Positions 1 through 64,000 of a stretch of DNA of 64,000 bases are shown here, piece after piece. This stretch comes from Clostridia bacterium (GTDB lineage Bacteria > Bacillota > Clostridia > Oscillospirales > CAG-272). Position 1 is the stretch's first letter. Each line of letters opens with the position of its first letter. The stretch lies in assembly GCA_017472305.1 (NCBI GenBank), contig JAFUQP010000020.1:114697-178696 (forward strand), written 5' to 3'. A model generated the notes under the pieces. That model was given only the letters and a program-made list of their open reading frames with translations, did no database searches and was not told where the DNA came from. Made by a program: the position numbers and the translations under genes.

Positions 1-212
1 TTGACAGAGAAAAAATAGCGGCGCTTGCCGCAATGCCCGACGATAAGCTGTGGGGCGAAATCGTAAGTATGGCGGCAGGACTTGGATTCAAGCTACCGGC
101 AAAAACACCGCCGCCTTCGGATATGCAAAGACTGCGAAGCGCTGTTACCGGACAAAAAATCAATATCGGTGATGCAATGCGCGTTCTTAAGGCCTATAAA
201 AGAGAGGAGTAG
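1..212 (+). CDS. 3' end of a gene of unknown function (truncated by the window edge)
   Basis: An open frame enters at base 3 and stops at 210-212, giving the last 69 residues of a protein whose start lies outside the window. The visible part has two helical-looking blocks: one around LAAMPDDKLWGEIVSMAAG, and a C-terminal block that includes MQRLRSAVTG and ends AMRVLKAYKREE. The stop is only 3 bases before the next gene, so the two are very probably co-transcribed. From memory, clostridial genomes carry a similar trio of small genes ending in a short membrane protein, but I know of no function. No catalytic motif is visible. Confidence 0.6.
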   Translation, partial: DREKIAALAAMPDDKLWGEIVSMAAGLGFKLPAKTPPPSDMQRLRSAVTGQKINIGDAMRVLKAYKREE

Positions 213-215
213 CCT

Positions 216-548
216 ATGAGTGAAGGTACACCCGATTTATCAAGGGTCGTCAGTCTGATTATGGAAAACCCGGGACTTATCGAACAGATATCCGCACTTG
301 TAAAATCCGATACGAAGGAGGCGGTGAGTGCGGCGGAGTCCGAAAAGGAGTCGGAGGAGAGCGAGCCCGCCGTTACTTTGACAGAGAGTGTCGCGAAAGA
401 GGCGAATGCCACTCCCTACGTGGGGGCGAGGCAAAACAGGGCTCGGCTGATGTCGGCACTGAAGCCCTACGTATCAGAGAGCAGACAAAAGGCGCTTGAT
501 TCCTTTTTGTCTATTGCCGATATACTTGATATGATGAGGTCGAGGTAG
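216..548 (+). CDS. Small conserved clostridial protein of unknown function
   Basis: This gene encodes 110 residues. An N-terminal helical segment (about 8-30, SRVVSLIMENPGLIEQISAL) is followed by a low-complexity Glu/Ser/Ala-rich linker (35-65). The C-terminal block (about 75-108) contains ARLMSALKPYVSESRQKALD and a helix ending in Arg. The LxALKPYxSxxRxKAxD pattern recurs in small clostridial proteins of unknown role. There is no signal peptide or membrane segment. It sits 3 bases after the upstream frame and 2 bases before the next gene, so the three are likely one translationally coupled operon. The function is not known to me. Confidence 0.7.
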   Translation: MSEGTPDLSRVVSLIMENPGLIEQISALVKSDTKEAVSAAESEKESEESEPAVTLTESVAKEANATPYVGARQNRARLMSALKPYVSESRQKALDSFLSIADILDMMRSR

Positions 549-550
549 AT

Positions 551-898
551 ATGTATACGAGAAGCTATTATCCCGACACAGGAGAACTACCCGAAAACTA
601 CGGCGGCATGGCTATGAGAGTGAGCGAGCCGCCGCCCGAGCCTCGCGAGCCCCAGAAGAATGAAGAGGCAAGCGAGCCTGCGGGCTTGTTTGGCAAAAAT
701 CAAGGCGAACTCTCTATGAAAGCGCCGATTTTCTCCTCGCTCCTCTCTCGTCTCGGAACGGTTGCGCGTCCTTTGGGAATAGAAAGGCTTGGCACCGAGG
801 AGCTGCTTATTATCGGAGTTGCGCTATATCTCCTCTTTTCCAAAAGCGGCGACAAGGAGTGCGCTATAATACTGCTTTTGCTACTTTTGGTAAACTAA
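551..898 (+). CDS. Small protein with hydrophobic C-terminus, unknown function
   Basis: This gene encodes 115 residues. The N-terminal half is proline- and glutamate-rich (PPPEPREPQ) and looks disordered. The C-terminal 35 residues form two short hydrophobic stretches split by a charged KSGDKECA turn, consistent with a membrane hairpin or tail anchor. It is the last gene of the short operon and faces polC, with only 22 bases between the two stop codons. Small clostridial proteins with a similar hydrophobic tail are often linked to sporulation, but nothing here proves that. Confidence 0.65.
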   Translation: MYTRSYYPDTGELPENYGGMAMRVSEPPPEPREPQKNEEASEPAGLFGKNQGELSMKAPIFSSLLSRLGTVARPLGIERLGTEELLIIGVALYLLFSKSGDKECAIILLLLLLVN

Positions 899-920
899 AT
901 TTTACATTTTTCGACATAAA

Positions 921-3900
921 TCAGAACATAGAGAACTGATTGGTTTCGGAAAGTCCGTCGAGAACGTGGTTGCGGCGGAGGATTTCTATAACCGCCTTTG
1001 ATATACCCGTACGCTCTCTTAAGTCCTCTACCGAGTAGATTTCGTACTTATCCCTTGTTTCAATAATCTTCTCGGCGGCGGTATCGCCAAGACCCGGCAG
1101 AGAGTTAAAGGGCATTCTGATTTTTCCGTTCTCGGGAAGGAAGGCCGTTGCGTCGGAGCGCTTAAGGTCAACGTTTAGGAATTTAATTCCTCTTGACATC
1201 GCCTCTCTTACAAGGTAGAGGGTCTGACAGGTTTCGTTCTCCTTTGCAGATGCCTCGTTGCCCTTTGCCTCAAGCTCCTTGATATAAGTGTTAACGTATT
1301 CAAGACCGTGGCCTACGACCTCGCCGTCAAAGCCGCCCGGGGCAACCGTGAGGAATGCGGCATAGAACTCCATAGGATAATAAATCTTATACCACACAAG
1401 CCTTATTGCCGACATAACGTAGGCGGCGGCGTGAGCCTTCGGGAACATGTACTTAATCTTCTTACAGGAGTCTATGTACCACTCGGGGACGCCGTTTGCT
1501 CTCATTGTGTCCTGCCACTCGGGGGTAAGTCCCTTACCCTTTCTTACGCTCTCCATTATCTTGAAGGACGTGGAGTTATCGAGGCCGTATCTTATTAGCT
1601 CGTTCATTATGTCATCTCGGCAGCCGATAACTCCCGAAATGTCGCATATTCCCGCCTTGATAAGCTCGTCGGCGTTACCGAGCCAGCAGCCCGTACCGTG
1701 GGTAAGTCCCGAAATCTGAAGAAGGTTTGCGAAATTCTTCGGCTTCGCGTCAAGAAGAACCTGCTGTAAGAATCTCGTTCCGAACTCGGGTATACCGAAG
1801 GTGGCAAGCTGGCTTCCGCCGATGTCGGCGGGGGTTATGCCGAGGGGCTTTGTTGAAACGAATAGCTCGTAGATGGTCTTATCGTTCATCTTGACGTCAA
1901 GCACAGAGGTGTTCGTGTATTTCTCGAGCATCTTGTACTTGGTCGGAATATCGTGTCCTAGCTCGTCGAGCTTCAGTATGGTATCATGAAGATAAGAGAA
2001 CTGGAAGTGGGTTGTAACGGTGTCGGCATTCGGGTCGTCCGCGGGGTGCTGGACGGGGGTGAAGTCGTAGATGTCGTATTCCTTCGGCACTACTATAATT
2101 CCGCCCGGGTGCTGTCCCGTTGTCTTTTTGATACCGATAATTCTCGTGGTCATATATCCCATTTGCGCCTTGGGGATTTTAATTTTGCGCTCCTCAAGGT
2201 ATTTTGCGATATATCCCCACGCGGTCTTATCCGCCAGAGTACCTGTCGTTCCCGCTCTGAACACCTGACCGTGACCGAAGAGCTCCTCGGTGTACTTATG
2301 CACCTTGCCCTGCACGTCGCCCGAGAAGTTAAGGTCTATATCGGGGGACTTGTCGCCGTAGAAGCCGAGGAAGGTTTCAAAGGGGATATCGTGTCCGTCC
2401 TGATAAAGCATTTCTCCGCAGACGGGGCATTTTTTGTCGGGAAGGTCGAAGCCCGAGCCAACCGAGCCGTCGGTAAAGAACTCGCTGTGGCGGCACTTCA
2501 GACATCTGTAGTGAGGCGGCAAGGGGTTAACCTCGGATATACCCGACATCGTTGCAACGAAGGACGAGCCTACCGAGCCTCGCGAGCCTACCTGATAGCC
2601 GAGGCTCTCGGAGTAGGCAACGAGCTTAACCGCAATCATATAAAGGACGGCAAATCCGTTCTTGATTATAGAGTCAAGCTCCCTTTGCAGTCGCTTCTCT
2701 ACTATTTCGGGAAGGTCGTCGCCGTACCAATCGTGCGCGCGCTTCCAGCAGGACTCAACAAGCTCCTCCTTTGCGCCCGGCAGGTCGGGCTCGTATCTGC
2801 CCTCGGGGATAGGTCTGATTTTCTCGCAGAGGTCAGCAATTTTGTTCGGATTTTCTATAACGACCTCGCGGCAGGCTTCCTCTCCGAGGTAGGAGAACTC
2901 CTCGAGCATCTCGTCGGTTGTACGAAGGTAGATAGGCTCGTCCTTATCGGCGTCCTTGAACTTCATACCCGCAAGAAGAATTCTTCTGTAAATCTCGTCC
3001 TCTTTATTAAGGAAATGCGCGTCGCAGGTGGCACAGACAGGCTTACCGAGCTTCTTGCCAAGCTCGTATATTCTCCTGTTTATATCTCGGAGCGCCTCGT
3101 CGTCTGCGACCTTTCCTTCGCTGACGAGGAAGCGGTTGTTGCAGATAGGCTGTATTTCAAGATAATCGTAGAACGAGGCAATCTCCTCTATCTCCTCTGC
3201 CTTCTTACCGTCGAGGATAGCTCCGTAGAGCTCACCCGAAACGCAGGCAGAGCCTATTATAAGTCCTTCTCTGTACTGCTCCACTACCGTCTTGGGCATT
3301 CTCGGCACCTTCTTCTGTCTGCCGAAGCCGCCGTAATAATTAAGGTAGCTGAAGGAAATAAGCTTATAGAGGTTCTTAAGTCCTACCTTGTTCTTTGCAA
3401 AGATTATCATATGGTAAGCAGGCAGCTTTACAGGGTCTACCGACTCACTCATTGCGGCGATTACGCTCTCGAAGTCTACAATTCCCTCTTTCTTAAGCCG
3501 CTCGAGCATTATTATGAATATCTTTGCAAGCACCTCTGCGTCATCAGAGGCTCTGTGGTGATGGAAGTCACCTATGTTATAAAGGTTTACTATGGTATCG
3601 AGCTTATGGTTTTTAAGCTCGGGGTTTACGTACTTTGAAAGTCCGAGGGTATCAAGATATGCGTTATTGAAGGGCATACCCTGCCTTTCCGCCGCGACTC
3701 TGATAAATCCTATATCGAAGTTTGCGTTATGCGCGATAAGAAGCCTGTCCCCACAGAACTCGAAGAAGCGCTCGAGAGCCTCTTTCTCCTTCGGCGCGCC
3801 TTTTACGTCCTCATCGGTAATAGAGGTGAGCTTGGTTATCTCCTCGGGAATCGGGCACTCGGGGTCAACGAAGATGTCGAAGGTATCGATAATCTCGCCC

Positions 3901-5363
3901 GCGCGGATTTTGACCGCGCCTATCTCTATGATTTTGCAGCTGCGGTTTGAAAGTCCCGTGGTTTCTATGTCAAAGACTACCATCTCGTCGTCAAAAGCGG
4001 GATAGCTTGTACCGAAAATACACTTTGCGGTATCGTTGACGAAGTACGCCTCAGTGCCGTACAGCACCTTGAGGTCGGAGCCCGAGCCCTCGAGGGCGAG
4101 CATAACCTCAGGGAACGCCTGAACGTTACCGTGGTCTGTGACGGCTATCGCCTTATGTCCCCAGCGGATTGCCGTATTGATAAGGTCGGCAGGGCTGATA
4201 ATAGCGTCCATCTGCGACATATTGGTATGCAGGTGAAGCTCCACGCGCTTTTCAGGTGCGCTGTCGGTGCGCTCCTCTGCCTTGATGCGGCGAATTCCCG
4301 TGGGTGCAAAGAACGGCTCGCCGTCAAATTTATCTATCTGCACTCTGCCGATTACTGCAACGTGCAGCATTTTCTTTTTTCCCTTCTTAACGGCACCCGC
4401 AAGGTCGCGAACCCAGCCGAGCTCCTCGTTCTTCAGGGTTTTCTTCATATAAATTGCCGAGCCGCCGTCGGATATTCCTATCGTGCAGTTGGTTTTATCT
4501 CCCGCTCGCGTTTCCTTCTCGGTTACCTCAAAGACAGTACCGAGAACGACGGTTCTGCCGCGCGCGGAGCTTAGATTTGCAAGCGGAGTGGGCTCTGTAA
4601 TATCGAAGTCCTCGCCAAAGACAGGCTCGCTTTCCGCAAAGGAGTAGGTTGTTGCGCCTATTCGGTATTTTGTATCTGCAAGCACCTCGAGTGCTCCCGT
4701 GGCACTCGATATTCCCGCCTTAGCCTCGAAGTCGTAGTGAGGGTCGGCGGCTCTCGCCTCATTCTCGCGGCGCACTCTTTCCTCGGCGCGCTCTCTTATA
4801 AGCCGCTCGCGGCTCTCTTCCTCTGCCTTTACTATAATGTCGGCTCTGCGGCTCTCCCACATTTGTCTGCGCTCCGCGGCACCGCTGCCGCCTATAATTT
4901 CGACTTGTCTTGTAATTCCGTAGCGCGAGAGGAGTATTCCGGAGAGAATATTCTCGGTATTCGCGCCCTTGACGAAATCAACGCCGTGGGACTCAAAGGG
5001 GATTTTTACTGTGATTTTCTCGCCGTCGTCGGAATACTCCGCTCCCGTGAAGAAGCCGTGAGTAACCGCGCCGCAGGTTGCCGCCTCGAAGGCTATCTCG
5101 CCAAAGCGCGAGAGGTCGAAGCACTCGGGGGGGAAGTGAGGCAGTATTTTGAAGGACTCGGCAGAATAAAGCGCCCTGCACTCGTCCTCGATTTCGTATA
5201 TAAGCTCGGGGTCCTCGTGTGAGTCAAAGGACAGGTCAACCTCAACTCGCATAGGCTCGCGTGTGTAGCGGAAGCGCGCCGAATGAGCGCGCAAAAGCAG
5301 CTCCCGTCGGTCACCCTCGGGAGAGTATCTTGTGAATACCTCTAAAAACTTCTTTTCTGCCAT
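921..5363 (-). CDS. polC: DNA polymerase III alpha subunit, PolC type
   Basis: This is the replicative DNA polymerase of low-GC Gram-positive bacteria, 1480 residues (family about 1430-1460). An OB-fold region lies at about 265-365. The PHP domain starts at about 375 with HLHTNMS and VTDHGN, and an inserted DEDDh proofreading exonuclease starts at about 463 (FDIETTGLS). The polymerase core follows, with SRGSVGSSF and the catalytic-aspartate region SPDIDLNFSGD. A PolC-typical zinc site (CLKC ... CPVCG) lies between these last two motifs. It starts 3 bases after the ispG stop with a weak ribosome-binding site, so translational coupling is likely. It is the last gene of the long minus-strand run. 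Long open frames on the opposite strand are codon-bias shadows. Confidence 0.98.
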   Translation of the reverse strand: MAEKKFLEVFTRYSPEGDRRELLLRAHSARFRYTREPMRVEVDLSFDSHEDPELIYEIEDECRALYSAESFKILPHFPPECFDLSRFGEIAFEAATCGAVTHGFFTGAEYSDDGEKITVKIPFESHGVDFVKGANTENILSGILLSRYGITRQVEIIGGSGAAERRQMWESRRADIIVKAEEESRERLIRERAEERVRRENEARAADPHYDFEAKAGISSATGALEVLADTKYRIGATTYSFAESEPVFGEDFDITEPTPLANLSSARGRTVVLGTVFEVTEKETRAGDKTNCTIGISDGGSAIYMKKTLKNEELGWVRDLAGAVKKGKKKMLHVAVIGRVQIDKFDGEPFFAPTGIRRIKAEERTDSAPEKRVELHLHTNMSQMDAIISPADLINTAIRWGHKAIAVTDHGNVQAFPEVMLALEGSGSDLKVLYGTEAYFVNDTAKCIFGTSYPAFDDEMVVFDIETTGLSNRSCKIIEIGAVKIRAGEIIDTFDIFVDPECPIPEEITKLTSITDEDVKGAPKEKEALERFFEFCGDRLLIAHNANFDIGFIRVAAERQGMPFNNAYLDTLGLSKYVNPELKNHKLDTIVNLYNIGDFHHHRASDDAEVLAKIFIIMLERLKKEGIVDFESVIAAMSESVDPVKLPAYHMIIFAKNKVGLKNLYKLISFSYLNYYGGFGRQKKVPRMPKTVVEQYREGLIIGSACVSGELYGAILDGKKAEEIEEIASFYDYLEIQPICNNRFLVSEGKVADDEALRDINRRIYELGKKLGKPVCATCDAHFLNKEDEIYRRILLAGMKFKDADKDEPIYLRTTDEMLEEFSYLGEEACREVVIENPNKIADLCEKIRPIPEGRYEPDLPGAKEELVESCWKRAHDWYGDDLPEIVEKRLQRELDSIIKNGFAVLYMIAVKLVAYSESLGYQVGSRGSVGSSFVATMSGISEVNPLPPHYRCLKCRHSEFFTDGSVGSGFDLPDKKCPVCGEMLYQDGHDIPFETFLGFYGDKSPDIDLNFSGDVQGKVHKYTEELFGHGQVFRAGTTGTLADKTAWGYIAKYLEERKIKIPKAQMGYMTTRIIGIKKTTGQHPGGIIVVPKEYDIYDFTPVQHPADDPNADTVTTHFQFSYLHDTILKLDELGHDIPTKYKMLEKYTNTSVLDVKMNDKTIYELFVSTKPLGITPADIGGSQLATFGIPEFGTRFLQQVLLDAKPKNFANLLQISGLTHGTGCWLGNADELIKAGICDISGVIGCRDDIMNELIRYGLDNSTSFKIMESVRKGKGLTPEWQDTMRANGVPEWYIDSCKKIKYMFPKAHAAAYVMSAIRLVWYKIYYPMEFYAAFLTVAPGGFDGEVVGHGLEYVNTYIKELEAKGNEASAKENETCQTLYLVREAMSRGIKFLNVDLKRSDATAFLPENGKIRMPFNSLPGLGDTAAEKIIETRDKYEIYSVEDLRERTGISKAVIEILRRNHVLDGLSETNQFSMF

Positions 5364-5366
5364 TGT

Positions 5367-6446
5367 CTACACCATTGACTTTATTTCTTCAATAAGCTCG
5401 TCTATAATTCTTTCCTCGGGAATTTTTCTTACCGAAACGCCTCTCTTGAAAAGCAGAGCCTCACCGACGCCTCCCGCAATACCTATGTCGGCATCAGATG
5501 CCTCGCCCGGCCCGTTTACAGCGCAGCCCATAAGAGCGACCTTGATATTCTTGTCTAGAAGTCCCTCGCGCCTTGCACGCTCCTCGAATTTCTCCGAAAG
5601 CAAGAGAAGGTTTATCTTCGTTCTGCCGCAGGTTGGGCAGGATACGATATCCATTCGAGGCTTGTCCGAAAGCCCGAGAGAAGAAAGTATTTCTCGCGCA
5701 AGAGAAATCTCCTCGACGGGGTCGTCGGTGAGTGAAACTCTTACTGTATCACCTATTCCCTCGGCAAGAAGCGTACCTATACCTATACTGCTCTTAACCG
5801 CCGCAGAGAGGCGCGCGCCTGCTTCCGTTACGCCTAAATGCAAAGGATAGTTTACCTTTTCCGCAAGAATTCTGTTTGCGGCTATCATTGAGGGAACACT
5901 CGATGCCTTGACGGATATTATGATATCCGAGAAGCCAAGCTCCTCGAGAAGCTCTGCGTTATAGAGTGCTGACTCGGCGAGCGCCTCGGGGGTAGGTGAG
6001 CCGTATTTCTTTAGTAGGTGGGCTTCAAGCGAGCCTGAATTAACACCTATTCTGATAAGGCATTTTCTCTCGCTTGCAGCCTTTACGACCTCGGCAATTT
6101 TCTCGCGTGAGCCAATGTTACCGGGGTTTATTCTAACCTTATCAACCCCTGCCTCGATTGCGGCAACGGCAATTTTATAGTTGAAATGGATATCCGCGAC
6201 AAGAGGCACCTTAATGCCCATTTTTCGCAGCTCCGCAAAGGTAGAGACCGACTCGAGGGTTGGAGCAGTTATTCTTACGATATCGCAGCCGGAGTCCTCA
6301 AGAGCCTTTGTCTGCCTGTAGGTTGCCATAACGTCGTGGGTATCGGTATTGGTCATTGACTGCACCGATATCGGGTGATGTGCACCTATGCCAACCTTGC
6401 CGACAAACACCTCTCGCGAGCTTCTGCGTATTATGCCCTTATTCAT
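5367..6446 (-). CDS. ispG: 4-hydroxy-3-methylbut-2-enyl-diphosphate synthase
   Basis: IspG converts methylerythritol cyclodiphosphate to HMBPP in the MEP isoprenoid pathway. The 359-residue protein is the compact bacterial form. The N-terminal TIM barrel starts near IGAHHPISVQSMTNTDT. The C-terminal [4Fe-4S] module has the expected cysteines in SCPTCGRTK and MGCAVNGPGEA, plus the glutamate of the GPGE motif. It lies between rseP (23 bases upstream) and polC (3 bases downstream), the common Firmicutes order. With dxr two genes upstream, it gives this cluster two of the MEP pathway enzymes. Confidence 0.98.
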   Translation of the reverse strand: MNKGIIRRSSREVFVGKVGIGAHHPISVQSMTNTDTHDVMATYRQTKALEDSGCDIVRITAPTLESVSTFAELRKMGIKVPLVADIHFNYKIAVAAIEAGVDKVRINPGNIGSREKIAEVVKAASERKCLIRIGVNSGSLEAHLLKKYGSPTPEALAESALYNAELLEELGFSDIIISVKASSVPSMIAANRILAEKVNYPLHLGVTEAGARLSAAVKSSIGIGTLLAEGIGDTVRVSLTDDPVEEISLAREILSSLGLSDKPRMDIVSCPTCGRTKINLLLLSEKFEERARREGLLDKNIKVALMGCAVNGPGEASDADIGIAGGVGEALLFKRGVSVRKIPEERIIDELIEEIKSMV

Positions 6447-6469
6447 TTCGGTCTCCTTTCTTAATTCTG

Positions 6470-7504
6470 TTAAAACAGTCCGACTATATCCTTAATCATT
6501 ATAAATACCGAGAAGCCGAGAAGAAGCAGAAGTCCTATTCCGTTCACCGAGGCTTCGATATTCTTCGGTATTCTTTTTCTCGTAATCATTTCAAAGAGTA
6601 TGCACACAAGCCGTCCGCCGTCGAGCGCCGGAATTGGCAAGAGGTTCATTACTCCGAGGTTTATGCTGATAAGCCCCGTAATGTAGAGAAGCGAGGTGAA
6701 GCCGAGCTTCGCTGCATCTCCTATAGCGCCGGAAATTCCGACGGGACCCGATACGGCGGCTATCGTGTATCTTCCTGTTATCAGGTCAAAGAGGCTCTCC
6801 CATACCATTCGTATAATGAGCCAGGATTTCGACATTGAGTAGGAAAGGACGCTGCCAAAGGTCTTTTCGCTAGCCCAGACCTGGAAATCCATTACTCCAA
6901 ACACCTGCCCCTCGGATTCTTCGGTCGGGAACACGACGTCGGGCAGCACTATTTCCTTGCCGTCTCTTATGACGGTGATATCTATCGGCTCGTTTCCGCG
7001 GCGCATAATCTCGTAAGAAAGCTCGTCTGCAATTCTTACGCGCTTGCCGTCCACCTCTATGACCGTATCGCCCTCTAAAAGAGTTCCCTCTGTGGTTGTG
7101 CCGAGGCCTGTGTCAACGAATTTCGCGACGGTCGTGCCGCCTATGTTCACCATACAGGAAAGTATCACGATACAGATAAGTCCTGCAACTATATTTACGG
7201 TCGCGCCCGCAACGGTTATGATAAAGCGCTGCCAGGCGGGCTTCTTGTCAAAGGAATTGGGGTCGTCGCTCTCGCCGTCCTCACCGACCATTGCGACGTA
7301 TCCGCCGAAGGGTATCATCGAGAGGGCGTAGCGTATTCCCGTCTTTTTCGAATCGTACCAGACGAGCTTCGGGCCCATTCCAATCGAGAACTCGGTTATA
7401 GTTACGTTAAAAATTCTTGCAAATATATAATGTCCGAACTCGTGAATGAAAATCAGAATGCCGAAAACGAGAATTGCCGAAAGCACGGTTACAAGGGTAT
7501 CCAA
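6470..7504 (-). CDS. rseP: Site-2 intramembrane zinc metalloprotease
   Basis: This is an RseP/RasP-family site-2 protease, which cleaves anti-sigma factors and other membrane substrates within the bilayer. The 344 residues include the N-terminal transmembrane zinc motif HEFGH (about 21-25), a PDZ domain in the middle (LLEGDTVIEVDGKRV region), and the C-terminal NLLPIPALDGGRL segment that supplies the third zinc ligand. Several hydrophobic membrane segments are visible. It lies 12 bases downstream of the dxr stop, within the dxr-rseP-ispG-polC run typical of Firmicutes. Confidence 0.96.
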   Translation of the reverse strand: MDTLVTVLSAILVFGILIFIHEFGHYIFARIFNVTITEFSIGMGPKLVWYDSKKTGIRYALSMIPFGGYVAMVGEDGESDDPNSFDKKPAWQRFIITVAGATVNIVAGLICIVILSCMVNIGGTTVAKFVDTGLGTTTEGTLLEGDTVIEVDGKRVRIADELSYEIMRRGNEPIDITVIRDGKEIVLPDVVFPTEESEGQVFGVMDFQVWASEKTFGSVLSYSMSKSWLIIRMVWESLFDLITGRYTIAAVSGPVGISGAIGDAAKLGFTSLLYITGLISINLGVMNLLPIPALDGGRLVCILFEMITRKRIPKNIEASVNGIGLLLLLGFSVFIMIKDIVGLF

Positions 7505-7516
7505 TTTGTTTTTCTC

Positions 7517-8695
7517 CTAAATAGACTGTTTTGCGAGCGCTCTGACGGCCTCGCGTGCGTATATTCTTGCCTCTCTGTCTGACGTTATTATGTCGGGGAG
7601 CGAGGTATGCGACCTTGCCGAGTACATTCTGTCGGTTGTGGAAATGACGGTTTTTGAAATATCGGTAAAGCCGATTTTTCCTTCAAGGAAGGCGGCTACT
7701 GCCACCTCGTCGGCGGCATTCATCACCGCGGGCATAGCTCCGCCCGCCTCTATCATATCCGAGGCGAGAGAAAGAAGCGGAAACGCCTCTCTGTCAGGCG
7801 CGGCAAATGTAAGGCGCGAGAGCTTTATAAGGTCAAGCGGCTCGGTTGCCGACTCGCACCTGTCCGGGTAATCTACAGCATACTGCACGCAGCTACGCAT
7901 ATCCGGGCTCGAGAGCTCACCGATTACGGTATTATCAATATATTCGACAGCAGAGTGAAGTATACTTTCTCTGTGTATTATAACCTCTACCTTTGAGGGT
8001 GCAACGCCGAAGAGATGCACCGCCTCAATAAGCTCAAAGCCTTTATTCATAAGGGTTGCCGAGTCAACGGTTATTTTCCTGCCCATCTTCCAGGTTGGGT
8101 GAGCAAGGGTATCGGCAAGGGTTACCCCCGAAAGCTCCTCGGCTGATTTGCCATAGAAGGGGCCGCCCGAGGCTGTGAGCAGAATTTTCTTTATCTCGGA
8201 ATGTCTTCCTGCCTTCATCGACTGGAAGATTGCCGAATGCTCACTGTCAACAGGGATTATCTCCGAGCCGGACTCGCGAGCAGAATTCATAACGATATCT
8301 CCCGCGATAACAAGGCTCTCCTTATTGGCGAGAGCAAGGCGCGAGCCGCGCTTGATTACCTCGAGAGTAGGCATAAGCCCCGCCTCACCGAGGATAGAGT
8401 TTATGAAAACCTCAGCAGAGGAATCGGCAATAGCCTCGAGTATTCCTTCGGCGCCGGAGTATATTCTTATTCCGCTGCCGGAGAGCGCCTCACTGAGCTC
8501 TTCCCTCTTATTTTCGTCTGCTATCGCGACGGCACGGGGGGAAAGCGCGCTGCAAAGCTCGAGCAGTCCCGAGAGGTCGCTGCCTGCGGTCAGAAGGTCC
8601 ACAGAGTAAGCCCGCGAGGCTGCAACCGATGCCGCCTGCCTTCCGACAGAGCCCGTCGCACCGAGTATTGCTATTTTCTTTTGATTACCGTTCAT
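7517..8695 (-). CDS. dxr: 1-deoxy-D-xylulose-5-phosphate reductoisomerase
   Basis: Dxr makes 2-C-methyl-D-erythritol 4-phosphate, the committed step of the MEP pathway. The protein is 392 residues, normal for the family. The N-terminal NADPH-binding motif is GATGSVGRQA. NKESLV lies in the cofactor/substrate region, and the metal and substrate site includes PVDSEHSAIFQ and MNKGFE. It is the third of the envelope-precursor genes in transcription order after uppS and cdsA. A 150-base gap separates it from cdsA, wider than the other gaps in this run. Confidence 0.97.
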   Translation of the reverse strand: MNGNQKKIAILGATGSVGRQAASVAASRAYSVDLLTAGSDLSGLLELCSALSPRAVAIADENKREELSEALSGSGIRIYSGAEGILEAIADSSAEVFINSILGEAGLMPTLEVIKRGSRLALANKESLVIAGDIVMNSARESGSEIIPVDSEHSAIFQSMKAGRHSEIKKILLTASGGPFYGKSAEELSGVTLADTLAHPTWKMGRKITVDSATLMNKGFELIEAVHLFGVAPSKVEVIIHRESILHSAVEYIDNTVIGELSSPDMRSCVQYAVDYPDRCESATEPLDLIKLSRLTFAAPDREAFPLLSLASDMIEAGGAMPAVMNAADEVAVAAFLEGKIGFTDISKTVISTTDRMYSARSHTSLPDIITSDREARIYAREAVRALAKQSI

Positions 8696-8845
8696 AAATA
8701 CCTCGCTTGCATATAGAGCCTTATTGATATATTCTCTTCATTTGTCTACAAGAGAGCCGAGGCGCTGACCGATACCAAACCAAATTGAAGCATTCAGATT
8801 GACACCAGCTAGGACGACCCGACTCTCGTGAAGCTTATTAAAGTC

Positions 8846-9691
8846 TTAAACTATGATGATTGGCGGTACAACAAGACAGAGTATAAGAAGTATCGTTGAA
8901 ACCGCAAGAATCGAGTCGAAGCGGTCCATTATACCGCCGTGACCCGGAAGAAGATTGCTATAATCCTTAACGCCGTGCTCACGCTTGATAAGCGAGGCGA
9001 TAAGGTCGCCGAGCTGGGATACTACCGCGAGAATTGCCGCGTAGATTGCAAGCACGAAGTATCTTACCTCCATTTCCTCAATAGCGAGGTCGAGAATAAG
9101 TCCGTAAAGAAGGAATGCGATAATCGCTCCGACAACTCCGCCTATTGCGCCCTCGACTGTTTTCTTGGGGCTGATTTCGGGTATAAGCTTATGCTTGCCT
9201 ATCAGGGAGCCTACTATGTACGCCATAGAGTCGGACACCCATGAAACTATAAACACAAGAGCAAGCCAGAATACACCGACCTCACGGTTTATGTATCTAA
9301 TAATCGATAGCGCGGAGAAGGAAACGACGACGTAGGTTATCGACATAAAGACCTCGGCTATCGTCTTATAGGATATTCTTCCCTTCGAGAACACCGACAC
9401 ACCCATAATGTAAATTAGATAAAAGAACATAAGGGCGGCTATGGTGAGAAGGTAGATTGAGCTCTTCTCGTTCGTTACGAAAAAGCTGCCGAACGGCAAA
9501 GCACAAGACAGTATATAAGCAGGAACCGAGAGAATATACTCACGCTCCACTCCGATAGCGCGCAGTATCTCGTAGGTCGCGAAAAGCGACAGCACCGCGA
9601 GCGCAATCGGGTAAATTATATACTGTGAAAAGATTATTAACGGTACCGTTACCAGCAGTATAAATGCCGATGTTATCGTTCTTGTTTTCAT
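8846..9691 (-). CDS. cdsA: Phosphatidate cytidylyltransferase (CDP-diacylglycerol synthase)
   Basis: CdsA activates phosphatidic acid with CTP to give CDP-diacylglycerol for phospholipid synthesis at the membrane. The 281-residue protein has multiple transmembrane segments and the C-terminal CDS signature, here SLIKREHGVKDYSNLLPGHG followed by GIMDRFDS. The start codon overlaps the uppS stop by one base (TAATG), so the two are translationally coupled. Confidence 0.96.
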   Translation of the reverse strand: MKTRTITSAFILLVTVPLIIFSQYIIYPIALAVLSLFATYEILRAIGVEREYILSVPAYILSCALPFGSFFVTNEKSSIYLLTIAALMFFYLIYIMGVSVFSKGRISYKTIAEVFMSITYVVVSFSALSIIRYINREVGVFWLALVFIVSWVSDSMAYIVGSLIGKHKLIPEISPKKTVEGAIGGVVGAIIAFLLYGLILDLAIEEMEVRYFVLAIYAAILAVVSQLGDLIASLIKREHGVKDYSNLLPGHGGIMDRFDSILAVSTILLILCLVVPPIIIV

Positions 9692-10449
9692 TATGCTTTT
9701 TTGCCAGCCTCTTCTTTCAAATCTTCGGCGTTAAGACCGCCGTATCTGCGCTTTCTTTTGAAGAATTCCAAAAGGCAACGCTCAATTTCAGCCCTGTCAA
9801 GGTCGGGCCAAAGGGTATCGGTAAAGACGAGCTCGGAATACGCCGCCTGCCAGAGCAGGAAATTGGATATTCTCTTCTCTCCGCCCGTTCTTATTATAAG
9901 GTCGGGGTCAGGCACGCCTGCGGTATAGAGCATTTCGGACAGGCTCTCCTTGGTTATCTCCCTCTCGAGTGCCGCGAGTCTTTTTGCCGCGCTTACTATT
10001 TCGTCCCTGCCGCCGTAGTTTATGGCAAGGTTGCAGACGAAGGGTCTACCCGCCGTTTTATTTTCTATTTCCTCAAATTTCACCCGTAGGTCCTCGGGAA
10101 GCCTATCTCTTTCGCCGATAAAGCGAAGCGAGAGTGTGGACGAGGAGATTATTCGCTCCGCAAGCTCACCCGAGAGATACTCGGAGAACAGCTTCATAAG
10201 CCCGTCAACCTCTTCCTTAGGACGGTTCCAGTTCTCTGTCGAGAAGGCGTAAAGAGTTACAGCCTCGACCCCGTATTCGCGGAGCACCGACAGAGTGCTT
10301 TCAACAACCTTCGCACCTGCGACGTGCCCTGCACTTCTGGAAAGTCCGCGTGCCTTCGCCCATCTTCCGTTGCCGTCCATAATAATGGCAACCGAGCGAA
10401 GTGAGCCGTCGTTATGCGGCTTTTCCTGCTTTTTTCTGAATAAGCCCAA
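9691..10449 (-). CDS. uppS: Undecaprenyl diphosphate synthase (cis-prenyltransferase)
   Basis: UppS extends farnesyl diphosphate to the C55 lipid carrier used for cell-wall synthesis. The protein is 252 residues. The conserved region I, IIMDGNGRWAKARG, carries the catalytic aspartate, and TLYAFSTENWNRP is region III. RTGGEKRISNFLLWQ and the C-terminal arginines complete the isoprenoid-binding site. It overlaps cdsA by one base and follows frr. A short inverted repeat lies in the gap to frr. Confidence 0.97.
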   Translation of the reverse strand: MGLFRKKQEKPHNDGSLRSVAIIMDGNGRWAKARGLSRSAGHVAGAKVVESTLSVLREYGVEAVTLYAFSTENWNRPKEEVDGLMKLFSEYLSGELAERIISSSTLSLRFIGERDRLPEDLRVKFEEIENKTAGRPFVCNLAINYGGRDEIVSAAKRLAALEREITKESLSEMLYTAGVPDPDLIIRTGGEKRISNFLLWQAAYSELVFTDTLWPDLDRAEIERCLLEFFKRKRRYGGLNAEDLKEEAGKKA

Positions 10450-10480
10450 AATATATCCTCCCGAGAGAAATTTGAGAGGG

Positions 10481-10500
10481 GCGGATTTTTCAAAATCCGC
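10481..10500 (-). other. Intercistronic hairpin between frr and uppS
   Basis: A perfect 9-bp inverted repeat with a 2-base loop (GCGGATTTT/AAAATCCGC) lies in the 79-base gap, about 30 bases upstream of the uppS start. It has no U-tract in either direction. It is more likely an mRNA processing or stability element than a terminator. Confidence 0.5.
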
Positions 10501-10528
10501 TTATCCCCTATGCATTGGAAAACCCAAA

Positions 10529-11083
10529 TCAGATTTCCATTATCTCCTTGGTCTTTGCCGCGGTCACCGCGTCAATTTCCTTGATGTACTTATCGGTGAG
10601 GTCCTGAACAGCCTTATCCGATGCCTTCGCCTCGTCCTCGGTCATAACCGAGTTCTTCTTGTCTGCCTTAACCTTATCGTTAGCATCGCGGCGGATGTTA
10701 CGTATTGCAACCTTAGCATCCTCACCGAGCTTCGACACCTTCTTGGAAAGGTCGCGTCTTACCTCCTCGGTTGTAGGGGGGAAGTTAAGACGGATTGCGG
10801 TTCCGTCGCTCTGGGGGTTGATGCCGAGGTCGGACGTGAGAATAGCCTTCTCAATTCCCTTGATGGCAGACTTATCCCAAGCGGTGATAACGATAGTGCG
10901 CGCATCGGCTACCTTAATCTCGGCGATAGACGCTATCGGTGTGGGTGAGCCGTAGTAATCAACGTTTATCTTCTTAAGAACGTCGGGGTTTGCTCTGCCT
11001 GCTCTTATAGTTGAGAGGTTGTCGGCATAAGCCGCAACCGACTTCTTCATTTTTGCTTCGTAATCTCTTGTATCGAGTTTCAT
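10529..11083 (-). CDS. frr: Ribosome recycling factor
   Basis: Frr splits the post-termination ribosome together with EF-G. The 184 residues match the family length of about 185. The conserved N-terminal half includes RAGRANPDVLKKINVDYYGS. The C-terminal three-helix bundle ends with the helix containing VQDLTDKYIKEIDAV. It directly follows pyrH (40 bases), as in most bacteria. Confidence 0.98.
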   Translation of the reverse strand: MKLDTRDYEAKMKKSVAAYADNLSTIRAGRANPDVLKKINVDYYGSPTPIASIAEIKVADARTIVITAWDKSAIKGIEKAILTSDLGINPQSDGTAIRLNFPPTTEEVRRDLSKKVSKLGEDAKVAIRNIRRDANDKVKADKKNSVMTEDEAKASDKAVQDLTDKYIKEIDAVTAAKTKEIMEI

Positions 11084-11123
11084 ATATTTTCCTCTCTTAA
11101 AGTTTTAATAGTCCTTACAGTTT

Positions 11124-11822
11124 TTATTCCGCGGTGATAACAGTGCCAACCTTCGCGCCCTCAATAGCCGCGAGAATGTCCTCGGGCTCGGAGAGTCCGA
11201 AAACGCGTATCGGCAGGCCACACGAGAGGCAGAATGCCGTAGCGGTGGCATCAATTGCCTTGAGGTTCATTGCAAGCACCTCGGACGCCTTGACAGAGGT
11301 AAGCATCTTTGCCTCGGGGTTCTTTCTCGGGTCGTCGGTATAAATGTGGTCGACGTTCTTTGCCATAAGCATAGCGTCGGCACCAACCTCAACCGCCCTT
11401 ACAGCGCCTGCCGTATCGGTGGAGAGGAAGGGAATGCCGAGTCCTGCGCCGAATATAACAACCGTGCCGCCTGCGAGCATTTCCTTTGCCGCGTCTGCCG
11501 AATAAGGCAGGGCAATCGGCGACATAGTCACGGCGGTCATAACCTCGGTTGACACTCCCGCGCGGATAAGCGCATCCTTGAGGTAAAGCGAATTGATAAC
11601 CGTTGCAAGCATTCCCATTCTGTCAGCGGCTGTACGGTCCATATCGGTGCCCTGTCTTCCGCGCCAGATGTTTCCTGCTCCGACTACTATTCCGAGCTCG
11701 TAGCCCTTGTCGCGCGCGCACTTGATAGCTGCGGCCACTCTGTCTACGAACGCCCCGTCATAGAGCTCCTCGGTACCGTTGGCGAGCGCCTCGCCCGAGA
11801 GCTTGAGTAATATCCTTTTCAT
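11124..11822 (-). CDS. pyrH: UMP kinase
   Basis: This hexameric bacterial UMP kinase of the amino-acid-kinase fold makes UDP from UMP. The start chosen is the ATG at 11822, giving 232 residues beginning MKRILLKLSGEAL. It has a GGAG ribosome-binding site 6 bases upstream and matches the family N-terminus. The open frame extends 37 codons further upstream, but that stretch overlaps a hairpin-rich leader and has no homologous look. Motifs include VVGAGNIWRG, the DRTAADRMGMLATVIN region and ATAFCLSCGLPIRVF. It sits upstream of frr as usual, but the normally adjacent rpsB and tsf are not upstream here; transketolase genes are. Confidence 0.96.
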   Translation of the reverse strand: MKRILLKLSGEALANGTEELYDGAFVDRVAAAIKCARDKGYELGIVVGAGNIWRGRQGTDMDRTAADRMGMLATVINSLYLKDALIRAGVSTEVMTAVTMSPIALPYSADAAKEMLAGGTVVIFGAGLGIPFLSTDTAGAVRAVEVGADAMLMAKNVDHIYTDDPRKNPEAKMLTSVKASEVLAMNLKAIDATATAFCLSCGLPIRVFGLSEPEDILAAIEGAKVGTVITAE

Positions 11823-12003
11823 TTCAATCTCCATTCCGTCGCCTGATGGGCGACCGCACAAATGATAAACGATTTTTAGTGACCGCCTTCCCGGCGGCAT
11901 TTTGGAATAAGGCTCAAAAACGCGGAAATTCAAGGCGTGAAGCGTACTTAACGAGAAATCGGACGGTACAAGCCTTCACGCCAATACCGCGAGAGGTACC
12001 GGA
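11823..12003 (-). other. Structured intergenic leader between transketolase and pyrH
   Basis: This 181-base gap holds several inverted repeats. There is a 9-bp pair GGCGTGAAG/CTTCACGCC at 11934-11942 and 11974-11982, a CCGCC/GGCGG hairpin at 11883-11897, and a 6-bp GTCGCC/GGCGAC hairpin at 11838-11854 just upstream of the pyrH ribosome-binding site. None is followed by a U-tract. I recognise no known riboswitch family. No open frame in it looks real. Confidence 0.45.
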
Positions 12004-12951
12004 TTATCTTTTAAGAGCTATCGCAGCCTTCGCCTTAGCGGCAATGTTAGCGGCGGTAAGTCCGTAGAGCTCGAGAAGCTCCGGAACCTTTCCGCTCTTA
12101 CCGTACTTATCCTCAACGCCTACGCGAAGAACCGGCACGGGATAGCTCTCGGAAAGAGCCTCGCAAACGGCAGCACCAAGACCGCCGACAATCGTGTGCT
12201 CCTCAGCGGTAACTATAGCACCCGTCTTCTTTGCCGCATTTAAGATAAGCTCTGTATCAAGGGGCTTGATTGTATGTATATTGATTACGCCTGCGGAAAT
12301 TCCCTCCGCTGCAAGCATATCGGCAGCCTCTACTGCGAGATGTGCCATATATCCTGTTGCAACGATGGTAACGTCGGTTCCCTCTCTGTAGGTTACGCCC
12401 TTACCAAGCTCGAACTTATAGTCGGGAACAAGCTCGGGAGTGAGGTTCGGAACCGCAAATCTTCCAAAGCGGAGATAGCAGGGACCGTCGTGGTTAAGCG
12501 CCGCCTCTACTGCCGCGTATGCCTCGGTAGCATCTGCGGGACAGATTACCGACATACCGGGAATGGTACGCATAAGCGCAAGGTCCTCGTTGCACTGGTG
12601 GGTCGCGCCGTCCTCACCTACGGTGATAGATGCGTGAGTGCCGACGATGTTTACGTTAAGGTGGGGATAGCCTATGGAGTTTCTTATCTGCTCGTAGGCT
12701 CTGCCTGCTGCGAACATCGCAAACGAGGTAGCGAACACCTTCTTACCTGTTGCCGCAATTCCCGCAGCAACGCTTATCATATTGCCCTCTGCTATACCGC
12801 AGTCAAAAAATCTCTCAGGAAACTTCTTCTTGAACATACCCGTCTTGGTTGCTGCCGCAAGGTCTGCATCAAGAACAAGGAAATCGTACTTTTCGCCAAG
12901 CTCGGCAAGCGCTGCGCCGTAGCTTTCTCTTGTTGCCTTCTTATCTGCCAT
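12004..12951 (-). CDS. Transketolase, C-terminal subunit
   Basis: This is the pyrimidine-binding and C-terminal half of a split transketolase, 315 residues. It moves two-carbon units between sugar phosphates in the pentose phosphate pathway, with thiamine diphosphate. FFDCGIAEGNMISVAAG contains the catalytic glutamate that activates ThDP. EDGATHQCNEDLALMRTIPG and PCYLRFGR are typical of the family. The N-terminal half is encoded 16 bases upstream, so the pair forms one heteromeric enzyme. A 1-deoxyxylulose-5-phosphate synthase is less likely, because the split arrangement and the motifs match the archaeal/Firmicutes two-gene transketolase. Confidence 0.92.
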   Translation of the reverse strand: MADKKATRESYGAALAELGEKYDFLVLDADLAAATKTGMFKKKFPERFFDCGIAEGNMISVAAGIAATGKKVFATSFAMFAAGRAYEQIRNSIGYPHLNVNIVGTHASITVGEDGATHQCNEDLALMRTIPGMSVICPADATEAYAAVEAALNHDGPCYLRFGRFAVPNLTPELVPDYKFELGKGVTYREGTDVTIVATGYMAHLAVEAADMLAAEGISAGVINIHTIKPLDTELILNAAKKTGAIVTAEEHTIVGGLGAAVCEALSESYPVPVLRVGVEDKYGKSGKVPELLELYGLTAANIAAKAKAAIALKR

Positions 12952-12967
12952 TTTAATCTCCTCCTAA

Positions 12968-13807
12968 TTACTTAAGGCTTTCCGCAATCTTCTCGAGGTC
13001 TGCAATAGCAACCTTGTAAAGGTCCTCTTTAGGTGCCTGACCGTGCCACTCGCAAGCGTTCTCCATATAGGATACGCCCTTGCCCTTAACGGACTTTGCG
13101 ATAATAACGGTGGGCTTGCCCTTGACCTCTTTTGCCGCGCGGAAGGCAGCCTCAATCTCGTCGAAGTCGTGAGCGTTTATAGAAATAACGTTCCAGCCGA
13201 AGGCGCGGAACTTCTCATCGTGAGGAGTGGGGTTCATAACCTCGGTGATAGGTCCGTCAATCTGGAGTCCGTTCCAGTCAAGAACCGCTACGAGGTTATC
13301 AAGCTTGTAGTGCGCCGCGAACATAGCAGCCTCCCAAACCTGACCCTCCTCGCTCTCGCCGTCGCCGAGGACGGTGTATACGCGGTAGGACTTATTATCT
13401 ACCTTGCCCGAGAGTGCCATTCCGCAGGCTGCGGAAAATCCGAGTCCGAGCGAGCCTGTGGTCATATCAACGCCGGGAGTTCCCTTCATATCGGGGTGGC
13501 CCTGAAGTCTTGAGTCGGTCTTACGGAGAGTCTTGAGCTCCTCCTTCGGGAAGTAGCCTCTCTCTGCAAGAGTAGCGTAAAGAACGGGGGCTGTGTGTCC
13601 CTTCGAGAGGACGAAGCGGTCGCGTCCCTCCGCCTTGGGGTTCTTGGGGTCAACGTTGAGCTCCTCGAAATAGAGGTATGTCATAACGTCAGCCATAGAA
13701 AGCGATCCGCCGGGATGTCCGCAGCCTGCGCTGTAAACTCCCTCGATAACGCCTATACGTACGTTGTTTGCAATGCGTGCAAGCTCGAGCTTCTTGTTTG
13801 TATCCAT
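12968..13807 (-). CDS. Transketolase, N-terminal subunit
   Basis: This is the ThDP-binding half of the split transketolase. The chosen start is the ATG at 13807 (279 residues, beginning MDTNKKLELARIAN), because the frame's earlier start at 13831 would be a TTG lying within the Shine-Dalgarno-like purine run. CGHPGGSLSMADVMTYLYF is the family's N-terminal motif, and LGDGESEEGQVWEA is the ThDP/Mg-binding GDG motif. It is the first gene of the long minus-strand run and has a good promoter upstream (13860-13888). Confidence 0.92.
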   Translation of the reverse strand: MDTNKKLELARIANNVRIGVIEGVYSAGCGHPGGSLSMADVMTYLYFEELNVDPKNPKAEGRDRFVLSKGHTAPVLYATLAERGYFPKEELKTLRKTDSRLQGHPDMKGTPGVDMTTGSLGLGFSAACGMALSGKVDNKSYRVYTVLGDGESEEGQVWEAAMFAAHYKLDNLVAVLDWNGLQIDGPITEVMNPTPHDEKFRAFGWNVISINAHDFDEIEAAFRAAKEVKGKPTVIIAKSVKGKGVSYMENACEWHGQAPKEDLYKVAIADLEKIAESLK

Positions 13808-13859
13808 TTTTTCTCTCTTTCCCTCCGCCAAACAGGCAGAGTTATAATTATCACTCTAT

Positions 13860-13888
13860 ATTTTACAACAAAACCTATTAAATGTCAA
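13860..13888 (-). promoter_or_regulatory. Sigma-A-type promoter for the transketolase/pyrH/polC run
   Basis: Read on the minus strand there is TTGACA, a 17-base spacer and TAAAAT, ending about 50 bases upstream of the transketolase ATG at 13807. Confidence 0.75.
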
Positions 13889-13915
13889 TACTTATATTAA
13901 TATAAAATAATAAAA

Positions 13916-13936
13916 TCCGACGGAATTTTCGTCGGA
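13916..13936. other. Short perfect hairpin
   Basis: A TCCGACG/CGTCGGA 7-bp inverted repeat with a 7-base AT-rich loop lies just upstream of the transketolase promoter and just before the tandem 217-bp element. It has no U-tract. Its role is unknown. Confidence 0.4.
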
Positions 13937-14094
13937 AGGCGGGGCGAACGAATTTAGAGCAGAAATCTTCGCTCTCGACCCGAAGGCGTATTTACATACG
14001 TCGAGGGGGAGAGAACGGAGATAGAATAAAAAACGATAATAAATATGGAAAACCGCAGGTTTTCGACATTAAATAAAACAAAGCAAAACAAAAA

Positions 14095-14135
14095 GTGGAG
14101 ATGCCTGTTTACAACATCTCCACTCATTTTTTATT
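14095..14135. terminator. Bidirectional terminator, copy A
   Basis: A perfect 9-bp stem GTGGAGATG/CATCTCCAC with an 11-base loop. It is followed on the plus strand by TCATTTTTTATT and on the minus strand by TTTTTGTTTTG, so it can stop transcription both ways. It forms part of the tandem element. Confidence 0.75.
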
Positions 14136-14311
14136 CGGTTATGCCTAAATGCGAAAGCCGGGCGAATGGATTTAGAGCAGAAATCTTCGTCCTCGACCCG
14201 AAGGCGTATTTACATACGTCGAGAGGGAGAGAACGGAGATAGAATAAAAAACGGTGATAAAGAGGAAAACCGCAGGTTTTCGACATTAAATAAAACGAAG
14301 CAAAACAAAAA

Positions 14312-14352
14312 GTGGAGATGCCTGATTGATACATCTCCACTCGTTTTTTATT
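14312..14352. terminator. Bidirectional terminator, copy B
   Basis: This has the same 9-bp stem as copy A with a changed loop, followed on the plus strand by TCGTTTTTTATT and on the minus strand by TTTTTGTTTTG. It is well placed to end the minus-strand transcript of the membrane-protein gene at 14394-15125. Confidence 0.75.
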
Positions 14353-14393
14353 CGTTTATGCCTGAATACGACAGCCCCTGAAGCTTGGCTGCA

Positions 14394-15125
14394 TCAGAAC
14401 TTATATCTTCTCCTGCGGCCCTTTGCCTGCGAGAAGAAGCCGAGAAGGGCGAATACGCCGAGAATTACGTAGCCTGCGATAGCAGGAATTTCAACCGAAA
14501 CGAGGCTCATAGCAAGGGTGCTTATGCACATAGACACGCACCAGCCGCCAAGCGCCGCGGTACCGAGCATCTCAATCCACTTACGGAGAAGAAGGACGAG
14601 AACGAGAACGACGGCAACGGTTACGAGGCTGACTATCATATTACCCTGCGTGAAGGAAGTTATAGCCTCGGGAAGAAGCTGACCGCCCATACAAATCATA
14701 TAGGTTGCGTATCCTGCAAGGAATATGTAGCAAACGAGGTAGAGGAACTTCGAGAACAGCGCGGCGATAATACCGATAATAGCTCCGACAACCCACGGCG
14801 CGATATCCATTCCGACGTCGGAGAGCAGGGGCTGAATAATCGTTGCGCCCGCTACGAAGCCGAGCGTAAGGAATAATACGAACTTCTGGAAGCCAATAAG
14901 CTTTCTGCCAAAGAACACCTGAATAAGCGAGAGGACGAGAAGTCCTACGGTTACGAATATTCCCGCCATATCGAGGTATCCCTCGACAATGCTCCATAGC
15001 GAGGTGAAGTTCTCGTGATTGAACATACCTGTAAACAGGTCTGTGAAAATCTTGCCTGCGTCGCCAAAGCTAATCTGACCGTTAATCAGACTGTCAAGCG
15101 AGGGCCAAGTGATAGATGACAGCAT
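14394..15125 (-). CDS. Polytopic membrane protein, TM7S3/TM198 (DUF4203)-like
   Basis: This 243-residue protein has seven or so hydrophobic segments starting near residue 45, with glycine-rich helices such as LTLGFVAGATI and VVGAIIGIIAALF, and a basic C-terminus (KGRRRRYKF). The pattern resembles the DUF4203/TM198-like family, whose biochemical role is unknown. It is a single-gene unit: a strong promoter lies upstream at 15201-15230 and bidirectional terminators lie downstream. Confidence 0.7.
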   Translation of the reverse strand: MLSSITWPSLDSLINGQISFGDAGKIFTDLFTGMFNHENFTSLWSIVEGYLDMAGIFVTVGLLVLSLIQVFFGRKLIGFQKFVLFLTLGFVAGATIIQPLLSDVGMDIAPWVVGAIIGIIAALFSKFLYLVCYIFLAGYATYMICMGGQLLPEAITSFTQGNMIVSLVTVAVVLVLVLLLRKWIEMLGTAALGGWCVSMCISTLAMSLVSVEIPAIAGYVILGVFALLGFFSQAKGRRRRYKF

Positions 15126-15200
15126 TTTATACTCTCTTTCCCGACGGCATAGCCGCGATTATAATTTGATGTGGGACCTCCGTCCCGTTTCCATACCGTA

Positions 15201-15230
15201 ATTATACCATAGAAATTTACAGGTTGTCAA
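15201..15230 (-). promoter_or_regulatory. Consensus sigma-A promoter for the membrane-protein gene
   Basis: Minus-strand TTGACA, an 18-base spacer and TATAAT (both hexamers perfect), about 75 bases upstream of the ATG at 15125. Confidence 0.85.
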
Positions 15231-15311
15231 GGACAATTTTGTAGAGGTTGCTTTTTTCGTCCTTTTACATAAAATTTCAAAAAATTTTTGTTCACTAAAG
15301 CAAAAAACGGG

Positions 15312-15791
15312 CTATTTTTCCTCGAGGGTCGGGTAGAGATTATAGACCTTTTTACCAAGGCTCTCTGCCATTCTCGCGGTCTGCGCCGCACCGCTTCTGC
15401 TTCTGCCGACGTAGGCTATGACTATATCCGCGCATTCGGCAAGCCGCAAATTTCTCTCCCTCATACAGCCGTCAAAGTAATTCTCGGCAATATAAGAGAT
15501 TTCATCTGCCGAGGAAAGGATATACTCGTATGCCGACCTCTGGCTGCCGCTCCAGCGCTCGTCCTGGTTCATACAGGGAAGGAGCAATATAAGACGTGCG
15601 TCGGGGTGAAACATACGGAAGCGAATGACCTCTCTTGCGGCAAGTGTATCAAAGCCCAGAGCTCCGCCCACGTAAAAGTCGCGGCAGCCCTCGGAGTAGG
15701 CGTATTCTATTGCGCGCTGAGTCAGCGGTATAATCCTATCGCGGTGCGATGGGGCAATGCTTCTGTGCCCTGTGAACGAGCAGGCTCTCAT
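15312..15791 (-). CDS. SLOG-family protein (DUF1273/YpsA-like)
   Basis: The protein is 159 residues from the ATG at 15791, chosen for its GGGAG/AAGGG ribosome-binding site and because it puts the family N-terminus RACSFTGHR at the start. The frame is open for 9 more codons upstream. A Rossmann-like fold is indicated by CSFTGHR, the GGALGFDTLAA glycine-rich loop and CADIVIAYVGRSRSGAAQTAR. These match SLOG proteins that bind nucleotide-derived ligands. Bacterial YpsA-type members affect cell division or stress, but the ligand is not known. It stands alone between two oppositely oriented units. Confidence 0.8.
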   Translation of the reverse strand: MRACSFTGHRSIAPSHRDRIIPLTQRAIEYAYSEGCRDFYVGGALGFDTLAAREVIRFRMFHPDARLILLLPCMNQDERWSGSQRSAYEYILSSADEISYIAENYFDGCMRERNLRLAECADIVIAYVGRSRSGAAQTARMAESLGKKVYNLYPTLEEK

Positions 15792-15962
15792 ACCCTTCTC
15801 CCTTCTCTGTCGCGGCAAGCACGGCTCACCGTTTTATCCTTTATATTTTAGCACCGCGCGAATGGTTTGTCAACATCGGAAGGTTATTTTTTCTTTTACC
15901 GAATAATTTTTCAAAGTCAGGCAAACAATACTTTCACCACTGTAAAAGGAAAGGATAAGAAA

Positions 15963-16652
15963 ATGGACAAAAAGGTCAAATTCAGTGAACAGCCGACAAG
16001 AGTAAAAATTCTCTATGCGGCAGTAGTGGCGGTGCTTTGTATCACCGCAATAATCGTAGGCATCGTTTCGGTAGCAAACAAAAAGGACGAGAGCCCCGAG
16101 CCGACTCCCCCCGCAGATGGCGTAACCCCCGATGCGGGCGAGGGTGATGAAGGCGGCACGAATAACGGCGAGGGCGAGGGTGGCGGCGCACAGAAGCCCG
16201 ATGCGTTAAGCTTCGTTTCTCCTCTTGTCGGAACGGTTGCAAAGTTCCACTCCTCCGACGCTCCCGTATTCTCCGAGACACTCGAGGAATGGAGAATTCA
16301 CAAGGGCGTTGACATTATGGCGGCAGAGGGAGCAGAGGTATTCTCCTCGGCTGCGGGCACGGTTACCAAAATCTACTCCGACCCCTTGCTCGGAAGAAGC
16401 GTTGAGGTAACTCACGACGGCGGAATAGTCACGGTTTACTCAAATCTCGCCGCCGACTCGATTGCCGTAAAGGAAGGTGATGCGATTCTATCGGGCGCAC
16501 TTATCGGTGCTATCGGCGACAGCGCAATCACCGAGCTTGCCGACGAGGCTCACCTTCACTTTGAAATGAAGGTAAACGGAGTATCGGTAAATCCTCTCGA
16601 TTATATCACAAAGGAGTCGCTCGGGGCATCTCTCGGTATTACCGAGCTTTAA
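15963..16652 (+). CDS. Membrane-anchored M23 (LytM) peptidase, SpoIIQ-like
   Basis: The protein is 229 residues from the ATG at 15963, with AAAGGA upstream; the frame's earlier ATG adds an unlikely hydrophobic stretch. The cytoplasmic N-terminus is followed by one membrane segment at about 15-40 and then a Glu/Gly/Pro-rich linker (45-80). The C-terminal LytM domain retains zinc ligands in HKGVD and HLHFEM. The single TM plus LytM architecture is that of SpoIIQ, which pairs with SpoIIIAH across the engulfed forespore membranes; clostridial forms often keep the catalytic residues, as here. A vegetative cell-wall endopeptidase is the alternative. Confidence 0.8.
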   Translation: MDKKVKFSEQPTRVKILYAAVVAVLCITAIIVGIVSVANKKDESPEPTPPADGVTPDAGEGDEGGTNNGEGEGGGAQKPDALSFVSPLVGTVAKFHSSDAPVFSETLEEWRIHKGVDIMAAEGAEVFSSAAGTVTKIYSDPLLGRSVEVTHDGGIVTVYSNLAADSIAVKEGDAILSGALIGAIGDSAITELADEAHLHFEMKVNGVSVNPLDYITKESLGASLGITEL

Positions 16653-16659
16653 TCCGCCC

Positions 16660-16682
16660 TCGGAGCGCAGCTTCTGCTCCGA
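16660..16682 (+). other. Hairpin after the M23 gene
   Basis: TCGGAGC/GCTCCGA, a 7-bp stem with a 9-base loop, starts 8 bases after the stop codon. No U-run follows, so it is a weak terminator candidate. Confidence 0.35.
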
Positions 16683-16804
16683 ATCTGTTAGTCAGAGGCT
16701 TCGGATTCGGGCATTACAGAGATTTGTCGGGCTGCTTGATTCGGAAATAACAAAATATTTCTTAATTTAAGGGTCACGCGTATCTTATTTTTCGGTAAAG
16801 TCGC

Positions 16805-16833
16805 TTGACATGAGCCGAAATGTGTGCTATAAT
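16805..16833 (+). promoter_or_regulatory. Consensus sigma-A promoter for homoserine dehydrogenase
   Basis: TTGACA, a 17-base spacer and TATAAT, ending 68 bases before the ATG at 16902. The leader contains a GGGACT/AGTCCC inverted repeat (about 16849-16873), which may form a small hairpin. Confidence 0.9.
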
Positions 16834-16901
16834 TAGACAAATTCAGCGGGACTTCGCGGAATACGGAGTCCCCTATTTTAATTATTTAGTGAGGACTGAA
16901 A

Positions 16902-18113
16902 ATGGTAAACGTTGCAATTCTTGGCTTCGGCGTCGTTGGTGGCGGCACTGCCAGGCTGATTACAGACAACCGAGAGGAAATTGAGAGGCTTACCGGCGAT
17001 ACGGTAAACATTAAGTATATTCTCGACCTCCGCGATTTCCCCGACTCCCCCTTTGCCGACAGGATAGTGCACGATTTCAATATTATTCTCGAGGACCCCG
17101 AGGTAGACACCGTTATCGAGGTTATGGGAGGCAGCCACCCTGCATACGAGTTTACCGTAGCGGCGCTCAAAAAAGGAAAGAACGTTATTACCTCTAACAA
17201 GGAGGTCGTTGCAAACTTCGGCGATGAGTTTTTAGCGGCGGCTGCGGCTTCGGGTGTTTCTTATCGCTTCGAGGCGGCGGTCGGCGGCGGTATTCCCGTC
17301 ATCTCGCCCATTATCAGCTCGGTTCGTCACAACAAAATAACCGAGGTGCGCGGAATACTTAACGGCACAACCAACTATATTCTTACGAAGATGTTCAGTC
17401 TCGGCGAGAGCTTTGAGGACTCGCTCTGCGATGCACAGGAGAGAGGCTATGCCGAGAGAAATCCCGATGCCGATATTCTCGGCACCGACGCGGCAAGAAA
17501 AATCGACATACTCACAGCTCTTGTCACAGGAAAGCTCGTTCCGACGGATAAAATCCACACCGAGGGTATAACGAATATACGCAAGGCAGACGTCCTCGCT
17601 GCGGAGAAGCTCGGTATGAAGATAAAGCTTCTCGGCAGGTGCATAATCGAGGGCGAGAAGGTCTTCGTTATCGTTGCCCCCTTCATGCTTCCGTCCGACT
17701 CGGCGCTCTTTGGTGTTTCGGGTGTATACAACGCGGTTGAGGTTATCGGTGAGCCTATCGGCTCGGTTATGTTCTACGGTCCCGGCGCGGGCGCAGGTCC
17801 TACCGCCTCTGCGGTAGTGGCAGACCTCACCGAGATTATAGCCAGCGGCAGAAATTACGCCGTTCCCACCTTCACTAAGGACGAGGGCGCAGCTTCTGAC
17901 ATATCGGAGCTTGTTTGTGCATCTTACATTGCCTTCGACGGCGCGTGCGAGGCATGCGTTAAGTCGGTGTTCGGTGAGGTTACCTTCGTTGAGAGCGAGG
18001 ACTCGGTTGCCTTCGTTACCGCTCCTATGAGCGAGAAGGCTGCGTGTGAGAAGATTGCAAGGCTTATTTCCGAGAGAGGCGCCACCCTTAAATCAAGAAT
18101 AAGACTGGTTTAA
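16902..18113 (+). CDS. hom: Homoserine dehydrogenase
   Basis: Hom reduces aspartate semialdehyde to homoserine on the way to threonine and methionine. The 403 residues include an N-terminal Rossmann motif GFGVVGGGTARL, the conserved KNVITSNKEVVA segment, and the catalytic region GILNGTTNYILTKM. The last ~70 residues are the position of the regulatory ACT domain, but the sequence here is only loosely ACT-like, so feedback control by threonine is uncertain. No thrB or thrC lies next to it. It probably shares a transcript with the esterase gene 33 bases downstream. Confidence 0.95.
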   Translation: MVNVAILGFGVVGGGTARLITDNREEIERLTGDTVNIKYILDLRDFPDSPFADRIVHDFNIILEDPEVDTVIEVMGGSHPAYEFTVAALKKGKNVITSNKEVVANFGDEFLAAAAASGVSYRFEAAVGGGIPVISPIISSVRHNKITEVRGILNGTTNYILTKMFSLGESFEDSLCDAQERGYAERNPDADILGTDAARKIDILTALVTGKLVPTDKIHTEGITNIRKADVLAAEKLGMKIKLLGRCIIEGEKVFVIVAPFMLPSDSALFGVSGVYNAVEVIGEPIGSVMFYGPGAGAGPTASAVVADLTEIIASGRNYAVPTFTKDEGAASDISELVCASYIAFDGACEACVKSVFGEVTFVESEDSVAFVTAPMSEKAACEKIARLISERGATLKSRIRLV

Positions 18114-18146
18114 AAGACCTGTTTAATTAAAAGGAGAAACAAGATT

Positions 18147-19163
18147 ATGATGAAGGTTCTTCCGTGGCAGTATAACCGCGACATTATCGCAAGCACCACA
18201 CCGTCCTTAAGATACAGCGGTGAGAAGCCCTTTTCCGAGTGGCAGAACGAGGCGAGAGCTGCGCTTCGCAAGCTTCTGAGGCTTGATGCAATCAAAAAGA
18301 GCGAAAACACGAATTTTACCGTTGAATACGTAAAAGAGGAAGATGAGTACACCGAGTACCGCTTCACGCTTGAGTCGGAGCCCGGATACGTCTTTCCCTC
18401 GGTGCTTCGTGTTCCGCGCGGCAAGGCGGGAAAGCTTCCTACTATAGTTTGTCTTCAGGGACACTCGACCGGCTTCCACATTTCGCTCGGCAAGCCGATT
18501 TTCGAAAGAGATATTAAGTCCATTCAGGGCGGCGACCGCGATTTCTGCGTTCGCGCTATCAAGGAAGGCTTCGCCTGTGTGGCGGTGGAAATGCGTAACT
18601 TCGGCGAGTGCGGCGGTCTTGAAACCGGCGGCCCCGACTGTCACGTTTCCTCTATGAACGCGATAATCAACGGAAGAACGACGATAGGCGAGAGAGTGCA
18701 CGACATCAGCACGGTAATCGATGCGCTTATCGAAAACTTCGATTTCGTAGATACCGACAGAATTATGTGTATGGGTAACTCGGGCGGCGGAACCGCTACC
18801 TTCTACGCGGCGGCGATAGACGAGAGAATTTCGCTTGCTATGCCCTCCTGCGCGGTTTGCACCTACAAGGACTCGATAGCTGCTATGAAGCACTGCGTAT
18901 GCAACTTCATTCCCGATATCGCAAATTACTTTGATATGGGCGACATTGGCGGACTGATTGCACCGAGAAAGCTCGTTGTGGTAAACGGAATTGCCGACGA
19001 CATCTTCCCCGACGCAGGCGTTCGCGAGAGCTTTGATATTATCAAGAGCCTTTACAGTGCGGCAGGCGTTCCTGACTACTGCGCGCTTGTAACCGGTCCT
19101 GAGGGACACCGATTCTATGCAGATGCGGCGTGGCCCGTGCTTCACGAGCTTGAGGCTAAATAA
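18147..19163 (+). CDS. Alpha/beta hydrolase (dienelactone hydrolase / acetylesterase type)
   Basis: The protein is 338 residues with no signal peptide, so it is cytoplasmic. The alpha/beta-hydrolase catalytic triad is readable: nucleophile Ser in MGNSGGGTA, Asp in IADDIFPD and His in GPEGHRF. LPTIVCLQGHSTG is the oxyanion-hole strand-loop. An N-terminal ~80-residue extension precedes the core, as in acetyl-xylan-esterase-like and DLH-like enzymes. The substrate is unknown, with carbohydrate acetyl esters one possibility. It follows hom with an AAAGGAG site and ends at a terminator. Confidence 0.8.
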   Translation: MMKVLPWQYNRDIIASTTPSLRYSGEKPFSEWQNEARAALRKLLRLDAIKKSENTNFTVEYVKEEDEYTEYRFTLESEPGYVFPSVLRVPRGKAGKLPTIVCLQGHSTGFHISLGKPIFERDIKSIQGGDRDFCVRAIKEGFACVAVEMRNFGECGGLETGGPDCHVSSMNAIINGRTTIGERVHDISTVIDALIENFDFVDTDRIMCMGNSGGGTATFYAAAIDERISLAMPSCAVCTYKDSIAAMKHCVCNFIPDIANYFDMGDIGGLIAPRKLVVVNGIADDIFPDAGVRESFDIIKSLYSAAGVPDYCALVTGPEGHRFYADAAWPVLHELEAK

Positions 19164-19203
19164 GCCTGCTCGAAAATTTCCTGCAATTATATTACATAAA
19201 AAT

Positions 19204-19266
19204 CCCGAGGCACATCGGCGTGTTCACCAAAATGAGCATAAGCCGGATTGCCTCGGGTTTGTTTTT
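19204..19266. terminator. Bidirectional terminator between the esterase and AGCS genes
   Basis: CCCGAGGCA at 19204-19212 pairs with TGCCTCGGG at 19249-19257. The plus strand continues TTTGTTTTTT and the minus strand continues ATTTTTATG. It separates convergent genes. Confidence 0.7.
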
Positions 19267-19286
19267 TCAGAAGCTCTTAGCTTTGT

Positions 19287-20579
19287 TTAAAGCACTCGCT
19301 TTCTTTTTCGCTTTATCAGTCCCGCCTCCTCCGTTCTGCGGCAAATTTCCTCCGAGGAGATTATAAGAGCTGAAAGCGTAAGCAGCGACATAAACAGTAT
19401 AACAGTGTCGGTAAACGGAATAAGCCTTATTTCACCGACGATGGTACCTATGGGGATAAAAGCGAAAAAGATGAGTGAAAAAAGCTTATGCGTAGCTTTT
19501 CGGGTAAGGAAAGAAAAGCATTCGACACCGTAATAATACCAGCATATCACAGTGGAGTATGCGAACAGAAAAACCGAAAGGAGAAGGAGCGCTCCGCCCG
19601 CCTCTCCAAGCGATGAATAAAATGCTGCCGTGACGAGCTTCATAGGTGAACTAAAGGAACTGAAATTATCAACCGAGGTGAGGATTGCAAGTCCCGTAAG
19701 AACGCAAAGAAGTCCTGTATCAAAGAAAACCTCAACAATACCCGCAAGCCCTGCCATAGATGGCTCGCTTGTGCTTATTCTGCTATGAGCAAGAGATGAC
19801 GTACCCGTGCCCGCCTCGTTTGAAAGCGTTCCTCTTGCAAAGCCCTCGGATAGCCCCTTAGAGAACAAAAACGACAGTGCGCCGCCGCCCACCGAGGCGG
19901 GAGCAAATGCCGATTTCATTATCAGGGAAAGCGTTTGCGGTATTCTTGATATATTTACGAAAATGACCGACAAAGCCATTATTATGTAAATAATAGTTGT
20001 CAGAGGAATGACCTTTTCGGTGATTTTAGCGATTTTTTCACTCTTCCCTGCGACCGAAATAATAACAGCAAAAAGAAAAATCAATGACGACAGTCCGATG
20101 GGTATATCAAGCGCCGCCTCGGCGCAGGACGCGAGAGCTGAGGATTGTATTGCACTCCCCATAAGGAAAGCAAGAAGGACTGTGAGCCCCGCGTATAATG
20201 CTCCGAGAAAGGAGCCGCATCTCGGAAAAATATGCGCGAGCGCCTTGTGAATTCCGCCCCCGTCCTCACCCGAGAGCGAAGCCGAAAGCGTTGCCTCCGC
20301 GTATTTTATCACCGCGGAGAAAACCGTTGCAAGCGCAAGCCAAAACAAACTCCCGGCGCCGCCGATTAATATTCCTGCCGCAACGCCGAAAATATTACCA
20401 ACCCCGAGTGTCCCCGCAAGCGCAAGAAAAAGAGAGCGGCGCGCTTCCTTGTCCTTCATTCTTTGACGAAGCCGACGGGCGCATTTTACGGGGTGAAAAA
20501 TAAAAAAGCCCTCGAGCCTAACCAAAAACAAAGCACCTACAAATATTATTAAAAGAGGCAATATCATTCCTAAAAGCAT
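19287..20579 (-). CDS. Sodium:amino-acid symporter, AGCS family (divergent)
   Basis: The protein is 430 residues from the ATG at 20579, preceded by a GGAGG site. The frame's upstream extension overlaps the previous gene and is rejected. About ten membrane segments are visible, with SLFLALAGTLGVGNIFGVAA and SLFWLALATVFSAVIKYAE matching the alanine/glycine:cation symporter signature, although the usual aromatic and GGPMYY residues are changed. It likely imports a small amino acid with Na+. Its ribosome-binding site is inside the 3' arm of a terminator hairpin (20584-20613). Confidence 0.85.
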   Translation of the reverse strand: MLLGMILPLLIIFVGALFLVRLEGFFIFHPVKCARRLRQRMKDKEARRSLFLALAGTLGVGNIFGVAAGILIGGAGSLFWLALATVFSAVIKYAEATLSASLSGEDGGGIHKALAHIFPRCGSFLGALYAGLTVLLAFLMGSAIQSSALASCAEAALDIPIGLSSLIFLFAVIISVAGKSEKIAKITEKVIPLTTIIYIIMALSVIFVNISRIPQTLSLIMKSAFAPASVGGGALSFLFSKGLSEGFARGTLSNEAGTGTSSLAHSRISTSEPSMAGLAGIVEVFFDTGLLCVLTGLAILTSVDNFSSFSSPMKLVTAAFYSSLGEAGGALLLLSVFLFAYSTVICWYYYGVECFSFLTRKATHKLFSLIFFAFIPIGTIVGEIRLIPFTDTVILFMSLLTLSALIISSEEICRRTEEAGLIKRKRKRVL

Positions 20580-20583
20580 AAAA

Positions 20584-20613
20584 AATCCTCCGCTAAATAA
20601 TATGCGAAGGATT
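20584..20613. terminator. Terminator hairpin whose 3' arm is the AGCS ribosome-binding site
   Basis: Read on the minus strand, AATCCTTCGC pairs with GCGGAGGATT (10 bp, one G-U) around a 10-base loop. A T6 run then leads directly into the ATG of the AGCS gene. The GGAGG in the 3' arm is that gene's Shine-Dalgarno sequence. On the plus strand the hairpin also ends in a T-run. Confidence 0.75.
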
Positions 20614-20634
20614 TTTTTCTTATACCAAAGCCCC

Positions 20635-21135
20635 TCAGAAGAAGAGCTTATATACGATATATCCAAGTGTTATGACTATGCCGATTCCAAGACCTATGTT
20701 TACGTAGTTAAAAAACTTATCAAGCTGCTTTTGCTTAACCTCTTCCTTGCGGTCAAGCTCCTTGTCCTCCTCCGACTCGCATAGCTCCTCGGGAATATCC
20801 TCGAGAATAGGCTCGCCGTCGCTTGCAAGCTCAACCTCGTCAAGGGTAAAGTCGTAGCTTCCGTCGGCAATTTTCTCGCATCTTTCCTTTGCCGAGGCAA
20901 GGATATCCTCTACCGCCTCGAAGGTTTGACTGTCGGGGCTGTAGCTTAGCATTTTGTCACCGAGGCTAGCCATTGCCGCCTCAATCTCTGTCACCTCTCG
21001 GGAGGCGGTTGCCGTGTCGAGCTCCCCTGCACACAAGTCGCACAGGTAACGAGGATTTCCGTATGCCCCCATAGTAAGTATCGGAGCGTCGGGGCTTATT
21101 TTCGCGTGACAAATAGCGCAGGTCTTATTTTCCAT
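20635..21135 (-). CDS. Zinc-ribbon protein with C-terminal membrane anchor, unknown function
   Basis: The protein is 166 residues from the ATG at 21135, with GAGGGGG 8 bases upstream; a GTG three codons earlier lies too close to that site. The N-terminal treble-clef-like zinc site is CAICHAK ... CDLCAG (residues 5-36). The central part is acidic and helical, and a C-terminal hydrophobic segment (about 148-165) is a probable tail anchor, leaving the zinc domain cytoplasmic. It overlaps the upstream DUF896 gene by 11 bases. The function is not known. Confidence 0.75.
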   Translation of the reverse strand: MENKTCAICHAKISPDAPILTMGAYGNPRYLCDLCAGELDTATASREVTEIEAAMASLGDKMLSYSPDSQTFEAVEDILASAKERCEKIADGSYDFTLDEVELASDGEPILEDIPEELCESEEDKELDRKEEVKQKQLDKFFNYVNIGLGIGIVITLGYIVYKLFF

Positions 21136-21283
21136 TTTTCGCACCCCCTCGAAGCGTTGCTCTCACGTAGGCAAGATACTCCTCGCGCAGCGCCTTCTGC
21201 TCCGCAAGCTCTTTCTCTGTAAGAGGACGGGTCTTGGATATTCTGCCAAGCTCGTTTATTCTGTCCACCTTATTTTTATCCAT
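21125..21283 (-). CDS. DUF896-family small protein (YnzC-like)
   Basis: This is a 52-residue open frame beginning MDKNKVDRINELGRI, with LTEKELAEQKALREEYL in the middle. It matches the DUF896 pattern of two helices joined by a turn (RINEL...LTxxExxEQxxLRxEYL). An AAAGG site lies 8 bases upstream of the ATG. It overlaps the next gene by 11 bases, so the two are coupled. In Bacillus a member of this family (YnzC) is part of an SOS-induced operon; its biochemical role is unknown. Confidence 0.85.
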   Translation of the reverse strand: MDKNKVDRINELGRISKTRPLTEKELAEQKALREEYLAYVRATLRGGAKNGK

Positions 21284-21314
21284 TTTGTAAGCCTTTCTTT
21301 ACAATATACAGCAA

Positions 21315-22514
21315 TTACGAGGTTCTGTAGTGCTTTGCAAGTCCGCCTGCGGCAGTTTCTCTGTAGAGATGCGAGAGGTCCTTGCCTGTTTCGTACATAG
21401 TCTTGATAACGAGGTCGAGTGATATTTTTCTTGAGCCCGAGAGGAAGTTTGCAAGGCTCAGAGCATTTATTGCTCGCATTGCCGCAACGGCATTTCTCTC
21501 GATACAGGGTATCTGCACAAGTCCGCATATCGGGTCGCAGGTAAGTCCGAGGTGATGCTCAAAGGCTATCTCCGCTGAATACTCTATCTGGTCTATTCCC
21601 ATCTCAAACAGCTCTGCAAGCGCCGCCGATGCCATAGAGCAAGCCGTTCCTATCTCAGCCTGGCAGCCGCACTCCGCACCGCTTATCGAGGCGTTGGTTT
21701 TAACGAGCGTTCCTATAAGTCCCGCAACCGCAAGAGCGCGGAGAATATCCTTGTCAGCAAATCCGTGCTTTTCCTGCATATAGCGAAGCACCGAGGGAAG
21801 CACCGCGCAGGCTCCGCAGGTAGGCGCGGTAACTATCGTGCCGTTATCGGCATTCTGCTCGCTGACCGCGTATGCGTAGGAGCAGACTATTCTGTTCTCG
21901 CGTGTTACGGGGCTCTCGTCGATATGGCGCTGATTGTAGAGATACTGTGCTTTTCTTTCTACGTTAAGGCCTCCGGGGAGTATTCCCGAGGTTGTAAGTC
22001 CCTCGTGAATTGCCTTTTTCATTGTTTCCCAGACCTCGTAGAGAAAGCCGTATATTTCCTTTCCCTCTCGCTCCTCGACGTATTGAGAGAGTCTTATGCC
22101 CTCTTTTTTGCAGAGTGTTGCTATCTCTTCAAAGGTCGTTTCGGCATAGACGTCACGCGCCCCGTCATCCTCTCTGCCCTCAATTTTTATGTCGCCGCCG
22201 CCAACACTCATAACTCGCATTTTGTCAAGGCGAGCTTCCCCCTTCACAGAGAAAATATCCATTGTATTCTCGTGTGGAAGCTCTCTTTCGGTGCGGTTGA
22301 ACTCTATTTTCACAGGCTTGCCCGCAACGCTCTCGATAGCCTTATCGGTGCCGTGGCCCTCGCCTGTATCCGCAAGAGAGCCGTAAAGAATTACGTAGTA
22401 TGAGTCGGCATCGGGGTGCTCGCTTGCATATATCGACATAGCCTTGGCAGGGCCCATAGTGTGGGAGCTTGACGGACCTTTACCTATCTTATAAATATCT
22501 CTGATTGACTTCAT
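21315..22514 (-). CDS. sdaA: L-serine dehydratase (iron-sulfur type, single chain)
   Basis: This enzyme deaminates L-serine to pyruvate and ammonia using a [4Fe-4S] cluster. It has 399 residues from the ATG at 22514, with AAAGGA upstream. The N-terminal beta domain has GPSSSHTMGPAKA. The alpha domain carries the cysteines of TCGAC, GAECGCQAEIG and TCDPICGLVQIPCIERNA. It is a single-chain form with the beta and alpha parts fused and shorter than the classical E. coli protein, lacking a separate ACT segment. The LysR regulator gene lies 17 bases upstream on the same strand and may control it. Confidence 0.95.
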   Translation of the reverse strand: MKSIRDIYKIGKGPSSSHTMGPAKAMSIYASEHPDADSYYVILYGSLADTGEGHGTDKAIESVAGKPVKIEFNRTERELPHENTMDIFSVKGEARLDKMRVMSVGGGDIKIEGREDDGARDVYAETTFEEIATLCKKEGIRLSQYVEEREGKEIYGFLYEVWETMKKAIHEGLTTSGILPGGLNVERKAQYLYNQRHIDESPVTRENRIVCSYAYAVSEQNADNGTIVTAPTCGACAVLPSVLRYMQEKHGFADKDILRALAVAGLIGTLVKTNASISGAECGCQAEIGTACSMASAALAELFEMGIDQIEYSAEIAFEHHLGLTCDPICGLVQIPCIERNAVAAMRAINALSLANFLSGSRKISLDLVIKTMYETGKDLSHLYRETAAGGLAKHYRTS

Positions 22515-22531
22515 TATTCTTTTCCTTTCGG

Positions 22532-23410
22532 TTAATTGCATAGATAGAAGCTGCCCGCCTCCTCGTTGAAGGTGGAAACGAGAATTTCGTAGAAAATGCG
22601 TTCCTCGCGCGTGAGAACCTTGTCCTTCGGTATATAGAGGCGTGTCTGCCTGGTGTAGCCGCCTATATCGAGAAGAACAACGTTATCGGAAAAGGCTCCG
22701 CGCCAGGAAACCGCCGGAACAAGGGCTATGCCGAGCCCCATCTCTACGTACTTTCTCACGTAATGGGGGTCGTCGGTGCGGATAACCACGTTAGGCGTAA
22801 AGCCTGCGGCGCGGCACATCTGCTCGGTAAGGCTGTGAAGCCTTGAATCGGCAAGGGCAATAAAGCGTTCGCCCGCAAGTGACTCGAGCCCGTTTATAGG
22901 CCCCTCGGCAAGAGGCGCGTTCTTCTCCACCGCGAGGACAATTCGCTCTGACAAAAGATGCTCGCTTCGGTAGTCGGCGGCTCGCTCTATCGCATCGGAA
23001 ATTATAAAGTCGTAGTCGGTGAGCGCCGAGTCGGCTCTGTGGTTTATCGAGAGAGAAACTCTCGGGCAGCGCTGCTTGAATTTCTCTATTGCGTTCGTTA
23101 CAATCCGTCGGTCGGTGCGGATAAGCAGTCGGATTTCTCCCCAGCCCTCCTCCTCGAGGTCTGAAATTCTGCTCTTTGCCTCCTCAAGGGCATCGAGCGC
23201 GCGCTTTGCTCCTCCGTAAAAGAGCTTCCCCTCCTCGGAGAGGCACACCTTGTTTGCAGAGCGACGAAAGAGCTTGACTCCAAGCTCCGCCTCAAGGCGC
23301 TTGACGGTCTGGGAAATGTTTGACGTGGGAACCTTATACTTCTCGGCGGTGCGCGAGAAATTCTCGGTTTTCGCCGCATCGCAGAAATACATCAGCTGAA
23401 GCAGTTCCAT
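22532..23410 (-). CDS. LysR-type transcriptional regulator
   Basis: The protein is 292 residues. The N-terminal winged helix-turn-helix spans 1-60 (TAEKYKVPTSNISQTVKRLE), with two consecutive type-1 periplasmic-binding-like effector subdomains behind it. Unusually for a LysR gene, it is co-directional with and immediately upstream of its probable target, the serine dehydratase. It is divergent from the small membrane-protein/esterase unit, with which it shares a 167-base intergenic region carrying a promoter for each side. The effector is unknown; serine is a guess from position. Confidence 0.9.
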   Translation of the reverse strand: MELLQLMYFCDAAKTENFSRTAEKYKVPTSNISQTVKRLEAELGVKLFRRSANKVCLSEEGKLFYGGAKRALDALEEAKSRISDLEEEGWGEIRLLIRTDRRIVTNAIEKFKQRCPRVSLSINHRADSALTDYDFIISDAIERAADYRSEHLLSERIVLAVEKNAPLAEGPINGLESLAGERFIALADSRLHSLTEQMCRAAGFTPNVVIRTDDPHYVRKYVEMGLGIALVPAVSWRGAFSDNVVLLDIGGYTRQTRLYIPKDKVLTREERIFYEILVSTFNEEAGSFYLCN

Positions 23411-23444
23411 ATGCTTCCCCTTCCTCTTTTCTGATTTCCATTCT

Positions 23445-23473
23445 ATTTTAACATTTCAGCGGTAACAAGTCAA
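23445..23473 (-). promoter_or_regulatory. Promoter for lysR-sdaA
   Basis: Minus-strand TTGACT, a 17-base spacer and TAAAAT, about 35 bases upstream of the LysR ATG. Confidence 0.7.
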
Positions 23474-23517
23474 TATACTATACAAAAAAAGTTATACTAC
23501 CTTACTTAAATTTATTA

Positions 23518-23546
23518 TTTACTTTAAACGTCGCGGGTGGTAGAAT
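23518..23546 (+). promoter_or_regulatory. Promoter for the small membrane protein and esterase genes
   Basis: TTTACT, a 17-base spacer and TAGAAT, about 32 bases before the ATG at 23578. It faces away from the lysR promoter; the two are 44 bases apart, so a LysR site between them could affect both. Confidence 0.65.
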
Positions 23547-23577
23547 ATAGTTGTAAAAAAAGCAAAGGAGTAATAAT

Positions 23578-23880
23578 ATGTTATCAGAAATTCTTGAAAT
23601 TACTATGATAGTCAGTTTTGGCGCGTCCTGGCCGCTTAACGTTATGAAGTCATATAAGGCGCGCACGACTAAGGGTAAGAGCCTTCCCTTCCTCTGCCTT
23701 ATTTTCTTTGGCTATATTGCCGGTATTCTGTCGAAGCTTGTAAACGAGGCTTATATGGCAAGCTTTGCCTCGAAGTGGTACGTTCTCTTCTTCTACGTTC
23801 TGAACCTTCTTATGGTTGGCGCTGACCTCTGTCTTTACTACAGAAACTATCTTCTTGATAAAAAGGGTGGACTAATATGA
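23578..23880 (+). CDS. Small three-helix membrane protein, SemiSWEET/PQ-loop-like
   Basis: The protein is 100 residues with three hydrophobic segments at about 5-20, 37-55 and 68-86, and a positively charged loop (KSYKARTTKGKS) after the first. WPLNVMKSYKARTTKGKSLP resembles the PQ-loop region of SemiSWEET half-transporters, which dimerise to carry sugars. The canonical Pro-Gln pair is replaced (Pro-Leu), so the assignment is tentative. It overlaps the downstream esterase start by 4 bases (ATGA), which implies coupled expression. Confidence 0.6.
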   Translation: MLSEILEITMIVSFGASWPLNVMKSYKARTTKGKSLPFLCLIFFGYIAGILSKLVNEAYMASFASKWYVLFFYVLNLLMVGADLCLYYRNYLLDKKGGLI

Positions 23881-25394
23881 AGACTATAAAAATTCTGTCA
23901 ATAGGTAACAGCTTCTCGGTTGACGCGCAGAGATATCTCCACGCAATTGCCGAGGCAAACGGCGAGAGCATTGAGTGCCACGATATAGTTATAGGCGGCT
24001 GCTCGCTCGAGAGGCATTACAACAATATGCTTGCCGATGCATACGAGTACGGCTATATAATTAACGGAGAGTCGCTTGGCGAGAAAATGAGCATCAAGGA
24101 AGCGCTCCTCAGATGCGAGTGGGACTACGTGACTCTTCAGCAGAACTCGAGAAATTCCTACAAATACGAAACCTACGAGCCCTACGCTCTGCCGCTTGCG
24201 GAATACGTAAGAAAATACGCACCGAAGGCTAAAATTCTTATACATAATACTTGGGCATACTCCGACAGCCTTGTATCGGCTTGCGGCTTTGACAACCACA
24301 GGGATATGTACTCGCATATTGAGAGATGCTACAGAAAATTTGCCGAGGAGATAGGTGCTGACGGAATAATCCGCACGGGCGAGGTTATTGAGCGAATGAT
24401 GAACGATAGCATACGTTCAACTCACAGGGACGGTCAGCATATAAGCCTCGGTGTAGGAAGATACGCTGCCGCGCTCACCTTCTTCTCCTATCTTACAGGC
24501 AGGCGTGCGGTCGGCACAAAGAACGTAGAGCTTGACGAGGCGGTGCCCGAAGCGACCCTTGAGAAAATAAAGGAAACCGTTGACGAGGCGCTTGCAAGCG
24601 AGGGCTTCTATTACGGCATAAAGACGCACAGAAACGTCCCTTACGTTTATACCTACAAGGGCGACGCCGACAAGAACCCCGAGAGAAGGCTTGATATGTA
24701 TCTGCCCGACAGTAATAGCTTCGACGTGCTTCTGTATTTCCACGGCGGCGGGTTCGTTAAGGGTGACAAGAGGGGCGATTTCTCCGAAACTCTTGCGCGC
24801 TTCTATATTGAAAGAGGCATTGCTTACGTTCCCGCGAACTATAGAATGTACCCTATGGCATCATTCCCCGATTTCGTCAAGGATGCCGCACTTGCAGTAA
24901 AATTTGTAAAGGATTATTTACAAAAGACGGGCAATAGTGGCAAGATTTACGTTGGCGGAACGTCGGCGGGCGGATATCTTACCCAGCTTCTCTGCTTCGA
25001 CCGGAAGTACCTCTCCTTTGTCGGAGTTGACAGCTCGGATATAGCGGGCTACATACACGATGCGGGGCAGCCCACAACCCATTTCAACGTGCTACGCGAG
25101 AGGGGACTTGACCGTCGCAGAGTAGTTGTTGACGAGGCGGCGCCTCTCTACTACGTCGGTGTTGAGAAGGAATACCCGCCTATGCTCTTCACTCTGGCGG
25201 ATAACGATATGAAGAACCGTCCCGAGCAGACCGAGCTTCTGCTTTCGACAATGAGGCATTTCGGCTACGATATGTCGAAGGTTGAAAAGGTTATAATTCC
25301 CGACTCAACTCATTCCTCTTACACGTCAAGGCTTGATGTGGACGGACTTCCTATCTTTGGAAAGATTATTGCGGATTTCATTAAGAGGCATTAA
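23877..25394 (+). CDS. Two-domain esterase: SGNH/DUF4886 domain fused to an alpha/beta hydrolase
   Basis: The protein is 505 residues without a signal peptide. Residues 1-235 form an SGNH-like DUF4886 domain, with ILSIGNSFSVDAQRYL (nucleophile Ser in GNSFS), YVTLQQNSRNS, and the Asp/His pair in DGQHISLGVGRY. Residues about 270-505 form an alpha/beta-hydrolase of the BD-FAE/esterase type: HGGGFVKGD oxyanion hole, GGTSAGGY nucleophile, Asp in TLADNDMKN and His in PDSTHSSY. Both catalytic sets look intact. A cytoplasmic bifunctional deacylase acting on imported oligosaccharides would fit the coupled SemiSWEET-like gene, but that is inference. Confidence 0.8.
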   Translation: MKTIKILSIGNSFSVDAQRYLHAIAEANGESIECHDIVIGGCSLERHYNNMLADAYEYGYIINGESLGEKMSIKEALLRCEWDYVTLQQNSRNSYKYETYEPYALPLAEYVRKYAPKAKILIHNTWAYSDSLVSACGFDNHRDMYSHIERCYRKFAEEIGADGIIRTGEVIERMMNDSIRSTHRDGQHISLGVGRYAAALTFFSYLTGRRAVGTKNVELDEAVPEATLEKIKETVDEALASEGFYYGIKTHRNVPYVYTYKGDADKNPERRLDMYLPDSNSFDVLLYFHGGGFVKGDKRGDFSETLARFYIERGIAYVPANYRMYPMASFPDFVKDAALAVKFVKDYLQKTGNSGKIYVGGTSAGGYLTQLLCFDRKYLSFVGVDSSDIAGYIHDAGQPTTHFNVLRERGLDRRRVVVDEAAPLYYVGVEKEYPPMLFTLADNDMKNRPEQTELLLSTMRHFGYDMSKVEKVIIPDSTHSSYTSRLDVDGLPIFGKIIADFIKRH

Positions 25395-25408
25395 AAAAAT
25401 ATAAAAAG

Positions 25409-25456
25409 AGTGCTCACAGCGTTGATTCTTGCGAATTACGTTGCGGGCACTTTTTC
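25409..25456 (+). terminator. Terminator after the two-domain esterase gene
   Basis: AGTGC-rich arm 25409-25421 pairs imperfectly with 25439-25451 and is followed by TTTTTCT. It lies 15 bases past the stop. Confidence 0.6.
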
Positions 25457-25533
25457 TGTAAAATATTTTTAGTATAGTAAATACTGTGTATTGAAGTCTT
25501 AGTATAATAAATCCCGTCAGACCGAAAGTACTC

Positions 25534-26076
25534 TTAAGATACGGTACGGTCTATAATTTTCTTAAGCCTTTGCGAGAGAATATACGCAACCGTCAGCTTC
25601 AGAGCATCGGGGAACAGAAACGGAAGCACGGTAACGGCAAGTGCCGAAAATACACTTCCCTCTCCCGAGAGGTATATGAGTGCGTACCAGAGCGTTCCCA
25701 CGGCATAAAGAAGCAGGTGGCAGGCAACGGCAAAAGGCAATGCCGCCCATTCGGTTTTAGTTAGCGAGGTCAAGAGCCAATAGAGGAGCGAGGCTAAAAG
25801 CAGCCCGAAAATAAAGCCGCCCGTCGCATCAAAGAGCCTGCCGACGCCACCCGAAAAGCCCGAAAAAACAGGAAGTCCTATACCTCCTATAATTATATAC
25901 AAGCCCGTCGCGACGGTTGTGATTTTGCCGCCGAGAGTAAACAGAGAGGTAAAGAGCAGGAGCGTTTGGAGTGTAATAGGCACTGTAAGCGGCAGGTAAA
26001 TAAGCGAGGAAACCGAGAGGAGTGCTGTGACGATTGCGGTAAGAGTTAATTCGTACATTCGTCTTTGCCGTTTCAT
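25534..26076 (-). CDS. bioY: Biotin transporter substrate-binding component BioY
   Basis: BioY is the membrane-embedded S-component of an energy-coupling-factor biotin transporter. The 180 residues include PLTVPITLQTLLLFTSLFTLG near the N-terminus and GLPVFSGFSGGVGRLFDATG, the BioY ligand loop, followed by more membrane helices. No ECF energising genes lie beside it, so it would use a shared module. It is a single-gene unit with a promoter at 26105-26134. I looked for a BirA operator around that promoter and saw no convincing one. Confidence 0.93.
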   Translation of the reverse strand: MKRQRRMYELTLTAIVTALLSVSSLIYLPLTVPITLQTLLLFTSLFTLGGKITTVATGLYIIIGGIGLPVFSGFSGGVGRLFDATGGFIFGLLLASLLYWLLTSLTKTEWAALPFAVACHLLLYAVGTLWYALIYLSGEGSVFSALAVTVLPFLFPDALKLTVAYILSQRLKKIIDRTVS

Positions 26077-26104
26077 ACCGTCGCTCCTTTGTTAAGATAG
26101 AATT

Positions 26105-26134
26105 ATTTTACCATTTTACAATGTAATTTGTCAA
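26105..26134 (-). promoter_or_regulatory. Promoter for bioY
   Basis: Minus-strand TTGACA, an 18-base spacer and TAAAAT, about 30 bases upstream of the bioY ATG. Confidence 0.75.
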
Positions 26135-26185
26135 TACCAACCCGACTTTACTTGCGATTTTTCCTTTATAAATTTCTTTTTCTTC

Positions 26186-26214
26186 TTGAATTGGCCGAGA
26201 GAATGTGGTACAAT
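26186..26214 (+). promoter_or_regulatory. Promoter for the large membrane-protein gene
   Basis: TTGAAT, a 17-base spacer and TACAAT, about 30 bases before the ATG at 26245. Confidence 0.65.
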
Positions 26215-26244
26215 ATTTTCGGTAACAATTCAGGGAGGTTTCGT

Positions 26245-27927
26245 ATGAAGGATTTTGTCAAAAAAATATGGGAAATGAAGTACACGCGGCGCACGCTCAT
26301 TTCGGTGACGGTCGGTAGCGCATTTGCATTTTTGCTTTTCTATATCTTCCTTCCGCCAATTAACCTACGCTCGGTCGGCTTCTGGGTTTACCTTGCGGTT
26401 ATTGCACTTGTATATTCCATTCCCTTCCTTAATATTAAGTTCAATTCGTTCGTTGAGATTAAAAAAAGCGCGAACGGAAAAATTATTAAAAAAGCCAGAG
26501 GCGGCGAGATAAACAAATGGGCGCTCCTGCCTACGGCATCTGTCGTTGCGGTGCTTCTTATCGGTCTTATAATTTCCTCGACTCTGTTCAACGCAAGACG
26601 ATATGCTGCGATTATTGAGGTACAGAGGTACGACTTCTCCGAGGATATGAAGGAAAGCGAGGAAATTACCCACATCGCGCTTATGGACACCGAATCGGCT
26701 ATGATGCTCGGTAACAGAACGCTCGGTGAGCTATCGAACACCTCGGCAATATCGCAGTACACGGTGAGTGAGGCATACACGCAGATAAACTACAAGAACA
26801 CCCCGAAGAAGGTTTCAAACCTTGAGTACGACGGATTTTTCAAGTGGATTGCCAACAGTAAAAACGGAATTCCCGGATACGTTATGGTAGACCCTGTGAA
26901 GTCGAGCTCGGAGTTTGTGAGCCTCACTGCTCCCATGACCTATGCCGAGAGCGCGTACTTCCACGAGGACCTTGAAAGAAAGCTCAGATTTGATTATCCG
27001 ACCAAGATATTCGAGTCCATAAGCTTCGAGGTTGACGACGAAAACAACCCCTACTACATAGTTTCCTGCTCTACACCAACCGTCGGACTTTTCGGCGCCT
27101 CCGACATTTCCGAGGTTATAATATTTGACCCGACAAGCGGCGAGAGCGAGCTGGTTGACGTTTCCTCTGTTCCGCAGTGGATTGACATAGTATATACAGG
27201 TGACCTCGCTACCGAGAAATACAATTGGTACGGCACTCTTTCGGGCGGCTTTATCAACAGTGTTATCGGTAACGTCGACTGCACGCAGTCGACCGACGAC
27301 TTCGGTTATATTGCGCTTGAGGACGACGTATGGTACTTCACGGGTGTTACCTCGGCGGTATCCGACGACCTTTCAAACATCGGCTTCATTCTCACCAACG
27401 CCCGCACCGGCGAATATAAGTTCTACCCCGTAATAGGCGCAGAGGAGCATTCGGCAATGGCGGCGGCAGAGGGCGAGGTTCAGGAGAAGGGCTACGTTGC
27501 TTCCTTCCCCTCTCTTGTCAATATCGCAGGCGAGGCTACCTATATTATGGTGCTTAAGGACGCGTCGGGACTCGTAAAGCTCTACGCGCTCGTTAACGTC
27601 GAAAACTACAGTATCGTTGCAACAGGTGAAAACCAGACCGAGGCAATGAAGGAATATAAAAGGCTGCTTCGCGCAAACGGCATTGAGTCAGACGGCGCAG
27701 AGGACACAGCTCTGACACGCGACATTGAGGTGCATAATCTGCGCGACGTCACGATTTCGGGTAACTCCTACGTTTATATACGTGTAGGCAATGAGCTGTA
27801 CAGAGGCTCGGTTGCCGACGACGAAACGCTGCTGTTTATTACAGTTGGCAGCAAAATTACCGTGACCTATACAAAGAGCGACACAGAGGGAATATATATC
27901 ATCACCTCTTGGGAGCCGAAGGAGTAG
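26245..27927 (+). CDS. Membrane protein with large extracytoplasmic domain, unknown function
   Basis: The protein is 560 residues from the ATG at 26245, which has an AGGGAGG site; the frame's earlier ATG lies upstream of the promoter. Three membrane segments are visible at about 20-40, 48-68 and 95-118, the first two in a row and the third after a basic loop. The remaining ~440 residues are predicted outside the membrane, with repeated beta-rich stretches such as YVMVDPVKSSSEFVSL and YIALEDDVWYFTGVTSAVSD. Similar proteins occur in clostridia without an assigned role. It is a single-gene unit closed by a strong terminator. Confidence 0.75.
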   Translation: MKDFVKKIWEMKYTRRTLISVTVGSAFAFLLFYIFLPPINLRSVGFWVYLAVIALVYSIPFLNIKFNSFVEIKKSANGKIIKKARGGEINKWALLPTASVVAVLLIGLIISSTLFNARRYAAIIEVQRYDFSEDMKESEEITHIALMDTESAMMLGNRTLGELSNTSAISQYTVSEAYTQINYKNTPKKVSNLEYDGFFKWIANSKNGIPGYVMVDPVKSSSEFVSLTAPMTYAESAYFHEDLERKLRFDYPTKIFESISFEVDDENNPYYIVSCSTPTVGLFGASDISEVIIFDPTSGESELVDVSSVPQWIDIVYTGDLATEKYNWYGTLSGGFINSVIGNVDCTQSTDDFGYIALEDDVWYFTGVTSAVSDDLSNIGFILTNARTGEYKFYPVIGAEEHSAMAAAEGEVQEKGYVASFPSLVNIAGEATYIMVLKDASGLVKLYALVNVENYSIVATGENQTEAMKEYKRLLRANGIESDGAEDTALTRDIEVHNLRDVTISGNSYVYIRVGNELYRGSVADDETLLFITVGSKITVTYTKSDTEGIYIITSWEPKE

Positions 27928-28032
27928 TAAGCAAAAAGCTACTAGTATTCGGCTTGGTGCGTTACCCTCTCAAGCACATAAGCCTACGGCTGGCCGTAGC
28001 TCGAATCAGACCTATTTACTGAAAATATTAAA

Positions 28033-28066
28033 GCGCACCTGCTTTTTTGCAGGTGCGCCGTTTTTT
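28033..28066 (+). terminator. Strong rho-independent terminator
   Basis: A 10-bp perfect stem GCGCACCTGC/GCAGGTGCGC with a T6 loop, followed by CG and TTTTTT. It ends the plus-strand unit before the convergent giant lipoprotein gene. A second small hairpin, CTACGGC/GCCGTAG, lies near 27990. Confidence 0.9.
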
Positions 28067-28128
28067 GTTTGTTGTTTTGGATACTACCTTTTCTGATAAC
28101 AGCCGTGATTACGACTTGTAAGCCGTTA

Positions 28129-31100
28129 TCAAAGCCAGCCGTCCTCGTCGGCGTTGCCGCCCTTGCCGAAGAAGTCGCCGTCGTCGTCAGAGGGGGTGAC
28201 CAGCTCGCCGATTATCTTGTCACAGTAATCGCATCGGCCGTTTCTGACCTCGTCTACGTGGCCCGGGCAGGTTTCCTCGGTGTAGTAGTCGCTGCCGCAC
28301 ACGTCACACTTGGTGTCGGTGTCGGTGTCCTTGTGTCCCGGGCAGGTTGCCGCGGTGTAATAGGTCGTTCCGCACCTGTCGCACTTGGCGTCACGGTTCA
28401 GGTCTACGTGTCCGGGGCAGGTCGCCTCGGTGTAGTAGGTCGCGCCGCACAGGTCGCACTCGGTGTCGCCGCCCTCGTCTACGTGACCCGGGCAGGTTGC
28501 TTCGGTGTAATAGGTTGTGCCGCACTTATCGCACTTGGTGTCAAGGTCGGTGTCTAGGTGGCCGGGACAGGTCGCCTCGGTGTAGTAGGTCGCGCCGCAT
28601 ACGTCACACTTTGTGTCACCGCCCTCGTCTACGTGACCCGGGCAGGTTGCTTCGGTATAATAGGTCGCGCCGCACCTGTCGCACTTGGTGTCAAGGTTCT
28701 CGTCAAGGTGACCCGGGCAGGTTGCCTCGGTGTAGTAGTCGCTGCCGCATACATCGCACTTTGCGTCGGTGTCGGTGTCCTCGTGTCCCGGGCAGGTTGC
28801 TGCGGTGTAATAGGTTGTACCGCACACGTCGCATACGGTGTCAAAGTCCGCGTCCTTATGCGCGCACTGCTCGGGGTTGACATTCGCATAGCCGAGGAAG
28901 AGGTTATCAATCGAGAGTGATGCCTCGGGCTGATTTCCAAAGAGGTAAAGGAATGCGCGGTCAGTCCAATTTTTGCCCGTTCTGTCAATGCAGTTTGCGC
29001 CGCTGATTTCAACGTCCTCAGAGCCGTTAACCGATACGAAAACGCCGAGGTTGTTTGCCTTGCTGACGGTAAACTGATAGTAGTGAGCGGTGATACGGAT
29101 ATTGTACCACTTTCCTGCTTCAAGCTGTGGTAGTCCCAGAAGGGGCGTGCTCGCGGCATTACCGAAGTATACCTTGCCGTCGGAAATCCAGAGTGTTATC
29201 TCTATTTCCTTACCGCTGTTACAAAGTGTAATCTTGCCGAATTTGCCTTCCGTTCCTATACCGTCAAGGCGGATATCCGCCTCGAAGATGCTCGTCAAAT
29301 ATTCGGGAGCGCCACTTAAGGTTGGGTAGGTGATATAAACGTAGCTATCGCGCGTAGCATTCTCGACATTCGAAATCTTGTAGTGGTAGCCCGTGTACTC
29401 TCCCGTTGCACCTGCCGCCAAGCCGTCAGACTTTGTAATTCCGCGGCTGTCGTTGAAGTCCTTGCCTTCGCCGGCTACAGACTCGAGCTCGCCCGTGAAG
29501 TACGAGCCCTTGCCGTTGTTCTCGTCTGCCTCGGGGATGGTCGGCTCAACGTAAGCCTTATCCACGTAGCCAAAATAGAGGTTATCAAGGCACATATACG
29601 CCGCTTCCTCGAGCTTATGTAAATAAATGTTTACTCTATCACTCTTTTCGGCACGGTTATTAACGTTTGTTACGTTGATATCAACGACGTATTCGTTGTT
29701 GAGGAATACCTTGATTTTTGCCATTGCGGGGGAGAGGGTCGCATTCTTGTAGTAATACTCAAATCTAAGATTATACCACTCGTCGGGGTTGAGCTTCGGA
29801 GAGCCCTGGTGTGGCTTTGCCGTCTTGTTGCCGAGCATAAGATATCCGTCAACCGAAACTATGCGTATCTCTGCCTCGATACCGCCGCACCAGATACCTA
29901 TTCTCGAGGGAATATCGGTGTTGACGTTACCCATCTTGAAGTCAAACTCGACTATACCGACGGAATTCTCAGCCGCGCTCTCCTCGGGTTGTGCCGAGGG
30001 GTTAAAGTTATAGGTAAGATAGGACTCGTTATTCGTTGCCTGCTTATACCAGAGGACGTAGTCGGACTCGATAAGCTCGACTATTACGTTCTTGTTACCG
30101 CCGTCCTGCGCGGGCTTTGATTCGCCGTTATCGTAATCGTAGCGCTTGCCTGCTGCATCGGAGTTGTAATACTCGCCAAGTCCGCCTGCCTTGTCCCCCT
30201 CGGTGACTGTCGGACGGGTTGCGGGAAGCCAGCCCTCTATAAGCTCTGTTTCGTGCTTCTCGTCGTCCCTGCCCATATAGATATTATCTATCTCGAGGCG
30301 GCAGGACTCGACCGAGCCGTCAATCTCAATAAGACCCTTCGTCCAGTTCAGGTCGCTAAAGGACTCGTCGCTCGCGCCGTACTCGCCGACGTATTCGCCG
30401 TTGATATAGACCTTACAGAAGTTGAGCATAGTATCTCTGTAATACTCAAATCGCAGGGTGTTCCACTCGAACTTTTTAAGCTCTATGGACCGATTTTCAG
30501 AAAGCGAGAGGTTACCGTTTGCGTTATAGTATAGGTAGATTGAATAGAATCTGCCGCCGCCACCGTACATAGAGAGGCGAACGACGTTGCCCACCGTCTG
30601 TCCCTTCCAAATCTTGAAGTCACCGTAGCGAAGGTCAAATTCCATCACGTTACGGGAGTTTGTGCTCTTACCTGCGGGGAATACTCCGACGTAGCAGTTG
30701 TCACCCGAGGTAACTCTGCCGAGAGAGAGCACGCCCTCATCAACGTAGCCGTAGCCCCAGCCTTCCTTTTCAAGCGAGTTAATATCGGTGTCGAGCTCAA
30801 CGCGCCAGGTTTCGTCAAGGTTAGTCTCGGCGTTTCCTTCCTCGAAGTTCTTGACGCCCTTGCTCACAGCACCGGTCTTGACTATCGTGCCAAGATTTTC
30901 CATAGTGTGAAGGAAAAGGAGCTTCTCGGCATCGCCGAACATCTTGAAGGTATATTTGCTTGCGCCCATTGACTGGAATATGTATGAAAGAACGCTCGAC
31001 GAGGAAAGAGAGGTCGAGTTCACGTCGCCCTCGTTAATGCCCGACACGGCAACCGCCGCGCCCTGAGAGCCCGAGGAGTTCATATTGTACTGCCAGGAGA

Positions 31101-32889
31101 AGGAGCCGTCGTTCTTTCTGAACTCGAGGGCAAGGGACATCGTCTGCCTTATCTGCTCGGGGGCTTCTGCCTTGACGAGCGCGATAATCTCCGCGACAAC
31201 AGCGTTACCCTCCTTGCCGCAGTCGTTCATAGTGTTTATAATGTTGGTGATAGCCGCCCAGGGGTTATAGAGATGGCAGGGGGTTGAAGCGTAATATTCC
31301 CTGCCTCTGCCGTTGGGGTCGCCCGCAAACATACGCATATTGTTCTCGAGTATGCCCTTTGCAGCGGTAAGCGCATAGGGGATAGGTCTGCCCGAGTTAA
31401 CGTAGAGGCTGCCTATTTTCAGATATCCGTTGACCGCCTCGTTGTTCAGGGTGTCACTCCACATACCCGTAGTGGGATTTATAATTGAGTCGAAGAAGTC
31501 GAGAGCCACGTTAAGAAGCTTCGCCGCCCTAATCTGCGATGCCTGTGCCGCTATGTGGTTACCGTAATCGTAGGAGTTTCCGGGCGACCAGTCGAAGGAC
31601 TCGAGATACGCCCTGAACGCCGCCTCGCTCTTAAGATGCGAGGGAGCTGCCGTAGCAACAACCTTAGACGCAAGCAGAGCCGCATTAGCAGAGCCTCTGC
31701 CTCCGAGAGGCAGGGACACGGGTGTAGCAAAGCCGTCGTCCTCGGGGTCGTAGACCTCGCCGTTAAGTCTGTCGGTCGCGGTGGGATAAAGCGGCTCTTC
31801 ACCGAAGTCGGAAAGCAGGCGCTCCGCCCAGTTGAGGTCTCTGCCTCGGCGAGCGTCGTTTACACCGCTTTCTGCCCACTGCGGATGGTAGAAATAGCCG
31901 TCGTAGGGGTTCTGGAGCGATTTTGTGAAGGAAACCATATCCTCAACAAGCCACTCGGGAAGCTCACCGCGGCTGATTACGCCCGAGTTTGCAAGGAAGC
32001 CCATTGCCTGATAGGTAGACTCAATGTCGGGTAAGAAGCCGTCGGTATCTCTGCCCGAATTCGAATAGTAGAAGCCGCCGATATCGGGGTCGTAGAGGTT
32101 GGCTATCCACGTAACCATATCGGGAGTGTAGATTGAATAAATCGCGTCAAGCGCTTCAAGTAGCGCATCGGTTTCGGCATCGTCGCCGAGGTATTCTCTG
32201 AAGGCAGCCTTTTCTGCCGCCCTCTCCTTTGCGTCCTCTGCAAGAAGGTACTTATAAAGGCCGAAGGACTCTTTCTTCAAAGTGCCAGAGCCGAGGTAAA
32301 TCTTGCCGCCTGTGGGGGTGAGAAATTCCTCGGTTAAAAGGTTCAAAACGTACTCACGCGCAAGCTCGTTTGAATAGGCTACGGCAATAGAATTTCCGTC
32401 GGAGTATATCGCATAGCCTGCGTATTCGGGCTCGTTATAGTCAAGGCGCGAGAGCGCGCGGTATGCCTTCCGCGACAGCTCGCGGTCACACTCGCCTATA
32501 ATAATCTCGTGAGCGTAGGGCGCGACCTCGGGAGAGTCGCCGCGAAGATCATTGCCGGTAACCTCGGAGAGAACTCCGCCGAATGAGTCGTCGGATATCT
32601 GTTCGCGGATTGACTGCTCGGCTATGAGGTAAATCTGGGTACCCGACTCGGCAAAGAGCGTGCCCTGCGGGGTGCTTGAGCTGCCCGAATCGCCCGAGCC
32701 CGTGTTGTCCGAGCCTGAGTCACCGTTTCCTGCGTCACCCGAGCCTGTGTCGGTGCTGCCGCCCGAGGAATCCGACGAGCCGCCGCCCGAGGAATCTCCC
32801 GAGTCTGCACCGTTGCCTATACGACAGCTGCATAGAGCTATCATAAGCGTGAGCAGAAGCGCGAGGAGTAGTAGTAATCTGTTTTTCAT
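28129..32889 (-). CDS. Giant lipoprotein, cassette 1: toroid + three LamG-like modules + Cys/His repeat stalk + Trp tail
   Basis: The protein is 1586 residues. The signal peptide ends at a lipobox with lipid-anchor Cys at about 22 (ALCSC), followed by a Ser/Gly/Asp-rich linker (23-75). A small alpha/beta domain (about 77-205; HEIIIGECDRELS, YAIYSDGNSIAVAYS) resembles GH20-domain-2-like modules. An alpha/alpha-toroid-like domain (225-665) has LYDPDIGGFYYSNS, LPDIEST, RRGRDLNWA, NPTTGMW and NEGDVN. Three concanavalin/LamG-like modules follow (about 690-1340), then nine 25-residue Cys/His repeats (1342-1565). The protein ends GKGGNADEDGWL, matching the 44-aa peptide of the same cassette. A surface glycan-binding or glycan-active protein is a reasonable guess, but no catalytic residue is established. 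Confidence 0.85.
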   Translation of the reverse strand: MKNRLLLLLALLLTLMIALCSCRIGNGADSGDSSGGGSSDSSGGSTDTGSGDAGNGDSGSDNTGSGDSGSSSTPQGTLFAESGTQIYLIAEQSIREQISDDSFGGVLSEVTGNDLRGDSPEVAPYAHEIIIGECDRELSRKAYRALSRLDYNEPEYAGYAIYSDGNSIAVAYSNELAREYVLNLLTEEFLTPTGGKIYLGSGTLKKESFGLYKYLLAEDAKERAAEKAAFREYLGDDAETDALLEALDAIYSIYTPDMVTWIANLYDPDIGGFYYSNSGRDTDGFLPDIESTYQAMGFLANSGVISRGELPEWLVEDMVSFTKSLQNPYDGYFYHPQWAESGVNDARRGRDLNWAERLLSDFGEEPLYPTATDRLNGEVYDPEDDGFATPVSLPLGGRGSANAALLASKVVATAAPSHLKSEAAFRAYLESFDWSPGNSYDYGNHIAAQASQIRAAKLLNVALDFFDSIINPTTGMWSDTLNNEAVNGYLKIGSLYVNSGRPIPYALTAAKGILENNMRMFAGDPNGRGREYYASTPCHLYNPWAAITNIINTMNDCGKEGNAVVAEIIALVKAEAPEQIRQTMSLALEFRKNDGSFSWQYNMNSSGSQGAAVAVSGINEGDVNSTSLSSSSVLSYIFQSMGASKYTFKMFGDAEKLLFLHTMENLGTIVKTGAVSKGVKNFEEGNAETNLDETWRVELDTDINSLEKEGWGYGYVDEGVLSLGRVTSGDNCYVGVFPAGKSTNSRNVMEFDLRYGDFKIWKGQTVGNVVRLSMYGGGGRFYSIYLYYNANGNLSLSENRSIELKKFEWNTLRFEYYRDTMLNFCKVYINGEYVGEYGASDESFSDLNWTKGLIEIDGSVESCRLEIDNIYMGRDDEKHETELIEGWLPATRPTVTEGDKAGGLGEYYNSDAAGKRYDYDNGESKPAQDGGNKNVIVELIESDYVLWYKQATNNESYLTYNFNPSAQPEESAAENSVGIVEFDFKMGNVNTDIPSRIGIWCGGIEAEIRIVSVDGYLMLGNKTAKPHQGSPKLNPDEWYNLRFEYYYKNATLSPAMAKIKVFLNNEYVVDINVTNVNNRAEKSDRVNIYLHKLEEAAYMCLDNLYFGYVDKAYVEPTIPEADENNGKGSYFTGELESVAGEGKDFNDSRGITKSDGLAAGATGEYTGYHYKISNVENATRDSYVYITYPTLSGAPEYLTSIFEADIRLDGIGTEGKFGKITLCNSGKEIEITLWISDGKVYFGNAASTPLLGLPQLEAGKWYNIRITAHYYQFTVSKANNLGVFVSVNGSEDVEISGANCIDRTGKNWTDRAFLYLFGNQPEASLSIDNLFLGYANVNPEQCAHKDADFDTVCDVCGTTYYTAATCPGHEDTDTDAKCDVCGSDYYTEATCPGHLDENLDTKCDRCGATYYTEATCPGHVDEGGDTKCDVCGATYYTEATCPGHLDTDLDTKCDKCGTTYYTEATCPGHVDEGGDTECDLCGATYYTEATCPGHVDLNRDAKCDRCGTTYYTAATCPGHKDTDTDTKCDVCGSDYYTEETCPGHVDEVRNGRCDYCDKIIGELVTPSDDDGDFFGKGGNADEDGWL
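28207..28866 (-). repeat. Nine tandem 75-bp coding repeats (25-residue CPGH...CDxCG units)
   Basis: The unit is CPGHxDxxxDxKCDxCGxxY followed by YTEAT. The first unit begins CAH and is one residue shorter; the last diverges after CDYC. Each unit has three cysteines and a histidine spaced like a zinc knuckle, plus an Asp-rich loop (DTDTDAKCD) that could bind calcium. Asp/Asn, Val/Leu and Lys/Arg choices alternate between units, so the array is old enough to have drifted. Its period is coding, so it is not a CRISPR or DNA satellite. Confidence 0.95.
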
Positions 32890-32915
32890 ATCAGTAGCTT
32901 TCCTTTCTTAACCGT

Positions 32916-32941
32916 AGATGTAAGGCACGCGCCTTGCATCT
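32916..32941 (-). other. Intercistronic hairpin in cassette 1
   Basis: Minus-strand AAGATGCAAGGC and GCCTTACATCT form an 11-bp stem with one G-U around a 4-base loop. It lies in the 107-base gap between the cytoplasmic toroid gene and the giant lipoprotein gene, just ahead of the latter's ribosome-binding site. No U-run follows, so processing or differential stability is more likely than termination. Confidence 0.5.
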
Positions 32942-32996
32942 TAAGGCTGCTGACAAGCGTGAATTTTCACGCGAAATGTAAATTTCGGTTTACAAA

Positions 32997-34241
32997 TTAA
33001 AGCTTAAGCGCCGACTCGAACATTTCGTACTCGCGTGCGCCGAAGAGCTTCGGGTATCCCTTTAGCTCGAGAGCCATATAAATATTGCCTATGATGCCCG
33101 TGGTGCTGATGCAGGTGCCGTTGACGTCGCCCTCGTTGGTGCCGGGAATGCATACGGGTGCCTGCTGGGAGCGGGGACAAGCCTGGTGAGGCATATAGGA
33201 GAAGGAGCCGTCCTCTTTTCTGAAGAGCATAGCCTTCGGGATTGAGCCGAGGATTGCCTCGGGAGCCATCAGAGTGAGCTTCTTAAGTATTTCGTCTGCG
33301 CGCTCATTTTCGCCAACGCGGCGAAGCGAATTAAGTATATTTCTTATAGAGAACCAGGTGTTATAGAGGTGGCAAACGGTAGTTCCCTTCTCGTCGGACT
33401 TCAGAATGTTCATTGCCGATTCTGCGGCGAGCTCGGGCATATTGATTTTAAGTCCTGCGTTAATGTAGAAGGACGTAATCTTCATAAAGCCGTTGATGCC
33501 GTAGTGCATATCGCTCTTTTTGTTCCAGAGTCCGTTCTCGGGGTTCTGATAGCGGTTGAGGAATTCTGCACAGGTTTCGGCAAGGCCTGCGGCTTTAATC
33601 TGCTGTCCTTGAGCCGCAACTGTGTTGCCCGCAAAGTAGGCGTCGTCAATCCAGTCAAAGGTATCGAGATATTTAATGAAAGCCTCGCGGGACTTAAGAT
33701 GCTCGGGCAGGGGTGCCTCGCGCTTTTCTTCGGCGGCTGATGCCATAAGAGCCTTAAGGCGCTCGTTTGCCGTGGGGTAAGGGAGCGAGAAGCCGAGTCT
33801 CTCGGCTATACCGCACGCCCAGTTCATATCTCTGCCGCGACGGGAGTCAACGATATCCTTGCCCCATTGAGGGTGGTAAATAAAGCCGTCGTCGGGGTCC
33901 TGTAGGCTCTTGGTGAAGCGCTCAATTCCCTTACGCATTTTCTCGGGCAGCGCCATTGCGGAGTTAATCATTCCCGAGTTCTGAATAAAGTTCATCGCCT
34001 GCGCGGTAGACTCAATATCGGGAAGATAAGGCTCGTTATCCCTCGCGGAATTGGAGTAGTAGAAGCCGCCAATCTCAGAGTCATAGAGCCCCGCAAACCA
34101 ATTTGCAAGGTTGTCGGAATAATTCGAGTAAAGCTCCTCGAGAGCCTCTGCGACGGCTACGCCGTTACCGCCACGCTCGTTTACAGCGAGGATAATGTTA
34201 GACCATTTTTCATTAAAATCAATTTTATTTGCCATTTTCAT
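32997..34241 (-). CDS. Toroid protein without signal peptide, cassette 1
   Basis: The 414 residues consist almost entirely of the alpha/alpha-toroid-like domain found in the giant lipoprotein. Shared landmarks are NWFAGLYDSEIGGFYYSNSA, LPDIESTAQAMNF, HPQWG, SRRGRDMNWA, NPENGLW, TVCHLYNTWFSI and PGTNEGDVNGT. The QNPxxGLW and DGSFSY elements recall the QW-type repeats of toroid enzymes, but no DxDD motif of class II terpene cyclases is present. No signal peptide, lipobox or membrane segment is visible, so it is probably cytoplasmic. It lies 107 bases upstream of the lipoprotein gene. Two start codons (MKMAN) are possible and neither has a strong ribosome-binding site. Confidence 0.8.
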   Translation of the reverse strand: MKMANKIDFNEKWSNIILAVNERGGNGVAVAEALEELYSNYSDNLANWFAGLYDSEIGGFYYSNSARDNEPYLPDIESTAQAMNFIQNSGMINSAMALPEKMRKGIERFTKSLQDPDDGFIYHPQWGKDIVDSRRGRDMNWACGIAERLGFSLPYPTANERLKALMASAAEEKREAPLPEHLKSREAFIKYLDTFDWIDDAYFAGNTVAAQGQQIKAAGLAETCAEFLNRYQNPENGLWNKKSDMHYGINGFMKITSFYINAGLKINMPELAAESAMNILKSDEKGTTVCHLYNTWFSIRNILNSLRRVGENERADEILKKLTLMAPEAILGSIPKAMLFRKEDGSFSYMPHQACPRSQQAPVCIPGTNEGDVNGTCISTTGIIGNIYMALELKGYPKLFGAREYEMFESALKL

Positions 34242-34270
34242 TTACCAAGCGCTCTGCGCTATATGTCATA

Positions 34271-34297
34271 GGGTTAAGTTGCCACAGTGGCGAACCC
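34271..34297. other. Hairpin upstream of the cassette 1 toroid gene
   Basis: An interrupted inverted repeat, GGGTT/AACCC enclosing TGCCAC/GTGGC, lies about 30 bases before the toroid start. No U-tract follows on the minus strand. Confidence 0.4.
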
Positions 34298-34412
34298 TTA
34301 TTGCTTTCAAATTCAGTGTGTGTAAAAGGTTGCTGTTGTCAATTTATCGGTTGGTTGTGTGTCGGGGTGATTAATTGGTTGATGTTTTGTTTTTAGTGTT
34401 TGTTTTTTAGGT

Positions 34413-34442
34413 GCCTTGCCGACTCATACGAGCCGGCAAGGC
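34413..34442 (-). other. Stable hairpin after the LamG-like gene
   Basis: A perfect 9-bp stem GCCTTGCCG/CGGCAAGGC with a 12-base loop lies 25 bases past the stop of the secreted LamG-like gene. It is followed on the minus strand by A-rich, not T-rich, sequence, so it probably marks an mRNA boundary (3'-end protection) between the two modules of cassette 1 rather than a complete stop. Confidence 0.55.
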
Positions 34443-34466
34443 AAGATATTTGCGAATTTGGGTTAA

Positions 34467-36473
34467 TTATTCGGCAGCTATATAATCACAGTAAACGTTG
34501 TCAAGAGAAATGCTGTCGCCGCTAGCTACGTAAAGAAGCGTACGCTCATACGAGCTAGAATTTGTCTTGGGGTGAGTGAAGTTTACGTTACCAAGTGAAA
34601 TTCCGTTCACAGTCAATGCAAAGGCATCACTACCACTATTAAAGTCATATTCTATTCTAACATTATACCAAGTATTCTTTGCCAAATAAATATTGCTGCT
34701 ACCAATCCTAATGAAACCGTCAGAACTGTTGATAGTCAGTCCTTTTCTCGCAGTTCCGTGGTCTATGTAAAGTATAGCGTTTCCAGAGCCGGATTGTGTC
34801 CAGTTATTAAATTTGATATCCATTTCAAGGACATACTTTGCACCTTCTGTATAAGAATTGGCTGTAACCCAACGGAGATAAGAACCATCCCTTGCAGAGG
34901 TAACGGTCGCGGTGCCATCGTCGTTGATTATAGCACTTGCAATACCACCATTGCTATTTTCCGTCTTCATTACTGTTGAGCAGTCGAAGTTAACATCATT
35001 AACGTTCGCACCTTGTCCGCGCGCATAATCACCATTTGGAAGGAATCCGATTACAAGGTTGTCAAGTTCAACGGAAATATTATTTACATTGGGAACGTAA
35101 ACGTTAACCCTAGTATTAGTCCAGCTTCTAGTTTGGGTGTTAACTATTTTAACATCATCGTATTCAATACCGTTTACCATAATCTTGGTAAGAACATTAT
35201 TCGCCTTTGCGGTAGCGAGTTCATACTCCATTGAGAAGTTATACCAAGTATTTGCTTCGAAGCTCGGCATTCCCGCTATTGCGGTATAAGTATATCCATC
35301 GGTGCTATTACCTGCCCTAGTAACAGGAACGAACTTGCCGTCCTGCACCTGAAGATAGAATTCAGCACCCAGCTTGTTGGCACAGAACTCGAAGAATCTC
35401 CATACCGTACCCTCGGGCATCTCGGAAAGCTTAAATTCAAACTCGAAGAATGCGATTGAGTTAATAAGAGTAGCACTATGTGCAATAACGTTGGCGTATC
35501 TTTCGTTTGTAGTCGTGGTTGTAGCAATCTTGAGTACACCGTCTTCTATGATAGCCGTTGCGCCTGCATCAGCTACATCCATAGCGGGGGCACTACCGCT
35601 GGAATAATCTTTTTTAGTACCAAGAATAGCATCGTTGTTGAAGAACTTGCCGCTACCCGCCTCAAAGCCTCTTGTAGGTTCAGCTTTTACGCTACCGTTG
35701 ATAGTATAATTTGAATTGTTAGCTACGAACACGGGAGTGCCTTCGACGATTTCATAGTCGTCGCCGACGGAAAGAGGAGTTACGATAAAGCCGCCTGCGT
35801 TGCCTGTAAGGGTGACGGTTGTTCCCTTGGGAACTATGCCCTTTGTAAGACCGGATACAGTGCCGCCCTCGATAGTTGCGAACGCATAATCAGAGGGAGC
35901 GAAGCCTGCGCCGTAGTTTTCAAGCACCTTCTGTACGGTATCGCCGGTTTCGAGCATAAGCGAGTAGAGCTTCTTCTGCTCTGCACTATTTACACTGTCA
36001 AACATAAACTGTCTTTCGTAGAGATACTCAAGTACCGAGTAGGAGAGAGAGGCGCTCTCTGCAGCCTTGGTGTTGTCTGCGTTATAAACTACTGCCTTAG
36101 CGGTTACGGTGGTAGCCATATTCTTGAGAGGAATACCGGGGGTGTAGTATACGGGAAGCTTACCGAAGTCCTCCTCGCCTACTACAACGTTATAGTCCGT
36201 GGTTTCAAAGTCGGATACGGTGAAGGCTTCGATTGATTCGTCAACGGGGTTGAATGCCGAGCCCTCGATTACTACGTACTGACCGTCTGCAAGACCTGTA
36301 CTCTTAACGGCGTACATTATCGAGATAGAGCCGCCGTAGGAAACGTTCTGCGCTACTATCTCAACTGCGGGCTCCTCGCCCTCTGCCATAGTGCCGATAC
36401 CGAACGCTGCGCCGATTACGAGGGCGAGGGTAAGGACAAGCACTAGAATTTTAGAAAATTTGGTGTTTTTCAT
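34467..36473 (-). CDS. Secreted LamG-like protein, cassette 1
   Basis: The protein is 668 residues with a Sec signal peptide (1-30, cleavage near TMA/EGEE). It has no lipobox, LPXTG or C-terminal anchor. An N-terminal domain (about 35-150) contains YSVLEYLYERQ, a motif shared with its paralogue at 49524-51587. A second region (about 170-260) includes SYTINGSVK-like beta strands. Two concanavalin/LamG-like modules follow (about 275-480 and 490-665), each ending in LDN-(V/L)-Y/V strands. A carbohydrate-binding or adhesive role is likely from the fold, but the ligand is unknown. It is 62 bases downstream of the 44-aa peptide gene and probably co-transcribed with it. Confidence 0.8.
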   Translation of the reverse strand: MKNTKFSKILVLVLTLALVIGAAFGIGTMAEGEEPAVEIVAQNVSYGGSISIMYAVKSTGLADGQYVVIEGSAFNPVDESIEAFTVSDFETTDYNVVVGEEDFGKLPVYYTPGIPLKNMATTVTAKAVVYNADNTKAAESASLSYSVLEYLYERQFMFDSVNSAEQKKLYSLMLETGDTVQKVLENYGAGFAPSDYAFATIEGGTVSGLTKGIVPKGTTVTLTGNAGGFIVTPLSVGDDYEIVEGTPVFVANNSNYTINGSVKAEPTRGFEAGSGKFFNNDAILGTKKDYSSGSAPAMDVADAGATAIIEDGVLKIATTTTTNERYANVIAHSATLINSIAFFEFEFKLSEMPEGTVWRFFEFCANKLGAEFYLQVQDGKFVPVTRAGNSTDGYTYTAIAGMPSFEANTWYNFSMEYELATAKANNVLTKIMVNGIEYDDVKIVNTQTRSWTNTRVNVYVPNVNNISVELDNLVIGFLPNGDYARGQGANVNDVNFDCSTVMKTENSNGGIASAIINDDGTATVTSARDGSYLRWVTANSYTEGAKYVLEMDIKFNNWTQSGSGNAILYIDHGTARKGLTINSSDGFIRIGSSNIYLAKNTWYNVRIEYDFNSGSDAFALTVNGISLGNVNFTHPKTNSSSYERTLLYVASGDSISLDNVYCDYIAAE

Positions 36474-36535
36474 AACAGTTCCTTTCTGTTTTTGTTTTTT
36501 GTTTTGGATTTTGCTCGTTACGTGAGGTTACGCGA

Positions 36536-36670
36536 TTACACCCATCCTGAGGGGTCTACGTTTCCTCCACCGCCGATGTCATCAGCTCCGGTCGGTGTTG
36601 AGGTGGCTATGAGGTCGTTAGCCTGAAAAATCACCGCCTCGATTTTTGCGGGCTCATACTTCTTTTTCAC
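36536..36670 (-). CDS. 44-residue Trp-tail peptide, cassette 1
   Basis: A GTG-started frame with a good AAAGGAG ribosome-binding site. It begins (M)KKKYEPAKIEAVIFQ, continues NDLIATSTP, and ends GGGGNVDPSGWV. It aligns over its whole length with the 44-aa product at 51660-51794 (xVxFxxxDxIATSxP in the middle). Its last 12 residues match the C-terminus of the giant lipoprotein of the same cassette (GKGGNADEDGWL). There is no signal peptide in the normal sense: the N-terminus is basic but the hydrophobic part is only about 5 residues. It is the first gene after a promoter (36790-36819) and precedes the secreted LamG-like gene. Its function is unknown. Confidence 0.8.
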   Translation of the reverse strand: MKKKYEPAKIEAVIFQANDLIATSTPTGADDIGGGGNVDPSGWV

Positions 36671-36694
36671 CCTCTTTTCTCCTTTCCTTCGACG

Positions 36695-36719
36695 CACTTT
36701 GTGGGCTTTGCACAAAGTG
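36695..36719 (-). other. Leader hairpin of the cassette 1 peptide mRNA
   Basis: A perfect 9-bp inverted repeat CACTTTGTG/CACAAAGTG with a 7-base loop ends about 24 bases upstream of the GTG start, just before the ribosome-binding site. The cassette 2 peptide gene has a different hairpin at the same place. Confidence 0.6.
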
Positions 36720-36789
36720 GACGAATGTGTTTTGTACTATTTGACAGTTTGTTTTGATTTTAACCGAGAAAATACCCGATTGTACCTTA

Positions 36790-36819
36790 ATTATACATTA
36801 TTTGTAGGAAAAAAGTAAA
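36790..36819 (-). promoter_or_regulatory. Promoter of cassette 1
   Basis: Minus-strand TTTACT, an 18-base spacer and TATAAT, giving a leader of roughly 110 bases before the peptide start. A second TACAAT follows 5 bases downstream of the first -10. The rest of the gene-free stretch 36820-37213 is AT-rich. It holds a 15-bp palindrome (37071-37085), a run of AGTGA-like repeats (37150-37185) and a CTCGCCC/GGGCGAG hairpin (37188-37206). Confidence 0.6.
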
Positions 36820-37070
36820 TACATTATTTCACTGTCTTTTGGATTTTCGGGTGGATTATTTAACTGTTTTTGGTATTTGGAAAACAAAAAAAGGCAGATA
36901 TTGGTTTTTGGCGCCATTTTTGCACCTTTGACCAAAATCTACCTTATTATTAAATTGTTTTCAGCCGTTTTGTCTATTTCAGAGGCTCTGCTTCCACAAT
37001 TTTGAATTGGTTATTTTTTTCTATTTGTTCTCCGGAGGGCGAACCCTCTTATATATAGAAGTTACCTTTT

Positions 37071-37085
37071 TGACAACGGTTGTCA
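37071..37085. promoter_or_regulatory. 15-bp palindrome, possible operator
   Basis: TGACAAC-G-GTTGTCA is a perfect inverted repeat with a 1-base centre. It lies in the intergenic region between cassette 1 and the sugar-isomerase-like gene. It looks like a dimeric repressor site, but no regulator gene is adjacent and its distance from the cassette 1 promoter is about 250 bases. Confidence 0.35.
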
Positions 37086-37213
37086 TTCTGCCTTCGGAAG
37101 CAACTTTAACGAATTTGACAGAATATTTGTCTTACACGGCGTTGGAAGGCTTGGGAGTGATAAGTGATGAGTGAGGAGTGAGGAGTTCTCGCCCGCAAGG
37201 GGCGAGGGAAGGC

Positions 37214-38074
37214 TTATACCTTCATTTTCTCTATCTTCTCGGCGAAATAGCGAGCGGTTTCACACATAAAGCGATAGGCTATCGGAAGCGCGTCGATGGG
37301 ATAGTTCTTGACAAAGCCTTTGATTTCAAGAGTGAAATCTCCCGAATAATTGACGTCGGCGAGGGCGCGGGCGATTGCTTCAAAGTTCAACTTCGAGGTT
37401 CCCGGAACGGTGTGCAGGTCCTCGACGTAATCAACGTCGTGCGCGTGGATTGCGCCAATTCGGCTGCCGAGCGCTCTGATAACGTTCTCGGGCTCCTTTC
37501 CCGAGAGGGCGCAATGGCCTGTATCGAGGCAGGCGGTGAATACGTCGGGCTGACCGAGGGTGTCGAGATAACGGACAAACTCCTCGGGAGTTGAGCAAAC
37601 GGAGCCCTCTATTCTCTTGGTTACGGGGTGGGTGTTCCACATATTTTCTATGGCGATTTTAATTCCCGAGTCACGCGCCACCTGTGCGAGAGAGGAATAA
37701 AACTCCATATTCATTTCGAAGTGCTCCTCCTCGTGTCCGTAGTGACGGTATTTCATTACGGGGTGAATTATGATATTCTTCGCACCGAGAGCTGCCGCGA
37801 AGCGTATGAACTCGGGCATATGTGGAACGTGATGCTCCATAAAGTAATCGTAAACCGCGAAGGGGGCGTGCGCCTGGTTAAAGGCAACTCCGCGCGAGGC
37901 GGCATAATCTTTCAGCTTCTTTGCATAAGCGAGCGCATCCTTACCTATCGCGTATGAAAAATCAGGCATTACGGTATGGTCGAGCGCGGGGAAGCCAGCG
38001 TCTATAAGAAGCTCTATTCCACGTTCAAGTCCAACCTTGTCGGTTGCTACCGAGGTATTGACAGAATACAACAT
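37214..38074 (-). CDS. Sugar phosphate isomerase/epimerase-like TIM-barrel protein
   Basis: The protein is 286 residues from the ATG at 38074, preceded by GGTGG; the frame's earlier ATG at 38143 lies upstream of the promoter. It is a xylose-isomerase-like TIM barrel (AP-endonuclease 2 family). FNQAHAPF, NIIIHPVMKY, IKIAIENM, ACLDTGHCALSG, IHAHDVD and LEIKGF supply the Glu/His/Asp metal ligands. These are typical of sugar epimerases and related aldose-ketose isomerases. The substrate is unknown. It has its own promoter and is divergent from the transporter gene. Confidence 0.85.
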   Translation of the reverse strand: MLYSVNTSVATDKVGLERGIELLIDAGFPALDHTVMPDFSYAIGKDALAYAKKLKDYAASRGVAFNQAHAPFAVYDYFMEHHVPHMPEFIRFAAALGAKNIIIHPVMKYRHYGHEEEHFEMNMEFYSSLAQVARDSGIKIAIENMWNTHPVTKRIEGSVCSTPEEFVRYLDTLGQPDVFTACLDTGHCALSGKEPENVIRALGSRIGAIHAHDVDYVEDLHTVPGTSKLNFEAIARALADVNYSGDFTLEIKGFVKNYPIDALPIAYRFMCETARYFAEKIEKMKV

Positions 38075-38111
38075 TTTATTTACCACCGTTTTCTTTATAT
38101 TTAACAAGAGA

Positions 38112-38140
38112 ATTATAACACCGCAAAAATATTTTGTCAA
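38112..38140 (-). promoter_or_regulatory. Consensus promoter for the sugar isomerase-like gene
   Basis: Minus-strand TTGACA, a 17-base spacer and TATAAT, about 37 bases upstream of the ATG. Confidence 0.85.
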
Positions 38141-38158
38141 CAAATTTCGGGGAAAGTA

Positions 38159-38187
38159 TTGATTTTCTTACAGAAAATGTTTATAAT
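38159..38187 (+). promoter_or_regulatory. Promoter for the transporter gene
   Basis: TTGATT, a 17-base spacer and TATAAT, about 33 bases before the ATG at 38221. It is back to back with the minus-strand promoter, only 18 bases away. Confidence 0.75.
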
Positions 38188-38220
38188 GTAGCGCGGAGAA
38201 GTCGGGAAAGGAGATTCAGA

Positions 38221-39324
38221 ATGGAACGTATTCTAAAATTCGTGAAGGGTAACGCCGTGGTGCTTATTGCCGCTTTATGCGCCCTTATCACCTCGTTTAT
38301 CGTACCGCCTGACGCGGAATACCTCGGGTACTTTGATTTCAAAACACTGACGTGTCTGTTCTGCGTTCTTGCAGTGGTATGCGCGCTTCGTAACGTACGC
38401 TTCTTCTACACTCTCGCGAAGGCTATCGTCAGAAAATTCAAAACGGCGAAGATGGCAATTCTCGCGCTCGTCTACATAACCTTTATCGGCTCTATGCTGA
38501 TTGCCAACGATATGGCTCTCTTAACCTTCCTGCCGCTCGGCTACTTCGTCCTGCATACGACGGGGAAGGAAAAGTATATGGCATTCACCTTTATTATGCA
38601 GAACATTGCTGCAAATCTCGGCGGTATGCTGACCCCCTTCGGAAATCCGCAGAACCTCTATCTTTACTCAAAATTCAACATTCCCGACCTCGAATTTATA
38701 TCGATAATGCTCCCGCCATTTATCATTTCCGTTACTCTGATTACTCTGTGCTGCCTCGTTTTCGTTAAGAGTGAGGAGCTTGAAATTTCCGAGCGCGCGG
38801 CGGCTTTGCCTATTCCGCGAGTGGTTATTTACCTACTTTTGTTTGCATTTTCCATACTAATCGTCTTTAGAGGCATTCCATATTGGTGGGGACTGATTGT
38901 TATTCCGATAGCACTTTTGATACTCGACAGGCAGGCGCTGTTGCAGGTTGATTACGGGCTTCTTTTAACCTTTGTGTTCTTCTTCATCTTCTCGGGAAAC
39001 ATGGCGAGAATACCCGCCGTATCGGAGTTCTTCTCATCGCTTCTCGAGATTGACACGCTCGTATTCTCGGCGCTATCCTGCCAGTTTATAAGCAACGTCC
39101 CCTCGGCAATTCTGCTCTCGCAATTCACGGACAACTACCGTGAGCTTCTGCTCGGTGTGAATATAGGCGGCGTTGGCTCTATGATTGCATCTCTTGCGAG
39201 CCTTATCACCTTCAAGGAATACTCAAAGCAGGACCCCGGGCACACGCTTCGTTATATTCTCAAATTCTCAGCTTATAACTTTGCATTTCTCGGTATTCTT
39301 ATTGTATTCTGTATTCTCATTTAA
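38221..39324 (+). CDS. Anion permease, ion transporter (IT) superfamily, CitMHS/ArsB-like
   Basis: The protein is 367 residues from the ATG at 38221, with AAAGGAG upstream. About ten membrane segments are visible. The region NIAANLGGMLTPFGNPQNLY matches the conserved Ser/Thr-Pro-x-Gly-Asn-Pro hairpin of the DASS/IT fold, and a second hairpin-like repeat is near CQFISNVPSAILLS. Members carry dicarboxylates, citrate or arsenite. The substrate is not deducible, and no ars genes are near. It ends at a shared terminator. Confidence 0.85.
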   Translation: MERILKFVKGNAVVLIAALCALITSFIVPPDAEYLGYFDFKTLTCLFCVLAVVCALRNVRFFYTLAKAIVRKFKTAKMAILALVYITFIGSMLIANDMALLTFLPLGYFVLHTTGKEKYMAFTFIMQNIAANLGGMLTPFGNPQNLYLYSKFNIPDLEFISIMLPPFIISVTLITLCCLVFVKSEELEISERAAALPIPRVVIYLLLFAFSILIVFRGIPYWWGLIVIPIALLILDRQALLQVDYGLLLTFVFFFIFSGNMARIPAVSEFFSSLLEIDTLVFSALSCQFISNVPSAILLSQFTDNYRELLLGVNIGGVGSMIASLASLITFKEYSKQDPGHTLRYILKFSAYNFAFLGILIVFCILI

Positions 39325-39380
39325 AGAAAAGTGTGACAGGATTTTCAAATAACAGAGATGCCGTTCTCCGTTTATTCAAA

Positions 39381-39420
39381 ATCACGGGCCTCCGCATTTT
39401 CGGAAGCCCGTGATTTTTTT
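39381..39420. terminator. Bidirectional terminator
   Basis: ATCACGGGC..TCCG pairs with CGGA..GCCCGTGAT around a 6-base loop; a T7 run follows on the plus strand. It separates convergent genes. Confidence 0.8.
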
Positions 39421-39426
39421 ATTTAA

Positions 39427-40338
39427 TCAGAATTTCTCGGGATATACGCCTGCCTCGCGGAGCGCGCGGAAGGCTTCAACGACAGATGCCTTGTCTTCCT
39501 TGTAGGTTACGCCGTACCACTTGTCGGTGTTGTCAAGCACCTTGACGTCTGCCTTGCCCTCCTTAATGAGGTCGAATACGACAGTAGGAAGGAAGAACTC
39601 GCACTTCAGGGGGTTCTTCGCAAGATTTTCGTCAAGGAAGGAAGCAAAGCGCGCCTTGCACTCGGCTATGTAAGAGGGAGTGAAGCCCCAGAGGTTCATT
39701 GAAACGAGAGTTTCGGGGTCGAGCTCGTAATCGGTGCCGTCCTCGGTGTAGTAAATCTCGCCGCCGCGAGTGCCGATTTTCGTGCGCTCAACAATCTCGG
39801 TGAGCATCGAGTTTTCGTCAGCAGCGCATACACCGCGAGATACTGTTCCCTGCTCGGTTACGGTGTTCTTGATGCGGTATCCGACCATTGCGTAGTGGTA
39901 CTTGCCCTCGTCGTTTGTATTCTTTAAGAAGGAATAAATCTTCTCGAAGGCGTGCGCGCCGTAGTAGTCGTCTGCGTTGATTACGGCGAAGGGTGCATCA
40001 ACCGTGCCGAGGGTGCAAAGGATAGCGTGTGCAGTTCCCCAGGGCTTAACTCTGCCCTCGGGTACGGAGTAGCCCTCGGGAAGCTTATCAAGCTCTTGAT
40101 AGACGTACTTTACGTTAACGCCCTTGCCTGCAAGATGCGGGTCAACAACCTCGCGGAAGTCCTTCTCTATTTCCTTCTTGATTATGAAGGTAAAGTCGCG
40201 GAAGCCCGCCTTGATTGCGTCGTATATGGAATAATCAATTATAATGTGGCCGCAGTCGTCTACAGTGTCAATCTGCTTGAGTCCGCCGTAGCGGCTTCCC
40301 ATTCCTGCTGCCATTATCACAAGCTCGGGGTTTTTCAT
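39427..40338 (-). CDS. Sugar nucleotidyltransferase family protein
   Basis: The protein is 303 residues. An N-terminal nucleotide-binding signature, VIMAAGMGSRYGGLKQ, starts a GT-A-like NTP-transferase fold. PWGTAHAILCT and AVINADDYYG carry the expected metal-binding aspartates. These are features of UDP/dTDP-sugar pyrophosphorylase-like enzymes, which activate sugar 1-phosphates. The actual sugar is not deducible. It is a single-gene unit with an AAGGAG site and its own promoter. Confidence 0.85.
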   Translation of the reverse strand: MKNPELVIMAAGMGSRYGGLKQIDTVDDCGHIIIDYSIYDAIKAGFRDFTFIIKKEIEKDFREVVDPHLAGKGVNVKYVYQELDKLPEGYSVPEGRVKPWGTAHAILCTLGTVDAPFAVINADDYYGAHAFEKIYSFLKNTNDEGKYHYAMVGYRIKNTVTEQGTVSRGVCAADENSMLTEIVERTKIGTRGGEIYYTEDGTDYELDPETLVSMNLWGFTPSYIAECKARFASFLDENLAKNPLKCEFFLPTVVFDLIKEGKADVKVLDNTDKWYGVTYKEDKASVVEAFRALREAGVYPEKF

Positions 40339-40371
40339 AAGAATTCTCCTTAATGTTTTATCGTTACATCA

Positions 40372-40400
40372 ATTATACGACAAAGCAAAGGATTTTGCAA
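40372..40400 (-). promoter_or_regulatory. Promoter for the nucleotidyltransferase gene
   Basis: Minus-strand TTGCAA, a 17-base spacer and TATAAT, about 33 bases upstream of the ATG. Confidence 0.7.
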
Positions 40401-40491
40401 GAGAAAATCGAATAAACTTATGTAAAATAGTTTGTTTTTTCGGCGTTTTTACAAAACTTTTCATAACAACACAAGTTTTTTCGGCCGAGGC

Positions 40492-40520
40492 TTGATTTAA
40501 GGTAAAAAATAAGTTATAAT
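40492..40520 (+). promoter_or_regulatory. Promoter for the pseudouridine synthase gene
   Basis: TTGATT, a 17-base spacer and TATAAT, about 32 bases before the ATG at 40553. Confidence 0.75.
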
Positions 40521-40552
40521 ATATTGAAAGGATTTTCAGAAGGGAGAGGGCT

Positions 40553-41518
40553 ATGCGCGAGCTTATAATCGGTAAAAACGACGCAGGACAGCGACTTGAC
40601 AAGTTCATAACGAAAACGCTCGGGCTGCCTATGAGCCTTCTTTACAAGTCGATAAGACTTAAGAAAATCAAGGTTAACAGAAAGCGCGCAGAGAACAACA
40701 CGCTTCTTTGCGAGGGGGACACGGTGCAGTGCTTTCTTGCAGAGGAATTCTTCGAGAAGCGCGTGACGAAAAGCTCCTTCGAGAGCATCAAGGTACATCT
40801 CGAGGTCATCTACGAGGACGAAAACATTCTGCTTGTGAACAAGCGCCCCGGTGTTTCGGTGCATGAGGACGAGGACGGCTCGACAAGCACGCTGATAACG
40901 CACATTCAGGCATATCTCTATAACAAGGGCGAATATTCGCCCGAGGACGAGCAGAGCTTTGCCCCTTCTCTCTGCAACCGAATTGACAGGAATACCGGCG
41001 GTATAGTTATAGCGGCGAAGAACGCCGAGGCACTGCGCGTTATGAACGCAAAAATCAAGGCACGGGAGCTTGATAAGTTTTACCTTGCGGCAGTTCACGG
41101 AGTACCGAAGAAGGACTGTGACGTGCTGACGGGCTATCTCCTTAAGGACGAGAAAACGAAGACGGTGAAGGTCTTTGACAAAAATCCCCCGAGGGGCGCA
41201 AAGGAAATTAAGACGAAGTACAGAACGCTTGCCGTACGTGACAACGCGGCGCTTATCGAGGTGGAGCTGCTCACGGGCAGAACTCACCAGATACGCGCGC
41301 ACATGGCGCATATCGGGCATCCGCTTCTCGGTGACGGAAAGTACGGAATAAACCGCGAGGACAGAAAAAAGGGGTATAAATACCAGGCTCTCTACTCCTA
41401 CAAGCTACGCTTCCGTTTTAATAAAGAGGATAAAACGGCACTTGACTATCTTGACGGCAAGGAATTTTCAATTCCCAAGCGGGACATATATTTTACTGAG
41501 GAGTTCTTCAAGAGATAA
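40553..41518 (+). CDS. RluA-family 23S rRNA/tRNA pseudouridine synthase
   Basis: The protein is 321 residues. An N-terminal S4-like RNA-binding domain (about 10-75; GQRLDKFITKTLGLP) precedes the RluA catalytic domain. The catalytic aspartate is in CNRIDRNTGGIVIAAK, and the conserved TGRTHQIRAHMAHIGHPLLG motif follows. The exact RNA target among RluC/RluD-type enzymes cannot be assigned. It is a single-gene unit closed by a long perfect terminator. Confidence 0.93.
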   Translation: MRELIIGKNDAGQRLDKFITKTLGLPMSLLYKSIRLKKIKVNRKRAENNTLLCEGDTVQCFLAEEFFEKRVTKSSFESIKVHLEVIYEDENILLVNKRPGVSVHEDEDGSTSTLITHIQAYLYNKGEYSPEDEQSFAPSLCNRIDRNTGGIVIAAKNAEALRVMNAKIKARELDKFYLAAVHGVPKKDCDVLTGYLLKDEKTKTVKVFDKNPPRGAKEIKTKYRTLAVRDNAALIEVELLTGRTHQIRAHMAHIGHPLLGDGKYGINREDRKKGYKYQALYSYKLRFRFNKEDKTALDYLDGKEFSIPKRDIYFTEEFFKR

Positions 41519-41520
41519 GC

Positions 41521-41564
41521 AAGCAAATCCCCAAGCTCAGTTTGAGCTTGGGGATTTGCTTTTT
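41521..41564. terminator. Very strong terminator (19-bp perfect stem)
   Basis: The 19-base arms beginning AAGCAAATCCCC pair perfectly around a 3-base loop, with a T-run following. It starts two bases after the stop codon and also protects the convergent gene at 41608. Confidence 0.95.
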
Positions 41565-41607
41565 GGATTTCAGCTAGTTTTAAATGCAAATAAGCCGCAA
41601 ATTGTAA

Positions 41608-42063
41608 TCAATCGTTTACATTATCGGGGTCCTCAAGCGTTATGGAGAATCTTCCCGTATGCTCGCGCGCATCAAGCCTGACAGTGACCTCGCCCTCAAT
41701 CGGGACAACCCATCTGCCGTTGCCGACAATGTCAAAGCACTCTCCGTCAGCGTAGCTTGCCTCTCCGTTCTCGTCGAAAACCGCAAAGTCAAGCTCTCCT
41801 TCGTCAGTACCGAATTCGAGAAGCAGGACGGTTTTATTTCCACTTGGAGAGAAGGTCTTTTCAAGCCTTCCGTCGAGGTAACTGTAGCTTGCCGACCATT
41901 CAGCCTTGGTTTCGGTGCCTACGTAGCCGACCTTTGTCGCGGAGCTTGTGGACGGATTGAATACCGTCTTAATTATAAGCGCCGTCACGATTGCCACGGC
42001 AGCAACCGCGAGAATCGACACTATAAAAACAATTTTAGACTTTTTCGTTTTAAGTATATTCAT
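41608..42063 (-). CDS. Membrane-anchored extracytoplasmic protein of unknown function
   Basis: The protein is 151 residues from the ATG at 42063, with an AGAGG site; the GTG 3 codons upstream is less likely. A short basic N-terminus (MNILKTKKSK) and one membrane segment (about 11-35) place the remaining beta-rich domain outside the cell. The gene lies 12 bases downstream of dut and is likely co-transcribed. No family is recognised. Confidence 0.65.
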   Translation of the reverse strand: MNILKTKKSKIVFIVSILAVAAVAIVTALIIKTVFNPSTSSATKVGYVGTETKAEWSASYSYLDGRLEKTFSPSGNKTVLLLEFGTDEGELDFAVFDENGEASYADGECFDIVGNGRWVVPIEGEVTVRLDAREHTGRFSITLEDPDNVND

Positions 42064-42075
42064 GCGGCGCACCTC

Positions 42076-42513
42076 TTACTTTCTTCCCGTAGAGCCAAAG
42101 CCGCCCGCGCCTCTCTCTGTTTCGGAGAGCTCGTCTGTAAGCTCGAACTCCGCCTTAAGATAGGGGACGACAACCATCTGCGCAACTCTCTCTCCGCCTT
42201 CGACCGTGGCGGTCTTGTCCGAATGATTGTGAAGGGCTACCATCCATTCACCGCGATAGTCGGAGTCAACGACTCCTACCTTATTTGCCGGAGCAAGTCC
42301 GCGCTTTGTGGCAAGCCCGCTGCGGGCGAATATCAGTCCGCAATATCCCTCGGGAATTTCAATAGAGAGTCCGGTATGTATAAGCACGGTTTCTCCCGGA
42401 GCAACGCTTACCGTCTCGCCCCCCATATTATAGAGGTCCGCGCCCGCAGAATACTCGGTTCCGTAGGTGGGAATAATTGCTCTCTCGTCAAGCTTCTTAA
42501 TTTTCAGCTTCAT
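42076..42513 (-). CDS. dut: dUTP diphosphatase
   Basis: Dut hydrolyses dUTP to dUMP and keeps uracil out of DNA. The 145-residue protein is a normal trimeric dUTPase. Motifs are AGADLYN (I), RSGLA (II), VGVVDSDYRGEW (III), VAQMVVVP (IV) and the C-terminal arm RGAGGFGSTGRK (V). It is followed by the anchored protein gene and preceded by a 112-base gap after nrdG. Confidence 0.97.
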   Translation of the reverse strand: MKLKIKKLDERAIIPTYGTEYSAGADLYNMGGETVSVAPGETVLIHTGLSIEIPEGYCGLIFARSGLATKRGLAPANKVGVVDSDYRGEWMVALHNHSDKTATVEGGERVAQMVVVPYLKAEFELTDELSETERGAGGFGSTGRK

Positions 42514-42625
42514 AATTCTTCCTTTCGGGCTTTTGCCCTGTGTATTATCGTGTTTTTGTCTTAAAAATTATGTAAATAATTATTTACACCGTTTTTTCTT
42601 ACAATCTGTTTTCCGCCCTTTTTTC

Positions 42626-43195
42626 CTAGGGTGTTTTCTGAGGCTTTGCATAGGTCTTATCTTCTTTTACTCCGTCCCAAATCACGACACGTCCCTCGGT
42701 TTTCGTTTTCTTCATATCGATGATACGCTGATTATCCGAGCCTCGGAATCGAAGCCCGAGGCGCGCACGGCTTTTGTCAAATCTGCCGTCAACGAGAATG
42801 TCAACGTAAGACAAAAGCTCCTCGGTTACATCTGTGTGCTTCGGGTGGTCGCCGAGCTTTCCCGTAAGCTCCTCATACAGGTTTCCCGTGAAAAGCCAGA
42901 CGGTTTTGTCGGGAAACTTCTCCTTCATTTCGCGTAACAGGGGAAGGAGTTCTATTTGATTTTCCGGCTCCATTGGCTCGCCGCCAAGCAGGGTAAACCC
43001 CCTTACCGAGGGGTTTTTAAGTGCCGAAAAGATTTCCTCCTTTGCCGCCTCGTCAAAGGGCTTTCCGTAGTCAAATGCCCATGTTTCGGGCTGGAAGCAG
43101 CCCTCACAGCGATTGCGGCAGCCACTGACGAAAAGAGTAACTCTTATTCCCTCTCCGTTTGCTATATCGAATTTTTTAATCGCTCCGTAGTGCAT
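42626..43195 (-). CDS. nrdG: Anaerobic ribonucleotide reductase activating protein (radical SAM)
   Basis: NrdG generates the glycyl radical on NrdD, allowing dNTP synthesis without oxygen. The protein is 189 residues from the ATG at 43195, chosen for its AAAGGAG site; the 16-codon upstream extension looks non-coding. The radical-SAM cluster motif is SGCRNRCEGCF, and the SAM-binding GGE motif is in LLGGEPM. nrdD is not in the window, so the pair is separated here. It fits an anaerobic lifestyle, and the nearby dut is also a dNTP-pool gene. Confidence 0.93.
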   Translation of the reverse strand: MHYGAIKKFDIANGEGIRVTLFVSGCRNRCEGCFQPETWAFDYGKPFDEAAKEEIFSALKNPSVRGFTLLGGEPMEPENQIELLPLLREMKEKFPDKTVWLFTGNLYEELTGKLGDHPKHTDVTEELLSYVDILVDGRFDKSRARLGLRFRGSDNQRIIDMKKTKTEGRVVIWDGVKEDKTYAKPQKTP

Positions 43196-43270
43196 AAGAG
43201 CTCTCCTTTCCTGTGTTTTCGGTCGGTGTGCCGCAAGGCGCAAGGTTATGCCGTGCTACATATTGCTTTT

Positions 43271-43329
43271 GAGAGGACACCGAGTGCTCTCGCTTTTCAG
43301 GCTTCTGTGCAAGCTCGGAGTGTTCTCTC
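43271..43329. other. Imperfect inverted repeat after uvrA
   Basis: GAGAGGACACCGAG and CTCGGAGTGTTCTCTC face each other in the 143-base gap between uvrA and nrdG. No U-tract is present. It could be an mRNA processing structure. Confidence 0.35.
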
Positions 43330-43338
43330 TGTCGGCTT

Positions 43339-46167
43339 CTATTTTGAGAGCTTCTCGCGAAGGAAGGCTCCCGTATAGGATTTTTCGCACTCCGCAACCT
43401 CCTCGGGTGTGCCTGTAGCAACTATAGTTCCGCCGCCGTCGCCGCCCTCGGGGCCGAGGTCGATTATATAGTCTGCGGTCTTGATGAGGTCCAAATTATG
43501 CTCTATTACTATGACGGTGTTTCCGCTGTCGGCAAGCCGTTGCAGAATCGATATCAGCTTCGACACGTCCTCGGTGTGCAGTCCCGTCGTAGGCTCGTCG
43601 AGAATATACGCGGTTCTGCCTGTCGAGCGCTTTGCAAGCTCGGTTGCAAGCTTGACTCTCTGCGCCTCGCCACCCGAAAGAGTAGTTGAGGACTGACCGA
43701 TTTTTATATACCCGAGTCCAACGTCGAAGAGCGTTTGCAGCTTTCTTTGCAAAGCGGGAAGCCCGTCGAAGAAGGTTATTCCCTCCTCTACTGACATTTC
43801 AAGCACGTCATAGATATTCTTGCCCTTGAATTTTACGTCGAGGGTGTCGCGATTGTAGCGCTTTCCCTTGCAGACGTCGCACTTGACGTAAACGTCGGGC
43901 AGGAAGTTCATTTCGATACACTTGACTCCGTCGCCCTCGCACGCCTCACACCTTCCGCCGCGTACGTTGAAGGAAAATCTGCCTGCGTCATAGCCCTTTG
44001 CCTTTGCGTCCTTGGTCTGTGCAAAGAGGTTTCTTATATCGGTGAAAAGTCCCGTGTAGGTTGCGGGGTTAGAGCGCGGTGTTCTGCCTATGGGGCTTTG
44101 GTCGATTGCTATAACCTTGTCAAGGTGCTCAAGTCCCGTGATTTTGTCAACCTTGCCGGGGTAGGTTATCGCGCGGTTAAGGTCGCGGGCAAGGGTTCTG
44201 TAGAGTATCGAATTGATAAGCGAGGATTTTCCGCTTCCCGAAACTCCCGTAACAGCGGTAAAGGTGCCGAGCGGAATATCAACGTTAATGTTCTTAAGGT
44301 TGTTTTCCCGAGCACCGATAATCGAGAGCTTCTCACCGCTGCCGCGCCTTCTCTCGGTCGGTACCTCTATACGTCGTCTGCCCGAAAGATACGCACCCGT
44401 TATCGACCTTTCGCTTGCGGCTATCTCCTCGGGAGTTCCGGTTGCGACAATCTCGCCGCCGTGAATTCCCGCACCGGGTCCTACGTCAACTATGAAATCA
44501 GCCTCGCGCATCGTGTCCTCGTCGTGCTCGACGACTATTACGCTGTTTCCAAGCTCGCGCAGATTTTTGAGAGTGTTAATAAGCTTTCCGTTATCGCGCT
44601 GATGAAGTCCTATGCTTGGCTCGTCAAGAATATAAAGAACTCCCGTAAGTGCCGAGCCTATCTGCGTGGCAAGCCTTATTCTCTGTGCCTCGCCGCCCGA
44701 AAGCGTGCCTGCGGTGCGGGCAAGGGTAAGGTAATCGAGTCCGACGCTGATAAGGAAATTGAGCCTTGCCTTGATTTCCTTGAGGATTTCCTTGGCTATC
44801 TTCGAGTCGCTCTCGGAAAGCTCCAGCCCTTCAACGAAGGATAGCATTTTATCTACCGATAGACGGCAAATCTCGTCTATATTAAGTCCACCGACGGTAA
44901 CACCCAGCACCATATCCGAGAGCCTTCTGCCCTTACAGCGAGGACAGTCGACCTCCTCAACGAACTCCTGATAGTAGTCGCCGCCCATCATTTTCATACG
45001 CTTTTCAATGATATGGACTATTCCGTCAAAGGTTGTGGTCTGAAGCTTCGAGGTCTTGTCAAAGTACCTGGTTACCGTATATTTCTTGTTCGGAACGCCG
45101 TGCATAAGCGCGTGCATTGCTTCCTCGGAATACTCCGAGAGCGGTGTATCGAGGGTGAAACCGTAATCCTCTCCGACTGCCGCAACGAGAGGCCCTGTCC
45201 AGGACTCCTCGGTCATAGTCTTGAAGCCGTTGACGGCAATTCCGCCGTCGCGCAGGGATAGCGAGAGATTGGGGATAAGCTTCTTCTCGGATATCATCTG
45301 CATATTGCCTATTCCCGCGCACTCGGGGCAGGCGCCTATCGGGTTGTTGAAGGAGAACATTCTCGGCTCGAGCTCGGGGAAGCTTATTCCGTGCTCCTCG
45401 CAGGCATATTTCTGCGAAAATTCCAGCTCCTCACCCTCGCTGCCGTCACGCTCAACTGTGAGCACTGCCACCCTGCCGTCGGCAGCCTTAAGCGCCTGCT
45501 CGACCGAGTCGGAGAGTCGCGAGCGGATATCCTCGCGAAGCACAAGCCTGTCAACGATAATATCTATATCGTGCTTGACGTTCTTATCGAGAGTGATATT
45601 CTCGGTGAGGTCATACATATTGCCGTCAACGCGGACTCTTGCATATCCCGACTTTCTCGCGTCGGCAAAGACCTTCTCGTGCATACCCTTCTGCGCTCTT
45701 ACTATCGGTGCGAGGACCATAAAGCGAGTGCCCTCGGGAATCGAGAGAATTCTGTCTACTACCTGGTCGAGTGACTGTTGCTTGATTTCCTTACCGCATA
45801 CGGGACAGTGAGGCACGCCGACTCTTGCGTACAGTAGCCTTAAGTAGTCGTAAATCTCGGTTACTGTTCCTACGGTGGAGCGAGGGTTTTTCGAGGTGGT
45901 TTTCTGGTCTATGGAGATAGACGGCGAAAGTCCCTCGATAAGGTCAACCTCGGGCTTGTCCATCTGTCCGAGGAACATTCTCGCATAGGACGAGAGGCTC
46001 TCGACAAAGCGCCTGTGCCCCTCGGCATAGAGCGTATCGAAGGCGAGCGAGGACTTGCCGCTACCCGAAAGCCCCGTCAGAACGACGAGCTTATCTCTCG
46101 GAATAGTCAGGTCTATATTTTTTAAATTATTAACTTTTGCACCTTTAATGACAATATTTCTTGACAT
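43339..46167 (-). CDS. uvrA: Excinuclease ABC subunit A
   Basis: UvrA recognises DNA damage in nucleotide excision repair. The 942-residue length is normal. The two ABC-type ATPase halves have Walker A motifs [20 protein letters not shown] and [16 protein letters not shown] and signature LSGGEAQR twice. Zinc sites CPVCG and CPRCKG ... CEACEG are present. The gene lies 134 bases downstream of uvrB. The intergenic bases show no gene or clear terminator. Confidence 0.98.
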
Positions 46168-46301
46168 TTTGCGCTATTTTCTTCCTTTTCTTATGCTTTG
46201 TTGCAGGCGGTTGAAGTTTGAAACCAAAAGAGCTTACACCTGTATCGGGCGCGATATCAAAGTTAGCATTAACGCGGAAAGCTCGTGGCGCTGGCACTCC
46301 G

Positions 46302-48257
46302 TCAGCCGCGTAGCTCCTTTATTCTGTCGCGAAGGTATGCAGCCTTCTCAAACTCGAGTGTACGAGCCGCCTCGCGCATTTCCTTAGTAAGGCTTTCTAT
46401 CATTCGGTCGCGCTCAAGGCGAGTAAGCTTCTTTTTCTTCTCGGGCTCTGCCTTTCTGCCGATTTCGATAATGTCGCCGACCTTCTTTCTGACGCTCTCG
46501 GGAGTTATGCCGTGCTCCTCGTTATAGCGCTTCTGTATCTCGCGGCGGCGATTTGTTTCCTCTATCGCTCCGCGCATTGAGCCTGTCACGGTATCGGCAT
46601 ACATTATTACGTGACCGTTGACGTTACGCGCGGCACGTCCGACGGTCTGTATGAGTGAGGTTTCGCTTCTGAGGAAGCCCTCCTTATCGGCATCAAGGAT
46701 TGCGACGAGCGATACCTCGGGTATATCAAGTCCCTCTCGTAATAGATTTATTCCGACAAGCACGTCAAACTCTCCAAGCCGAAGGTCGCGTATTATCTCC
46801 ATTCGCTCCATAGTTTCGACCTGGTGGTGAATGTATTTTACCTTTATTCCGTGTGTGGAAAGATACTCGGTAAGGTCCTCCGCCATATTTTTGGTCATTG
46901 TTGTGACCAGCACCTTCTCGCCGCGCTCTGTCGTGCTTCTGATTTCGCCTATGAGGTCGTCAACCTGCCCCTCAATCGGGCGCACGGATATCTCGGGGTC
47001 GATAAGTCCTGTCGGGCGGATAAGCTGCTCTACGGTGCTCGAGGACTCGCGGCGCTCGTATTCGCCGGGGGTTGCGCTGACGAATACCGCCTGCCTAATC
47101 TTTTCCTCAAACTCCTCAAAGAACAGAGGTCTATTGTCAAATGCCGAGGGCAGACGGAAGCCGAATTCGACAAGATTTTTCTTTCTTGCATAGTCGCCTC
47201 CCGACATTCCGCGCACCTGCGGAAGCGTTACGTGCGACTCGTCTATAAATATGACATAATCGTCGGGGAAATAGTCAAGAAGCGTAAAGGGGGTTGAGCC
47301 GGGGGCTCTTCCCGAGAGAACGCGCGAATAGTTCTCGACACCCGAGCAGAAGCCTACCTCGCGGAGCATTTCAAGGTCGTATTTCGTTCTCTCCTCTATT
47401 CTCTGCGCCTCGATAAGCTTGTTTTGCGAGCGGAAGAATTCAACGCGCTCGCGCATCTCCTCTTCAATCTCGAGAAGCGCCGCCTCACGGCGCTCGTCGG
47501 ACACGGCGTAGTGAGTTGCGGGGAAAATGCACACGTAGGAGAGATGCTCGGTAGCCTCGCCGGTCAGGGGATTAATTCTCGAAATTCTGTCGACCTCGTC
47601 ACCGAAGAATTCAATGCGGAAGGCTGTATCGTTTCTCGACGAGGGGAAAATCTCAACCACGTCACCGCGAACGCGGAATTTGTTTCTGACAAAATTAACG
47701 TCGTTGCGCTCGTAGCTTATCGACACGAGCCAGCGAATGAGGTCGTCGCGCGAAAGCTCCTGCCCCTCTCTCACCGACACTAGAAGGTCGTGGTACTCTC
47801 TCGGGTCACCGAGGGTATAAATGCAGGACACCGAGGCAACGATAATCACGTCGCGCCTTTCGAATAGCGCAGAGGTCGCGCTATGACGAAGCATATCTAT
47901 CTCGTCGTTAATCATTGCGTCCTTCTCGATATACATATCCTTACCGGGGATATACGCCTCGGGCTGGTAGTAGTCGTAGTAGGACACGAAATATTCGACG
48001 GCATTGTCGGGGAAGAAGGAGCGAAACTCGGTGCAAAGCTGCGCCGCGAGTGTCTTGTTATGCGCGAGAACGAGCGTCGGTCGATTGACGTTAGCTATGA
48101 CGTTAGCCATAGTGAAGGTCTTACCCGAGCCTGTTACGCCGAGAAGGGTCTGCGCCCTCTCGCCCGCCATAATTCCCTCGGTCAGGGCGCGAATTGCCTC
48201 TGGCTGGTCGCCTGTTGGCTGATATTCACTTTTCAGTATGAATTTTCCGTCCTGCAC
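46302..48257 (-). CDS. uvrB: Excinuclease ABC subunit B
   Basis: UvrB receives damaged DNA from UvrA and recruits UvrC. The 651-residue protein has Walker [16 protein letters not shown], the damage-probing beta-hairpin region [12 protein letters not shown], the DEAD-like helicase core ([11 protein letters not shown]), helicase motif [13 protein letters not shown], and a C-terminal UVR motif (about 615-650). It is upstream of uvrA on the same strand. I looked for a LexA box upstream and saw none. Confidence 0.98.
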
Positions 48258-48616
48258 AGCGCTCTCCCTTACATCTTGTGAAATTATTGTACACTTCTGT
48301 CAAAAACCTTAACTATATTATTTTAACATAAAAGATTTTTAATGTAAAGAGGGAATGAAATAATTTATTTCCAAAGTGAAACAAATTGTTGCAGAAGTGA
48401 AGCAAAGCATTTCGAATATGCAACCGTTTTTACTCGTGCGCCCCGAGATGGCGGCGTGTATAGGTTGCAAAAAGGGGATTTGTTCATTTTGAGAAAATAA
48501 TCGGCTTAATTATTAAAAAAAGCAATAACTATTGCATTTTATTACACATTTGTGGTATAATTACAACAGAGGGGAAAAAGTTAAAGCTCACTAAAAATCC
48601 ACTTCAAGGAGACGGT
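48258..48616 (+). promoter_or_regulatory. Divergent intergenic region uvrB/AraC regulator with promoter
   Basis: This is a gene-free stretch of 359 bases. A plus-strand promoter with TTGCAT (48532-48537), an 18-base spacer and TATAAT (48556-48561) lies 55 bases before the regulator ATG. On the uvrB side, TTGACA-like and TACAAT-like elements occur near 48290 but are not well spaced. The middle is AT-rich with no further structure that I could identify. Confidence 0.6.
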
Positions 48617-49447
48617 ATGATTCATCAGAATTTGCTTACGGGAAACAAGCCGTACGAGGCACGATTAATCGGTCGCGGAAAGGGGTTTCCAAATCACACA
48701 CATTATGAGATAGAAATAATATACGTTTTCGAAAACGCAGCTCATATCTCGGTATGCGACGAGGAATATACGGTTTCTGCCGGCGAAGCTATTTTTATAG
48801 GAAGTATGGTTTCGCACAGCTACAGAGATGCCGAGCCTTACCGAGGCTTGCTTATCGAAATCGGCCCCGTGCTTCTGCGCGACAAGTTCAAATATATAAC
48901 GCAGCTTCCGTTCGAGGTGAAGACGTTCAAGCAGGAAAACCCCGAGGACAGAAAAATTCTTGCTCTGCTGCATGAAATCTCTGAGGAGTGTCAGGGTGAA
49001 GGAAAAATATCCGAGCTAATTATTCATTCAAGCCTGTACAGACTGTTTGCCTACGTAGTTGAAAATATTACCGAAACCTGCCGAGAGGGGCTTGAGATAC
49101 TTCACGAGCCTAAGTCAACAAGCAAAATAGACCCCGCGCTTGAGTTGATACACCAGAGATATCAAGAGCCCATAACCGTAGAGGCGGCTGCGGCTGCCTG
49201 CGGATACGGCAAATCCAATTTTTCAAAGGTATTCAAGAGCACGCTGGGTGTAGGCTTCCATCAGTATCTTATTAACTACAGACTCGAAAACGCGAAATAT
49301 CTTCTTACCGAAACGAAGCTCTCCATTTATCAGATTTCGGATATGGTAGGATTTTCTGACCCGAAGATATTCTGCCGCGTGTTCAAGAACAACGTAGGAA
49401 CGTCTCCCGCGCAATTCAGAAAGGATTTGTTCAACAAGCTGTTCTGA
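48617..49447 (+). CDS. AraC-family transcriptional regulator
   Basis: The protein is 276 residues. An N-terminal cupin-like sensing domain (about 20-110; GRGKGFPNHTHYEIEIIYVF) is followed by a C-terminal AraC double helix-turn-helix (about 175-275): AAAACGYGKSNFSKVFKSTL and ISDMVGFSDPKIFCRVFKNN with GTSPAQFRK. Such regulators usually sense sugars. It converges on cassette 2 and has its own promoter and a strong terminator. It is the only sugar-type regulator close to either cassette, so control of cassette 2 is plausible but unproven. Confidence 0.92.
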   Translation: MIHQNLLTGNKPYEARLIGRGKGFPNHTHYEIEIIYVFENAAHISVCDEEYTVSAGEAIFIGSMVSHSYRDAEPYRGLLIEIGPVLLRDKFKYITQLPFEVKTFKQENPEDRKILALLHEISEECQGEGKISELIIHSSLYRLFAYVVENITETCREGLEILHEPKSTSKIDPALELIHQRYQEPITVEAAAAACGYGKSNFSKVFKSTLGVGFHQYLINYRLENAKYLLTETKLSIYQISDMVGFSDPKIFCRVFKNNVGTSPAQFRKDLFNKLF

Positions 49448-49458
49448 TGCAAAGAGTA

Positions 49459-49492
49459 AGCTCCCACCGCTTTACTGCGGTGGGAGCTCGTT
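49459..49492 (+). terminator. Strong terminator after the AraC gene
   Basis: A 12-bp perfect stem AGCTCCCACCGC/GCGGTGGGAGCT with a 6-base loop, followed by CGTTTTATT. It starts 12 bases past the stop. Confidence 0.85.
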
Positions 49493-49523
49493 TTATTGTG
49501 CTTTTATCTGCATTTTTACTAAA

Positions 49524-51587
49524 TTATTCAGCAACGTAATGAACTACAGATGCGTCGTCAATGTAAACGTTAGAGGCAACAGATGCATCGGCAACCTTAT
49601 AAAGGTTTGTCTGAACGAACGTCACAGTAGTGGGATCAATTTCCGCTGCCGCATCGCTCGTTGCAACGGTAACACCGTCAACAATAACGTTTACGGTTGC
49701 CTTATCTCCCTTGTTGATATACTCTATACGGAGATGGAACCAACCGTTCTCCGAGGCAACGTTTTCTACAGTAGATAATCCTGAGTTAGCGCTGTTCGCA
49801 ACTGTCAGATAGCCTACGCGAACTTCTTGTGCCGGGTTGGCTGCGGGGAATTGTGCATCGTAGCCGTAGAATACGAGCTTAATAGACGAAGCTCCCGCAA
49901 GATTGAATTCAAGATTCTGCTGCTGAGCCGCGCCGCAATCAAACTTAACGTATGCATCAAATGCCACTGCGTTAGCTCCGCTTTCGCTCTTTATCGCATA
50001 TATTCTCTTATCGGTACCACCGCTTGTGAGCGAGGTTACCTTATATACGTCGGAGTTTCTGTCATCGTCGTGTACTATTTCAGAAGAGGAAACGTAGGGG
50101 GGAGTCAGTCCATTCTCAAAGTCTGCGAATGCGGGAGCCTCGGTTTTGCACTGCTCTACAAGCACGTTATCGAAGTATGCCGTTACTGCAGTAGTATCGC
50201 CGCTGTTTCTGAAGAAGGCAAAGAGGGTATCATCTGCACCTGTGTAGTGCTTCGAGGTGTCGGCTGCATAATAAGGAGTATATGCCACGGTCGCAAGAGT
50301 TCCGTTTACGTATACCGAAATGTACGCGTCCTTTGCAACACCGTTTGAGGGTGCGTAGTTGTAGTCGGTAAGAGTGTACTCGATACGAAGGTTGAACCAC
50401 TCGCCCTCCTTTGCCGACGTTGTAACGGTGGACTCGTTTTTCGTGGAGCCGTCGTTATACTGGTTGAATATCTTGATAGCCCCGCCCTCTGCAAACTGAA
50501 GGAAGATATCGCAGGCAGGTCCCTTTGAGCCGTAGGGCTGAATATGAACGAGCTTATCACCCGCAGCATTAACAACGTCAAGCTTAATATCGGTTTCAAA
50601 AGCGAAGGTATTAGCTCCCGCAAGCTTCTTGGTAAGGTCGAAGTAAAGCTCGGCGCTTGCCGCGTTGTTCGATGCGTTATGAACGAGTACGTTTCCGCGC
50701 TCGGAGTCCTGTGCAATGGTAAGATATCCTTTGGTTCCATTAGCTCTTACGGGGATACCCGTGCCGCTTGCAATGTAGTCGTTTACATTCGAGCTTTCCT
50801 CAAAGTCGTAAATATAGCTCGGCTCGATTACCGTATTGGCATCAATAATCACAGTGCCGCCGGCAGCTACAACCGTCTTGGTGGACGAGCCGTTGGGTGC
50901 ATATTTCCTTACAGCCCACTTTGAAACGTTAGCAACTGCGGGAAGGGTTACGGTTCTGTCAGCAGCTGCGACGTCGGGGTCGTAAAGGCGAGAGTAGTTT
51001 GCGCCGTCGAGAGTGCCTGTCGAGATATATGCATAGTATAGAGAATTAACGAGAGCGTCGGTCTTGTAGCCGAATGCCTTCTGCGCCTTTACTCCGTAGT
51101 TCACAAGTGCCTCACCCAGCTCCGCCTTCTCAACAGAGAGGTCGGTGGTATAAAGCATCTCGTAGAGATACTCGAGAACGCTGTACTCAACGAGCGAGCC
51201 GTAGGTTACCTCGGTGTCGACGATATGAGGAACTGCGTAGATAGTATCGCCTATTGCCTTTGCGGGAATGCCAAAGGACTTAAATACGGCAAATTCGGGA
51301 TTTGGGGTATAAGTCAAGGTAGAAGCCTGTGCCTTAAATACTTCCGCCTCGGAGTTCACTCTAGGGTCCTCGGCATAAAGAAGAACCTCAAGCTCATCGC
51401 CCTCAGTGAGGGTGCTGTTATCTACCGCAAAATAGAGGTAGGTCTGATCGCCGAAATATGCATTCTTTGAAATAATTTCGGGCGAAGCCTCGCCCTCGGC
51501 AGATACGGTGACGCCTATTGCCAAGCAAAGAAGAAGCACGACCGTAATAGATGCCAACAGAATTTTAACGAGTTTTGTGTTTTTCAT
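49524..51587 (-). CDS. Secreted LamG-like protein, cassette 2
   Basis: The protein is 687 residues with a signal peptide ending near TVSA/EGEA and no lipobox or sortase motif. It is paralogous to the 34467-36473 product. Both start MKNTK, share the N-terminal domain with SFGIPAKAIGDTIYA-like and YSVLEYLYE motifs, and carry two concanavalin/LamG-like modules (here about 270-470 and 490-685). The C-termini are also alike (HYVAE here, DYIAAE there). It lies 72 bases downstream of the cassette 2 peptide gene, with an AAAGG site. A carbohydrate- or protein-binding surface role is likely; the ligand is unknown. Confidence 0.8.
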   Translation of the reverse strand: MKNTKLVKILLASITVVLLLCLAIGVTVSAEGEASPEIISKNAYFGDQTYLYFAVDNSTLTEGDELEVLLYAEDPRVNSEAEVFKAQASTLTYTPNPEFAVFKSFGIPAKAIGDTIYAVPHIVDTEVTYGSLVEYSVLEYLYEMLYTTDLSVEKAELGEALVNYGVKAQKAFGYKTDALVNSLYYAYISTGTLDGANYSRLYDPDVAAADRTVTLPAVANVSKWAVRKYAPNGSSTKTVVAAGGTVIIDANTVIEPSYIYDFEESSNVNDYIASGTGIPVRANGTKGYLTIAQDSERGNVLVHNASNNAASAELYFDLTKKLAGANTFAFETDIKLDVVNAAGDKLVHIQPYGSKGPACDIFLQFAEGGAIKIFNQYNDGSTKNESTVTTSAKEGEWFNLRIEYTLTDYNYAPSNGVAKDAYISVYVNGTLATVAYTPYYAADTSKHYTGADDTLFAFFRNSGDTTAVTAYFDNVLVEQCKTEAPAFADFENGLTPPYVSSSEIVHDDDRNSDVYKVTSLTSGGTDKRIYAIKSESGANAVAFDAYVKFDCGAAQQQNLEFNLAGASSIKLVFYGYDAQFPAANPAQEVRVGYLTVANSANSGLSTVENVASENGWFHLRIEYINKGDKATVNVIVDGVTVATSDAAAEIDPTTVTFVQTNLYKVADASVASNVYIDDASVVHYVAE

Positions 51588-51659
51588 TTTTCTTCCTTTC
51601 GTAAAGTTTTGTTTACTTAATTATGGATATTTGCGGATTTCTATGCGTCCGGCACACAA

Positions 51660-51794
51660 TCAAGTGTGCTTCGGTGTCCAGTCACCTGCTCCGTCCTCCT
51701 CGCGATAAGGCGACGAGGTGGCTATGACATCCCCTTCGTCAAAACGCACTATGCTAAGCTCTGTTTTTTCGTAGGGTGCTTTTGACTTTTTCAT
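51660..51794 (-). CDS. 44-residue Trp-tail peptide, cassette 2
   Basis: An ATG-started frame with an AAAGGAG site, encoding a product beginning MKKSKAPYEKTELSIVRF, continuing GDVIATSSP and ending GAGDWTPKHT. It is the same length as, and alignable with, the cassette 1 peptide at 36536-36670. Its C-terminal part, SPYREEDGAGDWTPKHT, matches the end of the giant lipoprotein in this cassette (SPYPEDAIGGWTPPRT). No true signal peptide is visible. It precedes the secreted LamG-like gene. A 76-codon frame overlapping it in another register (51754-51984) looks like a shadow. Confidence 0.8.
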   Translation of the reverse strand: MKKSKAPYEKTELSIVRFDEGDVIATSSPYREEDGAGDWTPKHT

Positions 51795-51809
51795 ATCCTT
51801 CTCCTTTCC

Positions 51810-51823
51810 CGAAGTATACTTCG
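51810..51823 (-). other. Leader hairpin of the cassette 2 peptide mRNA
   Basis: The perfect palindrome CGAAGTATACTTCG lies just before the ribosome-binding site, in the same position as the (different) hairpin of cassette 1. Further upstream, up to 52045, there are hairpins GTGCGC/GCGCAC (51970-51984) and a longer imperfect one near 51985-52014. I found no confident promoter. Confidence 0.55.
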
Positions 51824-52045
51824 TTTTTATTTAGCAATTCATTTGCATTTTTCCTTTCCTTTGCAGAGAAGACGAAATTTTTACCGAATAGCAGGATAGA
51901 AAAATCGTCCTTTGCCATATTATCAAGTGCGAGCCGCAGGTGAAAGGAGCCCCGCGGCATTCGGGGTGTGTGCGCCCCGCGCACTCTCTCTTATCGCAAA
52001 AGCGCTATGAGAGCATTGTTTAAATTCGAAGCGTTTTAATCAGCT

Positions 52046-55000
52046 TCAAGTTCTCGGCGGAGTCCAGCCTCCTATCGCATCCTCCGGATAGGGTGAGTTC
52101 TCCACTGTAGGAGCCTCGTATTCGGGCTCTGACGGAGTTATCGGCTCATCGGGGGTGTCCGGCTGGTCGGGGGTATCCGGCTCGTCGGGAGTATCCGGCT
52201 CATCGGGGGTGTCCGGCTCGTCGGGGGTGTCCTCTACGGCATTAACGAGCGTAAGCCTGAGGTCATCAAAATAGCTATCGGTCGAAACGGTTGAGTAGGT
52301 CAGGAATTTAGCCGTTGTGATTCCGTCAAGCGTAAAGCTGCCCGAGGTTGTTTCCCCGTCTACGCGAACGCCGTTTACGTATATATTAACCGTTCGGTGA
52401 GTGTCGGTTACTCTGTACTCCACCTTAAAGGTGAACCACTCGCCCTCATTTGCCAGCTTACAGCCTGTAATCTGAGAGCCGCCCGCTCTGCCAATTTTCA
52501 CCGCTCCCGCGTTAGCTCCGTTCTTCTGCGCGAAGCTCTCGTCATCGCCATCGTATACGAGAAAATCGAAGCGATATGCATTTCCGAGCCAGAACTCGAT
52601 ACCGTTACTCTGAATTGTGGCGTTGAGCTTCATTTTCGTTTCAAAAATCAGAGTATCTGCATCCCTCTCGCTCTTGTTGAGGGAAAATACGGTTTCGCCC
52701 CTTCCCGTAGTCATAGCGACGGCATATACCATACTGCTTTCGCCGTTTACGTTGTTTCTTATTACGCCCGACTTATTACCTGCGGCTGTTTTCACGCCCG
52801 CGGGAATCTTGCCGTCCTCGAAGGTGTAGCCGTTCGAGAAATCCTTTATGGTGGGAGCGAGCTTATCGCCGGCGCCTGCGACCGTATCGCCTGCATCGGG
52901 AACGGTAGTACATTCCTCAAGCTTAAGATTGTCAAGAGCAAGCTCGACGCTCTCTCCGACGGCAGAGCTTATAACGAACGAGGTTATTGCCACAGATTTC
53001 GGCATATTCAACTCGCTTATAGGGGTATATCCCCTTGCAGCTACCGTACCGTTCAGATATACTCTTATCAGAATGTCGGCGTTTCCGTCGCCGGTATAAT
53101 CAAGTCCCGGATTAAGATACTCTGCTCTGAGCCTGAACTTCTTGTTTTCCTCACCAAGCCTGACCTTGAAGGAGTCCTTCGTGCCTATAAGATAAACCGA
53201 GCCGGCATCAAGGTCTTCACCGACGTATGCCTCATCGGTAACCGTGAGTTTGAAATTGTATACCGCCGCGTTGCCGCTCATCATAGCAAGCGTAACGCTT
53301 GATTTCTTACCGCTCGGAGCATCGAGTGATACATCGGCTTCAAGAGCCGACGTATTGGCATTTTTCTGTCTTGACGTCGGTAAAATTTTAAGCTCGTCTG
53401 CACCCGACTCGGGGCTTTCGAATACTAGCTTACCGCCTGCCGCGTTCGCGCTTGCGCCCTCGGAAAGTTTCGGTATAACCTCGGGTGGAATACCGCCGCC
53501 GAAGGTCAATTCTCCAGGCTCAAGATCGAGCTTGAACTGTTCAACGAAAAGATTATCGAGGTACAAATCGGAATCCGAGCCTCGAAGCGCGCGGAATTCG
53601 AATTTATTCAGGTCCTCGGCGCTCCAGAGCGAGCCTGCTCTGTAGGGCGTGTGACCCATAGCGACGAGATTTCCGTCAACGTAAATTCTGACAAGTATAT
53701 CCGCCTTGCCGTCACCTGTATAATCGTAATCGGTGCAAATATACTCGCATCTGAGTCTGAAATACTCACCGATATCAGCGACACGCATCTGATACTTATC
53801 GCCGCTGTGTGAGAAGAATATCGAGTTGGATTCCCACGCTCCGCTACCCGAATAATCATTAAAGGCGTAAAGCTGGAAGACGTAGGCAAGGTCACCCGAC
53901 GCACAGAAGTTTATATCGTAGGCTGCGTTGCTTTCTCCGTAATTGACGACTTTTACGTCGCCCTCGAAGGCGAAGGCGTTATAATCAGCGCTTCTTGCCG
54001 TTATGAATATCTCAAGCTCATCGGAATCCGTCGGGTGAGGCTTCGAGGTAAATCTCACCGCATAGCCTGCGTTGCCGTCCATAACGTCTTCGACGATGCT
54101 GACGCTCGCACCCGTGGAGTTAAGGCTTGAGTTAAACTCCGGGGGAATTGCTTCGTCCTCGAAGTCAAGCGGCGTGACTTCCTTTTCCTCGTCCTTAATA
54201 ACAGCGCCGAGTCCTTCGAGAATCGAGCGGTATCTTATCCAATCGGCCTCTGTGTAAAGCGGTACGGCATATCCAAGCCCTACCATTTCCATAACGTGGC
54301 TCGAAATACCCATTATCGATATTGACGTCGCGTTAACGTCGCCCTCGTTGGTGTGTCTTACGGCAACCGGCATTCCCTGCGAGGTAGCCGCCGACGAGTC
54401 AAGCTGGAAGGAGAAGGAGCCGTCGTCCTTTGCAAATTTAGCTATATTTCTTACCGTGGTATATACCAGTGTAGGATAATTGTCGTACATATAGCTTTTA
54501 AGCTCGGCAATCTCCTCGATTACCGCCTCGTCCTTCGAGCTGTAATAACGGCTGACGTTCTGGAAAATCAGCGACAGTGCGTACCACGGGTTAAGGAAGA
54601 AGCACACGGTATGAGGCTCTTCAAAATAGATTGCCTCTATTGCCGCCTTTGCCGCCTTCGTTATATTGGGAAGCGGCTTTCCTATCCTTTGATATACGCT
54701 GGTGATTTTAAGCAAGCCGTTGACGCCCTCGTAGTCGACGGTGTCGGTAAGCGTCCAAAGTCCGGTTTTTTGATTTTGGTGGTCGTTTAACCACTTGTAA
54801 AGTATCTCTACAAGGCTGTAGCCTGCGCCCTCCGCCTTCAGCTCCTTATCTCTGTTAGCTATCTGTGCAGCTTGAGATTCAAGAAGGTTTCCGTTAACGT
54901 AGGGATTTTCATTAATGTCTATAGTATCGAGGTATGCCCTGAACGCGCTCTCGCTGCGTAGATGCGCGGGATATTTCGAGGCGCTGTCGGCTGCCACAAC

Positions 55001-56191
55001 TCGCGAAACAGCCACGGCAGAGCCGAAGGAGAGAGAGCCTGTAAGAAATCCCGTTGCCTCAATATCTGCGCGCGTTCCATCGGGCAGAATTCCGTCGCCC
55101 TTATCGCCTGAGGGAGTATCGTAGGTCGGTTGAGAGCCGAGGTATTTAAGCGCGCTGACCGCCATTCCAACGTCTCGCCCAAGTCGCTCGGCATTGAGAT
55201 TTGTGAGTGCCTCGCCCCACTGCTCGTGATAAAAGTATCCGTTTTTCTTGCTCTGCAAGGACTTAACCCAGCTGATTATCGAGCGCTGAATATCCTCGGG
55301 TATAATCTTGGTCAGGTCACCCTCCACGTGGTCGGAGAGTCCCGAGGATTTTATGAAGCCCAGCGTCTGCGCGGTAGATTCAACGTCAGGAAGAAATCCA
55401 ACGTTATCTCTTGCGGAATTGGAGTAATAAAAGCCTCCGGTGACGGGGTCGTAGAGATTTGCAAACCAGCTTATAACGTCATCGCTATATAGCGAATACA
55501 TTACGCGAAGCGCTTCAAGCGACGCCTCTCCGCGGGACTCTCCCATATCCGCAACAAGCTTTGCACGCACCTTTTCCCAGCATTCTTCGACGTAAAGCGA
55601 ATCGATTTCGGACTGAAATTCCACTACGTCCACGGTTTCGCTGTGAAGGCGTCCGTTACCGATTGCGTAAAGACTGCCGTCTTTTGTAAATTCCGATATA
55701 AGATAATCAACGGCTGCCGTTTCCGCGGCGGCAACGCCGTAAAGCGGAGCACTGTACGCAACAGCTACGTTCTCACCGTCGGAATAGATAACGTAAGCCG
55801 TTTCGGTAGGAGCTTCAAATATTATTCTGCCAAGGCTCTTCTCAGCCTTTGCAGAAAGCGTGTCCGCATGATTTCCGATTATTATCTTCCTTCCCTCGGC
55901 AAGGGTTATCTCGGAGGTAATCTTAACGTCATAGCCCGAAAGTGCTTCCTTAAGGCTTCCGACGTGCTCAGAGGAAATATCCCCTGTGCGATAGACTAAC
56001 GTCAGTTTTTCCTTAACGTCACCTCCGCTTCCGTCATCATTTCCGCCGGACGGCGGATTGCCTTGCGAGTCGTTATGTAAACCGTTGTTGTCATTATCGC
56101 CGCCTCCGCTGCCGTCACCGCCTACCGTACAGGCAGAAAGTGAAAGCAAGAGTATTAGTATCGCAAGGAAAAAGAACAGCTTTTTCTTCAT
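52046..56191 (-). CDS. Giant lipoprotein, cassette 2: toroid + three LamG-like modules + PDEPDT stalk + Trp tail
   Basis: The protein is 1381 residues from the ATG at 56191, which has an AAAGGAG site; the frame's earlier start adds 16 unlikely residues. The lipobox LSAC puts the lipid-anchor Cys at 21, followed by a Gly/Asp/Asn linker. The small alpha/beta domain (about 60-190) has KIIIGNHADTLS and YVIYSDGENVAVAYS. The toroid-like domain (215-690) has LYDPVTGGFYYSNSARDN, RLGRDVGMA, NQKTGLW, TVCFFLNPWYAL and HTNEGDVNATS. Three concanavalin/LamG-like modules follow (to about 1310), then a six-residue PDEPDT-type repeat stalk and the tail SPYPEDAIGGWTPPRT. The overall order matches the 28129-32889 protein, but with a Pro/Asp stalk in place of the Cys/His repeats. 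Confidence 0.85.
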   Translation of the reverse strand: MKKKLFFFLAILILLLSLSACTVGGDGSGGGDNDNNGLHNDSQGNPPSGGNDDGSGGDVKEKLTLVYRTGDISSEHVGSLKEALSGYDVKITSEITLAEGRKIIIGNHADTLSAKAEKSLGRIIFEAPTETAYVIYSDGENVAVAYSAPLYGVAAAETAAVDYLISEFTKDGSLYAIGNGRLHSETVDVVEFQSEIDSLYVEECWEKVRAKLVADMGESRGEASLEALRVMYSLYSDDVISWFANLYDPVTGGFYYSNSARDNVGFLPDVESTAQTLGFIKSSGLSDHVEGDLTKIIPEDIQRSIISWVKSLQSKKNGYFYHEQWGEALTNLNAERLGRDVGMAVSALKYLGSQPTYDTPSGDKGDGILPDGTRADIEATGFLTGSLSFGSAVAVSRVVAADSASKYPAHLRSESAFRAYLDTIDINENPYVNGNLLESQAAQIANRDKELKAEGAGYSLVEILYKWLNDHQNQKTGLWTLTDTVDYEGVNGLLKITSVYQRIGKPLPNITKAAKAAIEAIYFEEPHTVCFFLNPWYALSLIFQNVSRYYSSKDEAVIEEIAELKSYMYDNYPTLVYTTVRNIAKFAKDDGSFSFQLDSSAATSQGMPVAVRHTNEGDVNATSISIMGISSHVMEMVGLGYAVPLYTEADWIRYRSILEGLGAVIKDEEKEVTPLDFEDEAIPPEFNSSLNSTGASVSIVEDVMDGNAGYAVRFTSKPHPTDSDELEIFITARSADYNAFAFEGDVKVVNYGESNAAYDINFCASGDLAYVFQLYAFNDYSGSGAWESNSIFFSHSGDKYQMRVADIGEYFRLRCEYICTDYDYTGDGKADILVRIYVDGNLVAMGHTPYRAGSLWSAEDLNKFEFRALRGSDSDLYLDNLFVEQFKLDLEPGELTFGGGIPPEVIPKLSEGASANAAGGKLVFESPESGADELKILPTSRQKNANTSALEADVSLDAPSGKKSSVTLAMMSGNAAVYNFKLTVTDEAYVGEDLDAGSVYLIGTKDSFKVRLGEENKKFRLRAEYLNPGLDYTGDGNADILIRVYLNGTVAARGYTPISELNMPKSVAITSFVISSAVGESVELALDNLKLEECTTVPDAGDTVAGAGDKLAPTIKDFSNGYTFEDGKIPAGVKTAAGNKSGVIRNNVNGESSMVYAVAMTTGRGETVFSLNKSERDADTLIFETKMKLNATIQSNGIEFWLGNAYRFDFLVYDGDDESFAQKNGANAGAVKIGRAGGSQITGCKLANEGEWFTFKVEYRVTDTHRTVNIYVNGVRVDGETTSGSFTLDGITTAKFLTYSTVSTDSYFDDLRLTLVNAVEDTPDEPDTPDEPDTPDEPDTPDQPDTPDEPITPSEPEYEAPTVENSPYPEDAIGGWTPPRT
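52147..52230 (-). repeat. 18-bp tandem repeats coding a PDEPDT stalk
   Basis: About five near-identical 18-base units encode Asp-Glu-Pro-Asp-Thr-Pro repeats near residues 1321-1349 of the giant lipoprotein. Extended Pro/Asp spacers of this kind hold surface domains away from the membrane or wall. Confidence 0.9.
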
Positions 56192-56281
56192 AAAAAGTTC
56201 TCCTTTACTTTGTTTTATCGAGCGAAGAAATCCGCCCACCCTTCCTTTTTGCCCAACTCAGGCAGCACACAGGTTAAAGAA

Positions 56282-57733
56282 TCATTTGTTTTCTATGATA
56301 TAAAGAAATTGCATAAGGTCCGAGAGAGTATACATCGGTACAGCCGAATAATGACCGAATATATCCATCACGTGGCCAAGCGTGCTTCTTATACAAAGTG
56401 TCGCGTTAACGTCGCCCTCGTTTTCGTTCATAAGCGCGACCGGCATTCCCTGAGAGCATGCCGCCGTGCGATTTTGAAGATATGAAAACGAGCCGTCGGG
56501 CTTTTTGAATTTTGCCATATTTGCCGTCGTTTTACGAATAAGCGCGGGGTAGTTATCGTAGAGATGATTTTTGAATTCTCCAACACTCTTCAGGGCTTCC
56601 TCATCACCCGAGGAATACTTTAACACGTTTGCGGTTATTACGACTATGGCATACCAAGGATTTAATGTGAAGCAAACCGTTTCGGGCTCTTCGTCAAAGG
56701 AGATAGCCTTCATCGCGGAGTCGAGCGCAAGGGTTGCGCGCGGTACAGGCTTGCCGATTCTTGAATATGTGCTTGAAATCTTAAGAAGTCCGTTGACTCC
56801 CATATAATCGACCTCGTCAGAAAGTGTCCATAGTCCCGTCTTCGGATTCTGATGTTTGGTGAGCCAATCGGCAAGAATGTCACAAAGGCTATAATCCGCG
56901 CCCGACTCCCGAAGAACTCTGTCGCGCTCGAGTATCTGAGCCGACTGCGATTCAAGGGCGCTGCCGTGGTGATAAGAGTTTCCGTTGATATCTATTCCTT
57001 CAAGATACTCAACGAAGCTTTCCCTGTCGAGAAGATACGGAGCGACTCCGCTCTCGTCGGGAGCCTTGCCCGTGTTCCATATATCAAGAAGCTTCACCTC
57101 GGAGGCGGGAGCCGAGCTGCTTTTTTCATTCCCGCCACGCTCGCTTACGGGTGTGCCGTCAGGCAGAATTCCGTCGCCCTTTTCTCCGTTGGGAGAGTCG
57201 TATGTGGGCATTCCTCCCACGCGTTTAAGCGCAATCATTGCCATACCGACGTCCCTGCCGCGTCTGATAAGGTTTTTGTCGGTTGCCTCCTTACCCCACT
57301 GTGGGTGGTAGAAATAGCCGTTTTCGTCCTGCAGTCCCTTTACCCACCTTTTTATATCCCGGCACATTTTTTCGGGAAGCGCCTTTTTTACTTCATTGTC
57401 AAAATGCTCGAGCATTCCCGTACTGACAAGCAGTCCGAGTGCCTGCGCGGTAGACTCAACGTCGGGCAAAAACTGTGGATTGTCACGCGCGGAATTCGAG
57501 TAATAAAAGCCGCCGATATTCTTATCGTAAAGCTTGGCAAGCCACTCAACAAGCCCGCGGTCGAAGAGCGCGAACATTTCTCGCATAGCATCGACGATTT
57601 CCTTGCCGCGGCTTTTACCCGCTTCATTTACGAAAAACTGCTCAAGCCTTCCCCAACGCTCGGCGACCATAATCGCATCAGCGACTCTTTGACTTGCAAT
57701 CCTATCCGGCGTTATAGCTCTTAACTCATTCAT
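56282..57733 (-). CDS. Toroid protein without signal peptide, cassette 2
   Basis: The 483 residues are nearly all the toroid-like domain, with an N-terminal ~50-residue helical lead. Landmarks are LYDKNIGGFYYSNSARDNPQ, LPDVESTAQALG, HPQWGKE, RRGRDVGMA, GKAPDESG, NPKTGLW, TVCFTLNPWYAI, KKPDGSFSYL and NENEGDVNAT. It is clearly paralogous to the 32997-34241 product and to the toroid part of both giant lipoproteins. No signal peptide or membrane segment is present, so it is probably cytoplasmic. It starts with a GAGGTG site and is 90 bases upstream of the lipoprotein gene. Catalytic residues are not identified. Confidence 0.8.
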   Translation of the reverse strand: MNELRAITPDRIASQRVADAIMVAERWGRLEQFFVNEAGKSRGKEIVDAMREMFALFDRGLVEWLAKLYDKNIGGFYYSNSARDNPQFLPDVESTAQALGLLVSTGMLEHFDNEVKKALPEKMCRDIKRWVKGLQDENGYFYHPQWGKEATDKNLIRRGRDVGMAMIALKRVGGMPTYDSPNGEKGDGILPDGTPVSERGGNEKSSSAPASEVKLLDIWNTGKAPDESGVAPYLLDRESFVEYLEGIDINGNSYHHGSALESQSAQILERDRVLRESGADYSLCDILADWLTKHQNPKTGLWTLSDEVDYMGVNGLLKISSTYSRIGKPVPRATLALDSAMKAISFDEEPETVCFTLNPWYAIVVITANVLKYSSGDEEALKSVGEFKNHLYDNYPALIRKTTANMAKFKKPDGSFSYLQNRTAACSQGMPVALMNENEGDVNATLCIRSTLGHVMDIFGHYSAVPMYTLSDLMQFLYIIENK

Positions 57734-58068
57734 ACATTCACCTCAGAACAATCAACTTCACTTTTTGTGAATAGATTTCCAAATATGCAAACTTAATCAT
57801 ACCGTAAGCTGTTTTTGTCAGATTTCAACAATCACCATCACTATTCACGCATAAATAATGAATGGAGTTGCCGAACAATACTCGCTTACAATTATACTAT
57901 AAACGAAAAGCGCCTATATTTCGACCACTAAATATCCATTAAAGTTCTCAAAAAATCCAATGTTATGTTCTTGGATCGGTATTATTAAAAAAGCACCGAG
58001 TTGTACTTGACAAAACCTTCCGTTTAAGATAAAATAATACATAATAAGTTTTGAGGAGCAGACGCTTT
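57734..58068. promoter_or_regulatory. Divergent intergenic region of cassette 2 and the 58069 gene
   Basis: This is a gene-free stretch of 335 bases. A plus-strand promoter with TTGACA (58007-58012), a 17-base spacer and TAAAAT (58030-58035) serves the 58069 gene. On the minus side, a TATAAT lies at 57891-57896 without a recognisable -35, which would suit an activator-dependent promoter for cassette 2. A TTCAC/GTGAA palindrome lies at 57757-57771. Confidence 0.55.
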
Positions 58069-58704
58069 ATGCTTAACGCCGACAGAATTAAAGAGTTTTG
58101 GAGCAAACTTTCCGGCCTTCACGAGTGTGAGCTTGAGGGGGTGCGTTGCGAGGTTATTGGAGAGCTTGAAGGGGAGGCGGAGAGGCTGGATTTGCCTGCG
58201 GACTGCGAGCTGATGAAAATTACTCTACCCCTGCCGGTAATACCGAACACTGAAATGACCGCGAAGTATCTTTCACGTGAGCTTGGAATAAGCGACGAGG
58301 TCTGCCGTGAGCTGCTTGCAATGCGGCTGTGCGTTGAGCGAGAGAGCCTTAAGACGGTTTCGATTTCCGACTGTCAGGGCGGCAGTGCGGCGTTTGGCAA
58401 GGAAGCATTCGAGCTGCTTGCAGAAAAGCGTGCAAAAGCTGTGGGCGAAAGGGCGCCCGAGCTACCGATTGTATATTCGCTGCCCGTGCCAAAGAGCGCT
58501 GTGACTCTTATGAAGGGTGGCACGCCGCCCGAAAGCTACGCTATAACCTACGCGGTATACAGGCTATACCGCTGGACAAGCCACGCAAGGCGCGTTATGG
58601 GAATGAATCCGCCGTCGCTCATAAGGCTTAACGAGGAGAGAATGCTAAGGGAGCGTGTTGACGCGCTTCTTGCAGTATTAGCCGATTACAAAATCGGCTT
58701 GTAG
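58069..58704 (+). CDS. Protein of unknown function
   Basis: The protein is 211 residues from the ATG at 58069, with GAGGAG upstream; an in-frame TTG at 58051 overlaps that site. It is soluble-looking, with no signal peptide or membrane segment. Stretches such as AKYLSRELGISDEVCRELLA and AITYAVYRLYRWTSHARRV are helical, and LPIVYSLPVPKSAV is a mixed strand. I do not recognise the family. It is a single-gene unit between cassette 2 and the guanylate-kinase-like gene, with a promoter and terminator of its own. Confidence 0.6.
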   Translation: MLNADRIKEFWSKLSGLHECELEGVRCEVIGELEGEAERLDLPADCELMKITLPLPVIPNTEMTAKYLSRELGISDEVCRELLAMRLCVERESLKTVSISDCQGGSAAFGKEAFELLAEKRAKAVGERAPELPIVYSLPVPKSAVTLMKGGTPPESYAITYAVYRLYRWTSHARRVMGMNPPSLIRLNEERMLRERVDALLAVLADYKIGL

Positions 58705-58780
58705 GTGTTGCCGCCTTCACCCCCGAAGAAGGCATCGCGACAATTGAAAGAAAAAACACGACTATCAAAAAAACTGCAAA

Positions 58781-58830
58781 AAAAGCAACCGTTCAATCGA
58801 TATAATATCGGTCGGACAGTTGCTTTTTGT
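58781..58830. terminator. Terminator between the unknown gene and the guanylate-kinase-like gene
   Basis: An AAAAGCAAC arm pairs with GTTGCTTTT, with an inner perfect CGATAT/ATATCG hairpin; T- and A-runs on both sides make it bidirectional. Confidence 0.75.
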
Positions 58831-58845
58831 GTTATTTGCTAATTG

Positions 58846-59514
58846 TTATTTACATTTCTCGGCATTTTCTGCCAAATCTCGGGATATCTCGGAAAGAGCT
58901 GTGCTTATATTTTCGCCGTTTCTAGGTACGCCGACCTCAAAATCCGAGAAGGCTAGAAGAAGCCTTTTTGCAACCTCGGTCGGTGTGCCTACGTTCTTGA
59001 CAAAATCATAGAAGCAGTCGGCATAGCTCTCAATTCTTGAGTAGTCATAGAGGTTTGCCGCAAGGCGCTCGGCCAGGCGCCGCTCTCCGTCGGGAAAGCT
59101 GCCGCTCTCGACAAAGCGTTCTGAAAGCCTCGCCCTCATCACCTCAAGCTCTGAATATACGTAAAGCGAGCAGGGTGATATTCCTTCTGCCAAAGAGAAG
59201 GAGCGAACCCCCTCGAGGTCAAGGATAAGAAGCGGTGTTCTTCCCTCCTCCGACGCGCGCACGACCTCCGAGCGCGGTGTGCCGTAGAGCGTACCCGAAT
59301 ACTCGGTATGCTCAAGCATCTCGCCGCGCTCTACCGCCGAGAGAAATTCCTCTCTTGTGAGGTAGATATACTCGCCGTCCTTGCCGTCGCCGCGAGGCGG
59401 TCTTGTAGTTGCGGAGCGAAGCAGCGTAAAGCTCGGATATAGCCTTAAAAGCTCCTCTGCGAGGGTGCTCTTCCCCACTGCCGACGGCCCCGCGATTATA
59501 AGAACCTTCGCCAT
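58846..59514 (-). CDS. Guanylate kinase-like P-loop kinase
   Basis: The protein is 222 residues. The P-loop is AGPSAVGKST, followed by the GMP-binding region SATTRPPRGDGKDGEYIYLT, the HTEYSGTLYGTPRSEV segment and LLILDLEGVRSF, which follow the guanylate kinase order. Several usual residues differ (GKST instead of GKGT, LDLEGV instead of xDVQGA), so it may be a divergent GMP kinase or a paralogue. It overlaps the serS stop by one base (TAATG), an unusual partner, and would share the T-box-controlled transcript. Confidence 0.72.
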   Translation of the reverse strand: MAKVLIIAGPSAVGKSTLAEELLRLYPSFTLLRSATTRPPRGDGKDGEYIYLTREEFLSAVERGEMLEHTEYSGTLYGTPRSEVVRASEEGRTPLLILDLEGVRSFSLAEGISPCSLYVYSELEVMRARLSERFVESGSFPDGERRLAERLAANLYDYSRIESYADCFYDFVKNVGTPTEVAKRLLLAFSDFEVGVPRNGENISTALSEISRDLAENAEKCK

Positions 59515-60800
59515 TATGCCTTGGGGGTGATAATCTCCTTGCCGCCCATATAGGGACGAAGGGCAACGGGGATATTCACGCTTCCGTCGGCATTGAGATT
59601 GTTCTCAAGGAACGCAATAAGCATTCTCGGGGGTGCAACAACGGTGTTATTGAGGGTATGGGCAAGATAGGTTCCGCCCTCGCCCTTTACTCTTATCTTA
59701 AGGCGTCTTGCCTGCGCGTCGCCGAGGTTCGAGCAGGAGCCGACCTCGAAATACTTCTGCTGACGGGGCGACCAAGCCTCAACGTCAACCGACTTAACCT
59801 TAAGGTCTGCAAGGTCACCCGAGCAGCACTCGAGAGTTCTTACGGGAATATCAAGAGAACGGAAGAGGTCTACGGTGTTCTTCCAGAGCTTGTCAAACCA
59901 CATAGGCGAGTCCTCGGGCTTGCAGACTACTATCATCTCCTGCTTCTCAAACTGGTGGATACGGTAAACTCCGCGCTCCTCTATTCCGTGAGCGCCCTTC
60001 TCCTTACGGAAGCAGGGGGAATAAGAGGTGAGTGTCTGGGGCAGAGTCGCCTCGGGAATAATCTGGTCTATAAACTTACCTATCATCGAATGCTCCGAGG
60101 TACCGATAAGGTAGAGGTCCTCGCCCTCAATCTTATACATCATAGCATCCATTTCCGCAAAGGACATAACGCCCGTTACAACGTTTGAGCGAATCATAAA
60201 CGGGGGAACGCAGTAGGTAAAGCCGCGGTCAATCATAAAATCACGCGCGTAGGAGATAACCGCAGAGTGAAGCCTTGCGATATCGCCCATAAGATAATAG
60301 AAGCCGTTACCCGCAACGCGGCGCGCGCTGTCAAGGTCGATGCCGTCGAACTTCTCCATAATGTCGGTGTGGTAGGGCACCTCGAAGTCGGGAGTAACAG
60401 GCTCGCCGAAGCGCTCAACCTCGACGTTCTCGGAGTCGTCCTTACCGATAGGAACCGAGGGGTCTATAATGTTGGGGATAACCATCATTATGTTCTTGAC
60501 CTTCTCCTCGAGGGCTGCCTCATTCTGCTCGCACTGTGCAAGCTCTGCCGCCTGCTCCGCAACGAGCTTCTTGGTTGCCTCTGCCTCCTCGAACTTCTTC
60601 TGTCCCATAAGAGCGCCTATGGACTTGGAGAGCTTATTTCTGTTTGCTCTCAGGTCGTCGGCTCTCTTCTTATTCTGACGGAGCTCCTCGTCAAGCGCTA
60701 TCACCTCGTCAACGAGGGGAAGCTTTGAATCCTGGAACTTGTTTCTTATATTCTGCTTTACAAGCTCGGGATTTTCGCGTAAAAATTTGATGTCAATCAT
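59514..60800 (-). CDS. serS: Seryl-tRNA synthetase
   Basis: SerRS charges tRNA-Ser with serine. The protein has 428 residues. The N-terminal antiparallel coiled-coil arm (about 30-100) binds the long variable arm of tRNA-Ser. The class II core has motif 2 CFRKEKGAHGIEERGVYRI and motif 3 around HTLNNTVVAPPRMLIAFLEN. Motif 3 has VVAPPR where common bacterial SerRS has a GLAVGR-like sequence, recalling archaeal/eukaryotic-type forms. It is under control of the upstream T-box and is followed by the kinase gene with a one-base overlap. Confidence 0.95.
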   Translation of the reverse strand: MIDIKFLRENPELVKQNIRNKFQDSKLPLVDEVIALDEELRQNKKRADDLRANRNKLSKSIGALMGQKKFEEAEATKKLVAEQAAELAQCEQNEAALEEKVKNIMMVIPNIIDPSVPIGKDDSENVEVERFGEPVTPDFEVPYHTDIMEKFDGIDLDSARRVAGNGFYYLMGDIARLHSAVISYARDFMIDRGFTYCVPPFMIRSNVVTGVMSFAEMDAMMYKIEGEDLYLIGTSEHSMIGKFIDQIIPEATLPQTLTSYSPCFRKEKGAHGIEERGVYRIHQFEKQEMIVVCKPEDSPMWFDKLWKNTVDLFRSLDIPVRTLECCSGDLADLKVKSVDVEAWSPRQQKYFEVGSCSNLGDAQARRLKIRVKGEGGTYLAHTLNNTVVAPPRMLIAFLENNLNADGSVNIPVALRPYMGGKEIITPKA

Positions 60801-60844
60801 TTTTATATTCTCCTTTAAAATTAATCAAAACAAATAGGTGGAAA

Positions 60845-61066
60845 AAGAAAAAAGTCCCCTGCCCCAACTCTTGGGACGGAGAACTCCGCGGTACCACCCA
60901 GATTATTTGCCTTCTGCAAATCACTCGTCTGTCCTGTAAGGGGGACGCCCTCGGCTCGTCGCCGAATACTCCGAAAGCGGAAGGCAGGGCTCTGTGTCCG
61001 CTTGCACCTACCGCGGACTCTCTGAAACAAAGCTTGACTGCATTTTCTTTCATCACAGCACTGATG
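60845..61066 (-). ncRNA. T-box riboswitch leader of serS
   Basis: On the minus strand, this leader contains a purine-rich stem I region (AGGTGCAAGCGG) and the diagnostic T-box GGGTGGTACCGCGG near 60886-60902. The T-box is followed by a terminator hairpin (GTCCC ... GGGGAC) with a T6 run at about 60847-60870. In this family uncharged tRNA binds the specifier codon and T-box and prevents the terminator, raising synthetase expression. The specifier codon should be a serine codon, but I could not place it with confidence. The leader lies just after the promoter at 61072-61100 and just before the serS start; together they fill the gap 60801-61234. Confidence 0.92.
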
Positions 61067-61071
61067 AAGAT

Positions 61072-61100
61072 ATTATACTTTATTTTTTTACAAATTTCAA
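61072..61100 (-). promoter_or_regulatory. Promoter of serS
   Basis: Minus-strand TTGAAA, a 17-base spacer and TATAAT, immediately upstream of the T-box leader. Confidence 0.75.
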
Positions 61101-61170
61101 GTGTTTAATTAAAAAAACTCAAGTTTTTTAAAAAAGGCTTCTCCTTTCCCGAATAAATTTGCTTTTTCTA

Positions 61171-61199
61171 TTGATTTTTCGCCTGAAGTTTAGTATAAT
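61171..61199 (+). promoter_or_regulatory. Promoter of fba
   Basis: TTGATT, a 17-base spacer and TATAAT, about 35 bases before the ATG at 61235. Confidence 0.8.
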
Positions 61200-61234
61200 A
61201 TCTCTGTAATTTTTTATAGAGTGGAGATATTATT

Positions 61235-62098
61235 ATGTTAGTTTCTGCAAAGGAAATGCTAAACAAGGCTAAAGCCGGTCACTATGCCGTAGGTCAGTTC
61301 AACATCAACAATCTTGAGTGGACCAAGGCTATTCTTCTTACCGCGGAGGAGATGAAGTCCCCCGTTATTCTCGGTGTATCCGAGGGCGCGGGCAAGTATA
61401 TGTGCGGCTATAAGACCATCGTTGGAATGGTTGAGGGTATGATTGAGGGACTCAGCATCACAGTTCCCGTTGCGCTTCACCTTGACCACGGCTCGTACGA
61501 GCACGCATACAAGTGCATTGAGGCAGGCTTCTCGTCGGTTATGTTCGACGGCTCGAAGTACCCCATTGAGGAGAACGTTGAAAAGACCAAGGAGCTTGTT
61601 AAGGTTTGCGCCGAGAAAGGACTTTCTCTTGAGGCAGAGGTCGGTGCTATCGGCGGCGAGGAGGACGGAGTTGTCGGCAACGGCGAGGTTGCAGACCCCG
61701 CGGAGTGCAAGATGATTGCAGACCTTGGCGTTACTATGCTCGCGGCAGGTATCGGCAATATTCACGGTAAGTACCCTGCAAACTGGGCAGGACTCAGATT
61801 TGATACTCTCGAGAAGATTTCCGAGATGACAGGCGATATGCCCCTCGTTCTTCACGGCGGTACAGGCATTCCCGCTGATATGATAAAGAAGGCAATTTCT
61901 CTCGGCGTATCGAAGATTAACGTTAACACCGAGTGCCAGCTCGCCTTTGCTGACGCAACTCGCAGCTACATCGAGGCAGGTAAGGACAGAGAGGGCAAGG
62001 GCTTCGACCCGAGAAAGCTCCTCGCTCCCGGCACCGAGGCTATCAAGGCTACCGTCAGAGAGAAGATTGAGCTCTTCGGCTCGGCAGGTAAGGCGTAA
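61235..62098 (+). CDS. fba: Class II fructose-bisphosphate aldolase
   Basis: This zinc-dependent glycolytic aldolase cleaves fructose 1,6-bisphosphate. The 287 residues are typical of the bacterial class IIB form. VALHLDHGSYEHA carries the catalytic Asp and a zinc His, EAEVGAIGGEEDG follows, IGNIHGKY and VLHGGTGIP supply the other metal and phosphate sites, and KINVNTECQLAF is the C-terminal signature. It is a single-gene unit with a good promoter and terminator. Related tagatose-bisphosphate aldolases share these motifs, but the sequence fits the fructose enzyme best. Confidence 0.94.
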   Translation: MLVSAKEMLNKAKAGHYAVGQFNINNLEWTKAILLTAEEMKSPVILGVSEGAGKYMCGYKTIVGMVEGMIEGLSITVPVALHLDHGSYEHAYKCIEAGFSSVMFDGSKYPIEENVEKTKELVKVCAEKGLSLEAEVGAIGGEEDGVVGNGEVADPAECKMIADLGVTMLAAGIGNIHGKYPANWAGLRFDTLEKISEMTGDMPLVLHGGTGIPADMIKKAISLGVSKINVNTECQLAFADATRSYIEAGKDREGKGFDPRKLLAPGTEAIKATVREKIELFGSAGKA

Positions 62099-62119
62099 AA
62101 CCTTTAATTTATATTTTCA

Positions 62120-62157
62120 GAGCGGCGCTACATTTTCGCGGTGCCGTTCTTTTTTTC
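62120..62157 (+). terminator. Terminator after fba
   Basis: GAGCGGC pairs with GCCGTTC (one G-U) and is followed by a T8 run. Confidence 0.75.
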
Positions 62158-62206
62158 GCTTTCTCTGCATAGGCTATTATGAAAAGCTTTTTTTGGAGGA
62201 AGTGTT

Positions 62207-63667
62207 ATGAGCGGAAATTCGATATACGGGGACATTGCGAGGCGGACGGGCGGAGATATTTACATAGGGGTCGTTGGGCCTGTGAGGACGGGAAAGTCTA
62301 CCTTTATTCAAAGGTTTCTTGAAACGGTGGTGCTGCCCGCAATAGAAAACGAGGGCGACAGAGAGAGGACTCTCGACCAGACGCCGCAGTCGGCATCGGG
62401 CAGGACGGTTATGACGACCGAGCCGAAGTTCGTGCCCGACGAGGCGGTAAAAATCTCGCCCGAGGCGGGGCTGTCGCTCAACGTGAAGCTGATTGACTGC
62501 GTCGGTTATATGGTTGACGGGGCGCTAGGGGGCGAGGAGGACGGAGTTTCACGAATGGTGAGGACTCCGTGGTCGGACGAGGAGATGCCCTTTGCCGAGG
62601 CGGCGGAGCTTGGAACGAGCAAGGTTATCGGCGAGCATTCGACTATAGCTATGCTCGTGACGACCGACGGCACCATTGCCGATATTCCTCGCGAGAGCTA
62701 TATTCCTGCCGAGGAGAGGGTCGCAAAAGAGCTATCCGAGCTAGGCAGACCGTTTGCTATTATTCTCAATTCAAGGACACCCGACAGCGACGAGGCGCGT
62801 GCGCTCGCCGAGGAGCTTGAGGAGAAATACCGCGCGCCTGTCGCGCTAGTTTCCTGCGCTATGCTTGACGGCGAGGACATCAAACAGATACTATCTATGG
62901 TGCTTGGAGAATTTCCTGTGAAGGAGCTGCACTTCAGGCTTCCCGACTGGTGCGAGCTTCTGCCGAAGGAGCATTCAGTGAAATCGGAAATAGTCGAGAG
63001 GGTCACCGCCTTCAGCGAGAAAATTTCGAAGCTTGGCGACATCGAGCGAGAGCTGAAGGCCGAGCCGTGCTTTGAGAGCGTGTCGCTTAATGCGGGCGAG
63101 GGTGCGGCGCATCTCTCGGTACCGATACCCGAGGGAACCTTCTACAAGGTTTTAAGCGAGACGGCAGGCAGGGAGATTTCGGGTGAAGGTGAGCTACTCT
63201 CGCTCGTCGGGGAGCTATCGAAGGTCAAGGAGAAGTATTCAAAGATTGAAGGCGCGCTTCGCGACGTCGAGGAGAAGGGCTACGGCATCGTTCTGCCCAC
63301 GGCAGAGGAGCTAAAGCTCGAGGAGCCGACACTCGTAAAGCAGGCAGGCGGCTTCGGTGTCAAGGTAACGGCGCATGCCGACTCAATTCATATGATTAAG
63401 ACCGGAATTCGCGCAGACCTTTGCCCTGTCGTCGGCTCTATGGAGCAGTCCGAGGAGGTTGTCAAGTTCCTCACCGAGGAATACGAGGAGGACCCGAAGC
63501 GGGTTCTTGATTACAATATGTTCGGTCGCTCGATTTACGATATGGTTGGCGACAGCATGGAGGCAAAGCTTCTGCATATGCCCTCCGACTCGCGCGAGAA
63601 GCTCGGGCAGACTCTCGGAAAGATTATTAACGAGGGAGCCGGCGGACTTATTTGTATTTTGCTTTGA
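62207..63667 (+). CDS. spoIVA: Stage IV sporulation protein A (spore coat basement ATPase)
   Basis: SpoIVA polymerises around the forespore and anchors the coat. The 486 residues match the family (about 490). The N-terminal GTPase-like domain has Walker A GVVGPVRTGKST and the family-specific DQTPQSASGRTVMTTEPKFV. The C-terminal half holds the SpoIVM/coat-interacting region ending in GGLICILL. A GGAGG site lies upstream. The gene marks the organism as a spore former. It is a single gene here, with no spoVM or spoIVM-like neighbour in view. Confidence 0.97.
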   Translation: MSGNSIYGDIARRTGGDIYIGVVGPVRTGKSTFIQRFLETVVLPAIENEGDRERTLDQTPQSASGRTVMTTEPKFVPDEAVKISPEAGLSLNVKLIDCVGYMVDGALGGEEDGVSRMVRTPWSDEEMPFAEAAELGTSKVIGEHSTIAMLVTTDGTIADIPRESYIPAEERVAKELSELGRPFAIILNSRTPDSDEARALAEELEEKYRAPVALVSCAMLDGEDIKQILSMVLGEFPVKELHFRLPDWCELLPKEHSVKSEIVERVTAFSEKISKLGDIERELKAEPCFESVSLNAGEGAAHLSVPIPEGTFYKVLSETAGREISGEGELLSLVGELSKVKEKYSKIEGALRDVEEKGYGIVLPTAEELKLEEPTLVKQAGGFGVKVTAHADSIHMIKTGIRADLCPVVGSMEQSEEVVKFLTEEYEEDPKRVLDYNMFGRSIYDMVGDSMEAKLLHMPSDSREKLGQTLGKIINEGAGGLICILL

Positions 63668-64000
63668 GCTTTGTATTTATGATGTAAAAAGAGGAGCGGC
63701 AATAGCGTGATACCCTTAACGGAGTATCACGCTAAACTATGATTGCCCTTGCGGGCAAGTTATAAGTTATGATATGCTTCGCATAGTTATGATTGGCTTC
63801 GCCAAGTTGTAGGTTAATAGGGCAATCGTATCATAACATTTGCGTAGCAAATTCATAACGGCGAGCATAGCGAGCCTCATAACTCTAAACTAAAACCGAC
63901 AGAAAAAGAGCAGACACATAAGGTCTTATGCCTTGCGTGTTTGCTCTTTCTGCTTGTGTAGGGGTTCCCCGAAGCGAAGTATGAGCTTTGGGGGTTCACG
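63668..64000. repeat. Cluster of short palindromes after spoIVA (gene-free right end)
   Basis: This gene-free stretch of 333 bases is full of small hairpins. There is a 10-bp stem at 63704-63733 (AGCGTGATAC/GTATCACGCT) and TTGCCC/GGGCAA at 63743-63758. Others are ATGC-TTC-GCAT at 63774-63784, TTGGC-TTC-GCCAA at 63793-63805 and TTTGC-GTA-GCAAA at 63839-63851. They are joined by repeats of TTATGAT/ATCATAA-type sequence. A final long hairpin around 63900-63950 (AGAGCA..ACAC/GTGT..TGCTCT) lacks a clean U-tail. No gene is visible up to the window end. Confidence 0.7.

Follow-up and report, generated by a model that had tools for sequence, protein, structure and literature searches.

Cassette-specific C-terminal tails matched between probable LPP-type peptide precursors and neighbouring giant lipoproteins of a Clostridia bacterium

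A short peptide and a giant lipoprotein encoded near it end in matching C-terminal tails that differ from one gene cassette to the next, and this matching within cassettes is real, wider than first seen and not universal. The peptides very probably belong to the linear polyphosphorylated peptide (LPP) type, and we give roughly even weight to the proposal that the core of this putative LPP-type RiPP and the lipoprotein tail offer one cassette-specific ligand to a shared partner. The window that we analysed, 64,000 nucleotides in length, holds two such cassettes, and the four C-termini quoted in the preliminary description were confirmed in it, namely GKGGNADEDGWL and SPYPEDAIGGWTPPRT for the lipoproteins and GGGGNVDPSGWV and SPYREEDGAGDWTPKHT for the peptides. 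The features are as follows:

28129..32889, minus strand: giant lipoprotein 1, 1586 aa, with a lipobox (by eye), a toroid domain, LamG-like domains, repeated CxxC ribbons and a C-terminal tail
28129..28167, minus strand: tail of lipoprotein 1, GKGGNADEDGWL plus stop
32997..34241, minus strand: toroid protein of cassette 1, 414 aa, without evident signal peptide; domain the same as in lipoprotein 1
34467..36473, minus strand: secreted protein 1, 668 aa, with a YG domain; starts 62 bases past peptide 1
36536..36670, minus strand: peptide 1, LppA-like precursor, 44 aa; GTG start at 36670, leader from Tyr5 to Ser24, then core
36536..36574, minus strand: tail of peptide 1, GGGGNVDPSGWV plus stop
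49524..51587, minus strand: secreted protein 2, 687 aa, with a YG domain
51660..51794, minus strand: peptide 2, LppA-like precursor, 44 aa
51660..51713, minus strand: tail of peptide 2, SPYREEDGAGDWTPKHT plus stop
52046..56191, minus strand: giant lipoprotein 2; ORF listed from GTG 56239, with ATG 56191 the likelier start; lipobox LSAC by eye
52046..52096, minus strand: tail of lipoprotein 2, SPYPEDAIGGWTPPRT plus stop
56282..57733, minus strand: toroid protein of cassette 2, 483 aa; Pfam gave nothing at E ≤ 0.001

AraC-type regulators lie near several cassettes, as judged by eye from ORF ends.

To compare the pairing with chance, a first test used the last 28 residues in 15 hand-listed cassettes of this genome, a set that includes two tail-less lipoproteins and one of the two C10 peptides. 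Own pairs scored 40.9 on average versus 23.9 for other pairs, none of 200,000 permutations reached the observed own-pair score, and the own partner ranked top in nine of the 15 cassettes. An automated rule, taking the nearest toroid protein of at least 850 aa on the same strand within 6 kb, paired 49 of 76 non-redundant peptides. The pairing was significant for all 49 together, for the 19 of this genome and for the 30 of relatives, each set with p ≤ 1e-5, the lowest value that 100,000 permutations can give. Exact 5-mers in common between the last 22 residues of the peptide and the last 25 of a neighbour on the same strand at most 6 kb away were found for 8 of 150 peptides, versus a permutation mean of 0.30 and a maximum of 2 in 300 shuffles. 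The view that a cassette-specific tail is kept in step on two proteins thus holds by permutation, both genome-wide and in relatives.

The preliminary description took mismatched tails within a cassette as evidence against its reading, and the automated pairs do contain some mismatched tailed pairs, along with many tail-less lipoproteins. In 24 of the 49, the last 13 residues of the large protein contain no Trp. Such a Trp-less end can yet match, as in L032 (VDGYW/VDGYY), and L136 was mispaired, the rule having taken the wrong one of two lipoproteins while the tailed one was cut by the locus end. Only 10 of the 25 Trp-tailed pairs took the top rank among 25; two tailed pairs, L078 (rank 23) and L121 (rank 13), had no match, and L033 and L037 (rank 9 each), L091 (7) and L077 (6) matched weakly.

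Within the 25 Trp-tailed pairs, agreement exceeded permutation at Trp-6 (12/25 versus 3.8), Trp-5 (6 versus 2.1) and Trp-4 (11 versus 5.0), as well as past the Trp at +1 (15 versus 4.7), +2 (11 versus 4.3) and +3 (10 versus 4.5), where the counts at +2 and +3 include places at which both tails are already over. The excess at Trp-10 was weak (5 versus 1.6), and agreement at Trp-1, -2 and -3 was not significant. For the core as a whole, with its presumed kinase-site Ser, mirroring was rejected as not significant: the Ser was mirrored in 6 of 22 tailed pairs versus a mean of 4.2, a count reached by 205 of 1000 permutations (an earlier count of 7/40 versus 7.1 had been weakened by the inclusion of tail-less proteins that have a Tyr close to their end). 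The leader motif occurred in the last 70 residues of none of the 22 tailed proteins. It is the C-terminal end of the core alone that is clearly mirrored, and not the kinase-site Ser. At 167 shared residues the codon was identical in 94, versus 76.8 expected from codon usage; since the codons otherwise differ, recent gene conversion, one of the two causes proposed earlier, is not supported as the general one. The nine identical residues in L357 are encoded with four synonymous differences, and the near codon-identical pairs L032 (8/9) and L081 (7/7) could be recent copies.

Mirrored tails also occur on unrelated surface proteins, in one case within the genus and two in other families. In the former (L178), a 1761-aa protein with a polysaccharide-deacetylase match ends in WDLPWDV and the adjoining peptide in SWDLPWD, the pair scoring 66 versus a background mean of 25 and maximum of 47. 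In L357, an SLH-domain protein and its adjoining peptide both end in EGDNGTGWG (9/9 identical), next to kinase, RRE and peptidase genes. In L367, a Ser-rich membrane protein ends in VIELPIITV and the adjoining peptides in AIELPIIPVK and NELPVIKD; genes for a kinase, an RRE, a peptidase and an NTP transferase lie alongside. Outside the genus the scores showed no overall rise (mean best neighbour score 18.4 versus 17.8 for background), and 3 of 70 peptides scored above all background, two of them convincing. The third (L359) was dismissed as chance-like, with a partner 4.6 kb off and no common end.

The peptide itself resembles LppA in its conserved Tyr leader, a Ser 19 residues on and a variable core. 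LPPs are newly described, and their biological role is unknown according to the discussion by their describers (Popov et al., Nat Commun 2026, PMC13381572). The two window peptides matched nothing in Pfam (E ≤ 1) or NCBIfam (E ≤ 10), and about 22 precursors are scattered across this genome. Among 84 peptides, collected by a profile built on the very leader whose spacing was counted, Ser stands at Tyr+19 in 78 of the 82 with the motif. Compared with the YxxPx[V/L] motif, Tyr+3 is Pro in 37 of 80 and Ala in another 37, and Tyr+5 is Leu, Ile or Val in 71 of 80; Ser or Thr falls within the last three residues of 33 of the 84. The preliminary description had seen the tail of the peptide, and had missed both its leader and a distant LPP-type gene set.

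This set (HprK-like kinase, PqqD/RRE, SipW-like peptidase and NTP transferase) is single in the genome, lies about 17 kb outside the window and adjoins none of the peptides found. The kinase motif GxGKxTH is invariant in 13 aligned members, of which 6 match HprK-related kinase A (best E 2.4e-5), 10 match ScmC and none a Pfam family; the kinase of this genome falls far below the curated cut-offs. Because the HprK label is weak, our confidence in the LPP-type assignment was lowered slightly and remains high. The peptidase motifs GxSMxP, HR and GD are invariant in 14 aligned sequences, 13 of which match sigpep_I_arch and 6 SipW at E ≤ 0.01, the peptidase of this genome lying below the cut-off. 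A discrete RRE (PqqD) is encoded in the genome, and inside the operon where linked. The NTP transferase (PF14907, E 3e-41 in the operon of this genome) is present in L367 too, with no match in the fetched L357 locus or the displayed part of L184. By eye, transporter-like ORFs of 544-622 aa stand beside the peptidase in some relatives, and no exporter was seen in the gene set of this genome. An MslH-like gene, of the family of the C-terminal Trp epimerase, adjoins the operon at 54.9 bits versus a cut-off of 700. Trp epimerisation by this neighbour was set aside because no MslH label appears in the displayed operon surroundings of L261-L264.

Peptide and kinase tend to occur in the same genomes. 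Across 297 genomes of the order, the peptide was found in 68, the kinase in 97 and both in 62 (Fisher p = 1.8e-31, phylogeny ignored), leaving 35 of 97 kinase genomes without the peptide and 6 of 68 peptide genomes without the kinase. There was little contrast within the genus (kinase in 19/20 peptide genomes versus 13/16 without peptide); among 23 other families, represented by one genome each, the kinase was present in 7/7 peptide genomes versus 1/16 without (p = 3e-5). Among the matches listed, with G000 and G272 excluded, 16 genomes had the peptide no more than 6 kb from the kinase, sometimes in one operon.

Alignments of toroid, kinase and peptidase against sequences of solved structures gave no match at the limits used. 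A fold search with the toroid model (mean pLDDT 91.7) returned nothing at E ≤ 0.001; the best match was a squalene-hopene cyclase (E 8e-3), with GH76 toroids lower down at TM-scores of about 0.3-0.45. The YG-domain model (pLDDT 87.7) likewise had no match at E ≤ 0.001, its weak matches including many to immunoglobulin-like and p53-type sandwiches. A YG-domain secreted protein stands beside most peptides of the genus, the seeds for this domain having been picked from peptide neighbours, and it is a candidate partner by its position only.

Our proposal starts from what can be read in the sequences, namely the pairing, residues kept over codons, the leader, and a gene set that tends to occur together with the peptide; peptide modification, export, anchoring and the partner are what we infer beyond these. 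The 44-aa peptide would be an LPP-type RiPP precursor with its leader in the N-terminal 24 or so residues, whose Tyr motif binds the PqqD/RRE protein. Phosphorylation of the Ser at Tyr+19 would fall to the HprK-like kinase, removal of the leader to the SipW-like Ser-His-Asp peptidase and a further modification to the NTP transferase, so that a single distant gene set may mature some 22 scattered precursors in trans. Once exported, the core would be held at its N-terminal phosphorylated side, or diffuse, with the C-terminal tail free. The giant lipoprotein, lipid-anchored at its N-terminus, would end in this tail as well, without a leader and behind a flexible linker. Since the lipoprotein ends in a copy of the core tail, both may present one cassette-specific C-terminal ligand, which the same partner would meet outside the cell by docking or competition. 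The earlier suggestion that the tail is read by a cassette-specific partner agrees with the pairing pattern, the partner itself being presumed.

One enzyme might instead act on both C-termini as substrates, for example by joining them to the same envelope acceptor or modifying residues. The tail does lie at the very C-terminus, after a linker in several proteins, the residue after the Trp agrees most often, an MslH-like gene adjoins the operon of this genome, and lasso-pathway HprK-like kinases can accept a C-terminal Ser almost regardless of what else the substrate contains, as a section of PMC8498205 describes. We nevertheless hold this unlikely: an enzyme of general action would not need tails that differ by cassette, a Ser or Thr falls among the last three residues in only 33 of 84 peptides, the presumed kinase-site Ser is not significantly mirrored (6/22 versus 4.2), and the MslH-like gene, at 54.9 bits against 700, has no labelled counterpart in the displayed surroundings of the L261-L264 operons. 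It is quite unlikely, too, that the core is a diffusible signal or competitor displacing something on the lipoprotein tail, as in self-recognition or a release switch. A leader, an exported core and a matching membrane-anchored copy are what a competitor needs, and AraC-type regulators were seen by eye near several cassettes, but many cassettes are without a tailed protein.

Two further explanations dispense with a function of the match. Shared history, in which neighbouring genes were copied by duplication or conversion without selection to match, would suit the slight same-codon excess (94 versus 76.8) and the near codon-identity of two pairs; it is made improbable by the synonymous differences in most pairs whose residues agree, by the pairing on three other protein backgrounds and by the clustering of agreement at particular positions. 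Chance likeness of Gly/Asp-rich, Trp-ending tails could appeal to some high off-diagonal scores, which arise because the tails have a common general make-up, but permutations that preserve this make-up give p ≤ 5e-6 and p ≤ 1e-5, and we regard it as exceedingly unlikely.

Returning to the proposal of a common ligand, a core end copied on a neighbouring surface protein, with residues kept over codons, points to a concrete and testable role at the cell surface. The many tail pairs offer natural variation in paired ligands that binding tests could use, and mirrored tails in uncultured gut bacteria give a testable lead on the function of such phosphorylated-type peptides. More tentatively, and with some doubt, we suggest that LPP-type peptides may be parts of surface assembly and not free-standing natural products, core and co-encoded surface protein bearing one address for a single partner outside the cell, and each cell having at least a dozen mutually distinct addresses.

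Several known systems share elements of this arrangement. Prochlorosins are scattered RiPP precursors matured in trans, with many precursors and one maturation set; the enzymes here differ, and we know of no mirrored tail among them. LPXTG-like sorting signals of Gram-positive surface proteins also place a short C-terminal motif after a linker on an exported protein, whereas here the motif is followed by neither a hydrophobic segment nor a basic end and differs from cassette to cassette, and the proteins have likely anchors of another kind. Paeninodin-type phosphorylated lasso peptides, in the parts of their descriptions at hand (PMC8498205, PMC7533575, PMC10368454), have a YxxP-type leader, a PqqD-like RRE, an HprK-like kinase and a nucleotidyltransferase; the peptidase here is instead SipW-like, and lasso membership was rejected because the B2 leader peptidase family (PF13471) was not found in this genome (86% complete). 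Compared with the LPPs (PMC13381572), our system differs in that its roughly 22 precursors are scattered by surface-protein cassettes, at a distance from the gene set; that Ala replaces the Pro of Tyr+3 in 37/80; that the Ser spacing is 19 versus a consensus of 18; and that the core end is mirrored on a neighbouring surface protein, of which the sections consulted make no mention. Alike in both are the short precursor, the conserved N-terminal Tyr motif and the highly variable C-terminus, the kinase (weakly labelled HprK-like here), discrete RRE, SipW-like Ser-His-Asp peptidase and NTP transferase, the transporter-like ORFs (here judged by eye, in several relatives) and the near-identical Ser spacing.

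All four C-termini quoted in the preliminary description, which reported that the tail of each 44-residue peptide recurs on the giant lipoprotein of its own cassette, were found in place among the following features.

28129-32889, minus strand: lipoprotein, cassette 1
34467-36473: YG-domain protein
36536-36670, minus strand: peptide, cassette 1
49524-51587: YG-domain protein
51660-51794, minus strand: peptide, cassette 2
52046-56191 (ORF start as listed: 56239), minus strand: lipoprotein, cassette 2

Between the two cassettes lie uvrA and uvrB (43339-48257). A toroid domain family (NLYDPxxGGFYYSNSARD...EGDVNAT) occurs both in a protein without an evident signal peptide (32997-34241) and in the N-terminal part of the two lipoproteins. 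Neither a Pfam match to this domain nor a sequence match in the PDB was found; its fold weakly resembles squalene-hopene cyclase and GH76 toroids. Ahead of its tail, lipoprotein 1 carries tandem CxxC ribbons (CPGHxDxxxDxKCDxCGxxYYTEA), and similar ribbons occur at locus L038 and on the lipoprotein ends of L041 and L043.

Each window peptide, used as a query against its own genome, gave 13 matches at E<=10. A profile built from 18 peptides gave 22 in that genome at E<=0.001 and matched 27 of the 59 genomes searched, own genome counted. Many own-genome peptides adjoin a large toroid-domain lipoprotein, a stand-alone toroid protein and a secreted protein. We compared the final 28 residues of 15 own-genome peptide-lipoprotein pairs and obtained a mean score of 40.9 for own pairs against 23.9 for other pairs; none of 200,000 permutations reached the own-pair mean. 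The own partner ranked first in nine of the 15 cassettes; the lipoproteins of two (C7 and C30a) lack a tail and do not match their own peptide.

We then turned to relatives. The best 80 of 106 toroid profile matches yielded 69 loci in named assemblies, every one of them metagenome-assembled. Their titles read Clostridia, Oscillospiraceae or, in a single case, Ruminococcus; the gut of deer, goat, sheep or yak appears in many of the titles, and the others give no host. Together with regions fetched around further peptides, these loci supplied 76 non-redundant peptides, and automatic pairing with a toroid protein of 850 aa or more succeeded for 49 of them. The match within cassettes extends beyond the window, both genome-wide (19 pairs) and in relatives (30 pairs): each set, and all 49 together, gave p<=1e-5, the lowest value that 100,000 permutations allow.

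A Trp stands among the final 13 residues of the large protein in 25 of these pairs and is absent there in 24, which include one pair whose tails match without it (L032) and one mispairing (L136). Ten of the 25 Trp-tailed pairs rank first, two (L078 and L121) are plain mismatches and several others are weak. Tails in which no more than nine residues follow the Trp of a [GSDN]xW motif end 28 of 86 large toroid proteins, compared with 21 of 968 other long ORFs of the same loci (overlapping loci counted). In genome G028, eight closely similar peptides at seven loci (L171-L177) end in DGIWDLD-like sequences or DGIWDFN; no toroid or mirrored tail was found there, and some of these peptides adjoin very large secreted proteins.

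When tails were aligned on the Trp, agreement exceeded permutation at -6, -5, -4, +1, +2 and +3 and weakly at -10, the signal at +2 and +3 partly reflecting residues absent from both tails; there was no excess at -3 to -1. The Ser of the presumed modification site was mirrored in 6 of 22 tailed pairs (4.2 expected; 205 of 1000 permutations reach 6), which is not significant, so the clearly mirrored part is the C-terminal end of the core. Gene conversion had been proposed, alongside selection, to keep the tails in step. In 19 pairs that align well (the C10 lipoprotein counted twice), 94 of 167 identical residues use the same codon, where codon usage predicts 76.8. So slight an excess argues against recent conversion as the general cause, and fits shared ancestry or recent copying in a few pairs (L032, L081). 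At sequence level, the cassette-specific tails are paired in residues that agree while their codons differ, and very probably the match is maintained at the protein level.

Pairing also appears on other protein backgrounds. Within the genus, a comparison with every long neighbour turned up a 1761-aa protein without a toroid but with a polysaccharide-deacetylase match (L178); it ends WDLPWDV, and its adjoining peptide SWDLPWD. Outside the genus we collected 71 peptides at 64 loci, 70 with same-strand neighbours within 5 kb; their mean best neighbour score was 18.4 against a background of 17.8, indicating no general excess. Three of the 70 exceeded all background, two convincingly. At L357, an SLH-domain protein and a peptide share EGDNGTGWG, with four of nine codons differing, beside kinase, RRE and peptidase genes. 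At L367, the end VIELPIITV of a Ser-rich membrane protein is paired with AIELPIIPVK and NELPVIKD on two peptides, and adjacent genes encode a kinase, an RRE, a peptidase and an NTP transferase. Over all loci together, 8 of 150 peptides share exact 5-mers with the end of a same-strand neighbour, compared with 0.30 by shuffling. Another type of C-terminus found close to LPP-type peptides is ELPFVPxx, on exported-looking proteins (L184:9151-9789, L044:15667-16038 and L084); it is similar to the ELPII ends at L367.

In its N-terminal part, which runs from a Tyr through a hydrophobic alternation to D[VI][IV]x[TA]S, the peptide resembles the leaders to which PqqD-like recognition elements bind. A single stand-alone PqqD match in the own genome exceeds the cut-off. 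It sits in a row of genes for an HprK-like kinase, PqqD, a signal-peptidase-like protein and an NTP_transf_5 protein, on the same contig and about 17 kb beyond the window's left edge. Preceding the row is a PGA_cap/MslH-like gene (L188:9692-10804; 54.9 bits, cut-off 700), a label not seen around the operons of four relatives (L261-L264). Among 13 aligned kinases, six match HprK-related kinase A and ten ScmC (E<=0.01), and none matches a Pfam family; the HprK label, judged by profile, is weak. The profile of archaeal-type signal peptidase I matches 13 of 14 aligned peptidases, and that of SipW six. The kinases keep their P-loop and the peptidases their Ser, His and Asp motifs.

In a survey of 297 genomes of the order, 68 had the peptide, 97 the kinase and 62 both (Fisher p=1.8e-31, in a test that ignores phylogeny), leaving six peptide genomes without the kinase and 35 kinase genomes without the peptide. 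Among the matches listed, the two lie within 6 kb in 16 genomes. A first survey of 23 other families, one genome each, found the kinase in 7 of 7 peptide genomes and 1 of 16 others; within the genus there was little contrast (19 of 20 and 13 of 16). In the genomes compared, the peptides co-occur with the LPP-type gene set, and in some they are encoded directly with it (for example, L251, L252, L253, L254 and L184). The set may phosphorylate, cut and export the peptides in trans.

Outside the cell, the peptide core and the surface protein would meet one common partner, a proposal to which we give even chances. The YG-domain protein is a candidate. Its domain, of about 130 residues (consensus ...YSVAEYLYERLY...LLEYGAAAQAYFGYN), has no Pfam match that we could find; the model combines a beta-sandwich part with a helix pair, and a structure search returned no informative match. 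Of 152 LppA-like peptides, 82 have such a protein encoded within 700 bases on their own strand (by locus lists, 68 of 80 in the genus and 14 of 72 outside), and 123 of the 2024 long ORFs in these loci contain the domain (overlapping loci counted). Since its seeds were drawn from peptide neighbours, the positional link is a lead and not a test.

In the literature searched, which covers few subscription journals, no title reported the gene set or the mirroring of a peptide core by a surface protein, and a single paper used the phrase "linear polyphosphorylated peptide" (LPP; Popov et al., 2026, PMC13381572). It gives the precursor motif YxxPxVLxHQxIxFETxxS, a kinase (LppK) that phosphorylates core Ser3, an RRE (LppB) and a SipW-like peptidase (LppS) that cuts after T-1, with an exporter and an NTP transferase also present, and describes the biological role as unknown. 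We consider it likely that our peptides belong to this family, an assignment held slightly less firmly because the kinase profile match is weak. They fit it apart from two features: the spacing from Tyr to Ser is 19 rather than the published 18 (PMC13381572), and the published Pro is replaced by Ala in about half of them.
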